DNA from: Massilia putida
Lineage (GTDB): Bacteria; Pseudomonadota; Gammaproteobacteria; Burkholderiales; Burkholderiaceae_D
Length of the DNA: 64,000 bases
Direction of reading: 5' to 3'
Assembly: GCF_001941825.1 (NCBI RefSeq)
Contig: NZ_CP019038.1
Span: 4,278,001-4,342,000, forward strand
Below, in pieces: positions 1 through 64,000 of the stretch. Numbering within the stretch: position 1 is the stretch's first letter; each line of letters starts with the position of its first letter. The position numbers and the translations under genes were made by a program. The notes under the pieces were generated by a model that ran no database searches, had not been told where the DNA came from, and was given only the letters and a program-made list of their open reading frames with translations.

Positions 1-471
1 TCATCTATTTTTATCCTAAAAAGTGAATCGAAGGAATCCAGAGAGCATTGAGATTTTTATTAGTTGCTGAACACTCGGATGTCTGAACCTTAAATGCTTA
101 ATGCGTCAAGATTGTTTGATTTGTCAATTATGACTGTTGCACTTGGTCGAAAGCCAATAAATCCAATCGTGCTGTTGTATTTTCGAAACGGCCCCGCTGG
201 GATCGGCCGCGTACTTTAAGCCTCGTTTAAGTTTCCGGGCATCATCATTCCGTCCCCGTACCACGGCAGGGTTTGTGCAGGCTCAAAGGCCTTTGGAATC
301 GCAGGCGAATCGCGCCGACGCGGCTTTAGACTTTGGCCCATCCGACGTCCATTGCTACCGCAGTGCGCGCCACATGAGCTCATCGGTAGCACATCGTAAG
401 CGATCTTGCACGCATCTGCGTTCATTGTGTCGTGTACATTTCCTTGGCGTCTCAACATCCAGAAGAGAACG
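1..471. other. Non-coding left edge, AT-richer than the rest
   Basis: No convincing gene is seen before the Sel1-repeat protein. The first 200 bases are clearly richer in A and T than the surrounding sequence, which fits a promoter or intergenic region continuing from the left neighbour. A reverse-strand frame crossing into the next gene has no family features and is treated as chance. Confidence 0.5.
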
Positions 472-2055
472 ATGGCAAATCGTGAAGAACTGGCGGTCAT
501 CCGCGGCGCCCGCGCGGGACGCGCCGAATCGCAACTGGCCCTGGGTCGGCTCTATCTGTTCGGCAGTGCGGGTCTGCCGAGGAGCCTGCCCACGGCCCTC
601 CATTGGCTCGATCGTGCCGCACAGCAAGGTTGTGTCGAAGCGTGGCAATTGATCGGTAATCATATTCCGGTCGATCTCGCCCGTGACAATCCGCAGCCGG
701 TCACCGGCTGGTACGAACGGGCGTATGACGGCGGCCTGGTGCGGGCCGGGCTCGTTTATGCGCAACTGGTGCTGGACGCGGCGCGCGACGGCCAGTGCAC
801 GCCGGCCCAGCGCACCAAGGCCTTGCGGGCCCTGGAAGACGCGGCCCGGGCCGGCTTCCCGGAAGCGCAGTGGCTGCTCGCGCGCGAACACGGTGCCGCG
901 CCGCCCGAGACGGACGAGGCGGGCGCCCGTATGCCCGCAGCCCGGGCGCCCGTGGCCAGTCCGGCCGGCCAGCGCTGGCTGCGCCAGGCCGCAGACAGCG
1001 GCGTCGGCGCCGCCCAGTTCGCGCTGCTGGAACAGGACTGGAATGCGGGCCGCTGGGCCGCCTGGCTGGAGCGGGCGCTCCCGCTGGCGCGCACCCTGGC
1101 CGGTTCCGACGCGGCCCAGGACCACACGGCCGCCCGGCTGGCGCCGGACGAGGTGCTGTTGCTGTCGCGCTGCGCCCAGCTGGTCGAGGCGAACGAGGCG
1201 CCGCACGACGTCACCCCGGAGGAATTGCTCAGATTCTGGGAAATCGCCGCGGCCGAACAGGACCGCCATGCGCAGTTCGCGCTCGGCCTGTGGTGCGCCC
1301 GCATGCGGGTCGACGGCAAGCGCATTCCCGGCAGCCACGGCGCGGCCAATTTCAAGAAGTCCGTGCGCTGGCTGACGCAGGCGGGCGAGCAGGGCCTGGC
1401 CGAGGCCTGGTATGCCTTGTCGCGCATATATATAAAGCCGGAATTCTCGCAGCGTAATGTCCTGGAAGCGCAGAAGTACCTGGAGCGCGCGGCGGAGATG
1501 GGCTATCGCGATGCCCAGCTCGAGTGCGGGAACGCGGCATGGCGGGCGCGGCGCGAAAACGAGAACAACGACGTGCGCGCCCTGTTCTGGCTGCAGAAGG
1601 CGGCGGCGCAGGGGTGTCCCAAGGCCGCGGCCGCGTTGCGCAAGCTGGCGCCGCGCCAGCCCGGCGCCTGGACGGACCTGGGGGCGCTGACGGCGGGACG
1701 CGACCTGGCATCCCATCCTCTGCTGGCGGCGCGGCTGGAGCTGGCCGTGGCGTTCGGTCTGAGCCGGGCCGAGGCGCTGTTGCTGGACATCCGCAACGCC
1801 GACCGCGGCCACTGCCTCGTGATCGACATCCGTGCCAGCTATGGGCGCAGCCGGCGTCGCCTTATTTCCGTGGAAACCGCGCAGGAACGCCAGCTGCTCG
1901 ACCGCGTGGCGCTCGTCTTCGAGAACGTCGATTGCGGTCCGGGCGGCCCGGAAGGGAATTACCGCCAGCGCCTGTACCGGCTGCGCAGCCTGTTGCCTGA
2001 CATGGATGGTGCCGATCCGGGCGCGGATGAGGGGGATTATTCGCTGGCCGCGTAG
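472..2055 (+). CDS. Sel1-repeat (TPR-like) protein
   Basis: A 527-residue protein made largely of Sel1-like helical repeats, visible as recurring blocks such as AESQLALGRLYLFG (about residues 16-30), then AEAWYALSRIYI and AQLECGNAAWRAR later on. Such proteins act as scaffolds for protein-protein contacts. No signal peptide is obvious, so a cytoplasmic site is likely. The C-terminal 150 residues lose the repeat pattern and are not recognised. The ATG at 472 is chosen because an AGAAGAG-like ribosome site lies just before it, although the frame is open further upstream. It stands alone, and its downstream neighbour dapF is convergent. The partner is unknown. Confidence 0.8.
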   Translation: MANREELAVIRGARAGRAESQLALGRLYLFGSAGLPRSLPTALHWLDRAAQQGCVEAWQLIGNHIPVDLARDNPQPVTGWYERAYDGGLVRAGLVYAQLVLDAARDGQCTPAQRTKALRALEDAARAGFPEAQWLLAREHGAAPPETDEAGARMPAARAPVASPAGQRWLRQAADSGVGAAQFALLEQDWNAGRWAAWLERALPLARTLAGSDAAQDHTAARLAPDEVLLLSRCAQLVEANEAPHDVTPEELLRFWEIAAAEQDRHAQFALGLWCARMRVDGKRIPGSHGAANFKKSVRWLTQAGEQGLAEAWYALSRIYIKPEFSQRNVLEAQKYLERAAEMGYRDAQLECGNAAWRARRENENNDVRALFWLQKAAAQGCPKAAAALRKLAPRQPGAWTDLGALTAGRDLASHPLLAARLELAVAFGLSRAEALLLDIRNADRGHCLVIDIRASYGRSRRRLISVETAQERQLLDRVALVFENVDCGPGGPEGNYRQRLYRLRSLLPDMDGADPGADEGDYSLAA

Positions 2056-2076
2056 CGCGCGGCCAGGCATACGCTA

Positions 2077-2207
2077 ACCTCGGAAAACCGTCGCGAGCGG
2101 CAGCAATGGCGTTCGAGAAGCCCAGCTGTACGAATAGTACAGCGAGCATCGCAGCCTGCGCGGCCCGGTCGACAGTGCAACGCGCAGCAGGTTTTGCGAC
2201 GTTCCCG
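2077..2207 (+). repeat. Dispersed structured repeat, copy A
   Basis: This fills the gap between the Sel1 gene and the 3' end of dapF. The outer arms CGTCGC (2089-2094) and GCGACG (2196-2201) can pair, and the centre holds GCTGTAC (2125-2131), a five-base loop and GTACAGC (2137-2143). The segments GCGAGCATCGCAG and TGCAACGCGCAGCAGG are shared with copies B and C. The middle stem seen in B and C is weak here. A small reverse-strand frame inside it is an artefact of the repeat. Confidence 0.8.
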
Positions 2208-3071
2208 TCAGATTTCGATCTCGCCTTCGAACACGGTCTCCGCCGGACCGGTCATGTAGACGGGCTGGCCTTCGCCTGCCCAGTTGATGGTCAGCTTGCC
2301 GCCGCGCGCCTGGACCTGCACGGGCGAATCCAGCAGGCCGCGCCGGATGCCGGCCACGACGGCGGCGCAGGCGCCGGTGCCGCAGGCCAGCGTCTCGCCG
2401 ACGCCTCGTTCGAACACGCGCAGCTTCACGTGGCCGCGGTCCAGCACCTGCAGGTAGCCGGCATTCACACGGCGCGGGAAACGTGGATGGTGTTCGATCT
2501 GCGGGCCGGTCTCGAGTACGGGCGCCGCGTCGACGTCGGCAACGACCTGCACCGCGTGCGGATTGCCCATCGAGACCGCCGACACGAGGACGGTCTGTTC
2601 CTGCCCTTTTTGCGAGACGGTGAGCGGCCACAGCGTGTCCCGTCCTGCGGCCACGCCTTCCAGACCGGCCGCATCGAACGGCACCCGGGCCGGTTCCAGG
2701 ATCGGAGCGCCCATATCCACCGTGATATTGCCGTCGTCTTCCAGGCGCGGCGTGATGATGCCGCTCATCGTTTCGACGCGGATGCTGCGCTTATCCGTCA
2801 GCCCTTTGTCGCTGACGAAGCGCACGAAGGCGCGCGAACCGTTGCCGCACTGCTCGACTTCGCCGCCGTCGCTGTTGAAGATGCGATAGCGGAAATCGCT
2901 GCCTGGCGTCACCGGCCGCTCGACGACGAGGATCTGGTCGGCGCCGATGCCGAAGCGGCGGTCGGCAATGTGGCGCCATTGTTCCGGGCCGAAGTCGATG
3001 TGCTGGTTGATCGCATCGATGACGACGAAGTCGTTGCCGGCGCCGTGCATCTTGGTGAACTTGAGTTTCAT
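2208..3071 (-). CDS. dapF: Diaminopimelate epimerase
   Basis: DapF interconverts LL- and meso-2,6-diaminopimelate, the last step before lysine and a peptidoglycan precursor; it is cytoplasmic. The 287-residue product has the usual length. It starts with the family signature [16 protein letters not shown] and carries both catalytic-cysteine motifs, [10 protein letters not shown] (Cys75) and [10 protein letters not shown] near residue 226. It is the last gene of a leftward operon behind two LpxL-type acyltransferases, separated from the nearer one by 10 bases, so cell-wall and lipid A functions are co-transcribed. Its stop codon abuts repeat copy A. Confidence 0.97.
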
Positions 3072-3081
3072 GGTGTGGTCT

Positions 3082-3945
3082 TTAATCGTAGAACGAAGGC
3101 TCGCCGGGCGGCCGGGTCTTGAAGCGCTTGTGCGTCCAGAAATACTCGGCCGGATGTTCGCGCACGCGGTCCTCGATGAAGGCGTTCATGCGGCGGGTGG
3201 CGGCGATGATGTCGTCGCCGGGGAAATCTTCCCATGCTGGATAGAACTCTACCCGATAGCCTTTGTAGTTGGGCAAGAAAGTGGCGACGAGCGGAATGAC
3301 TTTTGCGCCGGTCGCGCCCGCCAGGCGGCCCATTGCGGTCAAGGTCGCGGCCGGCACGCCGAAGAACGGCACGAAGGCGGCATCCTTTTCGCCGAAATCC
3401 ATGTCCGGCAGCATGTAATAGGGAATGCGTTCGCGCAGCGCGCGGATGATCGGCTTGATGCCGTCGCTGCGCGTGAACAGGCGCACGGGGCCGTAGCGTT
3501 CCCGGCCATAGCGCAACAAATCGTCGAACGCTTTGTTCTTTTGCGGCGAATACATGGTCGACAGCGGCATCACGCGTGCCGCCACGCCGCCCACGTCCAG
3601 GCAGACGAAGTGCGGGCAGAACAGGATGGTCGGGCCGCTTTCCATCTGCTCCTGCGGGACCTTCGGGACGACTTCGATCAGGCCGTGGATGCGTTTGAAC
3701 GGCGCCCACCAGATCAGCGAGCGCTCCAGGATGCTGCGCGAATAGGCCATGAAGTGGCGCTTGGCGATGTCGACCCGCTCCGCTTCGCTCAATTCCGGCA
3801 TGCACAGGCGCAGGTTGATCAGCGCGATCTTGCGGCGCTTGGGGATCGCGTAATACATCAGCCAGCCGACCGCATTGCCGATGCGACCGAGGACAGGCAG
3901 CGGCAGGAAGTGCAGCAGCCACAACAGGAAAATCAGGAACCTCAT
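3082..3945 (-). CDS. LpxL/HtrB-type lipid A acyltransferase (second of pair)
   Basis: A 287-residue inner-membrane protein of the lysophospholipid acyltransferase family that adds secondary acyl chains to lipid A. An N-terminal membrane anchor (residues 3-33) is followed by the catalytic HX4D motif in [11 protein letters not shown] and a [21 protein letters not shown] block typical of the family. The start is set by an ATGA overlap with the upstream paralogue: its ATG at 3945 shares bases with the neighbour's TGA. Longer upstream reading would run through the neighbour in another frame and is not real. The pair probably differ in acyl chain or position; sequence alone does not tell which is LpxL and which LpxM. 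Confidence 0.9.
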
Positions 3946-4793
3946 GCGACGGTCTCGGCTTGCGGTGCTGCAACGCCTTGCGGCTTCTTGTAGCGGTTGT
4001 AACTCCAGAAATACTGGGCGGGGCAGAAGGCGATGAGTTTTTCCATCTGGCGGTTGATGCTGGCGGCCTGCTGGCCCGCGTCGCCGTCCAGCGAGCCTTC
4101 GAACGGCACGAAGCGGATGGCGAAGCCGCGGCCGCGCGGCAGGCGTTCCGCATACACGGTCAGGATGTCGGCCTTGCCCAGCTGGGCCAGCTTGGCGGGC
4201 AGGGTCATCGTATAGGCGTCGCGCCCGAAGAACGGCGCCCACACGCCTTCGCCTTCCTGCGGCACCTGGTCGGGCAGGACGCCCACCGGCTGCCCGCCCC
4301 GCAGCGCCTTGACGAGCATACGCACCCCGGCCAGGTTGGCCGGGGCCAGGTGCATGTGCTGGCGCGCACGGGCGCCTTCGACGAGGGGTTTCAGCGCGCT
4401 CTGGCGCGGCGGGCGGTACATGACCGTCAGCTCGACGCGCAGCGACACCTGTTGCGCGGTCAGTTCGAAGCAGCCCAGGTGCGGCGTGAGGAAGACGATG
4501 CCGCGGCCGGCGTCGAGCTGGCGCTGGACCAGTTCCCAGTTTTCCATGGTGACGTGGCGGGTGACGCGTTCCTGCGGCGCGCACCAGACGAACGGCAGTT
4601 CGGCGATCGCTTTGCCGGATTCGGCGATCGCGGCGCGCAGGTGGCCGCCGTAACCGGCCCGTTCAAGATTCTCGCGCAGGCGCCGACGGTGCGACGGAGA
4701 TAGCAAATAGACAACCCAGCCGAGCGCGGCGCCGAGCGCGTGCAGGGCACGCAGCGGCAAAAACGACAGGATTCGAAACAAAAGGACGAGCAT
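3942..4793 (-). CDS. LpxL/HtrB-type lipid A acyltransferase (first of pair)
   Basis: A 283-residue relative of the following gene, with a membrane-anchoring N-terminus (FRILSFLPLRALHALGAALGWVVYLL region) and the catalytic HX4E motif in TPHLGCFE. Further family blocks are VMYRPPRQ and GVLPDQVPQEGEGVWAPFFG. It should transfer an acyl chain from acyl-ACP to a lipid A precursor at the inner membrane. It heads the leftward operon with the second acyltransferase (4-base overlap) and dapF. Its start lies 180 bases from metK, which is transcribed the other way. Confidence 0.9.
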   Translation of the reverse strand: MLVLLFRILSFLPLRALHALGAALGWVVYLLSPSHRRRLRENLERAGYGGHLRAAIAESGKAIAELPFVWCAPQERVTRHVTMENWELVQRQLDAGRGIVFLTPHLGCFELTAQQVSLRVELTVMYRPPRQSALKPLVEGARARQHMHLAPANLAGVRMLVKALRGGQPVGVLPDQVPQEGEGVWAPFFGRDAYTMTLPAKLAQLGKADILTVYAERLPRGRGFAIRFVPFEGSLDGDAGQQAASINRQMEKLIAFCPAQYFWSYNRYKKPQGVAAPQAETVA

Positions 4794-4973
4794 TTATTGA
4801 TTTAAGGTAGAGAACCGATGGGTTGCTGTGCCAGAATTTTTGGAGGAGCGTAAAATACCACTTGTGTAGCATCCGCGGAGTTAATGACAACTTGCGAAGC
4901 GGAATATAAATCTCGCTAAAGCGTCGCAGGCTTTGATGCTGCGGCAATTTTTATTACAGTATCAGGAGCCTCA
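4794..4973. promoter_or_regulatory. Divergent lpxL-metK promoter region with leader hairpin
   Basis: A 180-base divergent spacer. On the plus strand ATGACA (4884-4889) and TATAAA (4905-4910) form a possible metK promoter with a short 15-base spacer. Just before metK a GC stem (4923-4929 with 4939-4945) is followed by a run of five T, which resembles a small intrinsic terminator or 5' stabilising hairpin. A CAGGAG ribosome site precedes the ATG. No known SAM riboswitch class was recognised. Confidence 0.45.
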
Positions 4974-6143
4974 ATGTCTTCCAACGACTACCTCTTCACG
5001 TCCGAATCCGTTTCGGAAGGCCACCCGGACAAGGTTGCCGACCAGATCTCCGACGCCATCCTTGACGCCATCCTCGAGCAAGACCCGCGCGCGCGCGTGG
5101 CTGCCGAGACCCTGTGCAACACGGGTCTCGTGGTGCTGGCCGGGGAGATCACGACGCACGCAAACGTCGATTATATTCAAGTTGCACGCAACACCATCAA
5201 GCGCATCGGTTACGACAACACCGACTACGGCATCGACTATAAGGGTTGCGCCGTGCTGGTCGCCTACGACAAGCAGTCCCCGGACATCGCCCAGGGCGTC
5301 GACGAAGGCGCGGGTCTCGACCTCGACCAGGGTGCCGGCGACCAGGGCCTGATGTTCGGCTACGCCTGCGACGAGACGCCGGAACTGATGCCGGCCGCTA
5401 TTTATTACGCGCACCGCCTCGTCGAGCGCCAGTCGCAGCTGCGCAAGGACGGCCGCCTGCCGTGGCTGCGTCCGGACGCCAAGTCGCAGGTCACGCTGCG
5501 CTACGTCAACGGCCGTCCGGTGTCCGTGAACACCGTCGTGCTGTCGACCCAGCACGCGCCGGAAGTCAGCCACAGCCAGATCGAGGAAGCGGTGATCGAA
5601 GAGATCATCAAGCCCGTGCTGCCGCGCGAGTGGCTGCAGGACACCCGCTACCTGGTCAACCCGACCGGTCGCTTCGTCATCGGCGGCCCGCAGGGCGACT
5701 GCGGCCTGACCGGCCGCAAGATCATCGTCGACACCTACGGCGGTGCCGCACCGCACGGCGGCGGCGCGTTCTCCGGCAAGGATCCGTCCAAGGTCGACCG
5801 CTCGGCCGCGTACGCCGCCCGCTACGTCGCCAAGAACGTCGTGGCCGCCGGCCTGGCGCGCCAGTGCCAGGTGCAGGTCAGCTACGCGATCGGCGTGGCC
5901 CGTCCGATCAACATCACGGTGTACACGGAAGGCACGGGCGTGATCCCGGACGAGAAGATCGCCGAACTGGTGATGGAACACTTCGACCTGCGCCCGAAAG
6001 GCATCGTCCAGATGCTCGACCTGCTGCGTCCGATTTACGCCAAGTCGGCCGCCTATGGTCACTTCGGCCGCGAAGAGCCGGAATTCACCTGGGAGCGCAC
6101 CGACAAGGCCGCGCTGCTGCGCGCCGAAGCCGGCCTGGCGTAA
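4974..6143 (+). CDS. metK: S-adenosylmethionine synthetase
   Basis: MetK makes S-adenosylmethionine from methionine and ATP in the cytosol. The 389-residue product is of standard length and near-complete in family motifs: [21 protein letters not shown] at the N-terminus (ATP and metal site), [12 protein letters not shown] (methionine loop region), and the P-loop-like [20 protein letters not shown]. It opens a methyl-cycle cluster followed by ahcY and metF, so SAM synthesis, SAH removal and methyl-THF supply sit together. A CAGGAG site lies 7-8 bases ahead of the ATG. Confidence 0.98.
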
Positions 6144-6172
6144 TTCCAGTTCAACTTGGGCCCCGCTTCTGC

Positions 6173-6225
6173 GGGGGCGACGGTCCCTCCGCGGGGGGCG
6201 ACGGTTCCTCCGCAGGGGCGACGGC
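6173..6225 (+). repeat. Short GC-rich tandem repeat
   Basis: Three imperfect direct units of about 20 bases built around GGGGCGACGGT(T/C)CCTCCGC lie just after metK. No gene is present here. The units differ by single bases and may reflect slippage. Confidence 0.6.
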
Positions 6226-6252
6226 TCGTATAAGTGTTGCTTTAAGCACGTC

Positions 6253-6272
6253 ATTCCCGCGAAGGCGGGAAT
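6253..6272. repeat. REP-like palindrome
   Basis: A perfect inverted repeat, ATTCCCGC-GAAG-GCGGGAAT. This is the core of a palindrome widespread in intergenic regions of several proteobacteria and usually found in many copies. It lies between metK and the ahcY riboswitch and could act as a transcription terminator or mRNA-stabilising hairpin. Confidence 0.7.
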
Positions 6273-6303
6273 TCAAGTTCGCCGCATCGTGTTAAACTAA
6301 TGA

Positions 6304-6372
6304 ATTCCGAGGAGCGTTGCGACGAGATTCCCCATCTCGCCAGGCTCGGATATCAACACCGCGCTCACGTTA
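6304..6372 (+). promoter_or_regulatory. S-adenosylhomocysteine riboswitch
   Basis: The leader of ahcY matches the SAH riboswitch known from this position in Burkholderiales. It has CCGAGGAGCG (6307-6316), a variable hairpin (CGAGAT/ATCTCG, 6322-6338), the core GCCAGGCTCGG and the pseudoknot partner GCGCTCAC (6361-6368). CCGAG at the start pairs with CTCGG. SAH binding is known to turn on downstream expression, matching ahcY function. A strong AAAGGAGG site follows at 6389. Confidence 0.93.
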
Positions 6373-6401
6373 CTTTTTTCTTAACTTGAAAGGAGGGCGT
6401 G

Positions 6402-7817
<1,416 letters not shown>

Positions 7818-7843
7818 TCTGGTAAGCTCTTCCGTGAATTGAC

Positions 7844-7886
7844 GCCGCACTCCCGCCGGATTCCATCGTCGGCGGGAGGTGCGGTG
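7844..7886 (+). terminator. Long GC hairpin after ahcY
   Basis: CCGCACTCCCGCCG pairs with CGGCGGGAGGTGCGG across an 11-base loop, with one bulged G. No T-run follows, so it may be an mRNA-processing or partial termination site rather than a classic intrinsic terminator. Confidence 0.5.
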
Positions 7887-7915
7887 TGCTGGACAACCCC
7901 TCACGAAAGACACAC

Positions 7916-8269
7916 ATGCGCTTGCTCCTGACCTGGCTGATCAATGCGGCAGCCCTGATGGCCTTGCCTTACCTGATGCATTCGGTATCGGTCGACAATC
8001 TCGGCGCCGCCCTCGTGGCCGCGCTCGTCCTGGGCCTCGTGAACACGGTGATCCGTCCCGTGCTCGTCGTGCTGACCCTGCCCGTGACCTTTTTGTCGCT
8101 CGGCCTGTTCATCCTGGTGATCAATGCGCTGTTGTTCTGGCTCGTCGCGCACCTCGTCGCGGGCTTCCATGTGGCCGGGTTCTGGTCTGCCTTCCTGGCG
8201 GCGATCCTGTACAGTGTCATTTCGTGGGCGCTTTCTACCTTACTTCTCAATAAAGATGGAAACCCCTAA
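7916..8269 (+). CDS. Four-helix membrane protein, phage holin superfamily IV type
   Basis: A small inner-membrane protein of 117 residues whose sequence is almost entirely four hydrophobic helices (LLTWLINAAALMALPYLM, LVAALVLGLVNTVIRPVLVVLT, VTFLSLGLFILVINALLFWLV, FWSAFLAAILYSVISWALSTLL). The pattern NTVIRPVLVVLTLPVTFLSLGLF is typical of the PF04020 family, often annotated as a holin although most members are chromosomal with unknown role. It lies between ahcY and metF and its 3' end overlaps metF by 14 bases, so it is probably co-transcribed. ATG 7916 is chosen because an upstream GTG at 7886 lies in the hairpin. Confidence 0.8.
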   Translation: MRLLLTWLINAAALMALPYLMHSVSVDNLGAALVAALVLGLVNTVIRPVLVVLTLPVTFLSLGLFILVINALLFWLVAHLVAGFHVAGFWSAFLAAILYSVISWALSTLLLNKDGNP

Positions 8270-9089
8270 CATCAGTATCGAGTTTTTCCCGCCCAAGACC
8301 CCCGAGGGCGCGGAAAAACTGCGCGTGGCTCGCCAGAAGCTGGCCGAGCTGAATCCGAAATATTTCTCCGTGACGTTCGGCGCCGGCGGCAGCACCCAGC
8401 ACGGCACGCTGTCCACCGTGCTCGAGATCCTGGCCGAGGGTCATGAGGCCGCACCGCACCTGTCGTGCGTGGGCGGCACGCGCGAATCGATCCGCGCGAT
8501 CCTGCAGGAATTCAAGGACAAAGGCATCCGCCGTCTCGTCGCGCTGCGCGGCGACTTGCCGAGCGGTTATGGCGGCGCGGGCGAATTGCGCTATGCCAGC
8601 GACCTCGTCGAGTTCATCCGCCAGGAAACGGGCGACTGGTTCCACATCGAGGTGGCCGCGTATCCGGAAATGCATCCGCAGGCAAGGTCTCCGCAGGACG
8701 ATCTGCAAGCGTTCGCCCGCAAGGTCAAAGCCGGCGCGAATGCCGCGATCACGCAGTATTTCTACAATCCGGACGCGTATTTCCAGTTCGTGGACAATGC
8801 GCGCAAACTGGGTGTGGACGTGCCCGTCGTGGCCGGCATTATGCCGATCACGAATTACACCCAGCTGATGCGCTTCTCGGACATGTGCGGCGCCGAGATT
8901 CCGCGCTGGATCCGTTTGAAACTGGCCAGCTTCGGCGACGATTCCGCGTCGATCAAGGCGTTCGGCCTGGACGTGGTGAGCGGCCTGTGCGAGCGCCTGC
9001 TCGCCGGTGGCGCGCCCGGCCTCCATTTCTACAGCATGAACCAGGCGGCGGCCACGACCGCGATCTGGCAGCGCATCACCGGCGCCTGA
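8256..9089 (+). CDS. metF: 5,10-Methylenetetrahydrofolate reductase
   Basis: MetF reduces methylene-THF to methyl-THF, the methyl donor for methionine synthesis, using flavin. The 277-residue product shows the family opening ISIEFFPPKTPEGAEKL (catalytic Glu in EFFPPK), TFGAGGST, and RGDLP in the flavin/folate site. The start is ATG 8256, inside the last codons of the membrane-protein gene. It closes the methyl-cycle cluster, and a strong terminator follows. Confidence 0.97.
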   Translation: METPNISIEFFPPKTPEGAEKLRVARQKLAELNPKYFSVTFGAGGSTQHGTLSTVLEILAEGHEAAPHLSCVGGTRESIRAILQEFKDKGIRRLVALRGDLPSGYGGAGELRYASDLVEFIRQETGDWFHIEVAAYPEMHPQARSPQDDLQAFARKVKAGANAAITQYFYNPDAYFQFVDNARKLGVDVPVVAGIMPITNYTQLMRFSDMCGAEIPRWIRLKLASFGDDSASIKAFGLDVVSGLCERLLAGGAPGLHFYSMNQAAATTAIWQRITGA

Positions 9090-9107
9090 CCGATAGACGC
9101 CATCGAT

Positions 9108-9143
9108 GCCCGTGCAGCCAACCGGCGCACGGGCATTTTTTTA
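9108..9143 (+). terminator. Intrinsic terminator of the metF operon
   Basis: GCCCGTGC (9108-9115) pairs with GCACGGGC (9127-9134), followed by a run of seven T. This is a clear rho-independent terminator, and the leftward ligase gene ends right at its far edge. Confidence 0.9.
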
Positions 9144-9749
9144 TCAGGTGACGTTGGTCGTTTCCGTCACGATCACATCCAGCGGCACGTCGTGCGGCGC
9201 GTGCGAGAACACGGCTTCCTGGTTACTGTAGGCAATGCCCAGCGTGTGCGGGCGGGGCAGTACTTCGAGGGTGCGGTCGTAGTAGCCGCCGCCGTACCCG
9301 AGGCGATACCCCTCGGCATTGAAACCGAGGCAGGGGATCAGCAGGGCCGGCGGCCGCTCGATGAAGCGCAGTTGGGCCGGCACCTGCACGCCCGCTTCGT
9401 CCGGCAACATGGGTTCGCCGGGCGTCCATTCCGTGAACGTCAGCGGGGCATCCCGTTCCATGACGACAGGCAATGCCAAACGCACGCCGGCCCGGTGCAA
9501 TTCCGAATAGGCCGCCCGCAGATCGGGTTCGCCGGCCAGCGGCCAGTACACGCCCATGGCGCTCACTTGACGCAGGCGCCACCAGGCGACGACCTGCGCG
9601 CCGATATGTGCATCCCACTGGACCTTGATTGCCGGGTCAAGCGCCCCACGTGTTGTCTTGAGCGCCTTGCGCAATGCCGTCTTCGCTGCCTGTTTCTCGT
9701 CCGCCACGCTCGGGTTCGAGGGGCATGGTATTCTTGATTCGCCGGTCAT
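9144..9749 (-). CDS. 5-Formyltetrahydrofolate cyclo-ligase
   Basis: Recycles 5-formyl-THF to 5,10-methenyl-THF with ATP. The 201-residue product carries the family signature GYGGGYYDRTL near the C-terminus and the basic N-terminal KQAAKTALRKALK segment. The frame is open much further upstream, but that part overlaps the divergent transglycosylase and lacks family similarity, so ATG 9749 is chosen; no strong ribosome site marks it. The folate role fits the neighbouring metF, though the two are convergent. Only a few bases separate its start from the divergent gene. Confidence 0.9.
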   Translation of the reverse strand: MTGESRIPCPSNPSVADEKQAAKTALRKALKTTRGALDPAIKVQWDAHIGAQVVAWWRLRQVSAMGVYWPLAGEPDLRAAYSELHRAGVRLALPVVMERDAPLTFTEWTPGEPMLPDEAGVQVPAQLRFIERPPALLIPCLGFNAEGYRLGYGGGYYDRTLEVLPRPHTLGIAYSNQEAVFSHAPHDVPLDVIVTETTNVT

Positions 9750-9756
9750 GGATGAA

Positions 9757-11796
9757 ATGAAGCCTACATTGAACATTGCATTATCGATGTCGCAGAAACT
9801 GATTGCCGGCGCCGTATTTGCCGCTTCCAGCCTGCTCTTCCTCGCGTCGCCCGGCGTTGCGGCCCAAGCTGCTTCGCCCGTTACGACACAGCCCGCACCC
9901 GCCGTGCCTGCGCCCGTCGTCGCACCCGGGCCGCAGCCGGACGCGAGCCGCGAACAGGACGAGATCTTCGCGCAGCTGCGCGATGCCGCCCGCAAGAACG
10001 ATGCGGATAAGGTCGCCGCGCTGGCGGCGCGCCTGCCGGACTACGCGATTCCGTCCTACGTCGACTATTATCGGCTCAAACCACGGCTGCGCGACGCTTC
10101 CAACGAGGAAATCCTGGATTTCCTGAAACGCTACGAAGGCAGCGCGATCGCCGACCGCCTGCGCAACGACTGGCTGTTGGAACTCGGCCGCAAGCGCGAC
10201 TGGACCAACTTCGACCGCGAGCTGCCTCTGTTCGTCAAGAACGACGACTATCAGGTGAAATGCTATGCGCTGCTGTCGCGCGCATCGAAAGGGCAGAACG
10301 TGGCGGCGGAGGCACGCGTGCTGCTCGACAATCCGCCCATGTACGGCGAAGCCTGCGCCGCGCTCGTCAACCAGCTCGTCCAGTCCGGCCAATTCACGAA
10401 CAACGATCTGCTGGCCCAGCTGCGCCTGGCCGGCGAAATGCACGCGACCGGACCGTCGCGCCGCACGGCGCTGCTGCTGGGCGCGTCGGACACGCGCGCG
10501 GCCCAGGCCGTCGACCTGCCCGCCGTGGCGATGGCGCGCGGCATCGGCAGTTCGCGCGCCGACCATGAAATCTATCTCGTCGCCATCGGCCGCATGGCGC
10601 GCACCAGCCTGAAACTGGCGACGGTGGCGTTGAACCGGAACGCGGGCAAGCTGTCGCCCGAGGAAAGGGCGATCGGCTGGGCGAACATCGCGCTGGCCGC
10701 GTCGTTGACCCTGGCGCCCGAAGCGTATGACGATTGGAAAAAGGCGGCCGGGGCCCCGCTGACGTGGAACCAGCTGGAGTGGAAGACCCGCATCGCGCTG
10801 CGCCGCGGCGACTGGAAAACGGTGCGTACGACGATCGAGGCGATGCCCGTGCAGCAGCACGACGAGCCCGTCTGGACCTATTGGCTGGGCCGCGCCCTGC
10901 AGGCGGAGGGCCGGCGCGAGGATGCGCAGGCGCTGTTCCGCCGCATCGCCGACCAGAACAATTTTTATGGCCAGCTGGCGATGGAAGAGCTGGGCATGCA
11001 GATCAGCATCCCGCCCAGCGCCGCGCCGCCCACGCCGGCCGAGCTGGCGCAGGTGGCCGCGAATCCCGGCTTCAAGCGGGCGCTGAAATTCTTTTCGATG
11101 CGCATGCGTTTCGAAGGTACGCGCGAATGGAACTGGGCACTGAACGGTTTCACGGAGCGCCAGTTGCTGGCCGCCGCCGAGTTCGCGCGCCAGAACGATA
11201 TCCTCGACCGCATGCTGTCCACGTCCGAACGCACGCGCACCGAATTCGACTACACCCAGCGCTTCCCGGCGCCGCACAACGACATCCTGCATCCGACGGC
11301 GCAGGGCCTCGGCCTGGACCAGGCGTGGGTCTACGGCCTCATCCGCCAGGAATCGCGTTTTGTGTCCGACGCCCAGTCCGGCGTCGGTGCGTCCGGGCTG
11401 ATGCAGGTGATGCCGTCGACGGGCAAGTGGGTGGCGGAAAAGATCGGCTTGACGGACTATGGCCACGGCATGCTCAGCGATATCCGGACGAACATCGTGC
11501 TCGGCACCAATTACCTGAACATGGTGTTGAACAATGCGGAAGGGTCGCAGGTGCTGGCGACGGCCGCGTACAACGCCGGCCCGGGACGCGCGCGCACGTG
11601 GCGGGGCCTGTTGACGGCGCCGATGGAAGGGGCCGTGTTCGTCGAGACGATCCCGTTCGACGAAACCAGAACCTATGTGCGCAACGTGATGTCGAACGCG
11701 ACGAATTATGCCGCCTTGTTCGAGAAGCGGCCGCAATCGCTCAAGGCGCGCCTGGGAACGATCACGCCGCGCGCAAGCGGCATCGGCTTGCCGTGA
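9757..11796 (+). CDS. Soluble lytic murein transglycosylase
   Basis: A periplasmic enzyme that cleaves peptidoglycan between MurNAc and GlcNAc with formation of 1,6-anhydroMurNAc. About 679 residues: a signal peptide (MSQKLIAGAVFAASSLLFLA...VAAQA), a Pro/Ala linker, a long alpha-helical superhelix, and the C-terminal SLT domain with YGLIRQESRF (catalytic Glu about residue 532), GASGLMQVMPST and ATAAYNAGPGRA. The start could be ATG 9757 or 9787; both keep the signal peptide. It is divergent from the folate ligase with almost no spacer and is followed 35 bases later by the NDUFA9-like gene. Confidence 0.93.
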   Translation: MKPTLNIALSMSQKLIAGAVFAASSLLFLASPGVAAQAASPVTTQPAPAVPAPVVAPGPQPDASREQDEIFAQLRDAARKNDADKVAALAARLPDYAIPSYVDYYRLKPRLRDASNEEILDFLKRYEGSAIADRLRNDWLLELGRKRDWTNFDRELPLFVKNDDYQVKCYALLSRASKGQNVAAEARVLLDNPPMYGEACAALVNQLVQSGQFTNNDLLAQLRLAGEMHATGPSRRTALLLGASDTRAAQAVDLPAVAMARGIGSSRADHEIYLVAIGRMARTSLKLATVALNRNAGKLSPEERAIGWANIALAASLTLAPEAYDDWKKAAGAPLTWNQLEWKTRIALRRGDWKTVRTTIEAMPVQQHDEPVWTYWLGRALQAEGRREDAQALFRRIADQNNFYGQLAMEELGMQISIPPSAAPPTPAELAQVAANPGFKRALKFFSMRMRFEGTREWNWALNGFTERQLLAAAEFARQNDILDRMLSTSERTRTEFDYTQRFPAPHNDILHPTAQGLGLDQAWVYGLIRQESRFVSDAQSGVGASGLMQVMPSTGKWVAEKIGLTDYGHGMLSDIRTNIVLGTNYLNMVLNNAEGSQVLATAAYNAGPGRARTWRGLLTAPMEGAVFVETIPFDETRTYVRNVMSNATNYAALFEKRPQSLKARLGTITPRASGIGLP

Positions 11797-11831
11797 CCGC
11801 GGCCGCGCCGCGCACGGGTCGAGGAGGCCAT

Positions 11832-12797
11832 ATGCACGAGCAGTCGGTCGTATTGTTCGGCGGGACCGGATTCATCGGCAGCCATCTGGCGGCCAGGCTG
11901 TCCGAGCACGCCGTGTCCATCGTCGTGCCGACGCGGCACGAAAGCCATGCGATGCACCTGATGCCGCTCGGCGTCGACATCGTGCAGACCGACCTCCACG
12001 ACGACGCGGCCTTGCGCCGCCTGGTGGCCGGGCGTGACGCCGTGATCAACCTGGTCGGCATCCTGCATTCGCGCCGCGGCGATCCGTACGGCCCCGACTT
12101 CCGCCGCGTCCACGTCGACCTGCCGCACCGCATCGCTTGCGCCTGCGCGGCCGAAGGTGTGCCGCGCTACCTGCACATGAGCGCGCTGGGCGCCGACCGG
12201 CAGGGACCGTCGATGTACCAGCGCTCGAAGGCCGATGGCGAAGCGGCCGCGGCGAGCCAGGCGGCCGTCGCGGCGACGATCTTCCGGCCGTCCGTCGTGT
12301 TCGGTCCGGAAGACCGTTTCCTGAATATGTTCGCGCGGCTGCAGCGCCACCTGCCCATCGTCCCGCTCGCGTGTGCCCACGCGCGCTTCCAGCCGGTGTA
12401 CGTGGGCGATGTGGCGGAAGCGTACGTGCGCGCGCTGTTCGATCCGCACACGGCCGGCCTCACCTATGAGCTGGGCGGGCCGCAGGTCTATGAACTGGCG
12501 GAACTGGTGCGGCTGGCGGGCCGTTATGCCGGCCACGAGCGCAAGATTCTTGCCTTGCCGGATGCGCTGGCGCGGCTGCAGGCGACGTTCTTCGAACTGT
12601 TGCCGGGCGAGCCCGTCATCACGCGCGACAACCTCGATTCGATGAAGGTCGACAACGTGATCCACCCGTCCGCGGACAATAAAGTCTTGACAACAGCGGC
12701 GCTGGGAATCAAGCTCACGGCGCTCGAGGCCGTCGCACCGCAGTACCTGGCGCCGCCTGGCGGACTCGACGTCCTCCGCGCCCGCGCCGGGCGCTGA
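11832..12797 (+). CDS. NDUFA9-like NAD(P)-binding protein (atypical SDR)
   Basis: A 321-residue Rossmann-fold protein of the complex I NDUFA9-like group. The nucleotide-binding motif is FGGTGFIGSHLA (residues 9-20), followed by NLVGIL, HMSALGA, and the YQRSKADGE segment that stands where the YxxxK motif lies. It also shows FRPSVVFGPEDRFLN. Members are often linked to quinone or membrane processes, but the reaction is not established. A very strong GAGGAGG site supports ATG 11832. It sits between the transglycosylase and a GST gene in one rightward run. Confidence 0.88.
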   Translation: MHEQSVVLFGGTGFIGSHLAARLSEHAVSIVVPTRHESHAMHLMPLGVDIVQTDLHDDAALRRLVAGRDAVINLVGILHSRRGDPYGPDFRRVHVDLPHRIACACAAEGVPRYLHMSALGADRQGPSMYQRSKADGEAAAASQAAVAATIFRPSVVFGPEDRFLNMFARLQRHLPIVPLACAHARFQPVYVGDVAEAYVRALFDPHTAGLTYELGGPQVYELAELVRLAGRYAGHERKILALPDALARLQATFFELLPGEPVITRDNLDSMKVDNVIHPSADNKVLTTAALGIKLTALEAVAPQYLAPPGGLDVLRARAGR

Positions 12798-12818
12798 CCT
12801 CAACGATCACGCCATACC

Positions 12819-13535
12819 ATGCAGACTACCGAACTCGATCCGACTTTGACGCAGACCCTCGACAACGCACGCCAGGCCGGCCTGACCCTGGTCATCGGCA
12901 ACAAGAATTACTCCTCGTGGTCGATGCGGCCTTGGGTGGCCGCCGTGGCCGCCGGCATCCCGTTCACGGAAGTGCGCATCTTGCTCGACCAGCCGGATAC
13001 GGCCGCCAACATCGCGCGCTACTCGGCCGCCGGGCGCGTGCCCGTGCTGCTGGCCGGCGAGATGACCATTTGGGACAGCCTGGCGATCTGCGAATACCTG
13101 GCCGAGCAATTCCCGGACAAACATCTGTGGCCGCAGGACGTGGCCGCGCGCGCGCTGGCGCGTTCGGTCGTGGCGGAAATGCATTCCGGCTTTACCGACC
13201 TGCGCACCGCGATGACGATGAACGTCAAGGCCCGCCTGCCGGGCCGCGGCCGCACGCCGGGGGCGCAGGCCGACATCGGCCGCATCTGCGAAATCTGGGA
13301 AGAGTGTCTGTCGCGCTTCGGCCATCACCAGTTCCTGTTCGGTGATTTTTCCATCGCCGATGCCTTCTATGCGCCGGTCGTCACCCGTTTCCAGACGTAT
13401 GGCGTGGTGCTGGCGCCCGCGCTGCAGGCGTATTGCGAACGCGTGCTCGCGTACCCGGCCGTCGCGCGCTGGATCAGCGAAGCCGTACTCGAAACCGAGA
13501 TCGCCGGGGCCCACGAAGACGAGCTGCCGGACTGA
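12819..13535 (+). CDS. Glutathione S-transferase family protein
   Basis: A 238-residue cytosolic GST-fold protein. The N-terminal thioredoxin-like domain shows NKNYSSWSMRPWVAAVAAGIPF (putative catalytic Ser in YSSWS), then GRVPVLL with the cis-proline and DSLAICEYLAE that binds the glutathione gamma-glutamyl group. The helical domain follows, with FSIADAFYAPVV. The substrate is unknown. Its stop overlaps the start of cca (TGATG), which suggests translational coupling. Confidence 0.92.
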   Translation: MQTTELDPTLTQTLDNARQAGLTLVIGNKNYSSWSMRPWVAAVAAGIPFTEVRILLDQPDTAANIARYSAAGRVPVLLAGEMTIWDSLAICEYLAEQFPDKHLWPQDVAARALARSVVAEMHSGFTDLRTAMTMNVKARLPGRGRTPGAQADIGRICEIWEECLSRFGHHQFLFGDFSIADAFYAPVVTRFQTYGVVLAPALQAYCERVLAYPAVARWISEAVLETEIAGAHEDELPD

Positions 13536-14779
13536 TGGCGATGCAGGCCTTCGTCGTCGGCGGCGCCGTCCGCGATGAGTTGCTGGGACTGCCCGTCCAG
13601 GACCACGACTGGGTCGTCGTCGGCGCCACACCCGAGGACATGGTCGCGCAGGGCTTCCGTCCGGTCGGCAAGGATTTTCCCGTCTTCCTGCATCCGGACA
13701 CGCACGAGGAATATGCCCTCGCGCGCACCGAGCGCAAGACGGCGCCCGGCTACCACGGCTTCGTGTTTCACACGGCGCCCGACGTCAAGCTGGAAGACGA
13801 TTTGATCCGGCGCGATCTGACCATCAATGCGATGGCGAGAGCCGAGGACGGCACCATCGTCGATCCGTACGGCGGCCTGCAGGATTTGCAAAACCGCGTG
13901 TTCCGCCACGTGTCGCCGGCGTTCGCCGAGGACCCCGTGCGGATCCTGCGCGTGGCCCGCTTCGCCGCGCGCTTCCCGGATTTTCGTGTCGCCGACACGA
14001 CGCTCGCGCTGATGCGGCAGATGGTCGAGGCGGGCGAAGTGGATGCGCTCGTGCCGGAGCGCGTATGGCAGGAAGTGTCGCGCGGGCTGATGGAGCAAAA
14101 GCCGTCGCGCATGCTGGCGGTGCTGCGCGATTGCGGCGCGCTGGCGCGCATCCTGCCCGAGCTGGATGCGTTGTGGGGCGTGCCGCAGCCGCCGCTGCAC
14201 CATCCCGAAGTCGATACCGGTGTCCACATGATGCTCGTGATCGATTACGCGGCCGAACGCGGCTACGACTTGCCGGTGCGCTTCGCCGCGCTGATGCACG
14301 ACCTGGGCAAAGGCGCCACGCCGCCCGAACACTGGCCCAAACACCACGGCCACGAGGGCATGGGACCGCGCCTGATCACGGAATTGTCGAAGCGCCTGCG
14401 CGTGCCGACGGATTGCCGCGATCTGGCCGTCATGACGGCACGCGAGCATGGCAACGTCAGCCGCGCGCTCGAGCTGCGGCCGAATACGATCGTCACCCTG
14501 TTCGAACGCTGCGACGCGTTCCGCAAGCCGGACCGCTTCGCGCAGATGCTGCTGGCGTCCGAATGCGATGCGCGCGGGCGCGGGGACGAAAACCATGAAA
14601 TGCGCAGCCGTGACTATCCGCAGGCGCCGTACCTGCTGCGCGCGCTGGAGGCGGCGCGCGGCGTGAACGCGGGGGAGGTGGCTGCGCGTTACACCGACAA
14701 CCGCGACAAGATCCCGGAAGCCGTGCATGCGGCGCGGGTGAGTGCCGTGAAGGCGGTGCTGGGCGATATCCGGGACTGA
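13535..14779 (+). CDS. cca: CCA tRNA nucleotidyltransferase, multifunctional type
   Basis: Adds or repairs the 3' CCA end of tRNAs from CTP and ATP. Motifs in order: VVGGAVRDELLGL (nucleotide binding), DHDWVVVG (catalytic Asp pair), RRDLTINAMA, AEDPVRILRVARFAAR, then an HD domain with LMHDLGKG. The domain arrangement and about 412-414 residue length match the enterobacterial-type enzyme with phosphatase/phosphodiesterase activity. The start is ATG 13535 (one-base overlap with the GST stop) or the in-frame ATG 13541, which fits family length slightly better. tRNAs in this window already encode CCA, so repair is its likely role. Confidence 0.96.
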   Translation: MAMQAFVVGGAVRDELLGLPVQDHDWVVVGATPEDMVAQGFRPVGKDFPVFLHPDTHEEYALARTERKTAPGYHGFVFHTAPDVKLEDDLIRRDLTINAMARAEDGTIVDPYGGLQDLQNRVFRHVSPAFAEDPVRILRVARFAARFPDFRVADTTLALMRQMVEAGEVDALVPERVWQEVSRGLMEQKPSRMLAVLRDCGALARILPELDALWGVPQPPLHHPEVDTGVHMMLVIDYAAERGYDLPVRFAALMHDLGKGATPPEHWPKHHGHEGMGPRLITELSKRLRVPTDCRDLAVMTAREHGNVSRALELRPNTIVTLFERCDAFRKPDRFAQMLLASECDARGRGDENHEMRSRDYPQAPYLLRALEAARGVNAGEVAARYTDNRDKIPEAVHAARVSAVKAVLGDIRD

Positions 14780-14827
14780 AACCGGCTACAATATCGGATT
14801 GTTGCACCGCACAATCGAAAACCCATC

Positions 14828-15490
14828 ATGCAGGACCATCCCCTCCGCCGCTGGCTGAAAAGCCTGTATGCCCGCAAAGGCGGCCAGACCGTGCTCGTCA
14901 AGGCGCTGAGCGAACGCGACCGGCGGCGGGTCCTGCGCCACTTCATGGGCCTCGACCGGGACGACCGCCTGCTGCGTTTCGGCAGCGTGCTTCCCGACGA
15001 GCAGGTCGAAGCGTATGTCGCGAAACTCGATTTCGCGAAGGACATCGTGTTCGGCGTCTACAACCGCGTGTTCCAGCTGGTGGGCGTGGGCCACCTCGCG
15101 TTCACGTCACGCGACGCGCATCCGGACAGCATGCATTACACGGACAAGGAAAAAGTGGCGGAGTTCGGGGTCTCCGTGTCGAAGTCGGCGCGGGGGCAGG
15201 GCATCGGTACGCGGCTGTTCGAACGGGCAGCGATCCACTGCCGCAATTCCGACGTCGACACCTTGTACATGCAGTGTCTGTCGTCGAACCGCACGATGAT
15301 GCACATCGCGAAGAAGGCCGGCATGGAGATCCGCCGCGACTACGGCGAGGCGGACGCCCACCTGCACCTGCCGCCGCCCAGCCCGGGCAGCGTGCTGGCC
15401 GAGGCGCTGGAAGAGCAGATCGCGAAGATTGATTACACGGTCAAGGCGAACGCGCGCGCCGCCGCGAAGTGGCTCCTGCCGAAACGCTGA
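14828..15490 (+). CDS. GNAT-family N-acetyltransferase
   Basis: A 220-residue protein with a GNAT core. Motif A is seen as VSVSKSARGQGIGTRLFERA, which binds acetyl-CoA, followed by the SNRTMMHIAKKAGM motif B region. Substrate and role are unknown. A TACAAT box (14787-14792) and an inverted GATTGT/ACAATC pair (14798-14816 region) lie upstream, so it may have its own promoter. The next gene, a LacI regulator, is convergent with a four-base gap. Confidence 0.87.
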   Translation: MQDHPLRRWLKSLYARKGGQTVLVKALSERDRRRVLRHFMGLDRDDRLLRFGSVLPDEQVEAYVAKLDFAKDIVFGVYNRVFQLVGVGHLAFTSRDAHPDSMHYTDKEKVAEFGVSVSKSARGQGIGTRLFERAAIHCRNSDVDTLYMQCLSSNRTMMHIAKKAGMEIRRDYGEADAHLHLPPPSPGSVLAEALEEQIAKIDYTVKANARAAAKWLLPKR

Positions 15491-15494
15491 ATCG

Positions 15495-16538
15495 TCAGGC
15501 CGACTCGCGCGGCACCAGTCCACCCGTAAAACGCTTGCGGTACGGCGTCACGTCGGCGCCGTCGAGCTGCGCCTGCAGGCATTCCATCGCGGCGACGCCG
15601 ATGGCGGCGACGTCTTGCCGGAACGTGGTCAGCGGCGGATGCAGGTAGGCGGAAATGGGTAGGTCGTCGTGGCCGACGATGGCGAGATCCTGGCCCGGTG
15701 CGAGGCCGAAACGGCGGCAGGCGGACATGGCGCCGATCGCGAGCCTGTCGGTGCCGCAGGCCAGCGCCGTGATGCCGGCGCGTCTCCAGGCGCCGCCCGC
15801 GAGCCAGTCGAGCACGTGGCGGAATGCATAGGCTTCGAAATCCCAGGAGGGCTGCGTGCTGCCGGGCACGAGGTGCGGTTCCATGCCGGCTTCCGCCATC
15901 GCCTCCAGATAGCCGGCCAGCCGTTCTTCCGGCGACGGATGCGCCACCGGCGGCGCCCCCAGATAGGCCGGGCGGTAGCCGCGGCCGAGCAGGTAGCGGG
16001 TCAGCATCGCCATGCTCTGCCGGTTGTCGTTCATGACGTAATTGCAGTCTTCGTGGACATAGCTGTCCATGTAGACGATGCGCATCTCCTGCTCCAGCCG
16101 TAGCAGCAGGTCGAGGTTTCGCTTCGACGCGACCGCGGTCAGGATCACGCCCGCCACCTTCATCGATCGCATCGTCATCAGCGCCTCCGCTTCCTCCGCC
16201 GGGTCGTTGTACGAGCACTGGATGATCACGTCCATGCCGAGCGCCTTCGCCTTCGCTTCGATCGCGCGCAGGGCTTCGGCGAAGAAGGGTTCGTTCACCA
16301 CCGGCAGGATGACGCCGACCATGCGCGAGCGCCCGCGCACGAGGCTGACCGCGTGCGGGTCGGGCACGTATTCGAGGTCGCGGCAGGCCTGTTCGATGCG
16401 CGCGCGCGTGTCGGCCTTCAAACCCTCGCGGTCATTGAAATACTTCGACACCGTGGCGCGCGACACCCCGGCCCGCGCGGCGACGTCGTGCATCGTGACG
16501 GGGCCACAAGGAGCGTTGGTATTCTGCGCAGTTTTCAT
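15495..16538 (-). CDS. LacI-family transcriptional regulator of the ABC sugar operon
   Basis: A 347-residue regulator with an N-terminal helix-turn-helix (TMHDVAARAGVSRATVSKYF, about residues 15-34), the hinge region, and a periplasmic-binding-protein-like sensor domain. The effector is probably a sugar. It is divergent from the ABC importer operon. A motif in its own 5' leader recurs in that operon's promoter, which suggests it controls both itself and the importer. The second LacI protein (24.9-26.0 kb) is only distantly similar. Confidence 0.93.
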   Translation of the reverse strand: MKTAQNTNAPCGPVTMHDVAARAGVSRATVSKYFNDREGLKADTRARIEQACRDLEYVPDPHAVSLVRGRSRMVGVILPVVNEPFFAEALRAIEAKAKALGMDVIIQCSYNDPAEEAEALMTMRSMKVAGVILTAVASKRNLDLLLRLEQEMRIVYMDSYVHEDCNYVMNDNRQSMAMLTRYLLGRGYRPAYLGAPPVAHPSPEERLAGYLEAMAEAGMEPHLVPGSTQPSWDFEAYAFRHVLDWLAGGAWRRAGITALACGTDRLAIGAMSACRRFGLAPGQDLAIVGHDDLPISAYLHPPLTTFRQDVAAIGVAAMECLQAQLDGADVTPYRKRFTGGLVPRESA

Positions 16539-16545
16539 CAGTTGG

Positions 16546-16564
16546 TTGACTCGTGTAAAGTTCG
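16546..16564. promoter_or_regulatory. Candidate LacI operator O1
   Basis: The 19-mer TTGACTCGTGTAAAGTTCG lies just upstream of the LacI start. It matches O2 at 16726-16744 in 16 of 19 positions, and the offset between the sites is exactly 180 bases. The central CG is typical of LacI-family sites. Confidence 0.6.
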
Positions 16565-16711
16565 CTCGCCACCGGCAGGCACGCGCCCATCATAGCAAAA
16601 ATACTCGCTTGCAATAAGAGTGTCGATTCGTCGAGCGCTCATGCCGTTTCGGCACTGTGGATCACTTGCTGTTGTGGTCACTCAACTATTAAAAATCTTT
16701 TAAAAAATCTG

Positions 16712-16744
16712 TTGACGACAAAAAGTCGACACGTGTAAAGTTGT
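16712..16744 (+). promoter_or_regulatory. Promoter of the ABC sugar operon with overlapping operator O2
   Basis: The -35 box TTGACG (16712-16717) and -10 box TGTAAA (16734-16739) are separated by 16 bases. Candidate operator O2 (16726-16744, TCGACACGTGTAAAGTTGT) covers the -10 box, so LacI binding here would block initiation. The ACACGTGT core is a perfect palindrome. Confidence 0.65.
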
Positions 16745-16791
16745 TTCATAACGAAGCATCACGACACACAAAACAGCTCGGAGACATCGTC

Positions 16792-17733
16792 ATGAAAACA
16801 CCCGCCGTGTTCGCGTGCATTGCGGCATTCGCCTTCTCGCTGGCCGCCGACGCCCAGGCGGCGCGGCCATTGAAATCCGTCGGCGTGGCCGTCAGCGATC
16901 TCGCCAATCCGTATTTCGTCGCCATCGGCAAGGGCGCCGCCGATGCCGCCAGAAAGGTTGGCGGCGACAAGGTCAGGGTCACGACCGTGTCCAGCAAATA
17001 CGACCTCAATACGCAGGTCGGCCAGATCGAAAACTTCATCGCCAACAAGGTCGACATCCTGATCGTCAACGCGTCCGATCCGAAAGGCATCGCGCCCGTG
17101 CTGCAAAAGGCGAGAAATGCCGGCATCGTCGTGATGGCCGTCGACGTCGGCGCCGACAATGCGGATGCGACGATCATGTCCGACAACACGATGGCCGGCA
17201 CCGAATCGTGCAAGCGCATCGTCGAACGCTTGCACGGCAAGGGAAATGTCGTGATCGTCAACGGTCCGCCCGTCACCGCGGTGATCGCGCGCGTGGCCGG
17301 CTGCAAGCAGGCGTTCGCCGGCACGGGCATCCGCATCGTGTCCGACAACCAGGATGCGAAGGGTAGCCTCGACGGCGGCATGGAAGTCATGACGAATCTC
17401 TTGATCGCGCACCGCCGCATCGATGCCGTGTTCGCGATCAACGACCCGTCCGCGATCGGCGCCGAACTCGCGGTCAAGCAGGCGGGCCGCCCCGACGTGC
17501 AGATGGTCGCATCCGTCGACGGCGCACCGGACGCGGAGGCGGCGCTCAAATCGAAGAACAGCATCTTCGCCGTCACCACCGCGCAAGACCCCTACAAGAT
17601 GGCCACGATGGCCGTCGACATCGGCTACGACATCATGAACGGCAAGCGGCCGGCCAATCCGGTCGTGCTGATTCCCACGCCGGCGATCACGAAAGACAAC
17701 GTGGCGGCCTACAAGGGCTGGGCCAGTCACTAA
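16792..17733 (+). CDS. Sugar ABC transporter, periplasmic binding protein
   Basis: A 313-residue ribose-type (RbsB/PBP1) binding protein. It has a cleavable signal peptide ([23 protein letters not shown]) and then the type I fold with [41 protein letters not shown], and [18 protein letters not shown]. It captures a monosaccharide in the periplasm and hands it to the following ATPase/permease pair. The ATG is supported by GGAG at 16780. Exact sugar specificity cannot be read from sequence; mannan context makes a hexose plausible. Confidence 0.93.
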
Positions 17734-17782
17734 AAGGCAGCCGGCCCCGGCGGCCGGCGGAAATTCCCTCACTGGAGGAGAC

Positions 17783-19291
17783 ATGGCAACAATCAATCCA
17801 CCCCCCGTGCTGGAGGTATCCGGCATCCGCAAGCGGTTCGGCGCCGTCACGGTGCTCGACGGCGTCCAGCTGACCATCCGCCCGGGAGAGATCCACGCGC
17901 TGATGGGAGAAAACGGCGCCGGCAAGAGCACGTTGATGAAGATCCTGGCCGGCGTGTACCAGCCGGATGCCGGCGAGATCCGCGTGGGCGGCAAGCCGGT
18001 ACGCATCACGTGCCCGGCCGACGCGCGCGCCTGCGGCATCAACCTGATCTACCAGGAGCTGTCGGTCGCGGCCAATCTCACGGTCGCGCAAAACATCTTC
18101 ATGGGCGCGGAACCGCGCGGGCGCTTCGGCATCGTCGACACGGCGCAGATGAACCGGCGCGCGGCGCAGGTGCTGAAGAGCCTCGGCGCCACGTTTCTAC
18201 CCAACCGCATCGCCAGCGGCTTGTCGATCGCCGATCAGCAGCAGGTCGAGATCGCCCGCGCCCTCGTGCACGACAGCCGCGTGCTGATCATGGACGAGCC
18301 GACGGCCGCGCTGTCCGAACGCGAGACGGAGCGCCTGTTCGACGTGATGCGGGCCCTGCGCGAGCGCGGCATTGCGATCATCTACATCAGCCACCGCATG
18401 GCGGAAGTGCGCATGCTGGCCGACCGCGTGAGCGTGCTGCGCGACGGCACTTGGATCGGCGAGCTGACGCGCGACGAGGCGACGCCGGACACGGTCGTGC
18501 GCATGATGGTCGGCCGCGAACTCGGCGGCTTTTATGAACACACGCAGCGCCGCGTGCCGGGCCCCGTGCGCCTGAAGCTGACCAATGTGCACGGCGCCAA
18601 GGTGCATCCGGTATCGCTGGACGTGCGCGCCGGGGAGATCGTCGGACTCGCGGGCCTCGTCGGCGCCGGCCGCACGGAACTGGCGCGCCTGATCTTCGGC
18701 GCGGACCGGATGACCGGCGGCACGGTCGAAGTCGACGGCCGCGCGGTCGCTATCCGCACGCCGGCCGATGCGATCCGCTTGGGGCTCGCCTACGTGCCGG
18801 AAGACCGCAAGGGACAGGGCCTGTTCCTGCAACAGTCGCTGCTGGCGAACGTGACGATGAACGTCCTCGGCAAGCACGCACGCTGCGGGGTGCTCCGTCG
18901 CGGCGAGCTGCTGCAGGTGACGCGCGATGCGATCGTCAAACTGTCCGCGCGCGGCGCGGGGCCGGACGGCATCATCGGCGGCCTCTCGGGCGGCAACCAG
19001 CAGAAGCTCTTGCTGGCGCGCTGGCTGGAGATCGGTCCGCGCGTGCTGATCCTCGACGAGCCGACGCGCGGCGTGGACATCGGCGCCAAGCACGAGATCT
19101 ACCGGATCATCCACGGCCTGGCCGATGCCGGCGTGGCCGTGCTGTGCATCTCGAGCGAGCTGGCGGAAATCATCGGCGTGTGCGACCGCGTGCTCGTCAT
19201 GCGCGAAGGCTGGCTGTCCGGCGAACTGGCCGGCGAACGCATCACCCAGGAAAACATCATGGCGCTGGCCACCCAGGCCCAGGCCGCATAG
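17783..19291 (+). CDS. Sugar ABC transporter, duplicated ATPase (RbsA type)
   Basis: A 502-residue ATPase with two nucleotide-binding halves. The first has an intact Walker A (GENGAGKST, about residues 43-51) and Walker B ([11 protein letters not shown]). The second has the usual degenerate Walker A (GLVGAGRTE) with signature [15 protein letters not shown] and [13 protein letters not shown]. This asymmetry is normal for monosaccharide importers of the ribose/galactose class. It powers uptake with the preceding binding protein and the following permease, with 49 and 23-base spacers. Confidence 0.96.
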
Positions 19292-19314
19292 GACACCGCT
19301 TCAGGAGCTATATC

Positions 19315-20343
19315 ATGCAAACTCTGAAATCATCCCTTCCCACCGCGCCGGGTGCAAGCGCGCATGGCGGCGTCAAGCAGGCCTTCTCGCGCATGTTCGC
19401 GACGATGGGCATGCTGCCCGTGCTCGTCGCGCTGTACATCGTGTTCTACTTCCTGACCGGGTACTTCGCCGAAGACGGCGTCTCGAATTTCGCGACGATG
19501 GCCAACACGATGAACGTGCTGCGCCAAAGCTCGATCAACCTCGTGCTCGCGACGGGCATGACGTTCGTGATCCTCACGGGCGGCATCGACCTGTCGGTCG
19601 GCTCGGTCCTCGCCGTGTCCGCGGTGCTGGGCATGATCGCGTCGCTGCCGGGGCATGCGCCGGCGCTGTCGCTGCCGATCTTCCTGCTGGCGGGCCTCGG
19701 CATGGGTCTCTTGAATGGCCTGCTCGTCGCCGTCTTCAAGATCAATCCGTTCGTCGTCACGCTCGGCACGATGACGGCGCTGCGCGGCACCGCGTACCTG
19801 CTGGCCGACGGCACCACGATCCTGAACCGCGAGATCCCGACCTTCGAGTGGATCGGCAACGATTCCTTCGCGGGCCTGCCGTGGCTCGTGTGGGTCGCCG
19901 CCGCCCTCGTGCTGGCCGCGTGGTTCATCCTGCGCCGCACGGTGCTGGGCATGCACGTGTATGCGGTCGGCGGCAATCCGCAGGCGGCGCGGCTCACGGG
20001 CATCAAGGTCGGCCTCGTCCTCGTCTTCGTCTATGCGTTTTCCGGCTTGTGCGCGGGCACCGCGGGCGCCATGTCGGCCAGCCGGCTGTACGGCGCGAAC
20101 GGCAACTGGGGTTCCGGCTACGAGCTCGACGCGATCGCCGCGGTGGTCCTCGGCGGCACGAGCCTGATGGGCGGCGTGGGCACGATCTGGGGCACCGTCA
20201 CGGGCGCGCTGATCATCGGCCTGCTGAACAACGGCCTCACGATCCTCGGCCTGTCGTCGTTCTGGCAGTACGTGGCGAAGGGCACGGTCATCGTGCTGGC
20301 CGTGATGCTCGATAAATGGCGTTATCAACAACAGGCGAACTAA
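19315..20343 (+). CDS. Sugar ABC transporter, permease (RbsC type)
   Basis: A 342-residue inner-membrane permease with around 8-10 hydrophobic helices. Family hallmarks are GGIDLSVGSVLAVSAV, KINPFVVTLGTMTALRG, YAVGGNPQAARLTGI and AVVLGGTSLMGGVGTIWGTVTGALIIGLLNNGL. It forms the channel for the sugar delivered by the binding protein. The ATG follows a CAGGAG site, and a frame extending upstream into the ATPase gene is not real. The kinase starts five bases after its stop. Confidence 0.95.
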   Translation: MQTLKSSLPTAPGASAHGGVKQAFSRMFATMGMLPVLVALYIVFYFLTGYFAEDGVSNFATMANTMNVLRQSSINLVLATGMTFVILTGGIDLSVGSVLAVSAVLGMIASLPGHAPALSLPIFLLAGLGMGLLNGLLVAVFKINPFVVTLGTMTALRGTAYLLADGTTILNREIPTFEWIGNDSFAGLPWLVWVAAALVLAAWFILRRTVLGMHVYAVGGNPQAARLTGIKVGLVLVFVYAFSGLCAGTAGAMSASRLYGANGNWGSGYELDAIAAVVLGGTSLMGGVGTIWGTVTGALIIGLLNNGLTILGLSSFWQYVAKGTVIVLAVMLDKWRYQQQAN

Positions 20344-20347
20344 TAAA

Positions 20348-21259
20348 ATGCAAGCACAACGACTCCCCCGTTACGTGGTCTTCGGCGAAGCGCTGACCGA
20401 CATGATCCGCCAGGACGACGGCACCTGGCGCTCGCTCCCCGGCGGCTCCTGCTGGAACGTGGCGCGCGTGGGCGCCCGCCTGGGACTGCGCACGGGTTAT
20501 GCCGGCGCCGTCAGCATGGATGCCTTCGGCGACGAGATCGCGGAGGCAGGCAGCGCGGCCGGCCTGGACGCGCGCTTCCTGCAGCGCGTCGACGCGCCGC
20601 CGTTCATCGCGATGGTGACGTCGCGCCATCCGCCCCGCTACGTCTTCCTGGGCGAGAACAGCGCGGATCTGCACTTCCGCCCCGAGCTGCTGCCCGACGG
20701 CTGGCTCGACGCGGCCGACGTGATCCACGTGGGCAGTCTCGCACTGGCACGCGGACCGCTGGCGCGGCGCCTGGTGGAACAGGCCCTGATGGCGCGCCAG
20801 GCCGGCAAGCGCATCGCCTTCGATCCGAACTTCCGCAACGCGATGCGCGACGCGTCGTACCGGCCCACGTTCGAACTGATCGCGGGCCTCGCCAGCCACA
20901 TCAAGGTGTCCGATGAAGACCTGGAAGGCCTGTTCCCGGGATATGCGCTGCACGATGCCCTGGCCGCGTTGCGCGCGCTGGCGCCCGATGCCGAGATCCT
21001 GTTTACGCGCGGTGCCGATGGTCTGTCGCTGATCCGCGGCGACCACGTGCTGGATGCGCCGGCGTACCGCGTGGACGTCGTCGACACCGTCGGCTGCGGC
21101 GACGCCTCGATGGCCGGCTGGATCAGCGGCCTACTGCTCCACCCGGAGATGCCGCCGGCGCGCCAGCTTGAGCGCATCGCGGCGGTGGCCGCCACGGCCG
21201 CCATGCACGCCGGACCCTATGCGCCCACGGCGCAAGAAGTTGACGCTCTGCTCGACTAA
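20348..21259 (+). CDS. PfkB-family sugar kinase (ABC operon)
   Basis: A 303-residue ribokinase/fructokinase-type enzyme. The N-terminal VFGEALTDMI and GGSCWNVARVGARLG bind sugar, and the C-terminal DTVGCGDASMAG holds the catalytic Asp (about residue 252). The usual GAGD is GCGD here. It is the fourth gene of the importer operon, so it probably phosphorylates the imported sugar, likely fructose or a related ketose. It is a clear paralogue of the kinase at 22.7-23.6 kb. Confidence 0.9.
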   Translation: MQAQRLPRYVVFGEALTDMIRQDDGTWRSLPGGSCWNVARVGARLGLRTGYAGAVSMDAFGDEIAEAGSAAGLDARFLQRVDAPPFIAMVTSRHPPRYVFLGENSADLHFRPELLPDGWLDAADVIHVGSLALARGPLARRLVEQALMARQAGKRIAFDPNFRNAMRDASYRPTFELIAGLASHIKVSDEDLEGLFPGYALHDALAALRALAPDAEILFTRGADGLSLIRGDHVLDAPAYRVDVVDTVGCGDASMAGWISGLLLHPEMPPARQLERIAAVAATAAMHAGPYAPTAQEVDALLD

Positions 21260-21350
21260 CACGTAATTCCGATCCTGTTCCACTGACCTGCCGCGGCATC
21301 CGCGCCGCGGCCGGACGGGATTCGTTTTGCCCAAACAATCAGGAGACAAC

Positions 21351-22577
21351 ATGCGCATGCCTACCATCGCGCTGGCGCTGCTCGCGCTCGCGTATTGCCT
21401 TCCCGCGTCCGCCGTGGACGTCCAGAACTACTTGCGCGCCAATGCTGCCGCGAACAGCGAAGGCGGTGGCCAGACCTGCTTCGGCCTCGCCGGCGCGGGT
21501 GCGAAGTACCGGCTGGGGAACGAGTGCGGCGTCTATGGCGAAATGCTGCTGGGCCAGCGCCTCGTGCAGGGCGACGCCGGCGAAGACGTGAAGGCCTATG
21601 CGATGCTCAACCTGGGCAACGCAGCCGCGTCGAACAATGCGAAGCGCCCCGAGGGCGGCTGGAAGATCGGCCTGCCGCAGGCCTATCTGGCCATCGAACA
21701 CGTGAGCGGATTGGGTGACGCGGCGCTGTGGATCGGACGCCGCTACTACAAGCGCGAAGGCGTGAACGCCAACGACTTCCTGTACTGGAATCCGTCGGGC
21801 ATGGGCGTCGGTATCGAGAACGTGCCGCTGGGCCCGATGAAGTTCAGCTATGCCTACCTGCACGACGACCAGCAGACGATGCCGATCATGCGCGTCGGCG
21901 ACACGGCGAACCGGCACGATTTTCAACTCCGCGGCGTGCCCGTGAATCCGGACGGCACCTTGGAACTCGGCCTGGCGCTGATCCGCAGCGACGGTGAGCG
22001 TGGCCACCACGGCGGGTCGATGCTCACCGTGCAGCACCGCCAGCGCATCCTGGCCGGCGCCGGCGACAATCGTCTCGCGGTGCAGTGGGGGACGGGCGCG
22101 GGCACGGATAATGGCGCGACGGGCGACATCAGCAACGGCCACGACGTGCACCGGCTGCGCGTCGTCGAGAGCTGGTATGCGCAGGTCACGCGGCGCTTCG
22201 GCGGAGAGCTCGTCGCCGTCTGGCAGCGCGACACGGCGCATGATGCCGCGAAGGCGAAGACGTGGGCCTCGGCGGGCGGGCGCATGTCGTATGCGCTTCT
22301 TGAGCACGTGAAGCTGCTGGCGGACGTGGGCCACGACCGCGTCGCGCCGCAGAACGGCGATGTGCGCCGGCTGACCAAGGTCACGGGCGCGATCGCGCTG
22401 ACGACCGCGCCGGGTTACTTCGACCGTCCCGAGCTGCGCCTGTTTTTCACGCACGCGCACTGGAACGAGGCCGCGCGCGCGGCCGCGCGGACGAACGATC
22501 CGCTGGCCGCCAACGGCGTGTTCGGCACGGCGCTGTCCGGCTATACCGTCGGCGTCACGTTCGAAAACTGCTGGTGA
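21351..22577 (+). CDS. LamB-like carbohydrate porin
   Basis: A 408-residue outer-membrane protein with signal peptide MRMPTIALALLALAYCLPASA. The maltoporin-type opening VDVQNYLRANAAANSEGGGQ is followed by GAGAKYRLGNECGVYGE and WIGRRYYKR. The C-terminus ends GYTVGVTFENCW; a terminal aromatic residue is expected for beta-barrels. It should form a sugar-specific trimeric pore that feeds the periplasmic binding protein. An AGGAGA site supports ATG 21351. It is the last gene of the importer cluster, 91 bases after the kinase. Confidence 0.88.
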   Translation: MRMPTIALALLALAYCLPASAVDVQNYLRANAAANSEGGGQTCFGLAGAGAKYRLGNECGVYGEMLLGQRLVQGDAGEDVKAYAMLNLGNAAASNNAKRPEGGWKIGLPQAYLAIEHVSGLGDAALWIGRRYYKREGVNANDFLYWNPSGMGVGIENVPLGPMKFSYAYLHDDQQTMPIMRVGDTANRHDFQLRGVPVNPDGTLELGLALIRSDGERGHHGGSMLTVQHRQRILAGAGDNRLAVQWGTGAGTDNGATGDISNGHDVHRLRVVESWYAQVTRRFGGELVAVWQRDTAHDAAKAKTWASAGGRMSYALLEHVKLLADVGHDRVAPQNGDVRRLTKVTGAIALTTAPGYFDRPELRLFFTHAHWNEAARAAARTNDPLAANGVFGTALSGYTVGVTFENCW

Positions 22578-22582
22578 TCAAG

Positions 22583-22702
22583 GACACGTCGAAAAACCTG
22601 CTGCGCGTTGCACTGCTGTGCTGCGATGCTCGCTGTACTCCTCGTACAGCTGCGCTTCTCCCACAGCATTGCGGCCGCTCGCGACGTTTTTTCGAGGTGG
22701 CC
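22583..22702 (-). repeat. Dispersed structured repeat, copy B
   Basis: This lies between the porin and the convergent kinase, in opposite orientation to copies A and C. Outer arms ACGTCG (22586-22591) and CGACGT (22682-22687) pair. The middle stem TGCTGTG/CACAGCA (22614-22620 with 22662-22668) encloses the conserved hairpin GCTGTAC (22632-22638) / GTACAGC (22644-22650) with a five-base loop. Small frames read through it are artefacts. Confidence 0.85.
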
Positions 22703-23623
22703 TCAAGCATGCATGCCCGCCAGCAGCGTATCGATTGCCGCCAGCGACGGCGGCGTGGCGCCGGCCGCGAGGCAGGCCGCGGCGCCTGCCGCGACGGCGA
22801 AGCGCAGGTGAGAGAGACCGTCGCGACCGGGCGCATGCAGCATGCTCCAGGCCAGCGCGGCGATGCTGGCGTCGCCCGCGCCGACCGTGTCCACGGGCAT
22901 GATGCGCGGCGCCGCCACATTCCACGCGCCGTCCGGCGTATGCAGCGAGGCGCCGGCCGCACCCTTCGTGTACAGGTAGCTGGCGTCCGGGTTCCAGCCG
23001 CGCAGCGTGACAAAGGCCGCATCCGCGTCAGTCGTGCGCAGCAGGCCGACGAGGTCTTCTTCCGACACTTTGACGACGTCGGCCAGGGCCGTCATGCGGC
23101 GCAGGGTCGGGTCGTAGTTCTCGTCCATCAGCGCGCGGAAGTTCGGGTCGTAGCTGATGCGCACGCCTTGCGCCTTCAGGCTCTCCGCCAGCGCGACGAG
23201 CTTGCCCGCGAGCGGCCGGCGCGCGAGGCTGATGCCGCCGAAATGCGCCCAGCGGCAAGCCGTGTGCCAGCCTTGCGGCAGTTGCGCGGCGTCGAAGTGC
23301 AGGTCGGCGCTGTCGTCGCCGACGAAGAAATAGCTGGGCGGGTCGAGCCGGTGCACGATCGCGAGCAGCGGCGATTTATCGAGACGCTGCAGGAAGCGCT
23401 CGTCCAGGCCCGCGTCGAGCGTGGCGCGCCACAGCTGGTCGCCGAACACGTCGCGGCTGACGGCGCCGGCGAACGCGCTGGGCGCACCCAGCTTCGCCAT
23501 CGCGCGCGCCACGTTCCACGTCGAGCCGCCCGTCACGCTGTGCCAGCGCGTGGCGCCGGTGTCATCCACGATCATATCGGTGAGCGCTTCGCCGGCGGCG
23601 ACGAATACGGGAAAGTCGGCCAT
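22703..23623 (-). CDS. PfkB-family sugar kinase (epimerase operon)
   Basis: A 306-residue fructokinase-like enzyme with AAGEALTDMI, GGSTWNVARAMAKLG and the catalytic VDTVGAGDASIAAL (Asp about residue 251). It follows the AGE-family gene by one base in a leftward operon. This suggests the pair turns mannose into fructose and then fructose 6-phosphate. It shares long blocks with the kinase at 20.3 kb (GEALTDMI, FAGAVS, RFLQR, SADLHF), so the two arose by duplication. Substrate is inferred from context only. Confidence 0.9.
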   Translation of the reverse strand: MADFPVFVAAGEALTDMIVDDTGATRWHSVTGGSTWNVARAMAKLGAPSAFAGAVSRDVFGDQLWRATLDAGLDERFLQRLDKSPLLAIVHRLDPPSYFFVGDDSADLHFDAAQLPQGWHTACRWAHFGGISLARRPLAGKLVALAESLKAQGVRISYDPNFRALMDENYDPTLRRMTALADVVKVSEEDLVGLLRTTDADAAFVTLRGWNPDASYLYTKGAAGASLHTPDGAWNVAAPRIMPVDTVGAGDASIAALAWSMLHAPGRDGLSHLRFAVAAGAAACLAAGATPPSLAAIDTLLAGMHA

Positions 23624-23624
23624 G

Positions 23625-24836
23625 TCAATCCTTCGTGAGAACGGTCAGCACTTCGTAGCAGGCGCCCATCGTGTGGTAGTCGACCTTGCCGGCCGGGCTT
23701 TTTTCGTCCGTGAGCTTCTCGTTGGCAGGGCCGAGGATGCGGTACCAGGCGCCGTGCTCGTGGTCGACGAAGTGTTCCCAGCTATAGGCCGAGATGCGGT
23801 CGTACCACGTCCAATACGCCTGGTCGCCCGTGCGCGCGCCGAGCAGGGCGGCGGCGGCCAGGCTCTCGGCCTGCACCCAGAAGTATTTGTCGGCGTCGCA
23901 GATTTCGTCCTGCGGGCCGAAGCCGTAGAAGATGCCGCCGTGTTTCTCGTCCCACGCCTTGGTCAGCGCCGCGTCGAACAGCTGGCGGGCGCGCGGCAGC
24001 AGCCAGTCGGACGGGCCGGCCATTTGATCCTTGTGGCGTTCCATGATCAGGAGGAGCTTGGCCCATTCCGTCAGGTGGCCCGGCTGGTAGCCCCACGGGC
24101 GGAAGATGTTCGTCTTGTCGTCGCGGTTGTAGTCCGGGTCGACGGACCAGTCGCTGTTGTAGTGTTCCCAGACCAGATTGCCGTACAGGGCGGCCTGGCG
24201 CACCGTGATGTTGTGCGCGAGCGTCTCCGCGCGCCACAGGAATTTCGTGTCGCCCGTCGCGTCGAACGCGGCCAGCATCGCTTCGCAGGCGTGCATATTG
24301 GCGTTCTGGCCGCGGTACGGGAACAGCGTGGACCAGTCGCCGCTCGCTTCATCGGCATACAAGCCATGCGCCGGTTCCCAGAAGCGGCGTTCCATCAGGT
24401 CGTACGTCTCGTCCAGCCAGGCGCGCGCCTCATCGACGCCGGCATTGAGCGCATGGGCGTAGGCCAGCAGCACGAAGGCGAGGCCGTAGCAGTGGTTCGT
24501 GTCGTCGGTGATGCGTTTTTGCCCGTCGTTCCAGTCCAAGGTCCAGGCATAGCCTCCGGTCTCCGGATTGCGGTGCGCGTCGCGCAAAAAGCGCAGGCCG
24601 TGCAGCACGCGTTCGCGGTCGGCCGGTTCCTGGAACTGGCGCCACGCCATCGAAAAATTGAAGACGAAGCGGGTGCTGCTCACCAGGTGGCGCGTGTGCG
24701 CGTCGTAGACCGTGCCGTCGTCCTTATAAAAATGATAGAAGCCGCCGCTCGGGTCGACGCAGCGGGGATCGTAGAACTGGCGGGTGTGGCGGATGTGCTG
24801 CAGCAGCGCCGCGCGGGAATGGAAGTCGGGAAGCAT
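23625..24836 (-). CDS. AGE-family epimerase/isomerase (probable mannose isomerase)
   Basis: About 403 residues of the N-acylglucosamine 2-epimerase superfamily, an (alpha/alpha)6 barrel. Motifs matching mannose isomerases and epimerases are DTNHCYGLAFVLLAYAHAL, GQNANMHACEAMLAAFDATGD, QPGHLTEWAKLLL and the C-terminal YHTMGACYEVL. The sugar 2-epimerase/isomerase role fits the mannan-degrading neighbours: mannose to fructose is the simplest reading. GlcNAc or cellobiose/mannobiose 2-epimerase are alternatives. The start is uncertain (ATG 24836 or 24896); the shorter form has family length. It sits between a LacI gene and a sugar kinase. Confidence 0.85.
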   Translation of the reverse strand: MLPDFHSRAALLQHIRHTRQFYDPRCVDPSGGFYHFYKDDGTVYDAHTRHLVSSTRFVFNFSMAWRQFQEPADRERVLHGLRFLRDAHRNPETGGYAWTLDWNDGQKRITDDTNHCYGLAFVLLAYAHALNAGVDEARAWLDETYDLMERRFWEPAHGLYADEASGDWSTLFPYRGQNANMHACEAMLAAFDATGDTKFLWRAETLAHNITVRQAALYGNLVWEHYNSDWSVDPDYNRDDKTNIFRPWGYQPGHLTEWAKLLLIMERHKDQMAGPSDWLLPRARQLFDAALTKAWDEKHGGIFYGFGPQDEICDADKYFWVQAESLAAAALLGARTGDQAYWTWYDRISAYSWEHFVDHEHGAWYRILGPANEKLTDEKSPAGKVDYHTMGACYEVLTVLTKD

Positions 24837-24914
24837 GGGTCGGTCGTGATGAGTGAATCGGTGGTTGGCGCCGCGCCGTGCGGACGCGGGCGCCATGGGG
24901 AACAGCGGTGGAGG

Positions 24915-26021
24915 TTATTTGCGCATGCGGTAGTCCTCGCATACGGTACTGGCGCGCACGATCAGTTCCACGGCCGCCACCTGTTCCAGCGGCGGGTCCT
25001 GCGGGCCGCGCAGCAGCAGCTCGACGCCCAGGGCGCCCAGCTCCTTCTTGTTGATGCGCAGCGTCGTCAGCGGACGGTGGCCCAGCACGGCGCCGGGGAT
25101 GTCGTCGAAGCCGACGATCGAGATATCGTGCGGCACCGTCTTCCCGGCCGCGAGGCAGGCGCGCATCGCGACGAGGGCGGCGGCGTCGTTGTAGCAGAAC
25201 ACGGCATCGGGCGGGTGCGGCTGGGCGAGCAGCGATTGCATCGCCTCGTAGGCGCCCGTCTCGAGGTCGACGCCGTCCGGCAGGCACGTCTCGAGACGCG
25301 GGTCGGCCAGCATGCCCGCTTCGAACAAGGCCTGGCGGTAGCCGCGGTTGCGTTCGCGGATGCTGTAGTGGCCGAGCGAGCCGGAGATCATGCCGATGCG
25401 TTCGCGGCCCAGCGAGATCAGGTGGCGGGTGGCGAGGTAGCCGCCCATATGATTGTCCGGATTGACGGAGCTGTAGCCGCGCAGCTTCATGTCGATGAGG
25501 ACGAGGGGCTTGCCGCTGGCGCGCAGGGCGTTCAGTAGCTCGGGTTCGAAGAAGCCGGCGCATACGATGGCGTCCGGCGCGTGCATGCGCAGCTGCTCCG
25601 TCACGCCGTCGGCCGGACCGACCGCCATGAACGACAGCACGATGCCCTGTTTGCGGCAGGCTTCCTCGGCGCCGTGCAGCACGGGCGAATAGAACGGGCT
25701 GCTGGCGGCCGTGTTGTGCTGGCGGTGCAACAGGAACGTGAGGCGGCGGATGCGTTTGCGGCGCAGTTTGCAGAAGTCATAGCCCAATTCGTGGGCTGCC
25801 GACAACACCATCTGGCGCGTGCTTTCCGTGAGTCCGGGCTCGTTTTTGAGAGCGCGCGAGATCGTGCCGGCCGAGACGCCGGCATACTTGGCCAGGTCGC
25901 GGATCGTGACCGGCGCCGGGCTGCCGCCCGCTGGGGTGCGTATGGTGTCGGGATTCACGTTGTCTCCGATATCGTTGCAGGGATCGCTCTGGGCGTCGCT
26001 CGTTTGAATGGAGTCTTGCAT
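24915..26021 (-). CDS. LacI-family regulator of the epimerase and mannan genes
   Basis: A 368-residue regulator. An N-terminal tail of about 45 residues precedes the helix-turn-helix TIRDLAKYAGVSAGTISRALKNEPG, and a sugar-sensing domain follows with FCYNDAAALVAMRACLAAG and ISIVGFDDIPG. ATG 26021 follows an AAGGCG site; the upstream open frame is not supported. It heads a leftward operon with the AGE-family and kinase genes and is divergent from the GluP-type transporter. Paired GTTTAG/CTAAAC sites lie in between. Confidence 0.92.
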   Translation of the reverse strand: MQDSIQTSDAQSDPCNDIGDNVNPDTIRTPAGGSPAPVTIRDLAKYAGVSAGTISRALKNEPGLTESTRQMVLSAAHELGYDFCKLRRKRIRRLTFLLHRQHNTAASSPFYSPVLHGAEEACRKQGIVLSFMAVGPADGVTEQLRMHAPDAIVCAGFFEPELLNALRASGKPLVLIDMKLRGYSSVNPDNHMGGYLATRHLISLGRERIGMISGSLGHYSIRERNRGYRQALFEAGMLADPRLETCLPDGVDLETGAYEAMQSLLAQPHPPDAVFCYNDAAALVAMRACLAAGKTVPHDISIVGFDDIPGAVLGHRPLTTLRINKKELGALGVELLLRGPQDPPLEQVAAVELIVRASTVCEDYRMRK

Positions 26022-26065
26022 ATCAAAATCGCCTTGGTCAAACGTCAAGCTGCACTTCAAGTCAA

Positions 26066-26167
26066 GTTTAGCCGGCTTTACTAAACAGCCGTTTGCCCGG
26101 TATATTCTCAATCTAAGAAACCGATTTCATAAGAGGGCGGGCCTTGTTTAGTGGCGACTGGCTAAAC
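26066..26167. promoter_or_regulatory. Two GTTTAG...CTAAAC inverted repeats, candidate operators
   Basis: In the divergent spacer, GTTTAG and CTAAAC face each other twice: 26066-26071 with 26081-26086 (9-base gap) and 26146-26151 with 26162-26167 (10-base gap). The first also contains the palindrome AGCCGGCT. The rest of the 257-base spacer is AT-rich towards the transporter and has no gene. Confidence 0.55.
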
Positions 26168-26278
26168 TCGGCCGCGAATCATGGTCCCCGTTTGACCCGG
26201 TCCCCCCGCTTTTGCAGAATCTTTTTACATATAAGTTACTGTTTTATAAGTTAGCGGTAACATCACAAGGAGACCTAC

Positions 26279-27550
26279 ATGGAACGCGCATCACCGGCCG
26301 CAATCGAGCCTGCCGACCGGGCCCAGCCCGCGAATTACACCTTTCCCCTGACCGTCGTCACCGCACTGTTCTTCATGTGGGGACTCCTGACGTCGCTGAA
26401 CGACATCCTGATTCCACACCTGAAGTCGGTCTACAACCTGACGTACGTACAGGCGATGATGGTGAACCTGGCCTTCTTCAGCGGTTACTTCCTGCTGTCG
26501 ATTCCGGCCGGCGCGCTGATCCGCCGCATCGGTTATAAAGCCGGCGCCGTGGCCGGCCTGGCCGTGTGCGCCGTCGGCGCCGCGCTGTTCTATCCGGCCG
26601 CCACCAGCGTCTACGCGCTGTTCCTGTTCGCGCTGTTCGTGCTCGCTGCCGGCATCACGATCCTGCAGGTCGCCGCGAACCCGTACGTCACCGTGCTGGG
26701 CGCCCCTGCCACCGCGTCGAGCCGCCTGAACCTGACCCAGGCCTTCAACTCGCTGGGCACCGTCGTCGGGCCGCCGATCGGCGGCATCCTGATCCTGTCG
26801 CACATGACGGAAGCGGCCGATCCGGCCCACATGTCGGCCGCGGAACGCCTCGCGCAGGCGCAGGCCGTGCAGGGGCCGTACCTGGGCCTGGCCGCCACGC
26901 TGGCGATCCTGGCCATCCTGTTCGCCGTGATCCGCCTGCCGATCATCCGCGACGAGGACGCGGGGCCGGCCCACGGTTCGATCTTCAGCCAGAAGCGCCT
27001 GATGCTGGGCGTGACGGCGATCTTCCTGTACGTCGGCGCCGAAGTGAGCATCGGCAGCTTCCTGATCAACTATATGGGCGATCCGAGCATCGCCGGCTTC
27101 TCCGCCGAAACGGGCGCGAAATACGTGGCCTATTACTGGGGCGGCGCGATGGTCGGCCGCTTCATCGGCTCGGCCGTGATGCGCTCCGTCAGCCCGGGCA
27201 AGGTGCTGGCCTTTAACGCGGCCGCCTGCATCGTCCTGCTGGTGGCGACCGTCCTCGGTCACGGCCACCTCGCGATGTTCGCCGTGCTGGCCGTCGGCCT
27301 GTTCAACTCGATCATGTTCCCGACCATCTTCAGCATGTCGGTGCATGAACTGGGCCCCTTGACGAGCCAGGGTTCGGGCCTGCTGGTGATGGCGATCGCC
27401 GGCGGCGCCGTCGTGCCGGTCATCCAGGCCCAGGCCGCGGACGCCATCGGCCTGCAGACCTCGTTCCTGGTCCCGGCCGCGTGCTACGCCTTCATCCTGT
27501 ACTTCGGCGCGAAATACGCCCGCATGTACGTGGACGTCAAGGCCGTCTGA
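26279..27550 (+). CDS. GluP/FucP-type sugar MFS transporter (mannan locus)
   Basis: A 423-residue proton-coupled sugar importer with 12 expected helices. Typical blocks are VTALFFMWGLLTSLNDILIPHLK, ANPYVTVLGAPATASSRLNLTQAFNSLGTVVGPPIGG, and YVGAEVSIGSFLINYMG. Family members carry glucose, galactose, fucose or mannose. It leads the rightward hydrolase group, 92 bases before the GH3 gene, and is divergent from the LacI/epimerase operon. An AAGGAG site lies at 26268. A similar but separate transporter is at 42.1-43.4 kb. Confidence 0.92.
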   Translation: MERASPAAIEPADRAQPANYTFPLTVVTALFFMWGLLTSLNDILIPHLKSVYNLTYVQAMMVNLAFFSGYFLLSIPAGALIRRIGYKAGAVAGLAVCAVGAALFYPAATSVYALFLFALFVLAAGITILQVAANPYVTVLGAPATASSRLNLTQAFNSLGTVVGPPIGGILILSHMTEAADPAHMSAAERLAQAQAVQGPYLGLAATLAILAILFAVIRLPIIRDEDAGPAHGSIFSQKRLMLGVTAIFLYVGAEVSIGSFLINYMGDPSIAGFSAETGAKYVAYYWGGAMVGRFIGSAVMRSVSPGKVLAFNAAACIVLLVATVLGHGHLAMFAVLAVGLFNSIMFPTIFSMSVHELGPLTSQGSGLLVMAIAGGAVVPVIQAQAADAIGLQTSFLVPAACYAFILYFGAKYARMYVDVKAV

Positions 27551-27642
27551 CCCGCTCGACCCGTTTTGCCGCCGCGTGGTGTCCCGCGGCGGCGCTGCGC
27601 CGCATACCTATAACGATCCGAATCCTGAGAGAGCCTCGTCCC

Positions 27643-29874
27643 ATGCGTTTGACTCAACTGACCCTCGTCGCGGCCCTGGCCGCCGCATTCCCCCTGTTCG
27701 CCGCCGCCGCCGACACCCCGGCCCAGCAGCCGTGGATGAACCGTTCCCTGAGCGCCGACCAGCGCGCCCAACTCGCTGTGAAAGCCATGACCCGCGAAGA
27801 AAAACTGCGCTGGGTGTTCGGCTATTTCGGCACCGCATTCGCCCCCAAGGGCACCACGCCGCCGAAGGGCGCGATCCCGTTCTCGGCCGGCTTCGTGCCG
27901 GGTAACCCGCGCCTCGGCCTGCCGGACCTGCTGGAAACGGACGCCGGCCTCGGCGTCGCCACCCAGGCCACGCCGACGCCGCGCGAGCGCACGCAGCTGC
28001 CGTCGGGTCTGGCCACCGCATCGACGTGGGACACGCAGATGGCCTACGCCGGCGGCGCGATGATCGGTTCCGAAGCGCGCCTGTCCGGCTTCAACGTGAT
28101 GCTGGCCGGCGGCGTGAACCTGATGCGCGATCCGCGCAACGGCCGCAATTTCGAATACGCGGGCGAGGACCCGCTGCTGGCCGGCACGATCGTCGGCCAT
28201 GCGGTGAAAGGCATCGAGTCGAACCACGTCATCTCGACCGTCAAGCACTACGTGCTGAACGACCAGGAAACGGGCCGCAACGAGCTCGACGTCCACATCG
28301 ACAAAGCCGCGTCGCGCATGTCCGACCTGCTCGCGATGCAGATCGCGCTGGAGCAGTCCGACGCCGGCTCCGTCATGTGCTCGTACAACCGCGTGTACGG
28401 CACCTACGCGTGCGAGAACGACTACCTGCTAAACGAAGTCCTCAAGAAGGACTGGGGTTTCAAGGGTTATGTGATGTCCGACTGGGGCGCGACCCACAGC
28501 ACCGTGGAAGCCGCGAACCACGGCCTGGACCGCCAGTCCGGCCAGGAATTCGACAAGTCGCCGTACTTCGGCGGCGCGCTGGAAGAAGCCGTCAAGAACG
28601 GCCACGTGTCGGAAGCGCGCCTTAACGACATGGCGACACGCATCGTGCGCGCCATGTTCGCCAAGGGCGTCGTGGACAATCCGGTCGCGCAGGGGGGCAA
28701 CATCGACTTCGCCAAGAACGGCGCCGTCAGCCGCGCGACGGCGGAAGAGGGCATCGTCCTGCTGAAGAACGACAACCGCGTCCTGCCGCTGTCGAAGGAC
28801 GTGAAGACCATCGCCATCATCGGCGGCCATGCCGACGTGGGCGTGCTGTCGGGCGGTGGTTCGTCGCAGGTGTATCCGGTGGGCGGCATGGCCGTGAAGG
28901 GTCTGGAGCCGAAAAGCTGGCCGGGTCCGGTCGTGTACCACCCGTCGTCGCCGCTGCGCGCCATCCAGGCGCTGGCGCCGGACGCGAAGATCGTGTACGA
29001 CGACGGCACCGATCCCGCGCGCGCCGCGCGCGTGGCCGCGCAGGCGGACGTCGCGCTCGTGTTCGCGACGCAGTGGATCGGCGAAGCGAACGATGCGGCG
29101 TCGCTGTCTCTGCCGGACAACCAGGACACGCTGATCGACAACGTCGCCGGCGCCAATGCACGCACCGTCGTCGTGCTGGAGACGGGCGGCCCCGTCGCCA
29201 TGCCGTGGGTCGCGAAGACGCCGGCCGTGCTGGAAGCCTGGTATCCGGGCACGAGCGGCGGCGAAGCGATCGCGCGCGTGCTGTTCGGCTTTGTCAATCC
29301 GTCGGGCCACCTGCCGGCCACGTTCCCGGTCTCCGAGCAGCAGCTGCCGCGTCCGAAACTGGACGGCGATCCGAAACAGCCGGAGCAGCGCTTCACCGTC
29401 GATTACAAGGAAGGCGCCGCGGTCGGCTATAAATGGTTCGACCAGAAGGGCCTGAGCCCGCTGTTCCCGTTCGGTCACGGCCTGTCGTACACGACGTTCT
29501 CGTACTCGGGCCTGGCGAGCCAGGTCAAGGATGGCCGCGTGCACGTGCGCTTCAAGGTCACGAACACGGGCAACGTCGCCGGCAAGGACGTGCCGCAGGT
29601 GTATGTGTCGCCGCTGGCCGCGAAGTGGGAAGCGCCGAAGCGCCTGGCCGGCTGGGACAAGGTCGCGCTGCAGCCGGGTGAATCGAAAGAGGTCGACGTC
29701 GTCGTCGAGCCGCGCATTCTCGGCATGTTCGACGAGAAGTCCAAGACCTGGCGCATCGCCAAGGGCAAGTACAAGGTGGTGCTCGCCGAAGACGCCGCAG
29801 GCAAGAACGCGACCAGCGTGACGGTCGACCTGCCGGCGTCCACGCTCGACGTGCGCGGCCGTCCTAAGCGCTGA
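27643..29874 (+). CDS. GH3 glycoside hydrolase (beta-glucosidase/beta-mannosidase type)
   Basis: A 743-residue secreted enzyme that releases terminal sugars from beta-linked oligosaccharides. It has a signal peptide (MRLTQLTLVAALAAAFPLFAAAA) and the GH3 TIM-barrel, with KHYVLNDQETGR and the nucleophile Asp in YVMSDWGATHS. The second domain has IGEANDAASLSLPDNQ with the likely acid/base, then a fibronectin III-like end (VTNTGNVAGKDVPQVYV). In this setting it would finish glucomannan or cello-oligosaccharide breakdown. Substrate cannot be fixed from sequence. Confidence 0.92.
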   Translation: MRLTQLTLVAALAAAFPLFAAAADTPAQQPWMNRSLSADQRAQLAVKAMTREEKLRWVFGYFGTAFAPKGTTPPKGAIPFSAGFVPGNPRLGLPDLLETDAGLGVATQATPTPRERTQLPSGLATASTWDTQMAYAGGAMIGSEARLSGFNVMLAGGVNLMRDPRNGRNFEYAGEDPLLAGTIVGHAVKGIESNHVISTVKHYVLNDQETGRNELDVHIDKAASRMSDLLAMQIALEQSDAGSVMCSYNRVYGTYACENDYLLNEVLKKDWGFKGYVMSDWGATHSTVEAANHGLDRQSGQEFDKSPYFGGALEEAVKNGHVSEARLNDMATRIVRAMFAKGVVDNPVAQGGNIDFAKNGAVSRATAEEGIVLLKNDNRVLPLSKDVKTIAIIGGHADVGVLSGGGSSQVYPVGGMAVKGLEPKSWPGPVVYHPSSPLRAIQALAPDAKIVYDDGTDPARAARVAAQADVALVFATQWIGEANDAASLSLPDNQDTLIDNVAGANARTVVVLETGGPVAMPWVAKTPAVLEAWYPGTSGGEAIARVLFGFVNPSGHLPATFPVSEQQLPRPKLDGDPKQPEQRFTVDYKEGAAVGYKWFDQKGLSPLFPFGHGLSYTTFSYSGLASQVKDGRVHVRFKVTNTGNVAGKDVPQVYVSPLAAKWEAPKRLAGWDKVALQPGESKEVDVVVEPRILGMFDEKSKTWRIAKGKYKVVLAEDAAGKNATSVTVDLPASTLDVRGRPKR

Positions 29875-29958
29875 GTTTCGCTTTGCCGCCCGCCGGTCGG
29901 CGGGCGGCGCATGATCCATACGACGACGTTCCCCAAGGAGCGCGAGGAGACTACGACC

Positions 29959-31287
29959 ATGCAACGCAAGTTCGGCATTTTCAGCAAGTTCTCCGTGGCC
30001 GCCGCCCTGCTGATGGCAGGCGCGGCACAAGCGGCGGGCAGCAGCGGCTTCGTGGCCGTCAAGGACAGCCATTTCGAACGCAACGGCCAGCGCTACATGA
30101 TCGCCGGCGCGAACTTCTGGTATGGCGGCTATCTCGGCGCGCCGACCGGCGTCGGCCAGCGGGCCCGTCTTGTCAAGGAACTGGACCACATGAAGGCGCT
30201 CGGCATCAACAACGTGCGCGTGCTGGCCGTGTCGGAAAAGACGGCAATGAAGAGCGCCGTCAGTCCCGCCACGACGAGCGCGCCCGGGCAGTACGACGAG
30301 CTGCTGCTGCAGGGCCTGGACTTTTTGATGGCCGAACTGGCGAAGCGTGACATGACGGCCGTGCTCTACCTGAATAATTTCTGGCAGTGGTCCGGCGGGA
30401 TGACCCAGTACCTGAACTGGTTCACCGGCTCGCCCGCGCACGATCCGAACGTGAGCAAGGACTACGAGCGCTTCATGGCCGAAAACGCGACGTTCTACAC
30501 GAACGCCCGCGCCCAGGCCGAATACCGCAACGTGATCGCGAAGATCGTCCAGCGCACGAACACGGTGACGAAGACGCCTTACCGCGACGACCCGACGATC
30601 CTGTCGTGGCAGCTCGCGAACGAACCGCGCCCCGGCAACAGCAAGTCCACGCCGCAGGAAAAAGCGACGTACGTGAAGTGGATCGCCGACACCGCCCGCT
30701 ACATCCGCTCGCTCGACGGCAACCACATGGTCAGCACGGGCAGCGAGGGTCTCGCCGGCTCCGCGCAGGACGCGTCTTTGTACCTGGACGCGCACCGCAC
30801 GCCGGACATCGCCTATCTGACGTATCACCTGTGGCCGGCGAACTGGGGCTGGTTCGATCCGAAGAAGCCCGACGCCACATGGAACGGCATGATGGACAAG
30901 GCCAGCCACTACCTGAACGTGCACGTCGACTATGCCAAGCAGCTGGGCAAGCCGATCGTGCTGGAAGAGTTCGGCCTGAACCGCGACGGCGGCGCCTTCG
31001 ACATCAAGGCCTCGACCAAGGTGCGCGACCGCTTCTACAACGACGTCTTCACCACGCTGGAGAAGCGCGCCGCCGCGGGCGACCCGGTCGCCGGCTGGAA
31101 CTTCTGGGCCTGGGGCGGCGCGGGGCGCGCGGCCAATGCGGATTACTGGTGGAAGCCGGGTAACGATTTCGTCGGCGATCCGCCGCAGGAAGAGCAGGGC
31201 CTTTATTCCGTGTTCGACAGCGATGCCAGCTCGCTCAAGTTGATCGCGGACCACGATAAACGCCTGAAGACGATTGGAGCAAAATAG
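29959..31287 (+). CDS. GH5 endo-beta-mannanase-like hydrolase
   Basis: A 442-residue secreted glycoside hydrolase of family 5, closest by eye to subfamily 7 mannanases. It has a signal peptide to about residue 26, then NGQRYMIAGANFWYGGYLGA. The acid/base Glu is in SWQLANEPRP (about residue 222), YLTYHLWPANWGW follows, and the nucleophile Glu is in LEEFGLNRDG (about 337). It cuts internal beta-1,4-mannosidic bonds in mannans. A GAGGAGA site supports ATG 29959. Its TAG stop overlaps the GTG start of the alpha-galactosidase by one base, which fits joint attack on galactomannan. Confidence 0.9.
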   Translation: MQRKFGIFSKFSVAAALLMAGAAQAAGSSGFVAVKDSHFERNGQRYMIAGANFWYGGYLGAPTGVGQRARLVKELDHMKALGINNVRVLAVSEKTAMKSAVSPATTSAPGQYDELLLQGLDFLMAELAKRDMTAVLYLNNFWQWSGGMTQYLNWFTGSPAHDPNVSKDYERFMAENATFYTNARAQAEYRNVIAKIVQRTNTVTKTPYRDDPTILSWQLANEPRPGNSKSTPQEKATYVKWIADTARYIRSLDGNHMVSTGSEGLAGSAQDASLYLDAHRTPDIAYLTYHLWPANWGWFDPKKPDATWNGMMDKASHYLNVHVDYAKQLGKPIVLEEFGLNRDGGAFDIKASTKVRDRFYNDVFTTLEKRAAAGDPVAGWNFWAWGGAGRAANADYWWKPGNDFVGDPPQEEQGLYSVFDSDASSLKLIADHDKRLKTIGAK

Positions 31288-32501
31288 TGAAACGCAGTAC
31301 CTCCCTGATCCTTGCCGCCACCATCGCGGCATCCCCGGCCGCGGCCTGGGCGCAGAAATTCGACGGCCTCGCGGCCACGCCGCAGATGGGCTGGAACAGC
31401 TGGAATAAATTCGCCTGCGACATCGACGAAAAGTTGATCCGCGAGACGGCCGACGCGATGGTCAAGCTGGGCTTGAAGGATGCCGGCTACCAGTACATCA
31501 ACATCGACGATTGCTGGCACGGCGCGCGCGACGAACACGGCGACATCCGGCCGGACCCGCAGCGCTTCCCGTCCGGCATGAAAGCCCTGTCCGACTATGT
31601 GCATGCGCGCGGCCTCAAGCTGGGCATTTATTCGGACGTCGGCGACAAGACCTGCGGCGGCCGTCCCGGCAGCCGCGGCCACGAATACCAGGATGCGAAG
31701 ACGTATGCGGCCTGGGGCATCGACTACCTGAAATACGACTGGTGCGAAAGCAAGGGCATCAACGCGGTCGGCGCCTACACGACGATGCGCGACGCGATCC
31801 GCGCGGCGAACCGCCCGATCCTGTTCAGCATTTGCGAATGGGGCGACAACAAGCCGTGGGAATGGGCGGCCGACGTGGGCCATTCGTGGCGCACGACGGG
31901 CGACATCTATCCGTGCTGGGATTGCGAAAAGAGCGCCGGCTCGTGGTCCGCATGGGGCGTGATGCGCATCCTCGACATGCAGGCGGGCCTGCGCAAGTAC
32001 GCGGGGCCGGGCCACTGGAACGACATGGACATGTTGGAAGTCGGCATGGGCATGACGGAAGACGAGGACCGCGCCCACTTCTCGATCTGGTCGATGATGA
32101 ATTCCCCGCTCATCCTCGGCAACGACCTGCGTTCGATGCCGGACTCGGTGAAGAAAATCATCGGCCGTCGTGAGGTCATCGCGATCAACCAGGACCCGCT
32201 GGGCGTGCCCGCGCTGCGTTTCTGGAAACAGGGCCAGGTCGAAATGTGGGCCAAGCCGCTCGCGAACGACGAATGGGCGTTCATGGTGTTGAACCGCGGC
32301 GAGGCGGCGCTGCCGTTGCATTACGACTGGAAGCAGAACGTCGTCGTCGATGATCTCAGCAAGCGCGACGTCGATTTTAAACAGGCTACGTGGCACTGGA
32401 CGGACGCCTGGACCGGCAAGACGGGCGACACGAGCCGCCGCCTCGAGGCGACCGTGCCCGCGCACGGCGTCGTGTTGCTGCGCCTGAAGAAGGGCGCGTG
32501 A
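31287..32501 (+). CDS. GH27 alpha-galactosidase
   Basis: A 404-residue secreted enzyme that removes alpha-1,6-galactose side chains. It has a signal peptide MKRSTSLILAATIAASPAAAWA, then the family opening TPQMGWNSWNKFACDIDE. The nucleophile is Asp151 in YLKYDWCES and the acid/base is Asp206 in WRTTGDIYP. GPGHWNDMDMLEVG and NSPLILGNDLR are also typical. It starts with GTG, sharing one base with the mannanase stop and preceded by TTGGAG. Translation is probably coupled to the mannanase upstream and the esterase-like remnant downstream. Confidence 0.95.
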   Translation: MKRSTSLILAATIAASPAAAWAQKFDGLAATPQMGWNSWNKFACDIDEKLIRETADAMVKLGLKDAGYQYINIDDCWHGARDEHGDIRPDPQRFPSGMKALSDYVHARGLKLGIYSDVGDKTCGGRPGSRGHEYQDAKTYAAWGIDYLKYDWCESKGINAVGAYTTMRDAIRAANRPILFSICEWGDNKPWEWAADVGHSWRTTGDIYPCWDCEKSAGSWSAWGVMRILDMQAGLRKYAGPGHWNDMDMLEVGMGMTEDEDRAHFSIWSMMNSPLILGNDLRSMPDSVKKIIGRREVIAINQDPLGVPALRFWKQGQVEMWAKPLANDEWAFMVLNRGEAALPLHYDWKQNVVVDDLSKRDVDFKQATWHWTDAWTGKTGDTSRRLEATVPAHGVVLLRLKKGA

Positions 32502-33064
32502 CGCGTCGGCCGCTGATCGCCGTGCTGCTGGCATTGTGCGCGGCCGGCGCGGCGGCCGAACAGACCATCACGGCGAGCGACATCCACGTGGCCCGCATGG
32601 GCCGCACGGTCGCCGCCGCCGACGGCACGGTGCGTTTTGGGTATCCCGGCGTGACCTTGCTGCTGGCCGTCGACGGTACCCGTCTTGCCGTCGATACCGC
32701 GGGCGGTACCCGCAGCCTCGTCGACGTGATCGTGGACGGCAAGCCCGCGGGCACGCTGCGCCTGGCACCGCAGATGAACCGCTACGACATCCTCAAGGGC
32801 GACGCGTACACGGCGGTGCTGCGCGACCATCCGCACACGCAGGTCGCGCTGACGGAAGGCGTGCTGCTGGACGGCGACAAGAAGGCGGCGCTGATCGGTT
32901 ATCTCGAGGAGGCGATGGCGCGGGTGGGCGATAGGCGCGTCCACCTGCTCGCACCGGCGGCGCATCGGCCGGGCGACGCCGTCAACGGTCACCCGACGAC
33001 GGACCAGCATGCGGCGATGGCGGCCGAACTGCTGCCGCAACTGCGGCGGCCAGCCGGCTGGTAG
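32498..33064 (+). CDS. Esterase-like remnant lacking the catalytic core
   Basis: A 188-residue product starting at GTG 32498, overlapping the alpha-galactosidase stop (GTGA). After a signal peptide (PLIAVLLALCAAGAAA) comes a jelly-roll-like segment resembling the N-terminal domain of CE2-type SGNH esterases. The sequence then jumps to NGHPTTDQHAAMAAELLPQL, which looks like the C-terminal block of the same enzymes. The middle part with the catalytic GDS serine is absent, and the usual Asp before GHP is Asn. It is probably an internally deleted acetyl-mannan esterase. A non-catalytic role is possible. Confidence 0.55.
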   Translation: MTRRPLIAVLLALCAAGAAAEQTITASDIHVARMGRTVAAADGTVRFGYPGVTLLLAVDGTRLAVDTAGGTRSLVDVIVDGKPAGTLRLAPQMNRYDILKGDAYTAVLRDHPHTQVALTEGVLLDGDKKAALIGYLEEAMARVGDRRVHLLAPAAHRPGDAVNGHPTTDQHAAMAAELLPQLRRPAGW

Positions 33065-33068
33065 GGAC

Positions 33069-33108
33069 AAAAAAAAACCGACGTACCGGGTAGGCCCCGG
33101 TGCATCGG
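33069..33108 (-). terminator. Strong intrinsic terminator, leftward
   Basis: Reading leftward, a 13-position stem (33078-33108, one wobble and one mismatch) is followed by nine U (A-run 33069-33077 on the plus strand). It ends a transcript coming from the Lrp gene or from the hairpin-rich stretch before it. Confidence 0.85.
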
Positions 33109-33276
33109 AAAGAAGAGCCGGACCACCCCGGCTGGAGACGAACCGGCCACCGTTCCCTGCGGGGCGACCGGACCGAGACCCGGTCGAGATTACCGACGGC
33201 GCCGCGCAGGGTCAAACGCGCGGGCGCATTCCCCCGCGTGTTTCGCGCTTATCACTAAACAGCATAAGAACGCGAA
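33078..33276 (-). ncRNA. Candidate small RNA or long structured Lrp 3' leader
   Basis: About 200 bases between the Lrp stop and the terminator have no gene but are rich in stems: GACCGG/CCGGTC (33166-33185), AGCCGG/CCGGCT (33116-33133) and the terminator hairpin. It could be an independent small RNA or one processed from the Lrp message. No known family was recognised. Confidence 0.4.
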
Positions 33277-33777
33277 TCAAACGATGGGAAGCGCAGTCGT
33301 TTCCTTGATGCGCTGCAGGGCAAAACTCGATTTGACGTCCAGCACGGCCGGGTGGCGCAGCAGGGTGCTCATCATGAAGCGCGAGAAGTGGTCCATGTCT
33401 TCCACGTGCACGCGCAGCAGGAAATCCATTTCCCCCGTCATCGCATAGCAGGCCACGACTTCGGGCCAGGTCGACACGGCCTGGGCGAATTCGAAGCGCG
33501 GCGACGTGGCCGGCACGCGCGCGTTCGGCGCGCCTTCGCTGTGTTTTTCAAGGCGGACATTTACATAGGCCAGCAGGCCCAGTCCCAGCTTGTCGGGATC
33601 GAGCAGGGCGACGTATTGCCGGATGACACCGGCTTCCTCCAGGCGTTTGATGCGCCGCAGACAGGGCGACGGCGACAGGCTGACGCGCTCGGCCACGTCC
33701 TGGTTGGACAGGCGGCCATCCGACTGGAGGATGGCCAGGATTTTACGGTCGGTTTTATCCAGCTCGATTTTTGACAT
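33277..33777 (-). CDS. Lrp/AsnC-family regulator
   Basis: A 166-residue regulator with an N-terminal helix-turn-helix (LDKTDRKILAILQSDGRLSNQDVAERVSLSPSPCLRRIKRLEE) and a C-terminal RAM domain that binds amino acids. It is divergent from the indolepyruvate ferredoxin oxidoreductase gene, so it likely senses an aromatic or branched amino acid and controls that enzyme. This pairing is known in related bacteria, but direct regulation is inferred. A GAGGAG site precedes the ATG. Confidence 0.93.
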   Translation of the reverse strand: MSKIELDKTDRKILAILQSDGRLSNQDVAERVSLSPSPCLRRIKRLEEAGVIRQYVALLDPDKLGLGLLAYVNVRLEKHSEGAPNARVPATSPRFEFAQAVSTWPEVVACYAMTGEMDFLLRVHVEDMDHFSRFMMSTLLRHPAVLDVKSSFALQRIKETTALPIV

Positions 33778-33917
33778 GAATTCTCCTCAGGACGGGCGCG
33801 TGTCGCAATTTTATTGCGCAAATCGTCGGACGGGGGGAATTCATTGAAATTTAATGCTTGTGACACAGGTCTATACTGGCCCCAACCGAAATACGGTAAA
33901 CATAATCGGAGACACGC
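33778..33917. promoter_or_regulatory. Divergent lrp-oxidoreductase promoter region
   Basis: A 140-base spacer, AT-richer than the flanking genes. On the plus strand TATACT (33872-33877) could be a -10 box for the oxidoreductase, but no good -35 partner is placed. The Lrp-type regulator would be expected to bind here. Confidence 0.35.
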
Positions 33918-36900
33918 ATGAACGCCCCGCTGGACCGCACCCAACTGGAACCGCTACCGCCCCACCAGATCACGCTCGACGACAAATGGACGCTCGAGCG
34001 CGGCCGCGCCTTCATGACGGGCACCCAGGCCCTGATCCGCCTGCCGATGCTGCAGCGCGAACGCGACCTCAAGGCCGGCCTGAACACGGCAGGCTATATC
34101 ACGGGCTACCGCGGCTCGCCGGTGACCCAGGTCGACCAGACGGCGTGGAAAGCGAAAAAACACCTGGAAGCGCACCACGTCCACTTCCACCCCGGCATGA
34201 ACGAAGACCTGGCGGCGACGGCCGTCTGGGGCACGCAGCAGACCAATCTGTTCAAGGATGCGAAGTACGACGGCGTGTTCGCCATGTGGTATGGCAAGGG
34301 CCCGGGCGTCGACCGCTGCGGCGACGTGTTCAAACACGGCAACAACGCGGGCTCCGCCAAGAATGGCGGCGTGCTCGTGCTGGCCGGTGACGACCACGCG
34401 GCGAAATCGTCGTCGACGGCGCACCAGTCCGACCACATCCTGCACCACTGCGGCATTCCCGTGCTGTACCCGTCGTCCGTGCAGGAATACCTCGACTATG
34501 GCTTGCATGCCTGGGCGATGAGCCGCTACAGCGGCCTGTGGGTGTCGATGAAATGCGTGACCGACATCATCGAGTCCGGCGCCGTCGTCGACCTCGATCC
34601 GGACCGCGTGCAGACCATCCTGCCGACCGACTTCGAGATGCCGGCGGGCGGCTTGAACATCCGCTGGCCGGACGCCGTGCTGGACCAGGAAGTGCGCATG
34701 AACCACTACAAGTGGTATGCCGCGCTGGCGTACGCGCGCGCCAATAAGCTGAACCAGATCGTGTGGGACAGCCCGACGCCCAAGATCGGCATCATCACGG
34801 CCGGCAAATCGTATCTCGACACGCGCCAGGCGCTGGCCGACCTCGGCATCGACGAGCAGGCGGCACGCGACATCGGCCTGCGCGTGTATAAGGTCGGCAT
34901 GACGTGGCCGCTCGACTCGGTCGGCGTGCACGAATTCGCGTGCGGCCTGGACGAGATCCTCGTCGTCGAGGAAAAGCGTCAAGTGCTGGAATACGCACTG
35001 AAGGAAGAGCTGTACAACCTGCCGGACAGCGAGCGGCCGCGCGTCGTCGGCAAGTTCGACGACACGGGCGAATGGAGCGTCAAGAACCGCTCCGGCCAGG
35101 GCGACTGGCTGCTGTCCGCGAATTACGAACTGAATCCGGCCCAGATCGCGCGCGCGATCGCGTCGCGCATCTCGCACTACTGCGCCGGCCATCCGGTCGA
35201 GCAGCGCGTGAACGAGCGCATCGCCTTCCTGGAAGCGAAGGAGCTGATCCTCAAGAACATCCCGAAAGCGAATCCGGAAACGGACCGCATCCCGTACTTC
35301 TGCTCCGGCTGCCCGCACAACAGCTCGACCAAGGTGCCGGAAGGGTCGCGCGCGATGGCCGGTATCGGCTGCCACTACATGGTGCTGTGGATGGACCGCG
35401 AGACGTCCACGTTCACGCACATGGGGGGCGAGGGCGTCACGTGGATCGGCCAGGCGCCGTTCACGGGCGAGAAGCACGTGTTCGCGAACCTCGGCGACGG
35501 CACGTATTACCACTCGGGCGTGCTGGCGATCCGCGCGTCGGTGGCGGCCAAGGTCAACATCACCTACAAGATTCTCTACAACGACGCCGTCGCCATGACG
35601 GGCGGCCAGGTCGTCGACGGTCCGCTCGATCCGGCCAAGATCAGCCGCCAGCTCGCGGCCGAAGGCGTCAAACCGATCATCGTCGTCACCGACGAACCGG
35701 AAAAATACCCGGACGATTATCCGTGGGCCGAAGGCGTCACCGTGCGCCACCGCGCGGAACTGATGGACGTGCAGCGCGAACTGCGCGAGATGCCGGGCGT
35801 GTCGGCCATGATCTACGACCAGACCTGTGCGTCGGAAAAGCGCCGCCGCCGGAAGAAGGGTGCGTATCCCGATCCGGCCAAGCGCGCCGTGATCAACGAA
35901 GCCGTGTGCGAAGGCTGCGGCGATTGCTCGAAGCAGTCGAATTGCCTGTCCGTCGAACCGCTGGAGACGGAACTGGGCCGCAAGCGCCAGATCAACCAGT
36001 CCTCGTGCAACAAGGATTTTTCGTGCGTCACCGGCTTCTGCCCGAGCTTCGTCACGGTCGAAGGCGGCGGGCTGAAAAAGCCCAAGAAGGCGACGTCCGA
36101 CGCGACGCCGCCGTCGCTGCCGATGCCGAAGATTCCTTCGACGACGAACCCGTTCGGTATCCTCGTCACCGGCATCGGCGGCACGGGCGTCGTGACGGTC
36201 GGCCAGATCCTCGCGGTGGCCGCGCACGTCGAAGGCAAGGGCGCGCTGGTCCTCGACATGAGCGGCCTCGCGCAAAAGGGCGGTCCGGTGATGTCGCACG
36301 TGCGCCTCGCCGACCGCCAGTCCGACCTGCACTCGACGCGCGTCGGCACGGGTAACGCCGACCTCGTGATCGGCTGCGACCAGATCGTCACCGCCAGCCG
36401 CGACGCGCTGTCGCGCATGGGAGAAGGCCGCACGTGGGCCGCCGTGAACAGCAGCGGTGCGACGACGGCCGCGTTCATCAAGAACCCGGACTGGCAATTC
36501 CCGGCCGAAGGCTCGCGCGGCGCCATCGTGCAGGCTTGCGGCGAGAACAACGTCGACTTCATCGACGCCGGCCACATCGCCACGACCCTGATGGGCGACG
36601 CCATCGCCACGAACATGTTCATGCTGGGCTATGCGTTCCAGAAGGGCCATGTGCCGCTGCAGGAAGCGTCGATCATGAAGGCGATCGAGTTGAACGGCGT
36701 GTCCGTCGGCTTCAACAAGGCCGCCTTCAACTGGGGCCGCACGGCCGCGCACGACCTGCCGTCGGTGCAGAAGCTGACCACGCCCGCGAAGGTGATCGAA
36801 TTCAAACGTTCGCAATCGCTCGACGACCTCGTCAAGCGCCGCGTCGAACTGTTGACCGCGTACCAGAACGCTGGCTATGCCGCGCAGTACAAGGCATTCG

Positions 36901-37466
36901 TCGACCGGGTCCGCGCCGCGGAAGAGAAGCTGGGCAAGGGCACGCGTCTGACGGAAGCGGTCGCGCGCTACCTGCACAAGCTGATGGCGTACAAGGACGA
37001 GTACGAGGTTGCCCGCCTGTACACCGATCCGGCGTTCATGGCCAAGATCGACGGCATGTTCGAAGGCGACGTCAAACTGAAGTTCCACCTGGCGCCGCCG
37101 CTGTTCGCGAAGAAGGACAAGGACGGCCACCTCGTGAAACAGGAATTCGGCCCGTGGATGATGAAGGCCTTCGGCGTGCTGGCGAAGCTGAAAGGCTTGC
37201 GCGGCACCGCGCTCGATCCGTTCGGCCACACGGCCGAGCGCAAGATGGAACGCGCGTTGGTCCAGCAGTACCGTGCCACCGTCGAAGGCCTGCTGCCCAA
37301 GCTGACGGCCGAGAATTTGGCGCAGGCGGTCGCGATCGCGAGCATTCCGGAAGACATCCGCGGCTTCGGCCACGTCAAGGAGCGCAACCTCGCGGCGGCC
37401 AGGCGCAAGGAAGCGGAACTGGTGTCCGCCTTCCACGCGGGCGGCACCGCCACCCGCGCAGCCTGA
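33918..37466 (+). CDS. Indolepyruvate ferredoxin oxidoreductase, fused large form
   Basis: A 1182-residue single-chain enzyme joining the alpha and gamma parts of indolepyruvate:ferredoxin oxidoreductase. It converts aryl pyruvates from aromatic amino acid breakdown to acyl-CoA with thiamine diphosphate. Order: pyrimidine-binding N-terminal region (TAGYITGYRGSPV), the TPP-binding middle (GIGCHYM, NLGDGTYYHSGVLAIRAS), a cysteine cluster (CEGCGDCSKQSNC, CNKDFSCVTGFCPSF) for Fe-S, and the C-terminal gamma-type domain GIGGTGVVTVGQIL. A CGGAGA site precedes the ATG. It lies alone, divergent from the Lrp regulator. Confidence 0.95.
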   Translation: MNAPLDRTQLEPLPPHQITLDDKWTLERGRAFMTGTQALIRLPMLQRERDLKAGLNTAGYITGYRGSPVTQVDQTAWKAKKHLEAHHVHFHPGMNEDLAATAVWGTQQTNLFKDAKYDGVFAMWYGKGPGVDRCGDVFKHGNNAGSAKNGGVLVLAGDDHAAKSSSTAHQSDHILHHCGIPVLYPSSVQEYLDYGLHAWAMSRYSGLWVSMKCVTDIIESGAVVDLDPDRVQTILPTDFEMPAGGLNIRWPDAVLDQEVRMNHYKWYAALAYARANKLNQIVWDSPTPKIGIITAGKSYLDTRQALADLGIDEQAARDIGLRVYKVGMTWPLDSVGVHEFACGLDEILVVEEKRQVLEYALKEELYNLPDSERPRVVGKFDDTGEWSVKNRSGQGDWLLSANYELNPAQIARAIASRISHYCAGHPVEQRVNERIAFLEAKELILKNIPKANPETDRIPYFCSGCPHNSSTKVPEGSRAMAGIGCHYMVLWMDRETSTFTHMGGEGVTWIGQAPFTGEKHVFANLGDGTYYHSGVLAIRASVAAKVNITYKILYNDAVAMTGGQVVDGPLDPAKISRQLAAEGVKPIIVVTDEPEKYPDDYPWAEGVTVRHRAELMDVQRELREMPGVSAMIYDQTCASEKRRRRKKGAYPDPAKRAVINEAVCEGCGDCSKQSNCLSVEPLETELGRKRQINQSSCNKDFSCVTGFCPSFVTVEGGGLKKPKKATSDATPPSLPMPKIPSTTNPFGILVTGIGGTGVVTVGQILAVAAHVEGKGALVLDMSGLAQKGGPVMSHVRLADRQSDLHSTRVGTGNADLVIGCDQIVTASRDALSRMGEGRTWAAVNSSGATTAAFIKNPDWQFPAEGSRGAIVQACGENNVDFIDAGHIATTLMGDAIATNMFMLGYAFQKGHVPLQEASIMKAIELNGVSVGFNKAAFNWGRTAAHDLPSVQKLTTPAKVIEFKRSQSLDDLVKRRVELLTAYQNAGYAAQYKAFVDRVRAAEEKLGKGTRLTEAVARYLHKLMAYKDEYEVARLYTDPAFMAKIDGMFEGDVKLKFHLAPPLFAKKDKDGHLVKQEFGPWMMKAFGVLAKLKGLRGTALDPFGHTAERKMERALVQQYRATVEGLLPKLTAENLAQAVAIASIPEDIRGFGHVKERNLAAARRKEAELVSAFHAGGTATRAA

Positions 37467-37471
37467 TCGCG

Positions 37472-37504
37472 CGCCCCTGCCGGAATCGCACCGGCAGGGC
37501 GCTG
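37472..37504 (+). terminator. GC hairpin after the oxidoreductase
   Basis: GCCCCTGCCGG and CCGGCAGGGCGC pair over a seven-base loop just past the stop codon. The T-run is poor, so termination strength is uncertain. Confidence 0.5.
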
Positions 37505-37514
37505 TCGCATCTCT

Positions 37515-37562
37515 CCAACTGTTACAGTTGGATGCATTTGGCGGAGCGGCCAGGTCTATAAT
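37515..37562 (+). promoter_or_regulatory. Promoter of the S41 protease with upstream palindrome
   Basis: A perfect -10 box TATAAT (37557-37562) lies only seven bases ahead of the ATG at 37570, so the message would start at or next to the start codon (leaderless). Upstream, CCAACTG-TTA-CAGTTGG (37515-37531) is a perfect 7-base inverted repeat and may bind a regulator. Confidence 0.6.
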
Positions 37563-37569
37563 CGGACGC

Positions 37570-39168
37570 ATGACTTCGCACTCCGCCTTCGGCTCGCCGC
37601 CCACGTATTCCCGCTTGCTCGCCTGCGCTTTTGCCACTTTCCTGACGCTGTCCGGCTGCGGTGGCGGTGGCGGGAATCCGAATACCGGCGCATCGACACC
37701 CGTCGCCAGCAACCCCGGCACGGGCACGCCTACGCCCGCGACGCCGACGCCACCGGCTGGACCGACGACGCCCACGCCACCGGCCGACACGCCGGACCCG
37801 ATCCCGGCCGATTACATGAGCTACCAAAACCTGTGCGCCGCGCCGCGCACGGGTGCCGATGCCGAGGGCGTGCCGTTCCCGGACCGCCAGGGCACGCTGC
37901 AGGATGAGATGAAATTCCTGCGCGGCTGGAGCGACGCGACTTATCTCTGGTACAACGAAATCCCGTCCACCGTCCACATGGCGGACTACACGAACGCGCT
38001 CGACTATTTTGCCGCCCTGAAGACCCCGTTGCTGACCGCGTCGGGCAAGGCCAAGGACCGTTTCCATTTCACCTACACGACGGCGGAATGGGATGCGCTC
38101 AGCAATGCGAGCCAGGACACGGGCTACGGCCTGACGTGGTCCGTCAATTCCACGACGGCGCCGCGCACGTGGATCGCCGCGATCATCGAGCCGGGCTCGC
38201 CCGCTGCCGCCGCCGGCATCCAGCGCGGCGACCTGTTGACGGCCGTCGACGGCCTCGACTTCATCAATACCACCGGCAAGGACCAGGTCGCCAAGCTGAA
38301 CGCCGGCCTGTCGCCGGACACGGCGGGCGAGCACCACACACTCACCCTCCGGCGCGGCGACAACACGTTCGATGTCGCGCTGACGTCGGCCGTCGTCACC
38401 ACGACGCCCGTGAAAAACGTCAAGGTGATCGACACCCCGACCGGCAAGGTGGGCTATCTGAGTTTCGAGGACCATAACGCCGTCGCCGAAGGGCAGCTGG
38501 TCAACGCGTTCACGAGTCTCAAGAACCAGGGCGTGTCGGACCTCGTGCTCGACATGCGCTACAACGGCGGCGGCCTGCTGTACGTTGCCAGCGAGCTCGG
38601 CTACATGATCGCGGGACCGGCATCAGCCGGCAAGACGTTCGAACGCGCGATCTACAACGACAAGACGGCACCCGACGCCCCGATCCCATTCCGCAACACG
38701 GCCTACGGCTTTTCCGCGCCGCGCAATATGGCGCTGCCTTATCTGGGCCTCAAGCACGTGACCGTGCTGACGACGTCCGACACGTGCTCGGCCAGCGAAG
38801 CCGTGATCAACGGCCTTCGCGGCATCGATGTCCAGGTCGACCTCATCGGCGGCACGACCTGCGGCAAGCCCTACGGCTTCACGCCGATGGACAATTGCGG
38901 CACCACGTACTTCACGATCCAGTTCCAAGGCACCAACGCGAAGGGCTTCGGCGATTTCGCGGACGGCTTCGCGCCGACCTGCGCCGTGTCCGACGACATG
39001 GCGCACGCGCTGGGCGACCCGGCCGAGGGCATGCTGGCCGCCGCGCTGTCGTACCGCGCCACCAACGCCTGCCCGGCGTCGACGACGGCGCGGGCGCGCG
39101 GGGTACCGATGCATCTGGCGCGGTCGCAGATGAAAGAGATCGCGATTTATCCGCCCAGGACGCGCTAA
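37570..39168 (+). CDS. S41-family (C-terminal processing) lipoprotein protease
   Basis: A 532-residue exported serine protease. The N-terminus is a lipoprotein signal with lipobox LSGC followed by a glycine run. A long Pro/Thr linker comes next, then a PDZ domain (IIEPGSPAAAAGIQRGDLLTAVDG) and the S41 core with VGYLSFEDHN, LDMRYNGGG and the catalytic Ser in TSDTCSASEAVINGL (about residue 407). It is probably anchored in the outer membrane, facing the periplasm. The substrate is unknown. The start has no ribosome site and sits just after a -10 box. The M14 peptidase follows 60 bases later. Confidence 0.92.
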   Translation: MTSHSAFGSPPTYSRLLACAFATFLTLSGCGGGGGNPNTGASTPVASNPGTGTPTPATPTPPAGPTTPTPPADTPDPIPADYMSYQNLCAAPRTGADAEGVPFPDRQGTLQDEMKFLRGWSDATYLWYNEIPSTVHMADYTNALDYFAALKTPLLTASGKAKDRFHFTYTTAEWDALSNASQDTGYGLTWSVNSTTAPRTWIAAIIEPGSPAAAAGIQRGDLLTAVDGLDFINTTGKDQVAKLNAGLSPDTAGEHHTLTLRRGDNTFDVALTSAVVTTTPVKNVKVIDTPTGKVGYLSFEDHNAVAEGQLVNAFTSLKNQGVSDLVLDMRYNGGGLLYVASELGYMIAGPASAGKTFERAIYNDKTAPDAPIPFRNTAYGFSAPRNMALPYLGLKHVTVLTTSDTCSASEAVINGLRGIDVQVDLIGGTTCGKPYGFTPMDNCGTTYFTIQFQGTNAKGFGDFADGFAPTCAVSDDMAHALGDPAEGMLAAALSYRATNACPASTTARARGVPMHLARSQMKEIAIYPPRTR

Positions 39169-39228
39169 ACCCGGGTCACCGATTTATAATTTCCGGCTTG
39201 AATCTTTCTTGTTGCCGGAGATGTCTCG

Positions 39229-40986
39229 ATGATCCGCACCGCGTTGTTGCTGGCCCTGTTGGCCGCCCCCCTGGCGCACGCCGCCACCGACCTGGCCACC
39301 GTGTCCGAGCGCTCCGGCTTCCAGGCCACGGGCCGCTACGATGAAGTCGTCAAGCTGTGCGGTGCGTTCCAGCAGGCGTATCCGAAGCAAGTGAAATGCT
39401 TGCAGTTCGGCACGACGCCGGAAGGCCGGCCCATGCTGGCGCTGGCCGTCAATGCCCGCGGCGTGTTCACGCCGGAGGCGGCGCGCAAGGCCGGTCTGCC
39501 GGTGACGCTGATCCAGGGCGGCATTCACGCCGGCGAGATCGACGGCAAGGACGCCGGCTTCCTCGCGCTGCGCCAGATCCTGGAAGGGAAAACCGCATCC
39601 GGCGTGCTCGATCAACAGGTGCTGCTGTTCGTCCCCGTGTTCAACGTCGACGGCCACGAGCGCTTCGCCAAATGGAACCGCCCGAACCAGCGCGGTCCCG
39701 TCGAGATGGGCTGGCGCACGACGGCACAGAATTTCAACCTGAACCGTGACTACGTGAAGGCCGACGCGCCCGAGATGCAGGCCATGCTGGCCCTCGTGAA
39801 CGCCTGGGATCCGCTGACCTATGTCGACTTGCACGTGACGGACGGCGCCATGTTCCAGCACGACGTTTCCATCCAGGTCGAACCCGTGTACTCGGGCGAT
39901 CCGGACTTCCGCAAGGCCGGCCAGGCGCTGCGCGCGAACGTCATCGCCGACATCAGCAAGCAGGGCTCGATGCCGCAGTCCTATTACATGTCGTTCAAGG
40001 AGACGGACGACCCGGCCTCGGGCTTCGTCGACGGCGTCTCCGACCCGCGCTTCTCGACCGGCTATTTCCAGCTGCGCAACCGGATGGCCATGCTCGTCGA
40101 GACGCACTCGTGGAAGGACTACCCGACCCGCGTGCGCATCACGCACAATGCCGTCGTCTCCGTGCTGCGGCAGGTGGCCGCCCACGGCGCCGAGTGGATG
40201 CAGGCGGCGCGCGCCGCCGACGCGCGCGCCACGCACATCGCCGGCCAGCCGGTGGCCCTGACGTACCGCACCACCGACAAGACGACGATGGTCGACTTCC
40301 AGGGCTATGCCTACACGCGCACGATGTCGGACGTGTCGGGCATGCTGATGACGCGTTACGACGAAACGAAGCCGCAAGTCTGGCACGTGCCGTTGCGCGA
40401 CGAGGTCGTGGCGGACCTGCAGGTGCCGGCGCCGGGCGCGGGCTACGTGGTGCCGGCGGCCTGGGCGCGGATGGTCGCGGCCAAGCTCACGCAACACGGC
40501 ATCGTGTTCCGCAAGCTGGACAAGGCCATCGCCGCCGCGCCCGTGCAAACGTTCCGCGCCGAACAGGCCACGTTCGCCGCGACGTCGTTCGAATCGCACC
40601 AGCGTTTGAAAATCGAAGGCGCGTGGAAACCCGAGGCGCGCAGCCTCGTCAAAGGGGCGCTGTTCGTGCCGATCGCCCAGCCCAAGGCGCGCCTCGTGAT
40701 GGCCTTGTTCGAGCCGCAGGCCCCGGATTCGCTGCTGGCCTGGGGCGAGTTCAACAACGCCTTCGAGCGCAAGGAATACATGGAGGAATACGTGGCCGAG
40801 GACGTGGCGCGCGAGCAGATGGCACGCGACCCGGCGCTGGCCGCGGCATTCCGCGACAGGGTCGAGCACGACCCGGCGTTCGCGCAGGACCCCCATGCCC
40901 GCCTCGAATTCTTCGCGCGCCGCCACCCGTCCTGGGATGAGCGGCTGAACCTGTACCCGGTGTTGCGCACCGACGTGGCGCTGTAA
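39229..40986 (+). CDS. M14-family zinc carboxypeptidase
   Basis: A 585-residue exported metallopeptidase with signal peptide MIRTALLLALLAAPLAHA. The zinc ligands HxxE are in GGIHAGEIDG (His100, Glu103), the third His is probably in YVDLHVTDG, and the general base Glu is in AMLVETHSW. The C-terminal half has no motif recognised here. It probably trims peptides in the periplasm or outside. It follows the S41 protease, which suggests a joint proteolytic role. Confidence 0.92.
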   Translation: MIRTALLLALLAAPLAHAATDLATVSERSGFQATGRYDEVVKLCGAFQQAYPKQVKCLQFGTTPEGRPMLALAVNARGVFTPEAARKAGLPVTLIQGGIHAGEIDGKDAGFLALRQILEGKTASGVLDQQVLLFVPVFNVDGHERFAKWNRPNQRGPVEMGWRTTAQNFNLNRDYVKADAPEMQAMLALVNAWDPLTYVDLHVTDGAMFQHDVSIQVEPVYSGDPDFRKAGQALRANVIADISKQGSMPQSYYMSFKETDDPASGFVDGVSDPRFSTGYFQLRNRMAMLVETHSWKDYPTRVRITHNAVVSVLRQVAAHGAEWMQAARAADARATHIAGQPVALTYRTTDKTTMVDFQGYAYTRTMSDVSGMLMTRYDETKPQVWHVPLRDEVVADLQVPAPGAGYVVPAAWARMVAAKLTQHGIVFRKLDKAIAAAPVQTFRAEQATFAATSFESHQRLKIEGAWKPEARSLVKGALFVPIAQPKARLVMALFEPQAPDSLLAWGEFNNAFERKEYMEEYVAEDVAREQMARDPALAAAFRDRVEHDPAFAQDPHARLEFFARRHPSWDERLNLYPVLRTDVAL

Positions 40987-41170
40987 CACCAGGCGCATCC
41001 TCCACATGGTCCGCATGCGCACGCGGACCATGCACGGTTGGACCTCATCCATCTCCATTCGTCGGCGGCACATGCACGCGGCCTGATCCTGCGCAACCGC
41101 CGTCGATTCCTCTGCAACTGACGCGCACGGCGTCACTCTCAATTCATGTGTGTTGATCGAGGAGCGTGCC
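40987..41170. other. Intergenic spacer with a perfect 10-bp hairpin
   Basis: No gene is seen. CATGGTCCGC (41005-41014) and GCGGACCATG (41023-41032) form a perfect ten-base stem with an eight-base loop, 18 bases after the M14 stop. No T-run follows. It may terminate or protect the peptidase message. Confidence 0.55.
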
Positions 41171-41230
41171 ATGGACAAGGTCTTTTATATTGCAACCACC
41201 CGTCGAACACGTGCGCGCGGCGGGGGCTGA
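41171..41230 (+). CDS. Short leader open reading frame before the glycosyltransferase
   Basis: A 19-codon frame (MDKVFYIATTRRTRARGGG) with a good GAGGAG site at 41158. It ends two bases before the ATG of the glycosyltransferase. It may be a translated leader that couples translation of the next gene, or the remains of an older start. No homologue is recognised. Confidence 0.35.
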   Translation: MDKVFYIATTRRTRARGGG

Positions 41231-41232
41231 CC

Positions 41233-42129
41233 ATGTGCGCCACCGCCGTGCGCGCCAGCTGCTGCATCGTCTGCGGCACGGCGGCGCTGGACCGGGTCGA
41301 GCATCTGCTGCTCAGCCTCGCGACCGCGTGTCCGCACCTGCTGGTCTACCTGGTCGACGATGCGCGGCAGCCCGGTCTGGCGGCGCTGGCCGGACGCTAC
41401 GGCGTGCACTACCGCCCGCAGCCCGACCGGCCCGGTCACGCGCGCGCCCATAACCGGATCTTGCACGAGGCGGTGGGCGCCGGGAGTGTGTACCACCTGC
41501 TGCTCGGCCCAGACATCGGCCTGCCGCTCGACGCGATGGCCCGGATGGTCGCCTATATGGAGCAGCATCCCGACGTCGGTCTGCTGGCGCCGCGCGTGCA
41601 GGGGGTGGATGGGCGCCTGCAACCCTTGTGCTGCCTGCTGCCGGGGCCGTTCGAATTGCTGCTGGGACGCTGCTTTCCGCTGCTGCACCGGTCCAGCGGC
41701 AGGCTGGCGCGCTATCAGCTGCACGCGAGCGGCTACAGCCGGGTGATGGAGGTGCCGGTGCCGCCGGCGTGCTGCCTGCTGATGCGGGTCGAGACCGTGC
41801 TGCGGGTCGGGATGTTCGACGAGCGCTTCCTGCTGCGCTTCGACACGGTCGACTTGGCGCGCCGCGTCGCACGCATCGCGCGTACGGTCTTCGTGCCGCA
41901 CGTGACGGTGATGCGCGATCCTGTGCGCGAATCCGTGTGCGCCGGCGCGCGCGGACGGGTGGCGGCGTGCTGGCGACGGTACGTATCGGCCTGGCGCTAT
42001 TTCAACAAATGGGGCTGGCTGCGCGATGCGGAGCGTGACCGCATCAATGGCCGCGCGCTGCGCCAGCTCGGGCCGGCGCGCAAGCGCCTGGACGACGTGA
42101 GCCCGGCCGGAACCGACGTGGCCGGGTGA
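41233..42129 (+). CDS. GT2-family glycosyltransferase
   Basis: A 298-residue glycosyltransferase of the rhamnosyltransferase-like GT2 group. It shows a Rossmann-like start (CCIVCGTAALDRVEHLLLSL), VYLVDDARQPGLAAL, the PGHARAHNRILHEAV segment, GPDIGLPLDAMARMVAYMEQHPDVGLLAPRV, and MRVETVLRVGMFDERFLLRFDTVDLARRVA near the end. In that last block the usual D(E)xD site reads FDTVDL. It probably works on cell-surface polysaccharide in the cytoplasm. The acceptor is unknown. It is alone here, convergent with the sugar transporter. Confidence 0.85.
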   Translation: MCATAVRASCCIVCGTAALDRVEHLLLSLATACPHLLVYLVDDARQPGLAALAGRYGVHYRPQPDRPGHARAHNRILHEAVGAGSVYHLLLGPDIGLPLDAMARMVAYMEQHPDVGLLAPRVQGVDGRLQPLCCLLPGPFELLLGRCFPLLHRSSGRLARYQLHASGYSRVMEVPVPPACCLLMRVETVLRVGMFDERFLLRFDTVDLARRVARIARTVFVPHVTVMRDPVRESVCAGARGRVAACWRRYVSAWRYFNKWGWLRDAERDRINGRALRQLGPARKRLDDVSPAGTDVAG

Positions 42130-42148
42130 CCGGGCGGAAGATGACGGG

Positions 42149-43441
42149 TCAGGCGGGCTGCAGCGGCCGGCGCGCGTACCAGCCGAACGCGAGGATCAGC
42201 AGGTAGCACAGCGCGGGCACGGCCAGCGCAAGGCGCAGGCCGGCGAGGTCGGCGGCATAGCCCGTAATCAGGGGCACGATGGCACCGCCGACGATGGCCA
42301 CGCAGATCAGGCCCGAGCCTTCGGCCGCGCGCTCGCCCAGGCCTTCCGAGGCCAGGGTGAAGATGGTCGGGAACATGATCGAGTTGACGAGGCCGATGGC
42401 CAGCAGCGCCCAGCCGGAGGTTGCGCCGTGCGTGGTGGCGGAGACGAGCAGCAGCAGGGCGGCGATGGCGCCGGCGCCGGCCAGCACCTTGCCGGGCGAC
42501 CAGATGCGCAGGATGTAGGCGCCGAGGAAACGGCCGACCATGGCGCCGCCCCAGTACAGCGGCACGTGCTTGCCGGCGGCTTCCGCACCCAGGCCCAGCA
42601 CGTCGTGTTGCATCAGGTAGTTGACGATCAGCGAGCCGACGGCGACTTCCGCGCCAACGTACAGGAAGATGCACAGGGTGCCGAACGCGAAGCGGGGCTG
42701 TTTCAGCAAGTCGAACGCGCCCCACATGCTGCTTTCGGGGTGCGGATGTTCGACGAGCTTCTTGTGGTTCATCCAGACGAGGAGGGCAACGACGGCCAGC
42801 GCGATGGCGAGGCCGAGATAGGTGTGCACGACGACCTGGCTTTCAGCCGCGCGGTAGGCGGCGAGGGCGTCGGCCGACAGCGTGGTCTGGTCGACGTGGG
42901 CCAGCGAGCCAAGGATCAGGATCGCGCCGACGTAGGGAAAGACGGTCGTGCCGAGCGAGTTGAAGGCCTGGGCGAACGTCAGGCGGCTGGATGCCGTGGC
43001 CGGGGCGCCCAGCATCGAGATCAGCGGATTCGCCACGACCTGCACGATGGTGATGCCGGCCGCCAGCACGAACAGCGCCAGCAGGAAGGTGATGAACATG
43101 CCGGACGAGGAGGCGGGAATGAACAGCAGGCAGCCCGCCGTCATCGTGAGCAGGCCGACGACGGCGGTGCGCATGTAGCCGATGCGCTGCACGATGGCGG
43201 CGGCCGGCAGCGAGACGATGAAGTAGGCGGCAAAGAAGGCCGATTGCACGAGCATCGCCTGCGCGTACGACAGCGTGAACAGGTCTTTCAGTTTCGGGAT
43301 GATGACGTCGTTCAGGCTCGTGATGCCGCCGAACGTGAAGAACAGGGCGAACACGAACACACGCAGGCTCGCGACTTGGGGATTGGCGGTGGCGGAGGCG
43401 CCGCCCGGCTGGGCGGTACCGGCAGGTTGGCCGATTTGCAT
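42149..43441 (-). CDS. GluP/FucP-type sugar MFS transporter (second)
   Basis: A 430-residue sugar/proton importer with 12 expected helices, sharing with its relative at 26.3 kb the blocks FGGITSLNDVIIPKLK, ANPLISMLGAPATASSRLTFAQAFNSLGT, and YVGAEVAVGSLIVNYL. Glucose, galactose or fucose are the usual substrates. It stands alone between a glycosyltransferase and ttcA, with no regulator next to it. The two copies may differ in substrate. Confidence 0.92.
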   Translation of the reverse strand: MQIGQPAGTAQPGGASATANPQVASLRVFVFALFFTFGGITSLNDVIIPKLKDLFTLSYAQAMLVQSAFFAAYFIVSLPAAAIVQRIGYMRTAVVGLLTMTAGCLLFIPASSSGMFITFLLALFVLAAGITIVQVVANPLISMLGAPATASSRLTFAQAFNSLGTTVFPYVGAILILGSLAHVDQTTLSADALAAYRAAESQVVVHTYLGLAIALAVVALLVWMNHKKLVEHPHPESSMWGAFDLLKQPRFAFGTLCIFLYVGAEVAVGSLIVNYLMQHDVLGLGAEAAGKHVPLYWGGAMVGRFLGAYILRIWSPGKVLAGAGAIAALLLLVSATTHGATSGWALLAIGLVNSIMFPTIFTLASEGLGERAAEGSGLICVAIVGGAIVPLITGYAADLAGLRLALAVPALCYLLILAFGWYARRPLQPA

Positions 43442-43659
43442 GAGGAATCCAGGTGGGTTGGATGAGGCGCACGCCGCAGGGCGCCGCGAACGAGGTAGGA
43501 ATATTACATCGCTTTACCGGCCTGTGGTCATGCTTGGCCGGTCCTCGCTCGATTGAAATCGATCTCATCACCCGTCTTGACGAAACTGTACTACACAGAC
43601 AACGTCACCCACGCGGCGCCGCCATGCTCGGCCGGGCATGTGGCGCCGCGTAATGTGGA
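43442..43659. other. Intergenic spacer with a compound hairpin
   Basis: No gene is seen. ACGCGGCGCC (43611-43620) and GGCGCCGCGT (43642-43651) form a perfect ten-base stem that encloses a second pairing, CATGC with GCATG. It lies right after the stop of ttcA (leftward) and may end or protect that message, though no U-run follows. Confidence 0.55.
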
Positions 43660-44598
43660 TCAGAGCGGCTGCAGCGGAATGGTCCCCGTCGCCGGCACCC
43701 CGCACGGCTCTTCATCGAAGGCGATGTCGCCGGCCGGATTCGCGACGCCGTCGGCCTTCAGGTCGGCGAAGCCGAACATGTCGCGGTCCATCAGGTGCGA
43801 CGGCACGACGGTCGACAGCGACGAGAAGATGTTTTCCACGCGGCCCGGGTATTTCTTCTCCCAGTCGCGCAGCATGGCCTTGATCTGTTTTCTCTGCAGG
43901 TTTTCCTGCGAGCCGCACAGGTCGCACGGGATGATCGGGAACTGTTTCACTTCCGCGTAGCGTTCGGTGTCCGCTTCCTTCACATAGGCCAGCGGGCGGA
44001 TCACGACGTGCTTGCCGTCGTCCGAGACGAGTTTCGGCGGCATGCCCTTGATCTTCGCGCCGAAGAACATGTTCAGGAAAAAGGTCTCGAGGATGTCGTC
44101 GCGGTGGTGGCCCAGGGCGATCTTCGTGCAGCCGAGCTCGTCGGCGACGCGGTACAGGATGCCGCGGCGCAGGCGCGAGCACAGCGAGCACGTCGTCTTG
44201 CCTTCCGGGATCAGGCGTTTGACGATGCTGTACGTGTCCTGGTTCTCGATGTGGAACGGGATGTCGAGCTTCGTCAGGTAGGCCGGCAGCACTTCGGGCG
44301 GGAAGTTCGGCTGTTTCTGGTCGAGGTTGACGGCGACGATGTCGAAGTGGATGGGCGCGCGTTCGCGCAGCGTCATGAGGATGTCCAGCAAGGCATAGCT
44401 GTCCTTGCCGCCGGACAGGCAGACCATGACCTTGTCGCCGTCCTCGATCATGTTGAAATCGCCGATCGCCTGGCCGACGAGGCGGCACAGGCGCTTGTGC
44501 AGCTTGTTGTTCTCGTAAGCCTGTTTTTCCGCCTTCTTGTCGGCAGGCTCGAGCACCGCGGCGTCATCGGCCGGACGCGCCATCGTCACTTCATTCAT
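43660..44598 (-). CDS. ttcA: tRNA 2-thiocytidine(32) synthetase TtcA
   Basis: TtcA thiolates cytidine 32 of some tRNAs using ATP, an Fe-S cluster and sulfur. The 312-residue protein has the PP-loop [13 protein letters not shown], the cysteine pair in [12 protein letters not shown] that binds the cluster, [30 protein letters not shown], and PCDLCGSQ. It is the last gene of a leftward operon with the SDR and folB, and its ATG overlaps the folB stop by four bases (ATGA). Confidence 0.96.
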
Positions 44599-44993
44599 GC
44601 TTCATCCTTGATCTGGAATACTTCGACGCCGACGCCTTCGCAGTCGGGATACACGTCGGGCTTCATCGTCGACACGCGGGCCGCGCGCACGTTCGGGTGG
44701 GCCAGCATCGCCTTCACGACGTCGTCGCACAGGGTTTCCTGCAACTGCACGTGGCCTTGCGCCATGCGGCGGGCGATGGTCTCGCGCATGAAATCGTAGT
44801 CGACCACTTCGTGCAGCTGGTCGTCCTTGGGCGTCGACAGGGCGAGCGGAATGTACAGGTCGACATTGATCAGGACGCGTTGCTCGCCCTTCTTTTCGAA
44901 CTCATGGACACCGATGTTGATCATGACTTCGTAATTGCGCAGGAACAGCCTGCGGCAATCGCGCAGCTGCGGGTAGAACAGGGCGGACAACAT
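44595..44993 (-). CDS. folB: Dihydroneopterin aldolase
   Basis: FolB cleaves 7,8-dihydroneopterin in folate synthesis. The 132-residue product shows the FolB-type fold with [40 protein letters not shown], and [16 protein letters not shown] with the conserved C-terminal Glu. It lies between a pteridine-reductase-like SDR (22-base gap) and ttcA (overlap). The SDR neighbour strengthens the pterin assignment. Confidence 0.93.
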
Positions 44994-45015
44994 AGGAAAC
45001 CTTCGATATAAGGGG

Positions 45016-45864
45016 TTATTCGGTCAAAAACATCACGTCGCGGGCCAGCGGCATCAGGTGCTGGCCGCCGTCGACGAGCAGGGTGGTGCCGGTCAGCGCC
45101 TTCGCGTTCGCCGCGTAGCACACGGCGTCGACGATGTCTTGCGGCGTGGACGAGCGGCCCAGCGGCGTGATCTGGTGCGCGCGCTGGAAGCCGTCCTCGC
45201 TCTGGTCGCCGGACACGAGCGTGATGCCGGGCGCGACGCCGACGACGCGCAGCTTCGGCGCGAGCGCCTGGGCCAGCAAGGTGGTGGCCGTCTGCAAGGC
45301 TGCCTTTGACAACGTGTACGACAAAAAATCCGGGTTGAGATTGTACAGTTTCTGGTCCAGCAAGTTGATCACGACGGCCTGGCCGCCGTCCGGCACCAGC
45401 GCGTGCAGTTCCTGTGCGAGCAGCAGCGGCGCGGCCACATTGCACTGCATATGGGTGGCCAGCAGGGTCGGCGAAAACGCGTCCGGCTTGTCGTATTCGA
45501 ACAACGAAGCGTTGTTGACGATGCAATCCAGTGCGCCCAGCAGGTGCACGGCCTGGCGCGGCAGGGCGCGCACGGCCGCATCAATGGCGAGGTCGGCGTG
45601 CAGCGCGACGGCGCGCCGGCCCAGGGCGCGGATCGCCGTCACGACCTCGTCCGCATCGGATGCGGACTGGCGGTAGTGCACGGCGATGTCCCAGCCGGCT
45701 TCGGCCAGGCCGAGCGCGATGGCGCGCCCGATGCGCCGTCCCGCGCCCGTGACCAGCGCCACCCGGGCGCGCCGGGCGTGGGGCGCGGCGGCGTCGTTGG
45801 CGGCGTGGGTCTCGGGATTGCGGCAGGCCGGGGCCTGCTCGTCGTTCGTATATGTCTGTGTCAT
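45016..45864 (-). CDS. Pteridine-reductase-like SDR (FolM type)
   Basis: A 282-residue short-chain dehydrogenase/reductase. The NADPH motif TGAGRRIGRAIALGLAE has the RRIG form typical of pteridine reductases. NNASLF and the catalytic YTLSKAAL (Tyr and Lys) follow, then PGITLVSGDQ. It likely reduces dihydropterins such as dihydromonapterin, in line with folB next door. The first 30 residues are a low-complexity tail, so the true start may be later. It heads the leftward folB/ttcA operon. Confidence 0.87.
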   Translation of the reverse strand: MTQTYTNDEQAPACRNPETHAANDAAAPHARRARVALVTGAGRRIGRAIALGLAEAGWDIAVHYRQSASDADEVVTAIRALGRRAVALHADLAIDAAVRALPRQAVHLLGALDCIVNNASLFEYDKPDAFSPTLLATHMQCNVAAPLLLAQELHALVPDGGQAVVINLLDQKLYNLNPDFLSYTLSKAALQTATTLLAQALAPKLRVVGVAPGITLVSGDQSEDGFQRAHQITPLGRSSTPQDIVDAVCYAANAKALTGTTLLVDGGQHLMPLARDVMFLTE

Positions 45865-45915
45865 CGTGATGGCGGCCGTTTGTTGGTCCCTGCCGATTCT
45901 CGCTACAATGGCCGG

Positions 45916-47064
45916 ATGTCCCTACCACTTCCCTCCGGCGACGCGCTGGCCGCGTCCCAAGCCCTGCAGCGCATGATCGCTGCCGAGATCGCCGACCAGG
46001 GCGGCGCCATCCCGTTTTCGCGTTTCATGGAACTGGCGCTGTACGCGCCGAATCTCGGCTATTACAGCGGCGGAGCGGCCAAGCTGGGCCGCGACGGCGA
46101 TTTCACCACCTCGCCCGAAATCAGCCCGCTGTTCGGCGCCACGCTGGCGCGCGCGGCCGCCGCTATTATGGCCCAAAGTGGCCCCAACATCATCGAATTC
46201 GGCGCCGGCACCGGCAAACTGGCGTTCGACGTCCTGACGACGCTGGGCGAACTGGGCGTGCGCATCGACAGCTATACGATCATCGAACTGTCGGGAGAAT
46301 TGCGCGCGCGCCAGCAGGAAGCGCTGAAGGATTTCCCCCAGGTGCGCTGGGTGCACGATTTTCCGGACGCGTTCCACGGCGTCGTCCTCGCCAACGAAGT
46401 GCTGGACGCGATGCCGGTCGAACTCGTCCTGCGCGACGGCGGCCGCTGGCAGCGCCAGATGGTGACGGTCGACGCGGGCCGCTTCGCCTTCGCGTCCGCC
46501 GAGCCCGACGCTGCTTTGCTGGACCAGATCGCGCGCCAGATCCCCGATGCCGATACGCTGCAGGACGGCTATCTGACAGAGGTGCACCCCATCGGCTGCG
46601 GTTTCATGCGCTCGCTGGCGCAGATGTTTGAGAAAGGCAAAGGCGCCGCGATCCTGATCGACTACGGCTTTCCCGCCCACGAATATTATTTCGACGAACG
46701 CACGAGCGGCACGCTGATGTGTCATTACCGCCACCACGCGCACCCCGATCCGTTCTATCTGCCGGGCCTGCAGGACATCACGGCGCACGTCGACTTCACG
46801 GCGATGGCGCTGGCGGCCCACGGCGCCGGGCTCGACGTGCTCGGCTATATGAGCCAGGCCGCGTTCCTGCTGGCGTGCGGCATCGGCGAATTGCTGCTCA
46901 GGACGGATCCGGAAGATGCGCTGCGCTATCTGCCGCAGTCGAAGGCCGTGCAAAAGCTCGTGTCGCCGGCCGAAATGGGGGAATTGTTCAAGGTACTCAT
47001 CGTCGGCAGCGGTGTCGACGTCGATCCCGCCATCGAGCGTGCCGATCGCAGCCACAAGTTGTGA
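45916..47064 (+). CDS. MidA/NDUFAF7-like SAM-dependent methyltransferase
   Basis: A 382-residue methyltransferase of the DUF185/MidA family, whose eukaryotic members methylate an arginine of complex I. Motifs: YYSGGAAKLGRDGDFTTSPEISPLFG at the start, the SAM-binding IIEFGAGTGKLAFDVL, VLANEVLDAMPVEL and ILIDYGFPAHEYY. ATG 45916 sits six bases after a TACAAT box (45904-45909), and no ribosome site is seen, so it may be leaderless. It is divergent from the SDR gene. Confidence 0.9.
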   Translation: MSLPLPSGDALAASQALQRMIAAEIADQGGAIPFSRFMELALYAPNLGYYSGGAAKLGRDGDFTTSPEISPLFGATLARAAAAIMAQSGPNIIEFGAGTGKLAFDVLTTLGELGVRIDSYTIIELSGELRARQQEALKDFPQVRWVHDFPDAFHGVVLANEVLDAMPVELVLRDGGRWQRQMVTVDAGRFAFASAEPDAALLDQIARQIPDADTLQDGYLTEVHPIGCGFMRSLAQMFEKGKGAAILIDYGFPAHEYYFDERTSGTLMCHYRHHAHPDPFYLPGLQDITAHVDFTAMALAAHGAGLDVLGYMSQAAFLLACGIGELLLRTDPEDALRYLPQSKAVQKLVSPAEMGELFKVLIVGSGVDVDPAIERADRSHKL

Positions 47065-47205
47065 TACTGGCATCTTGCGCGGTGGACACAAACCCGGCTA
47101 TGCTGTAACGCCGCGCGTCCGGCAGGCTGCCCCGCGCCTCTGCCGTTATAGAACGAATCGGCTAATATTGAAGTAGCTGGCGCCCGTGCAACCCGACTCC
47201 GACCC

Positions 47206-48210
47206 ATGGCCAAGATCCATACCCATTATGACAACCTGAAGGTGTCGCGCCACGCACCGCAGGAAGTCATTCGCGCGGCCTACAAGGCGCTGAGTCAGAA
47301 ATACCACCCCGACAAGAACCCGGGCGACGAGCGCGCCGCCCGCATCATGGCCATCGTCAATACGGCCTATAACATCCTCTCCGATCCCGTGCGCCGCAAG
47401 GAGCACGACGAGTGGATCGCGTCGGAAGAGTGGGAAGTCGAGTGGCTGGAAAGTTCCCATGGCGAGGATGGCCGGGAACGACCGCGCGGCGACCCGCATT
47501 GGGAACCGCGCCAGGTCGCGGCGCCGTCGCGCTGGCGCATGCTGCGCGATCCGCGCTGGTGGGGCCTCATGCTGGCCGCCTTCGCGGGCGGCGGCGCATT
47601 GACCATCGTCCTGCTCGATCCGCCCAGGGTCTTGCCGAGCGCGCTGGCCTGGCCGGCCAAGGCCCATTCCGCTCCCGCGACGCCGGCGGCATCCGCGTCG
47701 GCCTCCGCGTCGGCCTCGACCCCGAACTCTCCGCCGGACCCGCTCGGCAGCGACACCAGCGCCGACGGCTGGGCGCGTCCCGCCGGGCAGACCGATGCGC
47801 CGCCCGACATCAAGGCCCTCGCCGTGACCCAGCTGGTCGTGCCGGCCCGCGCTCCCGATTGCGACACCGACCTGCAGGCTCAGGTGGCGCCGACGGGCGA
47901 TCCGTGGCCCGCGCAATCCGGCTATATCGACGGTTACCCGCTCGGCAACCAGGGCAACGAGATGCAGGTCCTGGTCGACAACAGCAATAATCCGTCGCCG
48001 GTGCTGGTCAAGATCTACGACCTGGACCGCCGCTCCAACGTGCGCCACGCGTATGTGCTGGGCCGCGCCAAATTCCTGATCGATAAACTGTCCGCGGGCA
48101 AGTACGAAGTCCGTTACCAGAACATCATGATTGGCGGGGCCCGCCCGGAATGCGTCAACGGCCGCCACGCCCCGTTGCGCCAGGCTGCGGCGCGTCAGCC
48201 GGGCGCCTGA
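47206..48210 (+). CDS. Membrane-anchored J-domain protein
   Basis: A 334-residue protein with an N-terminal J domain: helix II, the HPD motif at residues 34-36 (QKYHPDKNPGD), and AYNILSDPVRRKEHD. A single hydrophobic helix follows (WGLMLAAFAGGGALTIVLL, about residues 121-140), then an Ala/Ser-rich linker and a periplasmic-type C-terminal domain with cysteines. It should recruit DnaK to the inner membrane, but the outer part is unknown. It is alone, with no clear ribosome site. Confidence 0.85.
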   Translation: MAKIHTHYDNLKVSRHAPQEVIRAAYKALSQKYHPDKNPGDERAARIMAIVNTAYNILSDPVRRKEHDEWIASEEWEVEWLESSHGEDGRERPRGDPHWEPRQVAAPSRWRMLRDPRWWGLMLAAFAGGGALTIVLLDPPRVLPSALAWPAKAHSAPATPAASASASASASTPNSPPDPLGSDTSADGWARPAGQTDAPPDIKALAVTQLVVPARAPDCDTDLQAQVAPTGDPWPAQSGYIDGYPLGNQGNEMQVLVDNSNNPSPVLVKIYDLDRRSNVRHAYVLGRAKFLIDKLSAGKYEVRYQNIMIGGARPECVNGRHAPLRQAAARQPGA

Positions 48211-48358
48211 TACCGAAAGTGTGGTTTTTTGCGACATTTCATTGGGTCGCAAATAGGTGAAATTCAAGAATTTTGTTCCCTGGACGTAATATACTCGGTA
48301 GACCACCGGGCCCATGCAGCCCATTTGCCCATCGCAGGCACATACGGAAAACCGGGAT
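48211..48358. other. Intergenic spacer with an inverted repeat and a possible -10 box
   Basis: TTTGCGAC (48228-48235) and GTCGCAAA (48246-48253) are a perfect eight-base inverted repeat. TATACT (48290-48295) could be a -10 box for the receiver-TPR gene. The repeat may terminate the J-domain message or bind a regulator. Confidence 0.45.
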
Positions 48359-49993
48359 ATGAACGAACTTGACGGCCTCACCGCCCTGATCATCGAGCCG
48401 CATGCCGGAATGCGCTCGACGATCCACAACATGCTGAACATGTGCGGCCTGAGCAAGATCGACCACGTCGGCGGCTCGAACCAGGCCGTGAAGCACCTCG
48501 GCCTGAAGCACTACGACCTGATCCTGTGCGAATACGCGCTGGAAGGCGGCCAGGACGGCCAGCAACTGCTCGAGGACGTGCGCCACCACAAGCTCATGCC
48601 GCTGTCGACCATGTTCTTCATGGTCACGGCCGAAGGCGATTACGGCAAGGTCGTCAGCGCCGCCGAACTGGGCCCCACCGATTACGTGCTGAAACCGTTC
48701 ACGGCCGACCGCCTGCTCGAGCGTATCGCGCGCGGCCTGGAGCGGCGCAACGCGCTGCTGCCCGTGTACGAGCTGATGGAGGCGGGGAGCCAGCGCGAAG
48801 CGATCGGCGCCTGCCTCGAAGGCGAAGAGCGCCATCCGCGCTACCTCGTCGACTTCATGCGCCTGCGCGCCGAGCTGCACATGTTCCTCGGCGAGCCGCA
48901 CGAGGCCGAGCCGCTCTACCGCAAACTGGTCGAGACCAAGGCCATCGCCTGGGCGCGCCTCGGCCTGGCCAAGACCCTGTTCTTGCGCGAGCGCTTCGAC
49001 GAAGCGCGCGACATGCTCGAAGACCTCGTCGACAGCAACAAGAACTTCGTCGACGCCTACGACTGGCTCGCCCGCACCCACGAGGCAATCGGCGCGCTGG
49101 GCGATGCGCAGGCCGTGCTGACGGAGGCGGTGGCGGTGTCGCCGCACGCGGTGCGCCGGCTGCGCAAGCTGGGCGAGACGGCGCTGGAAGCGGGCGACCA
49201 CGAGACGGCCGAGAAGATCCTCAAGCAGGTCGTCAGCAAGGCCAAGTATTCCGAGTTCAAGGACCCGCAGGACCACGTGCTGCTCGTGCAGACCCTCGTG
49301 CGCAAGGGCGACCCCGTGCAGGCCGCGGCCGTCATCCGCGACCTCGATAAATCGATGGCCTTCCAGAAGCACACGCCGCTGTGCAGCGCCATCGCGTCGA
49401 GCCTCGTGCACGAATACACGGGCAACGAGGCGCGCCTGGCCGAGTCGCTGGCGGCGGCCCTGGCGGCCAACAAGGACGCGCCCGAACTGCGTCCCGACAT
49501 CAAGCTGGAACTGGCCCGCACGTGCATCGAGAACGGCATGGAAGAAGGCGCCGCCGACGTCGTGCGCGAGGTCATGCGCAATGCCCAGAACGGCGCCGCG
49601 ATGGCGCGCGCGATGGCTGTGTTCGAGAATGCCGGGCAGGCCGAGATGGCGCAGAAGCTGGTGCTGGAAAGCCGCCAGCAGGTGGTCGACCTCGTCGCCA
49701 CGGGCGCCGCCAAGGCCAAGGGCGGCGATTACAAGGGCGCCGTCATGCTGATGCAGGAAGCGGTGACCAAGCTGCCGGACAATCCGCAAGTCGTGTTCAA
49801 CGCGGCGCTGGCCACCCTGAAATGCCTGGACCACGACGGCTGGGACGAGCGCCTCGGCCAGCAGGCCTTGGGTTATATTGCGGGCGTGCGCCGCCTCGAT
49901 CCGGTCAATCCCAAGCTGCCGGCGCTGGCCGGGCTGCACCAGCAGATCCTGAAGAAATACGACAAGGGCCCGCGCCTGAAAAAGGCCGGTTAA
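48359..49993 (+). CDS. Receiver-domain protein with TPR-like repeats, phospho-site Glu
   Basis: A 544-residue protein. The N-terminal part (about 1-130) has a CheY-like receiver fold, including FFMVTAEGD (Thr) and DYVLKPF (Lys). However, the phospho-acceptor position in DLILCEYAL is Glu58, not Asp, and the acidic pocket is EPH. The remaining 400 residues are helical repeats of TPR type (AEPLYRKLVETKAIAWARLGLAKTLF and others). It is probably a phosphorylation-independent scaffold. It is six bases ahead of the HDOD gene, and the two form a signalling pair. Confidence 0.85.
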   Translation: MNELDGLTALIIEPHAGMRSTIHNMLNMCGLSKIDHVGGSNQAVKHLGLKHYDLILCEYALEGGQDGQQLLEDVRHHKLMPLSTMFFMVTAEGDYGKVVSAAELGPTDYVLKPFTADRLLERIARGLERRNALLPVYELMEAGSQREAIGACLEGEERHPRYLVDFMRLRAELHMFLGEPHEAEPLYRKLVETKAIAWARLGLAKTLFLRERFDEARDMLEDLVDSNKNFVDAYDWLARTHEAIGALGDAQAVLTEAVAVSPHAVRRLRKLGETALEAGDHETAEKILKQVVSKAKYSEFKDPQDHVLLVQTLVRKGDPVQAAAVIRDLDKSMAFQKHTPLCSAIASSLVHEYTGNEARLAESLAAALAANKDAPELRPDIKLELARTCIENGMEEGAADVVREVMRNAQNGAAMARAMAVFENAGQAEMAQKLVLESRQQVVDLVATGAAKAKGGDYKGAVMLMQEAVTKLPDNPQVVFNAALATLKCLDHDGWDERLGQQALGYIAGVRRLDPVNPKLPALAGLHQQILKKYDKGPRLKKAG

Positions 49994-49999
49994 GCCATC

Positions 50000-51556
50000 A
50001 TGACGAACCCGAATCCCCACCCCGGTTCGCCGCCGGACGGGCGCCGCGTGCGCGCCGCGCTGCTGCAGAAAGTCTGCGGCGACGAGGACATGTTCGCGCT
50101 CGGCAGCGCCATCGCGCGTGTCGTGCAGATGGCCACGTCGGACGACCAGGGCACCCACGACCTCGCGCACTACGTGCTGTCCGACGTCGCGCTCACGCAG
50201 CGCATCCTGCGCCTGGCGAACACGGTCCGCTACCGCACGGCCGCCGGAACGGCCGTCACGACGGTGTCGCGCGCGATCTCCCTGCTGGGCTTCGACAACG
50301 TGCGCACGGTCGCGCTGGCGATGCTGCTCGTCGACGCGCTGGCCAGCAGCGACCATGCGTACAGCGTGCGCGTGGAACTGGAAGCGTCGCTGTGCGCGAG
50401 CCTTGTCGGGCGCGAAATGGCGCGCCACAGTTTTTATCAGGGCGCGGAGGAAGCGTCGATCGGTGCGCTGTTCAAGAATCTCGGCGCGCTGCTGGTGGCG
50501 TCGCACGAGCATGACCGCTACCGCGAGATCCAGGCCCTCATCGCGACCGGCAAGCACACGGTGCCCCAGGCGGCGCAGATGATCCTCGGCTGCGGCTTCG
50601 ACGCGCTGACCGAGGCCGTGCTGGGCGAGTGGAAGATCCCCGACGTGATCATGCGCGCCCAGCGCCCGCTGGAAGCCGGCGCGCTGAAACTGGCCGTCAA
50701 CCGCGGCGAGTGGATGCGCCAGGTGGCGTCGTTCAGCCTGGACGTCGCGCGCCTGATGGGGAAGACGGCCACGCCGTCCGACACGCCGGAAGCGCAGGCG
50801 CTGCTGGCACGCTACGGCACCGCGCTGAACATCGGCGCGGCCGAGCTGGACGAGCTGTTCGAGACGGTGGCGTTCGAACTGAAGAGCCTCCTGGAGAGCA
50901 TGAACCTGCAGCCCGTGCCGCGCCGCGCGCCGGACGAGGACAAGGGCGGCTTGCCCAACGTGCTGGTGCTGGCGACCCTCGGTGGCGCGGAAGAATCGCA
51001 GGGCACCTACCCGAGCGGCAAGCCGAAGAATGCGCGCGACCTGCTGCTGGCCGGCGTGCAGGACGTCACTCAGATGCGCGCCTCGGGCCGGCACAAGGTC
51101 AACGACGTGGTGCTGGCCGTGCTGGAGACGCTGTACACGGCGCTGGGCTTCCGCTTCGCGACGGTCGTGCTCAAGGACGTGCGCGCCGACCAGTACCGGG
51201 CCCGCGCCTCGTTCGGGCTTGCGCACGCGCGCGCGCAGGAAGGTTTTACCTTTCCGCTCACGGCGGGCGGCGAAAAGGGCGGGCGCGACCTGTTTTATCT
51301 GGCGATGGAAAACGACGCCGACCTGATGATCTCGGACGCGCGCAGCGCCAAGATCCGCGACCTGCTGCCGGCTTGGCACAAGGCGCTGCTGCCGGATGCG
51401 GAGAGCTTCATCGTGCTGCCGCTGGTGGTGGGCAAGGTTCAATTGGGCCTGTTCTATGCCGACCGTACGGCGACGGCGCCGGAAGGCGTGCCGCCCGACG
51501 AGACGGCCCTCATCAAGGCGCTCAAAGGCCAGGTACTGGCTGCGCTTGCGCCCTGA
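50000..51556 (+). CDS. HDOD-domain signalling protein
   Basis: A 518-residue protein with an N-terminal HDOD domain (VVQMATSDDQGTHDLAHYVLSDVALTQRILRLANTVRYR, then AISLLGFDNVRTVALAMLLVD) and a GAF-like C-terminal region. HDOD proteins serve in signal cascades, often with cyclic-di-GMP or motility genes. The receiver-TPR gene lies just upstream, and a GGDEF-EAL gene lies downstream on the other strand. The 3' ends overlap by 35 bases, so the two transcripts are antisense there. Confidence 0.87.
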   Translation: MTNPNPHPGSPPDGRRVRAALLQKVCGDEDMFALGSAIARVVQMATSDDQGTHDLAHYVLSDVALTQRILRLANTVRYRTAAGTAVTTVSRAISLLGFDNVRTVALAMLLVDALASSDHAYSVRVELEASLCASLVGREMARHSFYQGAEEASIGALFKNLGALLVASHEHDRYREIQALIATGKHTVPQAAQMILGCGFDALTEAVLGEWKIPDVIMRAQRPLEAGALKLAVNRGEWMRQVASFSLDVARLMGKTATPSDTPEAQALLARYGTALNIGAAELDELFETVAFELKSLLESMNLQPVPRRAPDEDKGGLPNVLVLATLGGAEESQGTYPSGKPKNARDLLLAGVQDVTQMRASGRHKVNDVVLAVLETLYTALGFRFATVVLKDVRADQYRARASFGLAHARAQEGFTFPLTAGGEKGGRDLFYLAMENDADLMISDARSAKIRDLLPAWHKALLPDAESFIVLPLVVGKVQLGLFYADRTATAPEGVPPDETALIKALKGQVLAALAP

Positions 51557-54500
51557 CGAAGTCGCGGAATTCGCGCACCGGCATCGGCCGCCCGAACAGA
51601 TAGCCCTGCGCCTCGTCGCTGTTCCGGTCGCGCAGGAAGCCGCACTGCGCCCTCGTCTCCACCCCTTCCGCGATCACCCCCAGCCCGAGCGCGTGCGCGA
51701 GGCCGATGGTCGCGTCGACGATGGCGGCGTCGTTCGGATTCGTCTCGATGTCGCGCACGAAGCCGCGGTCGATCTTGATGCGGTCGATCGCGAACAGCTT
51801 CAGGTAGGCCAGCGACGAGTAGCCCGTGCCGAAGTCGTCGATCGCCAGCTTGAAGCCGCGCGCGCGCAGCTGCAGCAGCAGATTGCGCGTGTTTTCCGGG
51901 TCGCGCATGGCCGCCGTTTCCGTGATCTCCAGTTCCAGCCGGGCCGGATCGATCGCGTGTTCGGCGAGCAGCTGGTCCAGGCGCGACAGCAGGGCGCCGC
52001 CGCTGAACTGGCGCGCCGACAGGTTCACGGCCAGGCGCAGCTGGCTCATGCCGTCTTCCCGCCACTCGGCCAGCAGGGCCATGGCGCGCGCCAGCACCCA
52101 GTCGCCGAGCGGCAGGATCAGCCCCGATTCCTCGGCGATGGGAATGAAGCGGCCGGGATCGATGTTGCCCAGTTCCGGATCTTGCCAGCGCAACAGCACC
52201 TCGGCGCCGATCACGCGCCCCGTCTCGAGTTCCACCTGGGCCTGCAGATGCACGTCGAAGCCGCCTTTTTCCAGCGTCGTCCACATGCGGTTCTCCAGCA
52301 TCAGGTGCTCGTGCGTGGCCGCGTTCATCGCGGGCGAGAAGAACTGGAAATTGCCGCGGCCCTCGCGCTTGGCCGCATACATCGCCATGTCGGCGTGGCG
52401 CAGCAGGGTGTCGGGGTCGGTGCCGTCTTCGGGGAATAACGCCACGCCCACGCTGGCGCCGCTGTGCGCCGTCGTGCCGGCCAGGCGGTAGGGTTGCTGC
52501 AGCGATTCGACGAGACGCACCGCCACCGTGCTGACGCTGTCCGGCGACAGCGGGCCGCCCAGCACGATGATGAATTCGTCGCCGCCGAGGCGGGCGAGGG
52601 TGTCGACGTCGCGCAGCAGGTCTTTCATGCGCGCGGCCGCGCCCGTCAACAGTTCGTCGCCGGCCTGGTGGCCGAGCGAATCGTTGATCTTTTTGAAGTG
52701 GTCGAGGTCGATGAACAGCACGGCCAGCGGTTGGCGCGCGCGGCGCGCCTGCGCCAGCTGCTGCTCCAGGCGCATGCCGAGCGCATGGCGGTTTTCCAGG
52801 CCCGTCAGCGGGTCGTGGTGGGCCAGGCGGTGAATGCGCGCCTGGGCGCGCTGCTGCTCCGTCAGGTCGCGCAGGATGCACACGAACAGGCGCTCGCCCG
52901 CAAGGTCGACGATGGACACGGACACCGCCAGCGGCAACGGCTCGCCCTGCGCGTTCAGGCCGTCCAGCTGGCGGTCGTCGGGTGCGCTTCCGGCCAGGCG
53001 GGCCAGCAGGTCGGGGCCGGTCTCGCCGCCGTGTCCCGGCACGAGCGCCGTGAACGCGAGGCCGGCCAGGTGGGCCGGCGGATAGCCGAACAGCGCCGCC
53101 GTGGCGCGGTTGGCGGACAGCACCTGGCCGTCCGCACCGACGGTGACGATGGCGTCGGCCGCATTGTCGAGGATGGCCTGCAGGCGCGCCGTGCGGTCCG
53201 CCACCTGGGCCTCGATCTGGGCGCGCTCGCCGCTGACGATCAGCATCAGCGCGCCCAGCAGCGCGGCCAGCAGCAGGCCCGTCGTGAGCACGATCCAGCT
53301 GGCCAGTCGCCGCTCGCCCTCCATGTAGGCGGCCGTCGGCGAAAAGCGCAACTGCAGGGTGCGGCCGCCGAATTCCAGCATGACGGTGTAATCGCCGCTG
53401 ACGGCGCGGCGGCCGGGATCGCCCGCCAGCGTGCGCCGCGTGGCAGCCGGGGTCGCATCGGCCAGGCTGACGTCGAAGCCGGGAAAGCCGACGTGCCGCA
53501 CCGCCTGCCGGACGAAGGCGTTCGTGTCGAGGAGCAGGGCGAGCATGCCCAGCAGCGGCCGGCCGGGTTCCCTGACGGCGCGGAACAAGGCGATGCCGGT
53601 GGCGCCGTTGATTACCAGCCTGATCGGGCCGCTGGCCGTGGGGGCGGTGCCGGCCAGGGCGCGCGCGACCGCTTCGGCGCGTTCGGGGGCCGTGAGAAAG
53701 TCCATGCCGCGTACCATCGTATTGACCGGCGGCCACGTGTACAGCAGGGGCAGGTAGCGCGCCCGCGTGCCGGCCGGAAGGAGCCGTCCGTTCCGGCCCA
53801 GGTCGCGCAGGCCGGTGAAATCGGGATCGACGTTGATGCGGACCCAGGTCTCGAAGGCGTTCCGTTCGTCGTTCGTCACCGGTACCAGCCAGTTGATCGC
53901 GGCGATGTCGGGCCGGCCGTCGACGTAGCCGCTGGCCGTGCGCAGGAAGCGGTCGCGTTCCATGAACCGGTCTTCCGCGCCGAGCGCGCGCGCGAACGTG
54001 TCGACGAAGCGCTCGTGCTCGCGCAGCTCCGCCTGCAGCTCGTCGGCCACCTGCTGCGCCTTGAGGCGGTACGTTTGCAGATATTGCTGGTGTTCCCAAT
54101 GCACGGCCTGCTCGTAGGCGGCAATGACGACGCCGGCCGCCAGCAGCAGCGGCAGGGCGACGAGCCGCGCGCGCCGGCGCCATAGCCGGCGCGGCTGGCC
54201 GCATACGATCCACACGAGCGGCGCCGCGAGCAGGACCCCGACCGCGTCGCCGGCCCACCAGTTGATCCAGTTCGGCGCCTGCGCGGCCGCGGTCAGCAGG
54301 CCGAGTCGGTACAGGGCGGCCACGTTGACGGTCGGGTTGATCAGGCAGAACACGGGCGTCAGCGCCAGGAAGCGGGCGACGTCGCGCGCCGTGCCGAGCG
54401 CGGGATCGACGAGGCGGCGAAACCATTGCGCGCCGATCCAGGCCTGGGTCAGCGAGCCCAGCGTGGCGACGGCCGTGGCGACGGCGGCGATCCCGGGGGC

Positions 54501-54761
54501 GGTGTCGGCGTCCATCCAGCCATCGGGCAGGTGGGCCAGGAACGCGCCGATGGCGATGCCGGGGAGGGCACGCCAGCCGAAGACGACGGTCAATGCGAAC
54601 CCGACGCCGGCCGGCAGGTAGATGGGGGTGGCATAGCCGGCCGGCAGGGCCAGCGTGTGGCTCAGCAGGAGGGTGCCGAGGTAGACGGCGACGGTCGCCA
54701 GGTTGGCCAGCCACAGCCGGAGCCCCTGCCGTTCTTGACTGCCGCTGCGATTCAGGTCCAT
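51522..54761 (-). CDS. MASE1-CHASE-PAS-GGDEF-EAL cyclic-di-GMP protein
   Basis: A 1079-residue membrane protein in cyclic-di-GMP metabolism. Order: an N-terminal MASE1-like set of helices (about 10-215), a periplasmic CHASE-like segment (about 220-480), a helix near 490-510, a PAS domain (IVTVGADGQVLSANRATAALFGY), GGDEF (LARLGGDEFIIVL, near residue 728) and EAL. The GGDEF site is intact. In the EAL motif the Ala is Val (AEVLLRW, Glu854), with ITET, DDFGTGYSSL, KIDRGFV and EGVET all kept, so phosphodiesterase activity is likely. An AAGGGG site precedes the ATG. Confidence 0.93.
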   Translation of the reverse strand: MDLNRSGSQERQGLRLWLANLATVAVYLGTLLLSHTLALPAGYATPIYLPAGVGFALTVVFGWRALPGIAIGAFLAHLPDGWMDADTAPGIAAVATAVATLGSLTQAWIGAQWFRRLVDPALGTARDVARFLALTPVFCLINPTVNVAALYRLGLLTAAAQAPNWINWWAGDAVGVLLAAPLVWIVCGQPRRLWRRRARLVALPLLLAAGVVIAAYEQAVHWEHQQYLQTYRLKAQQVADELQAELREHERFVDTFARALGAEDRFMERDRFLRTASGYVDGRPDIAAINWLVPVTNDERNAFETWVRINVDPDFTGLRDLGRNGRLLPAGTRARYLPLLYTWPPVNTMVRGMDFLTAPERAEAVARALAGTAPTASGPIRLVINGATGIALFRAVREPGRPLLGMLALLLDTNAFVRQAVRHVGFPGFDVSLADATPAATRRTLAGDPGRRAVSGDYTVMLEFGGRTLQLRFSPTAAYMEGERRLASWIVLTTGLLLAALLGALMLIVSGERAQIEAQVADRTARLQAILDNAADAIVTVGADGQVLSANRATAALFGYPPAHLAGLAFTALVPGHGGETGPDLLARLAGSAPDDRQLDGLNAQGEPLPLAVSVSIVDLAGERLFVCILRDLTEQQRAQARIHRLAHHDPLTGLENRHALGMRLEQQLAQARRARQPLAVLFIDLDHFKKINDSLGHQAGDELLTGAAARMKDLLRDVDTLARLGGDEFIIVLGGPLSPDSVSTVAVRLVESLQQPYRLAGTTAHSGASVGVALFPEDGTDPDTLLRHADMAMYAAKREGRGNFQFFSPAMNAATHEHLMLENRMWTTLEKGGFDVHLQAQVELETGRVIGAEVLLRWQDPELGNIDPGRFIPIAEESGLILPLGDWVLARAMALLAEWREDGMSQLRLAVNLSARQFSGGALLSRLDQLLAEHAIDPARLELEITETAAMRDPENTRNLLLQLRARGFKLAIDDFGTGYSSLAYLKLFAIDRIKIDRGFVRDIETNPNDAAIVDATIGLAHALGLGVIAEGVETRAQCGFLRDRNSDEAQGYLFGRPMPVREFRDFVRAQAQPVPGL

Positions 54762-54968
54762 GCTCGAGGCCCCTTCGACGTAAATACAGTGTAGCGCAAA
54801 CGTTCCAAGGACCGGCTCGGATTGTTTATTGCAAACAGCCCTTGCGGGTTTGAACTGCGGCCGTTACAATCACGCCCCGAAGCAGCGACACTGTTTGAGT
54901 TTGATCAGTTCGAGCAAAAACAGTTGACGAAGTTTTTATGTTGCTTCATACTCTGCGGTTCTTCGCGG
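54762..54968 (+). promoter_or_regulatory. Promoter of the tRNA-tuf operon
   Basis: TTGACG (54924-54929) and CATACT (54947-54952) are separated by an optimal 17 bases, with a GC-rich discriminator (CTGCGG) after the -10 box, typical of stringently controlled stable-RNA promoters. The rest of the 207-base spacer has no gene. Confidence 0.75.
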
Positions 54969-55053
54969 TGGGGTGGCCGAGTGGTTAAAGGCAGCAGACT
55001 GTAAATCTGCCCTCTCTGAGTACGCTGGTTCGAATCCAGCCCCCACCACCAAA
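54969..55053 (+). tRNA. tRNA-Tyr (GTA)
   Basis: Acceptor GGTGGGG/CCCCACC, anticodon loop CTGTAAA giving GTA, long variable arm as in class II tRNAs, T-loop TTCGAAT, and encoded CCA. It is the first tRNA in the tuf operon. Confidence 0.97.
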
Positions 55054-55102
55054 TGCGTTGATCGTGTAGTGAATCGAATGTTGAAGCTGAGACGTACCTC
55101 GC

Positions 55103-55176
55103 GCGGGTGTAGCTCAATGGTAGAGCTGAAGCCTTCCAAGCTTATGACGAGGGTTCGATTCCCTTCACCCGCTCCA
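55103..55176 (+). tRNA. tRNA-Gly (TCC)
   Basis: Acceptor GCGGGTG/CACCCGC, anticodon loop CTTCCAA giving TCC, T-loop TTCGATT, discriminator T and encoded CCA. It is second in the tRNA-tuf operon, in the order known from many proteobacteria. Confidence 0.97.
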
Positions 55177-55188
55177 GTTTCAAAATAA

Positions 55189-55263
<75 letters not shown>

Positions 55264-55344
55264 GAATTTAGACGGCTGTCGGCAGTTTCGACCGTCAGGT
55301 GTGCCTGGTAATTTTCAATATCGTTAGGATCTTAGGAGTCGAGA

Positions 55345-56535
55345 ATGGCAAAGGAAAAATTCGAACGGACCAAGCCGCACGTGAACGTCGGCACCATTGG
55401 TCACGTTGACCACGGCAAAACCACCCTGACGGCTGCAATCGCAACCGTTCTGTCGAAGAAATTCGGCGGCGAAGCCAAGGCGTACGACCAGATCGACGCG
55501 GCTCCGGAAGAAAAAGCACGCGGCATCACGATCAACACCGCGCACGTCGAGTACGAGACGGCCAACCGTCACTACGCTCACGTCGACTGCCCGGGCCACG
55601 CCGACTACATCAAGAACATGATCACCGGTGCTGCCCAGATGGACGGCGCGATCCTGGTGTGCTCGGCCGCTGACGGTCCGATGCCGCAGACCCGCGAACA
55701 CATCCTGCTGGCGCGCCAGGTGGGTGTTCCGTACATCATCGTGTTCCTGAACAAGTGCGACCTGGTCGACGACGCGGAACTGCTGGAACTGGTCGAAATG
55801 GAAGTGCGCGAACTGCTGTCGAAGTACGAGTTCCCGGGCGACGACCTGCCGATCATCAAGGGTTCGGCGCGTATGGCGCTGGAAGGCCAGCCGGGCGAAA
55901 TGGGCGAAGAGTGCATCATGCGCCTGGCCGAAGCGCTGGACACCTACATCCCGACGCCGGAACGTGCCGTTGACGGCGCCTTCCTGATGCCGGTGGAAGA
56001 CGTGTTCTCGATCTCGGGCCGCGGTACCGTGGTGACCGGTCGTGTCGAGCGCGGCATCATCAAGGTCGGCGAAGAGATCGAAATCGTCGGCATCACCGAT
56101 ACCGTCAAGACGACCTGCACCGGCGTGGAAATGTTCCGCAAGCTGCTGGACCAGGGTCAAGCTGGCGACAACGTCGGCCTGCTGCTGCGCGGTACCAAGC
56201 GTGAAGACGTCCAGCGTGGTCAGGTTCTGGCCAAGCCGGGTTCGATCAAGCCGCACACCGACTTCACGGGCGAAGTGTACGTCCTGTCGAAGGACGAGGG
56301 CGGCCGTCACACCCCGTTCTTCAACAACTACCGTCCGCAGTTCTACTTCCGTACGACTGACGTGACCGGTTCGATCGTGCTGCCGGCCGACAAGGAAATG
56401 GTCATGCCGGGCGACAACGTGTCGATCACCGTCAAGCTGATCGCGCCGATCGCGATGGAAGAAGGTCTGCGCTTCGCAATCCGCGAAGGCGGCCGTACCG
56501 TCGGCGCCGGCGTGGTTGCCAAGATCCTGGCCTAA
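55345..56535 (+). CDS. tuf: Elongation factor Tu
   Basis: EF-Tu carries aminoacyl-tRNA to the ribosome with GTP. The 396-residue product has G1 [13 protein letters not shown], the switch region RGITIN, G3 DCPGHADY, G4 NKCD and G5 region GSARMA. It follows three tRNA genes in one operon, and a clear hairpin follows it. Its nucleotide use is the strongly biased pattern of a highly expressed gene. A second tuf copy is normal elsewhere in this group. Confidence 0.99.
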
Positions 56536-56558
56536 TCGCCTGATCAAGTAATACCTCC

Positions 56559-56582
56559 GGGCGGAACGTTTCTGTTCCGCCC
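56559..56582 (+). terminator. Hairpin after tuf
   Basis: GGGCGGAAC (56559-56567) and GTTCCGCCC (56574-56582) form a perfect nine-base stem with a six-base loop. No T-run follows, so it may be a partial terminator or protect the 3' end of tuf mRNA. Confidence 0.65.
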
Positions 56583-56594
56583 AACAATAGAGTG

Positions 56595-56623
56595 TTGCGC
56601 GAAATACCCAAGTAGCGTATAAT
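56595..56623 (+). promoter_or_regulatory. Promoter of the tRNA-Trp-secE-nusG operon
   Basis: TTGCGC (56595-56600), a 17-base spacer and a perfect TATAAT (56618-56623). Transcription would begin about 20 bases ahead of tRNA-Trp. Confidence 0.82.
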
Positions 56624-56648
56624 GCTCGATTCAACTAGAAGTTTTTGT

Positions 56649-56724
56649 AGGGGCGTAGCTCAATTGGCAGAGCGTCGGTCTCCAAAACCGAAGGTTGGGG
56701 GTTCGATGCCCTCCGCCCCTGCCA
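56649..56724 (+). tRNA. tRNA-Trp (CCA)
   Basis: Acceptor AGGGGCG/CGCCCCT, anticodon loop CTCCAAA giving CCA, T-loop TTCGATG, discriminator G, and encoded CCA. The location before secE is conserved. Confidence 0.97.
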
Positions 56725-56761
56725 CCGAATTCGGTGCCAGGCACCCGAAAGTAAATTAAGT

Positions 56762-57151
56762 ATGTCTAATCAATCCGTGCAAACCGTCGGCACCTCGAAC
56801 GACAAGTTCAAGGTCGCGCTGGCAGTGGTTGCTACGATTGCAGGCGTGGTCGGCTTTTTCATTCTGAAAGGCCAGAACAAACCAGCCCTGATGTGCGCAG
56901 GCGCACTCGTGGCTGGTTTGGCTATTGCCGTCCTGCTGTTGTGGACTTCCGCCACCGGTCGCGATTTCCTGAGCTTCGCGAAGGAATCCGTACGTGAAAC
57001 GAAGAAGGTTGTATGGCCTACCCGCAAGGAAGCGACCCAGATCACCGCCGTGGTGTTCGGGTTCGTGCTGGTGATGGCAATTTTCCTGTGGGGCACGGAT
57101 AAGATTCTGGAATTTCTGATGTACGACGTGATCCTGGGGTGGAAACAATAA
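56762..57151 (+). CDS. secE: Preprotein translocase subunit SecE
   Basis: SecE clamps SecY in the inner-membrane export channel. The 129-residue form has three hydrophobic helices ([51 protein letters not shown]), as in other proteobacteria, and the conserved [17 protein letters not shown] before the last helix. The TAA stop overlaps the nusG ATG by one base. Confidence 0.97.
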
Positions 57152-57765
57152 TGAGCGATAACGTGCAGCAAGATAACGTGCCGGGCGATGCCCCGGCACA
57201 AGACGCTGGTGCGCCGCTGAGTACTCCGGTCAGCAACAAGCGCTGGTATGTCGTGCATGTCTATTCCGGCATGGAAAAAAGTGTGATGCGCGGCCTGATC
57301 GATCGCATCGAGCGCGCCGGCATGCAGGAACAGTTCGGCCAAATCCTGGTTCCGACCGAAGAAGTGGTCGAAGTCAAGAATGGCAGCAAATCGGTGTCCG
57401 AGCGCCGCTTCTTCCCGGGTTATGTGCTGGTCGAGATGGAAATGACCGACGAGACCTGGCACCTCGTGAAGAACACGCCGAAAGTCACCGGCTTCATCGG
57501 CGGCAAGAGCAACAAGCCGACCCCGATTCCGGCGCGCGAGATCGACAAGATCATGCAGCAGGTCCAGGAAGGTGTCGAAAAGCCGCGGCCCAAAGTGCTG
57601 TACGAAGTGGGCGAGCAGGTGCGCATCAAGGAAGGCCCGTTCACCGACTTCAACGGCAGCGTCGAAGAAGTCAACTACGAAAAATCGAAGGTGCGGGTGT
57701 CTGTCACCATCTTCGGCCGCGCGACTCCGGTGGAACTGGAGTTCGGGCAGGTGGAGAAAGTCTAA
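57151..57765 (+). CDS. nusG: Transcription termination/antitermination factor NusG
   Basis: NusG binds RNA polymerase, Rho and S10. The 204-residue product has a variable N-terminal tail of about 30 residues, the NGN domain ([39 protein letters not shown]), and the C-terminal KOW domain ([18 protein letters not shown]). ATG 57151 overlaps the secE stop; a GTG 12 bases upstream is in frame but unlikely. A 224-base gap containing repeat copy C separates it from rplK. Confidence 0.97.
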
Positions 57766-57842
57766 AACGCCGAATCGGAGCGTCGCAGCAGCAAGGCGGA
57801 ATCCGATAAGAGGAGCTCCGCCTAATGAGAAGGCACTCCGAG

Positions 57843-57948
57843 AAAGCGTAGCGAGCGGCGGCAGTTTCGGTTGAGAGGCGCAGCTGTACATGGGTACAGC
57901 GAGCATCGCAGGCCGAAACTGCAACGCGCAGTAGCTTGATCGGGGCGC
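57843..57948 (+). repeat. Dispersed structured repeat, copy C
   Basis: This lies inside the nusG-rplK gap of the ribosomal operon. The middle stem GCAGTTTCGG (57861-57870) and CCGAAACTGC (57913-57922) pairs perfectly over ten bases. Inside it is the conserved GCTGTAC (57883-57889) / GTACAGC (57894-57900) with a four-base loop. It shares GCGAGCATCGCAG and GCAACGCGCAG with copies A and B. Confidence 0.85.
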
Positions 57949-57989
57949 CAGGTGGAGCGCTACCACTCATAATCGACAAAGGAGCCATC

Positions 57990-58420
57990 ATGGCAAAGAA
58001 AATCGTCGGTTTTATCAAGCTGCAAGTGCCGGCTGGTAAAGCAAACCCGTCCCCCCGATCGGCCCGGCCCTCGGCCAGCGCGGTCTGAACATCATGGAAT
58101 TCTGCAAGGCCTTCAATGCCAAGACTCAAGGCATGGAACCGGGCATGCCGATTCCGGTCGTGATCACCGCCTTCGCGGACAAGTCCTTCACTTTCGAGAT
58201 GAAGACCCCGCCGGCAACGTACCTGATCAAGAAGTTCTCGGGCGTCACCAAAGGCTCGCCGAAGCCGCATACCGACAAGGTCGGCACGCTGACCCGTGCC
58301 CAGGCTGAAGAAATCGCAAAAATCAAGCAGCCGGACCTGACCGCCGCTGACCTGGACGCCGCTGTGCGCGTCGTGGCCGGCTCGGCACGTTCGATGGGCA
58401 TCACGGTGGAGGGTATCTAA
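57990..58420 (+). pseudogene. rplK: Ribosomal protein L11, frameshifted by one missing C
   Basis: L11 lies in the GTPase centre of the 50S subunit. The first 22 codons ([22 protein letters not shown]) and, in another frame, the rest (from [22 protein letters not shown] to the stop) match the family. Six C at 58051-58056 should be seven; adding one restores a 143-residue protein of standard length. As written, translation stops at 58086-58088 after 32 residues. The gene is strongly conserved and sits between nusG and rplA, so a sequencing or assembly error in the C-run is much more likely than a real mutation. GGAG precedes the ATG. Confidence 0.93.
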
Positions 58421-59116
58421 ATGGCTAAGCTGTCCAAGCGCGTCAAAGAAATGAAAGCCAAAGTCGACCGTAACAAGGTCTACGCTTTCGACAATGCCGT
58501 TTCGATCGTCAAAGAATTCGCAACCGCCAAGTTCAACGAGTCGATCGACGTCGCCGTTCAGCTGGGCGTGGATCCGAAGAAGTCGGACCAGGTCGTTCGC
58601 GGTTCCGTCGTTCTGCCGGCTGGTACCGGCAAGACCGTCCGCGTCGCCGTCTTCGCACAGGGCGACAAGGCCGAGCAGGCTAAAGCCGCCGGCGCCGACA
58701 TCGTCGGCATGGAAGACCTGGCAGAGCGCGTCAAGGCCGGCGACATGCCGTTCGACGTCGTGATCGCTTCGCCGGACACCATGCGTATCGTCGGTACCCT
58801 GGGCCAGATCCTGGGCCCGCGCGGCCTGATGCCGAACCCGAAAGTCGGCACCGTGACCCCGGACGTGGCTGGCGCCGTGCGCAATGCCAAGGCTGGTCAG
58901 GTCCAGTACCGTACCGACAAGGCCGGTATCGTGCACGCCACCATCGGCCGTAAGTCGTTCAGCGACGAACAGCTGAAGACCAACCTGGTCGCGCTGATCG
59001 ACGCCCTGAACAAAGCCAAGCCGGCTTCGTCGAAGGGTATCTACCTGCGCAAGGTCGCGATCTCGTCGACCATGGGCGCCGGCGTGCGTGTCGATCACGC
59101 TACCCTGGCTGCTTAA
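58421..59116 (+). CDS. rplA: Ribosomal protein L1
   Basis: L1 binds 23S rRNA at the E-site stalk and in many bacteria represses its own L11-L1 message. The 231-residue product has the family blocks [16 protein letters not shown] [33 protein letters not shown] and [18 protein letters not shown]. It follows rplK without a gap. It ends at the start of the rplJ leader. Confidence 0.98.
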
Positions 59117-59364
59117 TAGCAAAGAATGAAGCCCCTACAGAGTAGCGTAGGGCAGATCTTTGGGCTGGCGGACTGAACCCCGCCAGGCAATCAAAGACCG
59201 TTGGGCCGATAGCAGAGGTTGAGCTTGAGGTTAATACAACACCCAACGCAGATGGCGAACCCGAACAAGTTTTGTAGTCGATGCTTTGTCGTACTTCTTA
59301 ACTTCGGACGCCGTGTTCGAACCGATGCGGGGGACGTCCCTCACATCATTTAAGGAGATTGACC
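59117..59364 (+). promoter_or_regulatory. L10 leader (rplJL autoregulatory RNA)
   Basis: This 248-base leader holds nested stems expected for the site where the L10-L12 complex represses translation: CCCTAC/GTAGGG (59133-59152 region), CTGGCGG/CCGCCAG (59165-59187), an outer ATCTTTG/CAAAGAC pairing, and CGTTGGG/CCCAACG further on. AAGGAG (59352-59357) is the ribosome site for rplJ. Confidence 0.8.
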
Positions 59365-59889
59365 GTGGGTCTTAATCTGAATGACAAAAAGGTCGTCGTC
59401 GAAGAAGTTAGCGCAAAAGTAGCAACCGCGCAAACCATCGTCGTCGCCGAGTACCGTGGCATCCAGGTTAGTGCTCTGACGAAACTCCGTGCAAATGCTC
59501 GTTCGCAGGGCGTGTACCTGCGTGTTCTGAAGAACACGCTGGCTCGTCGCGCTGTGGAAGGCACCCAGTTCGCACCGCTGGCTGAGACCATGGTTGGTCC
59601 GCTGATCTACTCGATCTCGGACGACGCCGTCGCAGCAGCCAAGGTGCTCAGCGACTTCTCGAAGACCAACGACAAACTGGTGGTCAAGGGCGGTAACTAC
59701 GCTGGTAAGAACCTGGATGTCGCCGGCGTCAACGCGCTGGCAAGCATCCCGAGCCGTGAAGTCCTCATCGCCCAGCTGCTGGGCGTCATGCAGGCTCCGG
59801 TGTCCGGCTTTGCACGAGTTCTGGCTGCAATCGCAGCACAAAAAGGCGAAGGTTCCGCAGCACCGGCAGAAGCCGCTGCAGCAGAATAA
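59365..59889 (+). CDS. rplJ: Ribosomal protein L10
   Basis: L10 anchors the L7/L12 stalk dimers on the 50S subunit. A 174-residue product starting [32 protein letters not shown], with the family block [16 protein letters not shown] and an Ala/Glu-rich C-terminal tail that binds L12. GTG 59365 is chosen over TTG 59359 since AAGGAG is well placed for it. The leader suggests autoregulation by L10. Confidence 0.96.
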
Positions 59890-59940
59890 GCAAGCCTTTT
59901 TGCTCAAGTACTAATCACACATCACAATTTGGAGTTTCAA

Positions 59941-60315
59941 ATGGCAATTAGCAAAGAAGAGTTCCTGGACGCAGTTGGCGCAATGTCGGTCATGGAACTG
60001 AACGACCTGGTCAAGGCATTCGAAGAGAAGTTCGGCGTGTCGGCAGCTGCAATGGCAGCTCCGGCAGCTGGCGGCGGCGCCGCTGCACCGGCTGCTGAAG
60101 AGCAGACCGAGTTCAACGTCGTGCTGGCTGAAGTCGGCGCGAACAAGGTCGGCGTCATCAAGGCCGTCCGCGAAATCACCGGTCTGGGCCTGAAAGAAGC
60201 CAAGGACCTGGTCGATGGCGCACCGAAGACCGTCAAGGAAGCCCTGCCGAAAGCTGACGCTGAAGCCGCTAAGAAGAAGCTGGAAGAAGCTGGCGCCAAG
60301 GCCGAGCTCAAGTAA
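59941..60315 (+). CDS. rplL: Ribosomal protein L7/L12
   Basis: The multicopy stalk protein that recruits translation factors. The 124-residue product has the dimerising N-terminal domain ([30 protein letters not shown]), an Ala/Gly hinge, and the C-terminal domain [46 protein letters not shown] site supports ATG 59941. A hairpin (60328-60347) follows, then a 358-base gap before rpoB. Confidence 0.98.
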
Positions 60316-60673
60316 TACATATGCAAAGGGCGCTGGAAACAGCGCCCGGCGCCGGAGTCAAAGCGCGCAGATCCCCGCCGGAAGGTGGGGTATGCGGCTT
60401 TGGCTCTTTTGTCGTCCCTACGACAAAATACAGGGAACCTTGAAAAACCGCCGCGGGCATCGCAAACCAAATATGCAACGCGGAGCCGGTTTTGCGACGT
60501 ACCCGATGCCGTACCCCTGTTTTGGAAGCACTGCAGCACAGCATTATCGTAACACAGCAGCACCGGTTCCTAATCACCCGGCCGAATGCGGCGAGATTTG
60601 AGGCCTTGCATGTGGTGGCTTAACTACTGGCAATTCCTGAATTCTCATCCTTTCTGTCACTCACGGAGTGTCC
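60316..60673. other. rplL-rpoB spacer with hairpin and a repeat derivative
   Basis: No gene is seen. GGGCGCTG-GAAA-CAGCGCCC (60328-60347) is a perfect eight-base stem with a GAAA tetraloop, a likely partial terminator or RNase III-type processing site between L7/L12 and RNA polymerase. Repeat copy D follows at about 60435-60505. ACGGAG lies just before the rpoB start. Confidence 0.6.
60435..60505 (+). repeat. Dispersed structured repeat, short derivative D
   Basis: It keeps both outer arms of the element (CTTGAAAAACCGCCGCG on the left; GCATCGCA and TGCAACGCGGAGCCGG plus TTTTGCGACG on the right) but lacks the central GCTGTAC/GTACAGC hairpin. It looks like a deletion product of the full element. 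Confidence 0.6.

Positions 60674-64000
<3,327 letters not shown>

Follow-up and report, generated by a model that had tools for sequence, protein, structure and literature searches.

Massilia putida carries many copies of a structured repeat of ~121 nt that is mobile, and that is probably a short non-autonomous element of the MITE type, similar to ERIC and YPAL, which is moved by way of its folded strand and of which a few copies have possibly been retained by the host. The repeat was encountered in a 64,000-nt stretch of the genome (contig NZ_CP019038.1, positions 4,278,001 to 4,342,000; hereafter the window), for which a preliminary description had reported three intergenic copies with a shared hairpin, and had proposed either a mobile palindromic element or a functional RNA. 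Our analysis bears this observation out and enlarges it. All three copies stand, but their number was too low: a fourth copy lies in the window, and the family extends far beyond it.

The element folds into an outer stem P1 (~17 bp), an internal loop, a stem P2 (~12 bp), a second internal loop and a hairpin P3. A covariance model whose input copies include A, B and C matches the window as follows (positions are those of the window):

2069-2211, forward strand: copy A, whole-element model match (cmsearch 113 bits, E 7e-29)
22578-22581, reverse strand: right TTGA of the 4-bp target duplication of copy B
22582-22702, reverse strand: copy B, 121 nt from one outer P1 end to the other (cmsearch match of the model at 22577-22706, 134 bits, E 1e-34)
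22632-22650, reverse strand: hairpin P3 of copy B, GCTGTAC-loop-GTACAGC (from the alignment to the model)
22661-22672, reverse strand: 5' arm of stem P2 of copy B, a covarying, strand-biased helix (partner 22610-22621)
22686-22702, reverse strand: 5' arm of outer stem P1 of copy B (partner 22582-22598; from the alignment to the model)
22703-22706, reverse strand: left TTGA of the target duplication of copy B, containing the TGA stop of the reverse-strand ORF
57827-57955, forward strand: copy C, whole-element model match in the nusG/rplK gap (cmsearch 122 bits, E 2e-31)
60429-60509, forward strand: copy D, an 81-nt internally deleted derivative (cmsearch 37 bits, E 6e-8)

The genomic contexts were given correctly at the outset, with copies A and B between convergent genes and copy C between nusG and rplK. 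Copy A, whose alignment to the model reveals an insert of ~13 nt in the 3' half of P2, is flanked by a gene for a Sel1-repeat protein (406-2055, forward strand; PF08238) and by dapF (2208-3071, reverse strand; TIGR00652). Copy B is bordered by a LamB porin gene (21327-22577, forward strand; PF02264) and by an ORF (22703-23623, reverse strand) that has no NCBIfam match at E <= 1e-40. The genes near copy C were identified by nusG, rplA and L11 domain matches. Copy D retains P1 and lacks the segment between two GCGAGC-type direct repeats; it is placed between rplL (59929-60315; L7/L12) and a long forward-strand frame that is open from 60668 to the end of the window.

The two words originally noted in the flanks of the hairpin, GCGAGCATCGCAG and GCAACGCGCAG, are exact in all three copies and absent from the rest of the window. 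At up to two mismatches they occur in the window 9 times versus 7.7 expected and 69 times versus 81.5 expected, respectively, which for the words by themselves does not exceed chance. The repeat pattern as a whole is not due to chance, and an 18-base core searched at up to two mismatches in the 7.5-Mb genome gave 39 matches versus none for the reversed control. As first described, copies B and C pair in their middle stems, and the shared central stem is GCTGTAC/GTACAGC. The outer arms had been read in the wrong register: the true P1 is formed in copy B by GGCCACCTCGAAAAAAC and GGTTTTTCGACGTGTCC, and the proposed left arm CGTCGC is part of the conserved internal loop, not an outer helix.

Covariation among the copies is very strong. 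The loop sequences are nearly fixed, and the letters of the stems vary freely provided that pairing persists, a pattern first suggested by the three copies that holds both within one genome and between genera. Among 54 copies from outside Massilia, the covariation score is 0.77, compared with 0.19 for shuffled and at most 0.12 for slid alignments, and double-change cells number 607 versus 186 ± 12 in shuffled data. Within the M. putida genome (36 copies), 27 of the 36 base pairs exhibit double changes, versus 16 ± 1.9 after shuffling, and the sequence of P1 is highly variable between copies of a single genome. The possibility, raised at the outset, that covariation might prove insignificant is therefore not borne out.

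Nor are the copies in the window the only ones. The ~121-nt family occupies 77 places in the M. putida genome. In a comparison across the genus, this genome has 80 matches and each of 36 congeners carries between 0 and 50 (0 in seven of them); among 145 genomes of the bacterial family, 82 have matches. Turnover is visible in a pair of Janthinobacterium-group genomes, in which 51 and 47 copies were parsed and 7 sites are shared. Some single-copy genomes carry the element at one syntenic site, an arrangement unexpected for a purely selfish element. An Rfam scan matched no family to the copies in the window or to 21 further loci of the shorter form (8 + 13). A search of the literature, conducted with most subscription papers outside its reach, and of Rfam likewise recognized no description of the repeat, and the family seems to be undescribed in these bacteria.

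Mobility is evident from individual sites. Copy B is flanked by the 4-bp direct repeat TTGA, and its site is empty in four congeners (L447-L450), where a single TGA occupies the position of the filled TTGA-element-TTGA. Copy C is missing in all 29 congeners read at its site. Copies B and C are thus recent insertions. Together with copy numbers among congeners that range from 0 upward, the empty sites and the duplication uphold the original suggestion of a mobile palindromic element. Among 233 copies, direct repeats of at least 5 bp at the ends of P1 were found in 29 (about 8 in shuffled pairings), and repeats of at least 6 bp in 11 (about 1.6 in shuffled pairings). Many copies have a duplication around T-N-A in their flanks, the target consensus being TNA, and those with clear duplications mostly have ends of the form GG.../...CC. 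We rejected the notion that P1 arms are derived from the target, as the empty site does not contain the P1 arm found in copy C.

The element often lies directly at the stop codon of a gene. Among 113 copies near which a right-hand antisense gene ends, 83 have the stop codon of that gene at the outer end of P1, at a distance of 14-18 nt from the inner end. Both TAA and TGA conform to TNA, and therefore insertion at such a stop regenerates it and leaves the gene terminated. TNA targeting would account for most of the copies directly at stop codons; TAG, which is not TNA, is the stop in 25 of 111 cases. Targeting of stop codons in turn helps to explain why the element is positioned between the genes of operons. 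YPAL elements, too, insert near stop codons.

The two strands of the element are not equivalent. The written strand folds 7.1 kcal/mol better and is the favoured one in 86% of 235 copies. In stem P2, G-T pairs are tolerated more than A-C pairs on one strand regardless of the direction of neighbouring genes, and among the 86 copies for which both neighbours are antisense, 94% have the stronger P2 duplex on the strand of the element itself; the weakest class comprises copies between divergent genes (73% of 33). By hand-labelled lineage, the P2 bias holds in 23 of 26. For P1 there is little bias: it is seen in 55% of 78 Massilia-type copies, in 66% of 157 others (p 2e-9) and, by lineage, in 17 of 26 (p 0.17), with the p-values for strand bias being inflated by shared ancestry. 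The longer relatives of the element also have a weak bias (11 of 17). Because P2 favours one strand whichever way the host genes run, selection is not mainly on host mRNA.

These features suggest that transposition recognizes the element as one folded strand, either RNA or single-stranded DNA. Under such recognition, active copies must keep their pairing and their loops but not the sequence of their stems. P1, given its weaker strand bias, would behave more like terminal inverted repeats, and the enzyme would presumably be supplied in trans. After landing in an operon or a 3' region, an element could act as a bulky hairpin in the transcript, and some few copies may have been kept for long times. 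Covariation among dispersed repeats accordingly need not imply a host RNA, as it can mark the requirements of the machinery that moves them. Pipelines that search betaproteobacterial operons for regulatory RNAs will encounter these elements.

An alternative that we judge unlikely is that the repeat is a host regulatory RNA, namely a 3'-end or intra-operon structure that affects stability, processing or attenuation, with covariation arising from selection in place. The element does occupy the same site across species or genera in several instances, including pstB-phoU (five Herbaspirillum-type genomes and two Massilia), a FadB-like/thiolase pair, and prpC-acnD (three genera), and several of the genomes concerned hold one match only. 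Given this same-site occurrence in some single-copy genomes, the RNA function proposed earlier may apply to some of the copies. The pstB-phoU copies keep P1 paired at 14-15 of 16 positions despite differing sequences, yet in a comparison of 14 same-site pairs, 15 single changes in P1 disrupted pairing and 9 preserved it, and 20 of 23 double changes fall in three pairs; most copies therefore look unconstrained after insertion. Contact with stop codons is on one side of the element, and orientation in the multi-genome set is not random, both neighbours being antisense in 86 cases versus both sense in 43, as called by a crude GC3 gene caller; both observations would fit a host RNA. In the M. putida genome orientation is mixed (++ 22, -- 15, +- 9, -+ 8), with 23 of 77 copies left unassigned by the same kind of caller. 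A host cis-regulatory RNA should be selected on the transcribed strand, but the P2 bias lies on the element strand in every class of neighbours, independent of host transcription, and the commonest class would place the less stable strand in mRNA. The recent arrival of copies B and C also counts against this alternative. A riboswitch or a leader for a single gene was rejected, as the gene contexts are too varied.

It is possible, though doubtful, that the repeat is an ordinary MITE whose double-stranded DNA is moved by an IS5-type transposase, and that hairpin-templated (quasi-palindrome) mutation produces the covariation. Some IS5 subgroups use TNA targets, which the observed duplication fits, and P1 alone, with its small strand bias, would suit such an element; in addition, stem sequence can change abruptly at a fixed site while the flanks stay similar (e.g. 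L099/L104 and L266/L291). However, templated correction should perfect the internal loops and erase G-T pairs, whereas the loops are nearly invariant and mismatched and the G-T pairs of P2 are strand-biased. Moreover, P1 differs widely among the copies of one genome, unlike fixed terminal repeats. A far more improbable origin lies in the REP/RAYT system, in which a Y1 transposase (RAYT) would move a REP-derived unit, with the GTAG-like loop words serving as the REP tag. The 5' loop does carry GTAG or GTCG, and REPs tagged GTAG or CGTC form a super-family in the account consulted (PMC3733652). Against this, the element has target duplications, ~121 nt and four conserved loop strands, compared with the 20-40 bp palindrome of a REP, and no Y1 transposase is linked to its copies: PF01797 occurs in all 37 genomes of the genus irrespective of the element, including the 7 that lack it, and neither of the two PF01797 genes of M. 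putida is beside a copy (the nearest is ~9 kb away).

Several known systems resemble the element. It shares with MITEs in general (NEMIS/Correia, RUP) a short, non-autonomous form with inverted arms and target duplication. MITE arms are normally near-identical copies of transposon ends; the arms of the present element differ in that they vary from copy to copy while pairing is kept. The enterobacterial 127-bp repeat ERIC (IRU, RU-1) is described in the source used here as an imperfect intergenic palindrome with a long stem interrupted by internal loops, mobile by comparison (PMC2229807). The Massilia element is similar to it in length, in its single long stem with internal loops, in its intergenic location and mobility, and in that the same account identifies no mobilizing enzyme. 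One ERIC sequence also folds better on one strand (-52.6 versus -38.8 kcal/mol). ERIC differs in having TA termini (as given in PMC2229807), which copy B lacks, and no homology was detected for the one ERIC tested (9.2 bits, E 0.43 with our model; no blastn match at E <= 1 against 245 elements).

YPAL (RU-2) of Yersinia is, as far as the sources consulted go, likewise palindromic, without TA termini and not A+T-rich, with target duplications and both empty and filled sites (PMC2229807, PMC2759123); a possible effect on upstream transcripts is mentioned there. It is longer (167-168 bp) and its duplications span 3-26 bp (PMC2229807). Like our element, the published RU-2 folds better on one strand (-68.1 versus -59.4), and homology to it amounted to just 11-nt matches to elements (E 0.88). 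For the movement of ERIC/YPAL-like elements, transposases had been hypothesized without experimental support as of 2007, according to the same account (PMC2229807). The present family is relevant to the movement of such small elements in general: its tens of copies in some genomes, young insertions, empty sites and structure-defining covariation make ERIC/YPAL-like movement testable in harmless soil bacteria.

A further parallel involves sX9, an expressed RNA of Xanthomonas (Rfam RF02228). Three of 12 longer (~151-nt) class-level relatives, which have the same loops as the Massilia element, match sX9 with 49.9-56.9 bits versus a gathering score of 44, and two more score below it; the sX9 hit lies on the other strand and spans about half of the element. 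Neither the copies in the window nor the 21 further shorter-form loci reach the gathering cut-off. A table of Infernal predictions for two Herbaspirillum strains includes sX9, without stating within that table any identity with the element (PMC6337395). Tentatively, one could envisage a structure-addressed class of elements in which the fixed internal loops are what the machinery recognizes on a folded single strand of RNA or DNA, leaving the stems free to drift while they pair; this could be a common mode behind the ERIC/YPAL-like elements found in Beta- and Gammaproteobacteria, and sX9 could be a transcript of one branch.

At ~121 nt the element is too short to encode an enzyme. An all-versus-all comparison of 1288 ORFs around copies yielded no transposase or integrase recognizable by eye in the 30 largest clusters (first 90 residues), which comprised ABC ATPases, regulators and metabolic enzymes. 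A pattern for the left end occurs at 65 places in the M. putida genome, of which 61 are known copies and 4 have three mismatches (reversed control, 2). One element (L040) compared with 72,556 plasmid and 50,697 phage records gave no match at E <= 1e-5. One viral contig carries a copy.

Searches with a covariance model (R1) trained on 36 copies of the dispersed hairpin repeat from this genome revealed four copies in the window:

2069-2211, + strand: copy A, R1 match
22577-22706, - strand: copy B, R1 match
57827-57955, + strand: copy C, R1 match
60429-60509, + strand: copy D, R1 match; internal deletion derivative of 81 nt

The words and stems reported in the preliminary description are present where it placed them. 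Its outer arms, however, were drawn in the wrong register: CGTCGC is part of an internal loop, and the true outer helix is P1, of ~17 bp. Copy D, which ends near the previously noted end coordinate 60505, has lost material between two direct GCGAGC-type repeats. Similar 81-nt derivatives number three in this genome (G000, copy D counted) and three in another (G079).

Read 5' to 3' on its own (written) strand, the element comprises a P1 arm, loop GTMGCGA, the P2 arm, loop GAGAAGCGCA, the P3 hairpin (GCYGTAC-loop-GTACRGC), loop GAGCATCGCA, the P2' arm, loop GCAGYA and the P1' arm, spanning 121 nt between outer P1 ends in copy B. GCGAGC-type and GCGCAG-type motifs alternate along it, and therefore the two internal loops appear, on our reading of the sequence, to resemble a single motif used twice in opposite senses.

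Covariation is extensive. Among the 36 own-genome copies, double changes occur at 27 of 36 pairs (16 +- 1.9 when shuffled), totalling 148 double-change cells versus 46 +- 7 when shuffled and at most 57 when partners are slid 1-3 columns, although the structure was drawn from these same sequences, which favours the register drawn over slid ones. In A4, a set of 54 copies from other genera that was fitted to R1 and is thus biased toward the model, 90.2% of cells are paired, the covariation score is 0.770 (0.189 shuffled, at most 0.121 slid) and double-change cells number 607 versus 186 +- 12 shuffled; RNAalifold predicts 41 pairs in this set, 32 with double changes. Kinship among sequences inflates such shuffle comparisons.

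The element is widespread. This genome yields 89 R1 matches at E <= 0.001, 12 of which are the opposite strand of a listed copy, leaving 77 places. Within the genus, R1 matches 30 of 37 genomes (this one counted), with none in 7 congeners, 1 to 50 in the remaining congeners and 80 in this genome, opposite-strand repeats counted. Matches occur in 82 of 145 genomes and 34 of 44 genera of the same GTDB family, where per-genome counts cover at most the best 23 matches. A pattern scan of named genomes found at least 120 stretches; the 80 matches listed include Massilia, Janthinobacterium, Herbaspirillum, Ralstonia, Zoogloea and Uliginosibacterium, as well as Chromobacterium, Rubrivivax, Lautropia, Pseudacidovorax and one Solimonas. 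Across the class, 28 of 369 genomes matched (this one counted); many of the matches are relatives of ~151 nt that keep the loops and have a longer P3.

Several individual loci were also recorded. Copies cluster within single loci, two in L298 and three in L301. The sole pattern match in the viral collection is a copy on a 7.5-kb contig (L314, 2458-2586). A relative lies in an Aeromonas caviae record (L496, 1480-1629; 38.5 bits, E 3e-9), and a plasmid of Yersinia frederiksenii carries a related core hairpin in its xylA-xylB interval (L497, 1440-1596), with 93% identity over 43 nt to two ~151-nt relatives and an R1 score of only 9.2 bits.

Comparison of occupied and empty sites reveals movement. 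Copy C is absent from the nusG-rplK spacer in 29 of 29 congeners read (the search matched 33 of 37 genomes, three of them outside the 29), including L316-L318, whose identity across the 401-base query is 96-97%. In L333, a short stretch of words resembling the element precedes the empty site, near the nusG end, with no R1 match. The copy B site is empty in L447 and L450, where GCCTGATCACC is uninterrupted, and, with small differences, in L448 and L449; L451-L454, which have no alignment at the insertion point, fall outside this count. The filled site reads GCTTGA-element-TTGATCACC. Copy B has thus inserted precisely, with TTGA duplicated and the stop codons of both convergent genes kept.

Direct repeats at the P1 ends reach at least 4 bp in 60 of 233 copies (27.8 in shuffled pairings), at least 5 bp in 29 (about 8) and at least 6 bp in 11 (about 1.6). 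Most copies lack a clear target duplication, as is expected if they are old or their ends misplaced. The bases flanking P1 follow T-N-A on either side (left T 46%, A 45%; right T 38%, A 45%), a pattern that covers TAA and TGA. A right-hand antisense gene ends 14-18 nt from the inner P1 end, a distance that places it at the outer P1 end, in 83 of the 113 copies with such an end near; the codons of the 113 are TTA (43), TCA (43), CTA (25) and non-stop (2). Left-hand gene ends show only a weak tendency of this kind, 9 of 50 falling at 15-20 nt. Both neighbours run antisense in 86 copies, more than the 43 in which both run sense. Two Janthinobacterium-group genomes, with 51 and 47 parsed copies, have 7 occupied sites in common, whose flanks are 84-98% identical (mostly >93%).

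Folding favours the written strand over its complement, by a mean of 7.1 kcal/mol and in 86% of 235 copies (those parsed among 250 distinct elements). Because a perfect pair has the same stability on either strand, this bias reflects G-T over A-C mismatches. The P2 duplex is stronger on the written strand in every neighbour-orientation class, from 73% of 33 (divergent) to 94% of 86 (both antisense), and in 23 of 26 lineages (p 9e-5), which were hand-labelled from record titles, mostly comprise one element each and are not fully independent. P1 leans the same way less strongly, in 55% of the 78 Massilia-type copies (p 0.17), 66% of the other 157 (p 2e-9) and 17 of 26 lineages (p 0.17). In our reading, selection acts on the strand of the element itself rather than on host transcripts.

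These data are best accounted for by a non-autonomous element that needs its folded strand in order to move. Transposition would depend on this strand, such that active copies retain pairing and loops while stem sequence drifts. No mobilising enzyme was found through left-end matches in this genome, the 30 largest protein clusters around copies (inspected by eye) or PF01797 in genus genomes.

More than one species carries a copy at certain sites, namely pstB-phoU, a FadB-like/thiolase pair, prpC-acnD (three genera) and uppP-recQ (NCBIfam names; the FadB-like gene scores under its model's cut-off). Several of these genomes hold a single match. At pstB-phoU, L099 and L104 have flanks 93-95% identical, and P1 is double-compensated at 8 of 16 positions, with 15 of 16 pairs formed in both; yet in L097/L099 and L104/L107, with equally diverged flanks, neither P2 nor any of the 16 P1 positions differs. 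P1 is altered and P2 hardly in L266/L291, whereas P2 is altered more than P1 in L052/L267. Stems can therefore change by jumps at a fixed site, possibly through replacement by another copy, inter-copy conversion or templated repair. Across 14 same-site pairs, P1 shows 23 double changes in 224 positions, with three pairs (two representing one site) accounting for 20, alongside 9 single pairing-keeping, 15 single pairing-breaking and 4 other changes. P3 shows 3 double, 3 single and no breaking changes in 11 readable pairs. In our reading, most copies are under no strong constraint once inserted; at a few old sites, copies might have been retained.

ERIC and YPAL (PMC2229807, PMC2759123) are the closest described kinds by size, shape and mystery of movement. 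The element works like these repeats, but sequence comparisons with a single ERIC and with RU-2 (YPAL) as published came out negative. We therefore file it as ERIC/YPAL-like and claim membership in neither. Window copies have no Rfam match at gathering score; two further sets of loci, 8 and 13 in number, were compared at E <= 1, and their elements gave nothing beyond chance-level scores. Three of 12 ~151-nt relatives score above the Rfam gathering score for the sRNA sX9, and two more under it, on the opposite strand.

Two other features of the window were noted. The rplK gene (57991-58420; L315) is open for only 32 codons from its ATG, whereas the 14 congeners read (L316-L329) all have 143; the break falls at a C run whose length differs between genomes and is probably a sequencing error. 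A SAH riboswitch aptamer resides at 6303-6373 (56.9 bits).
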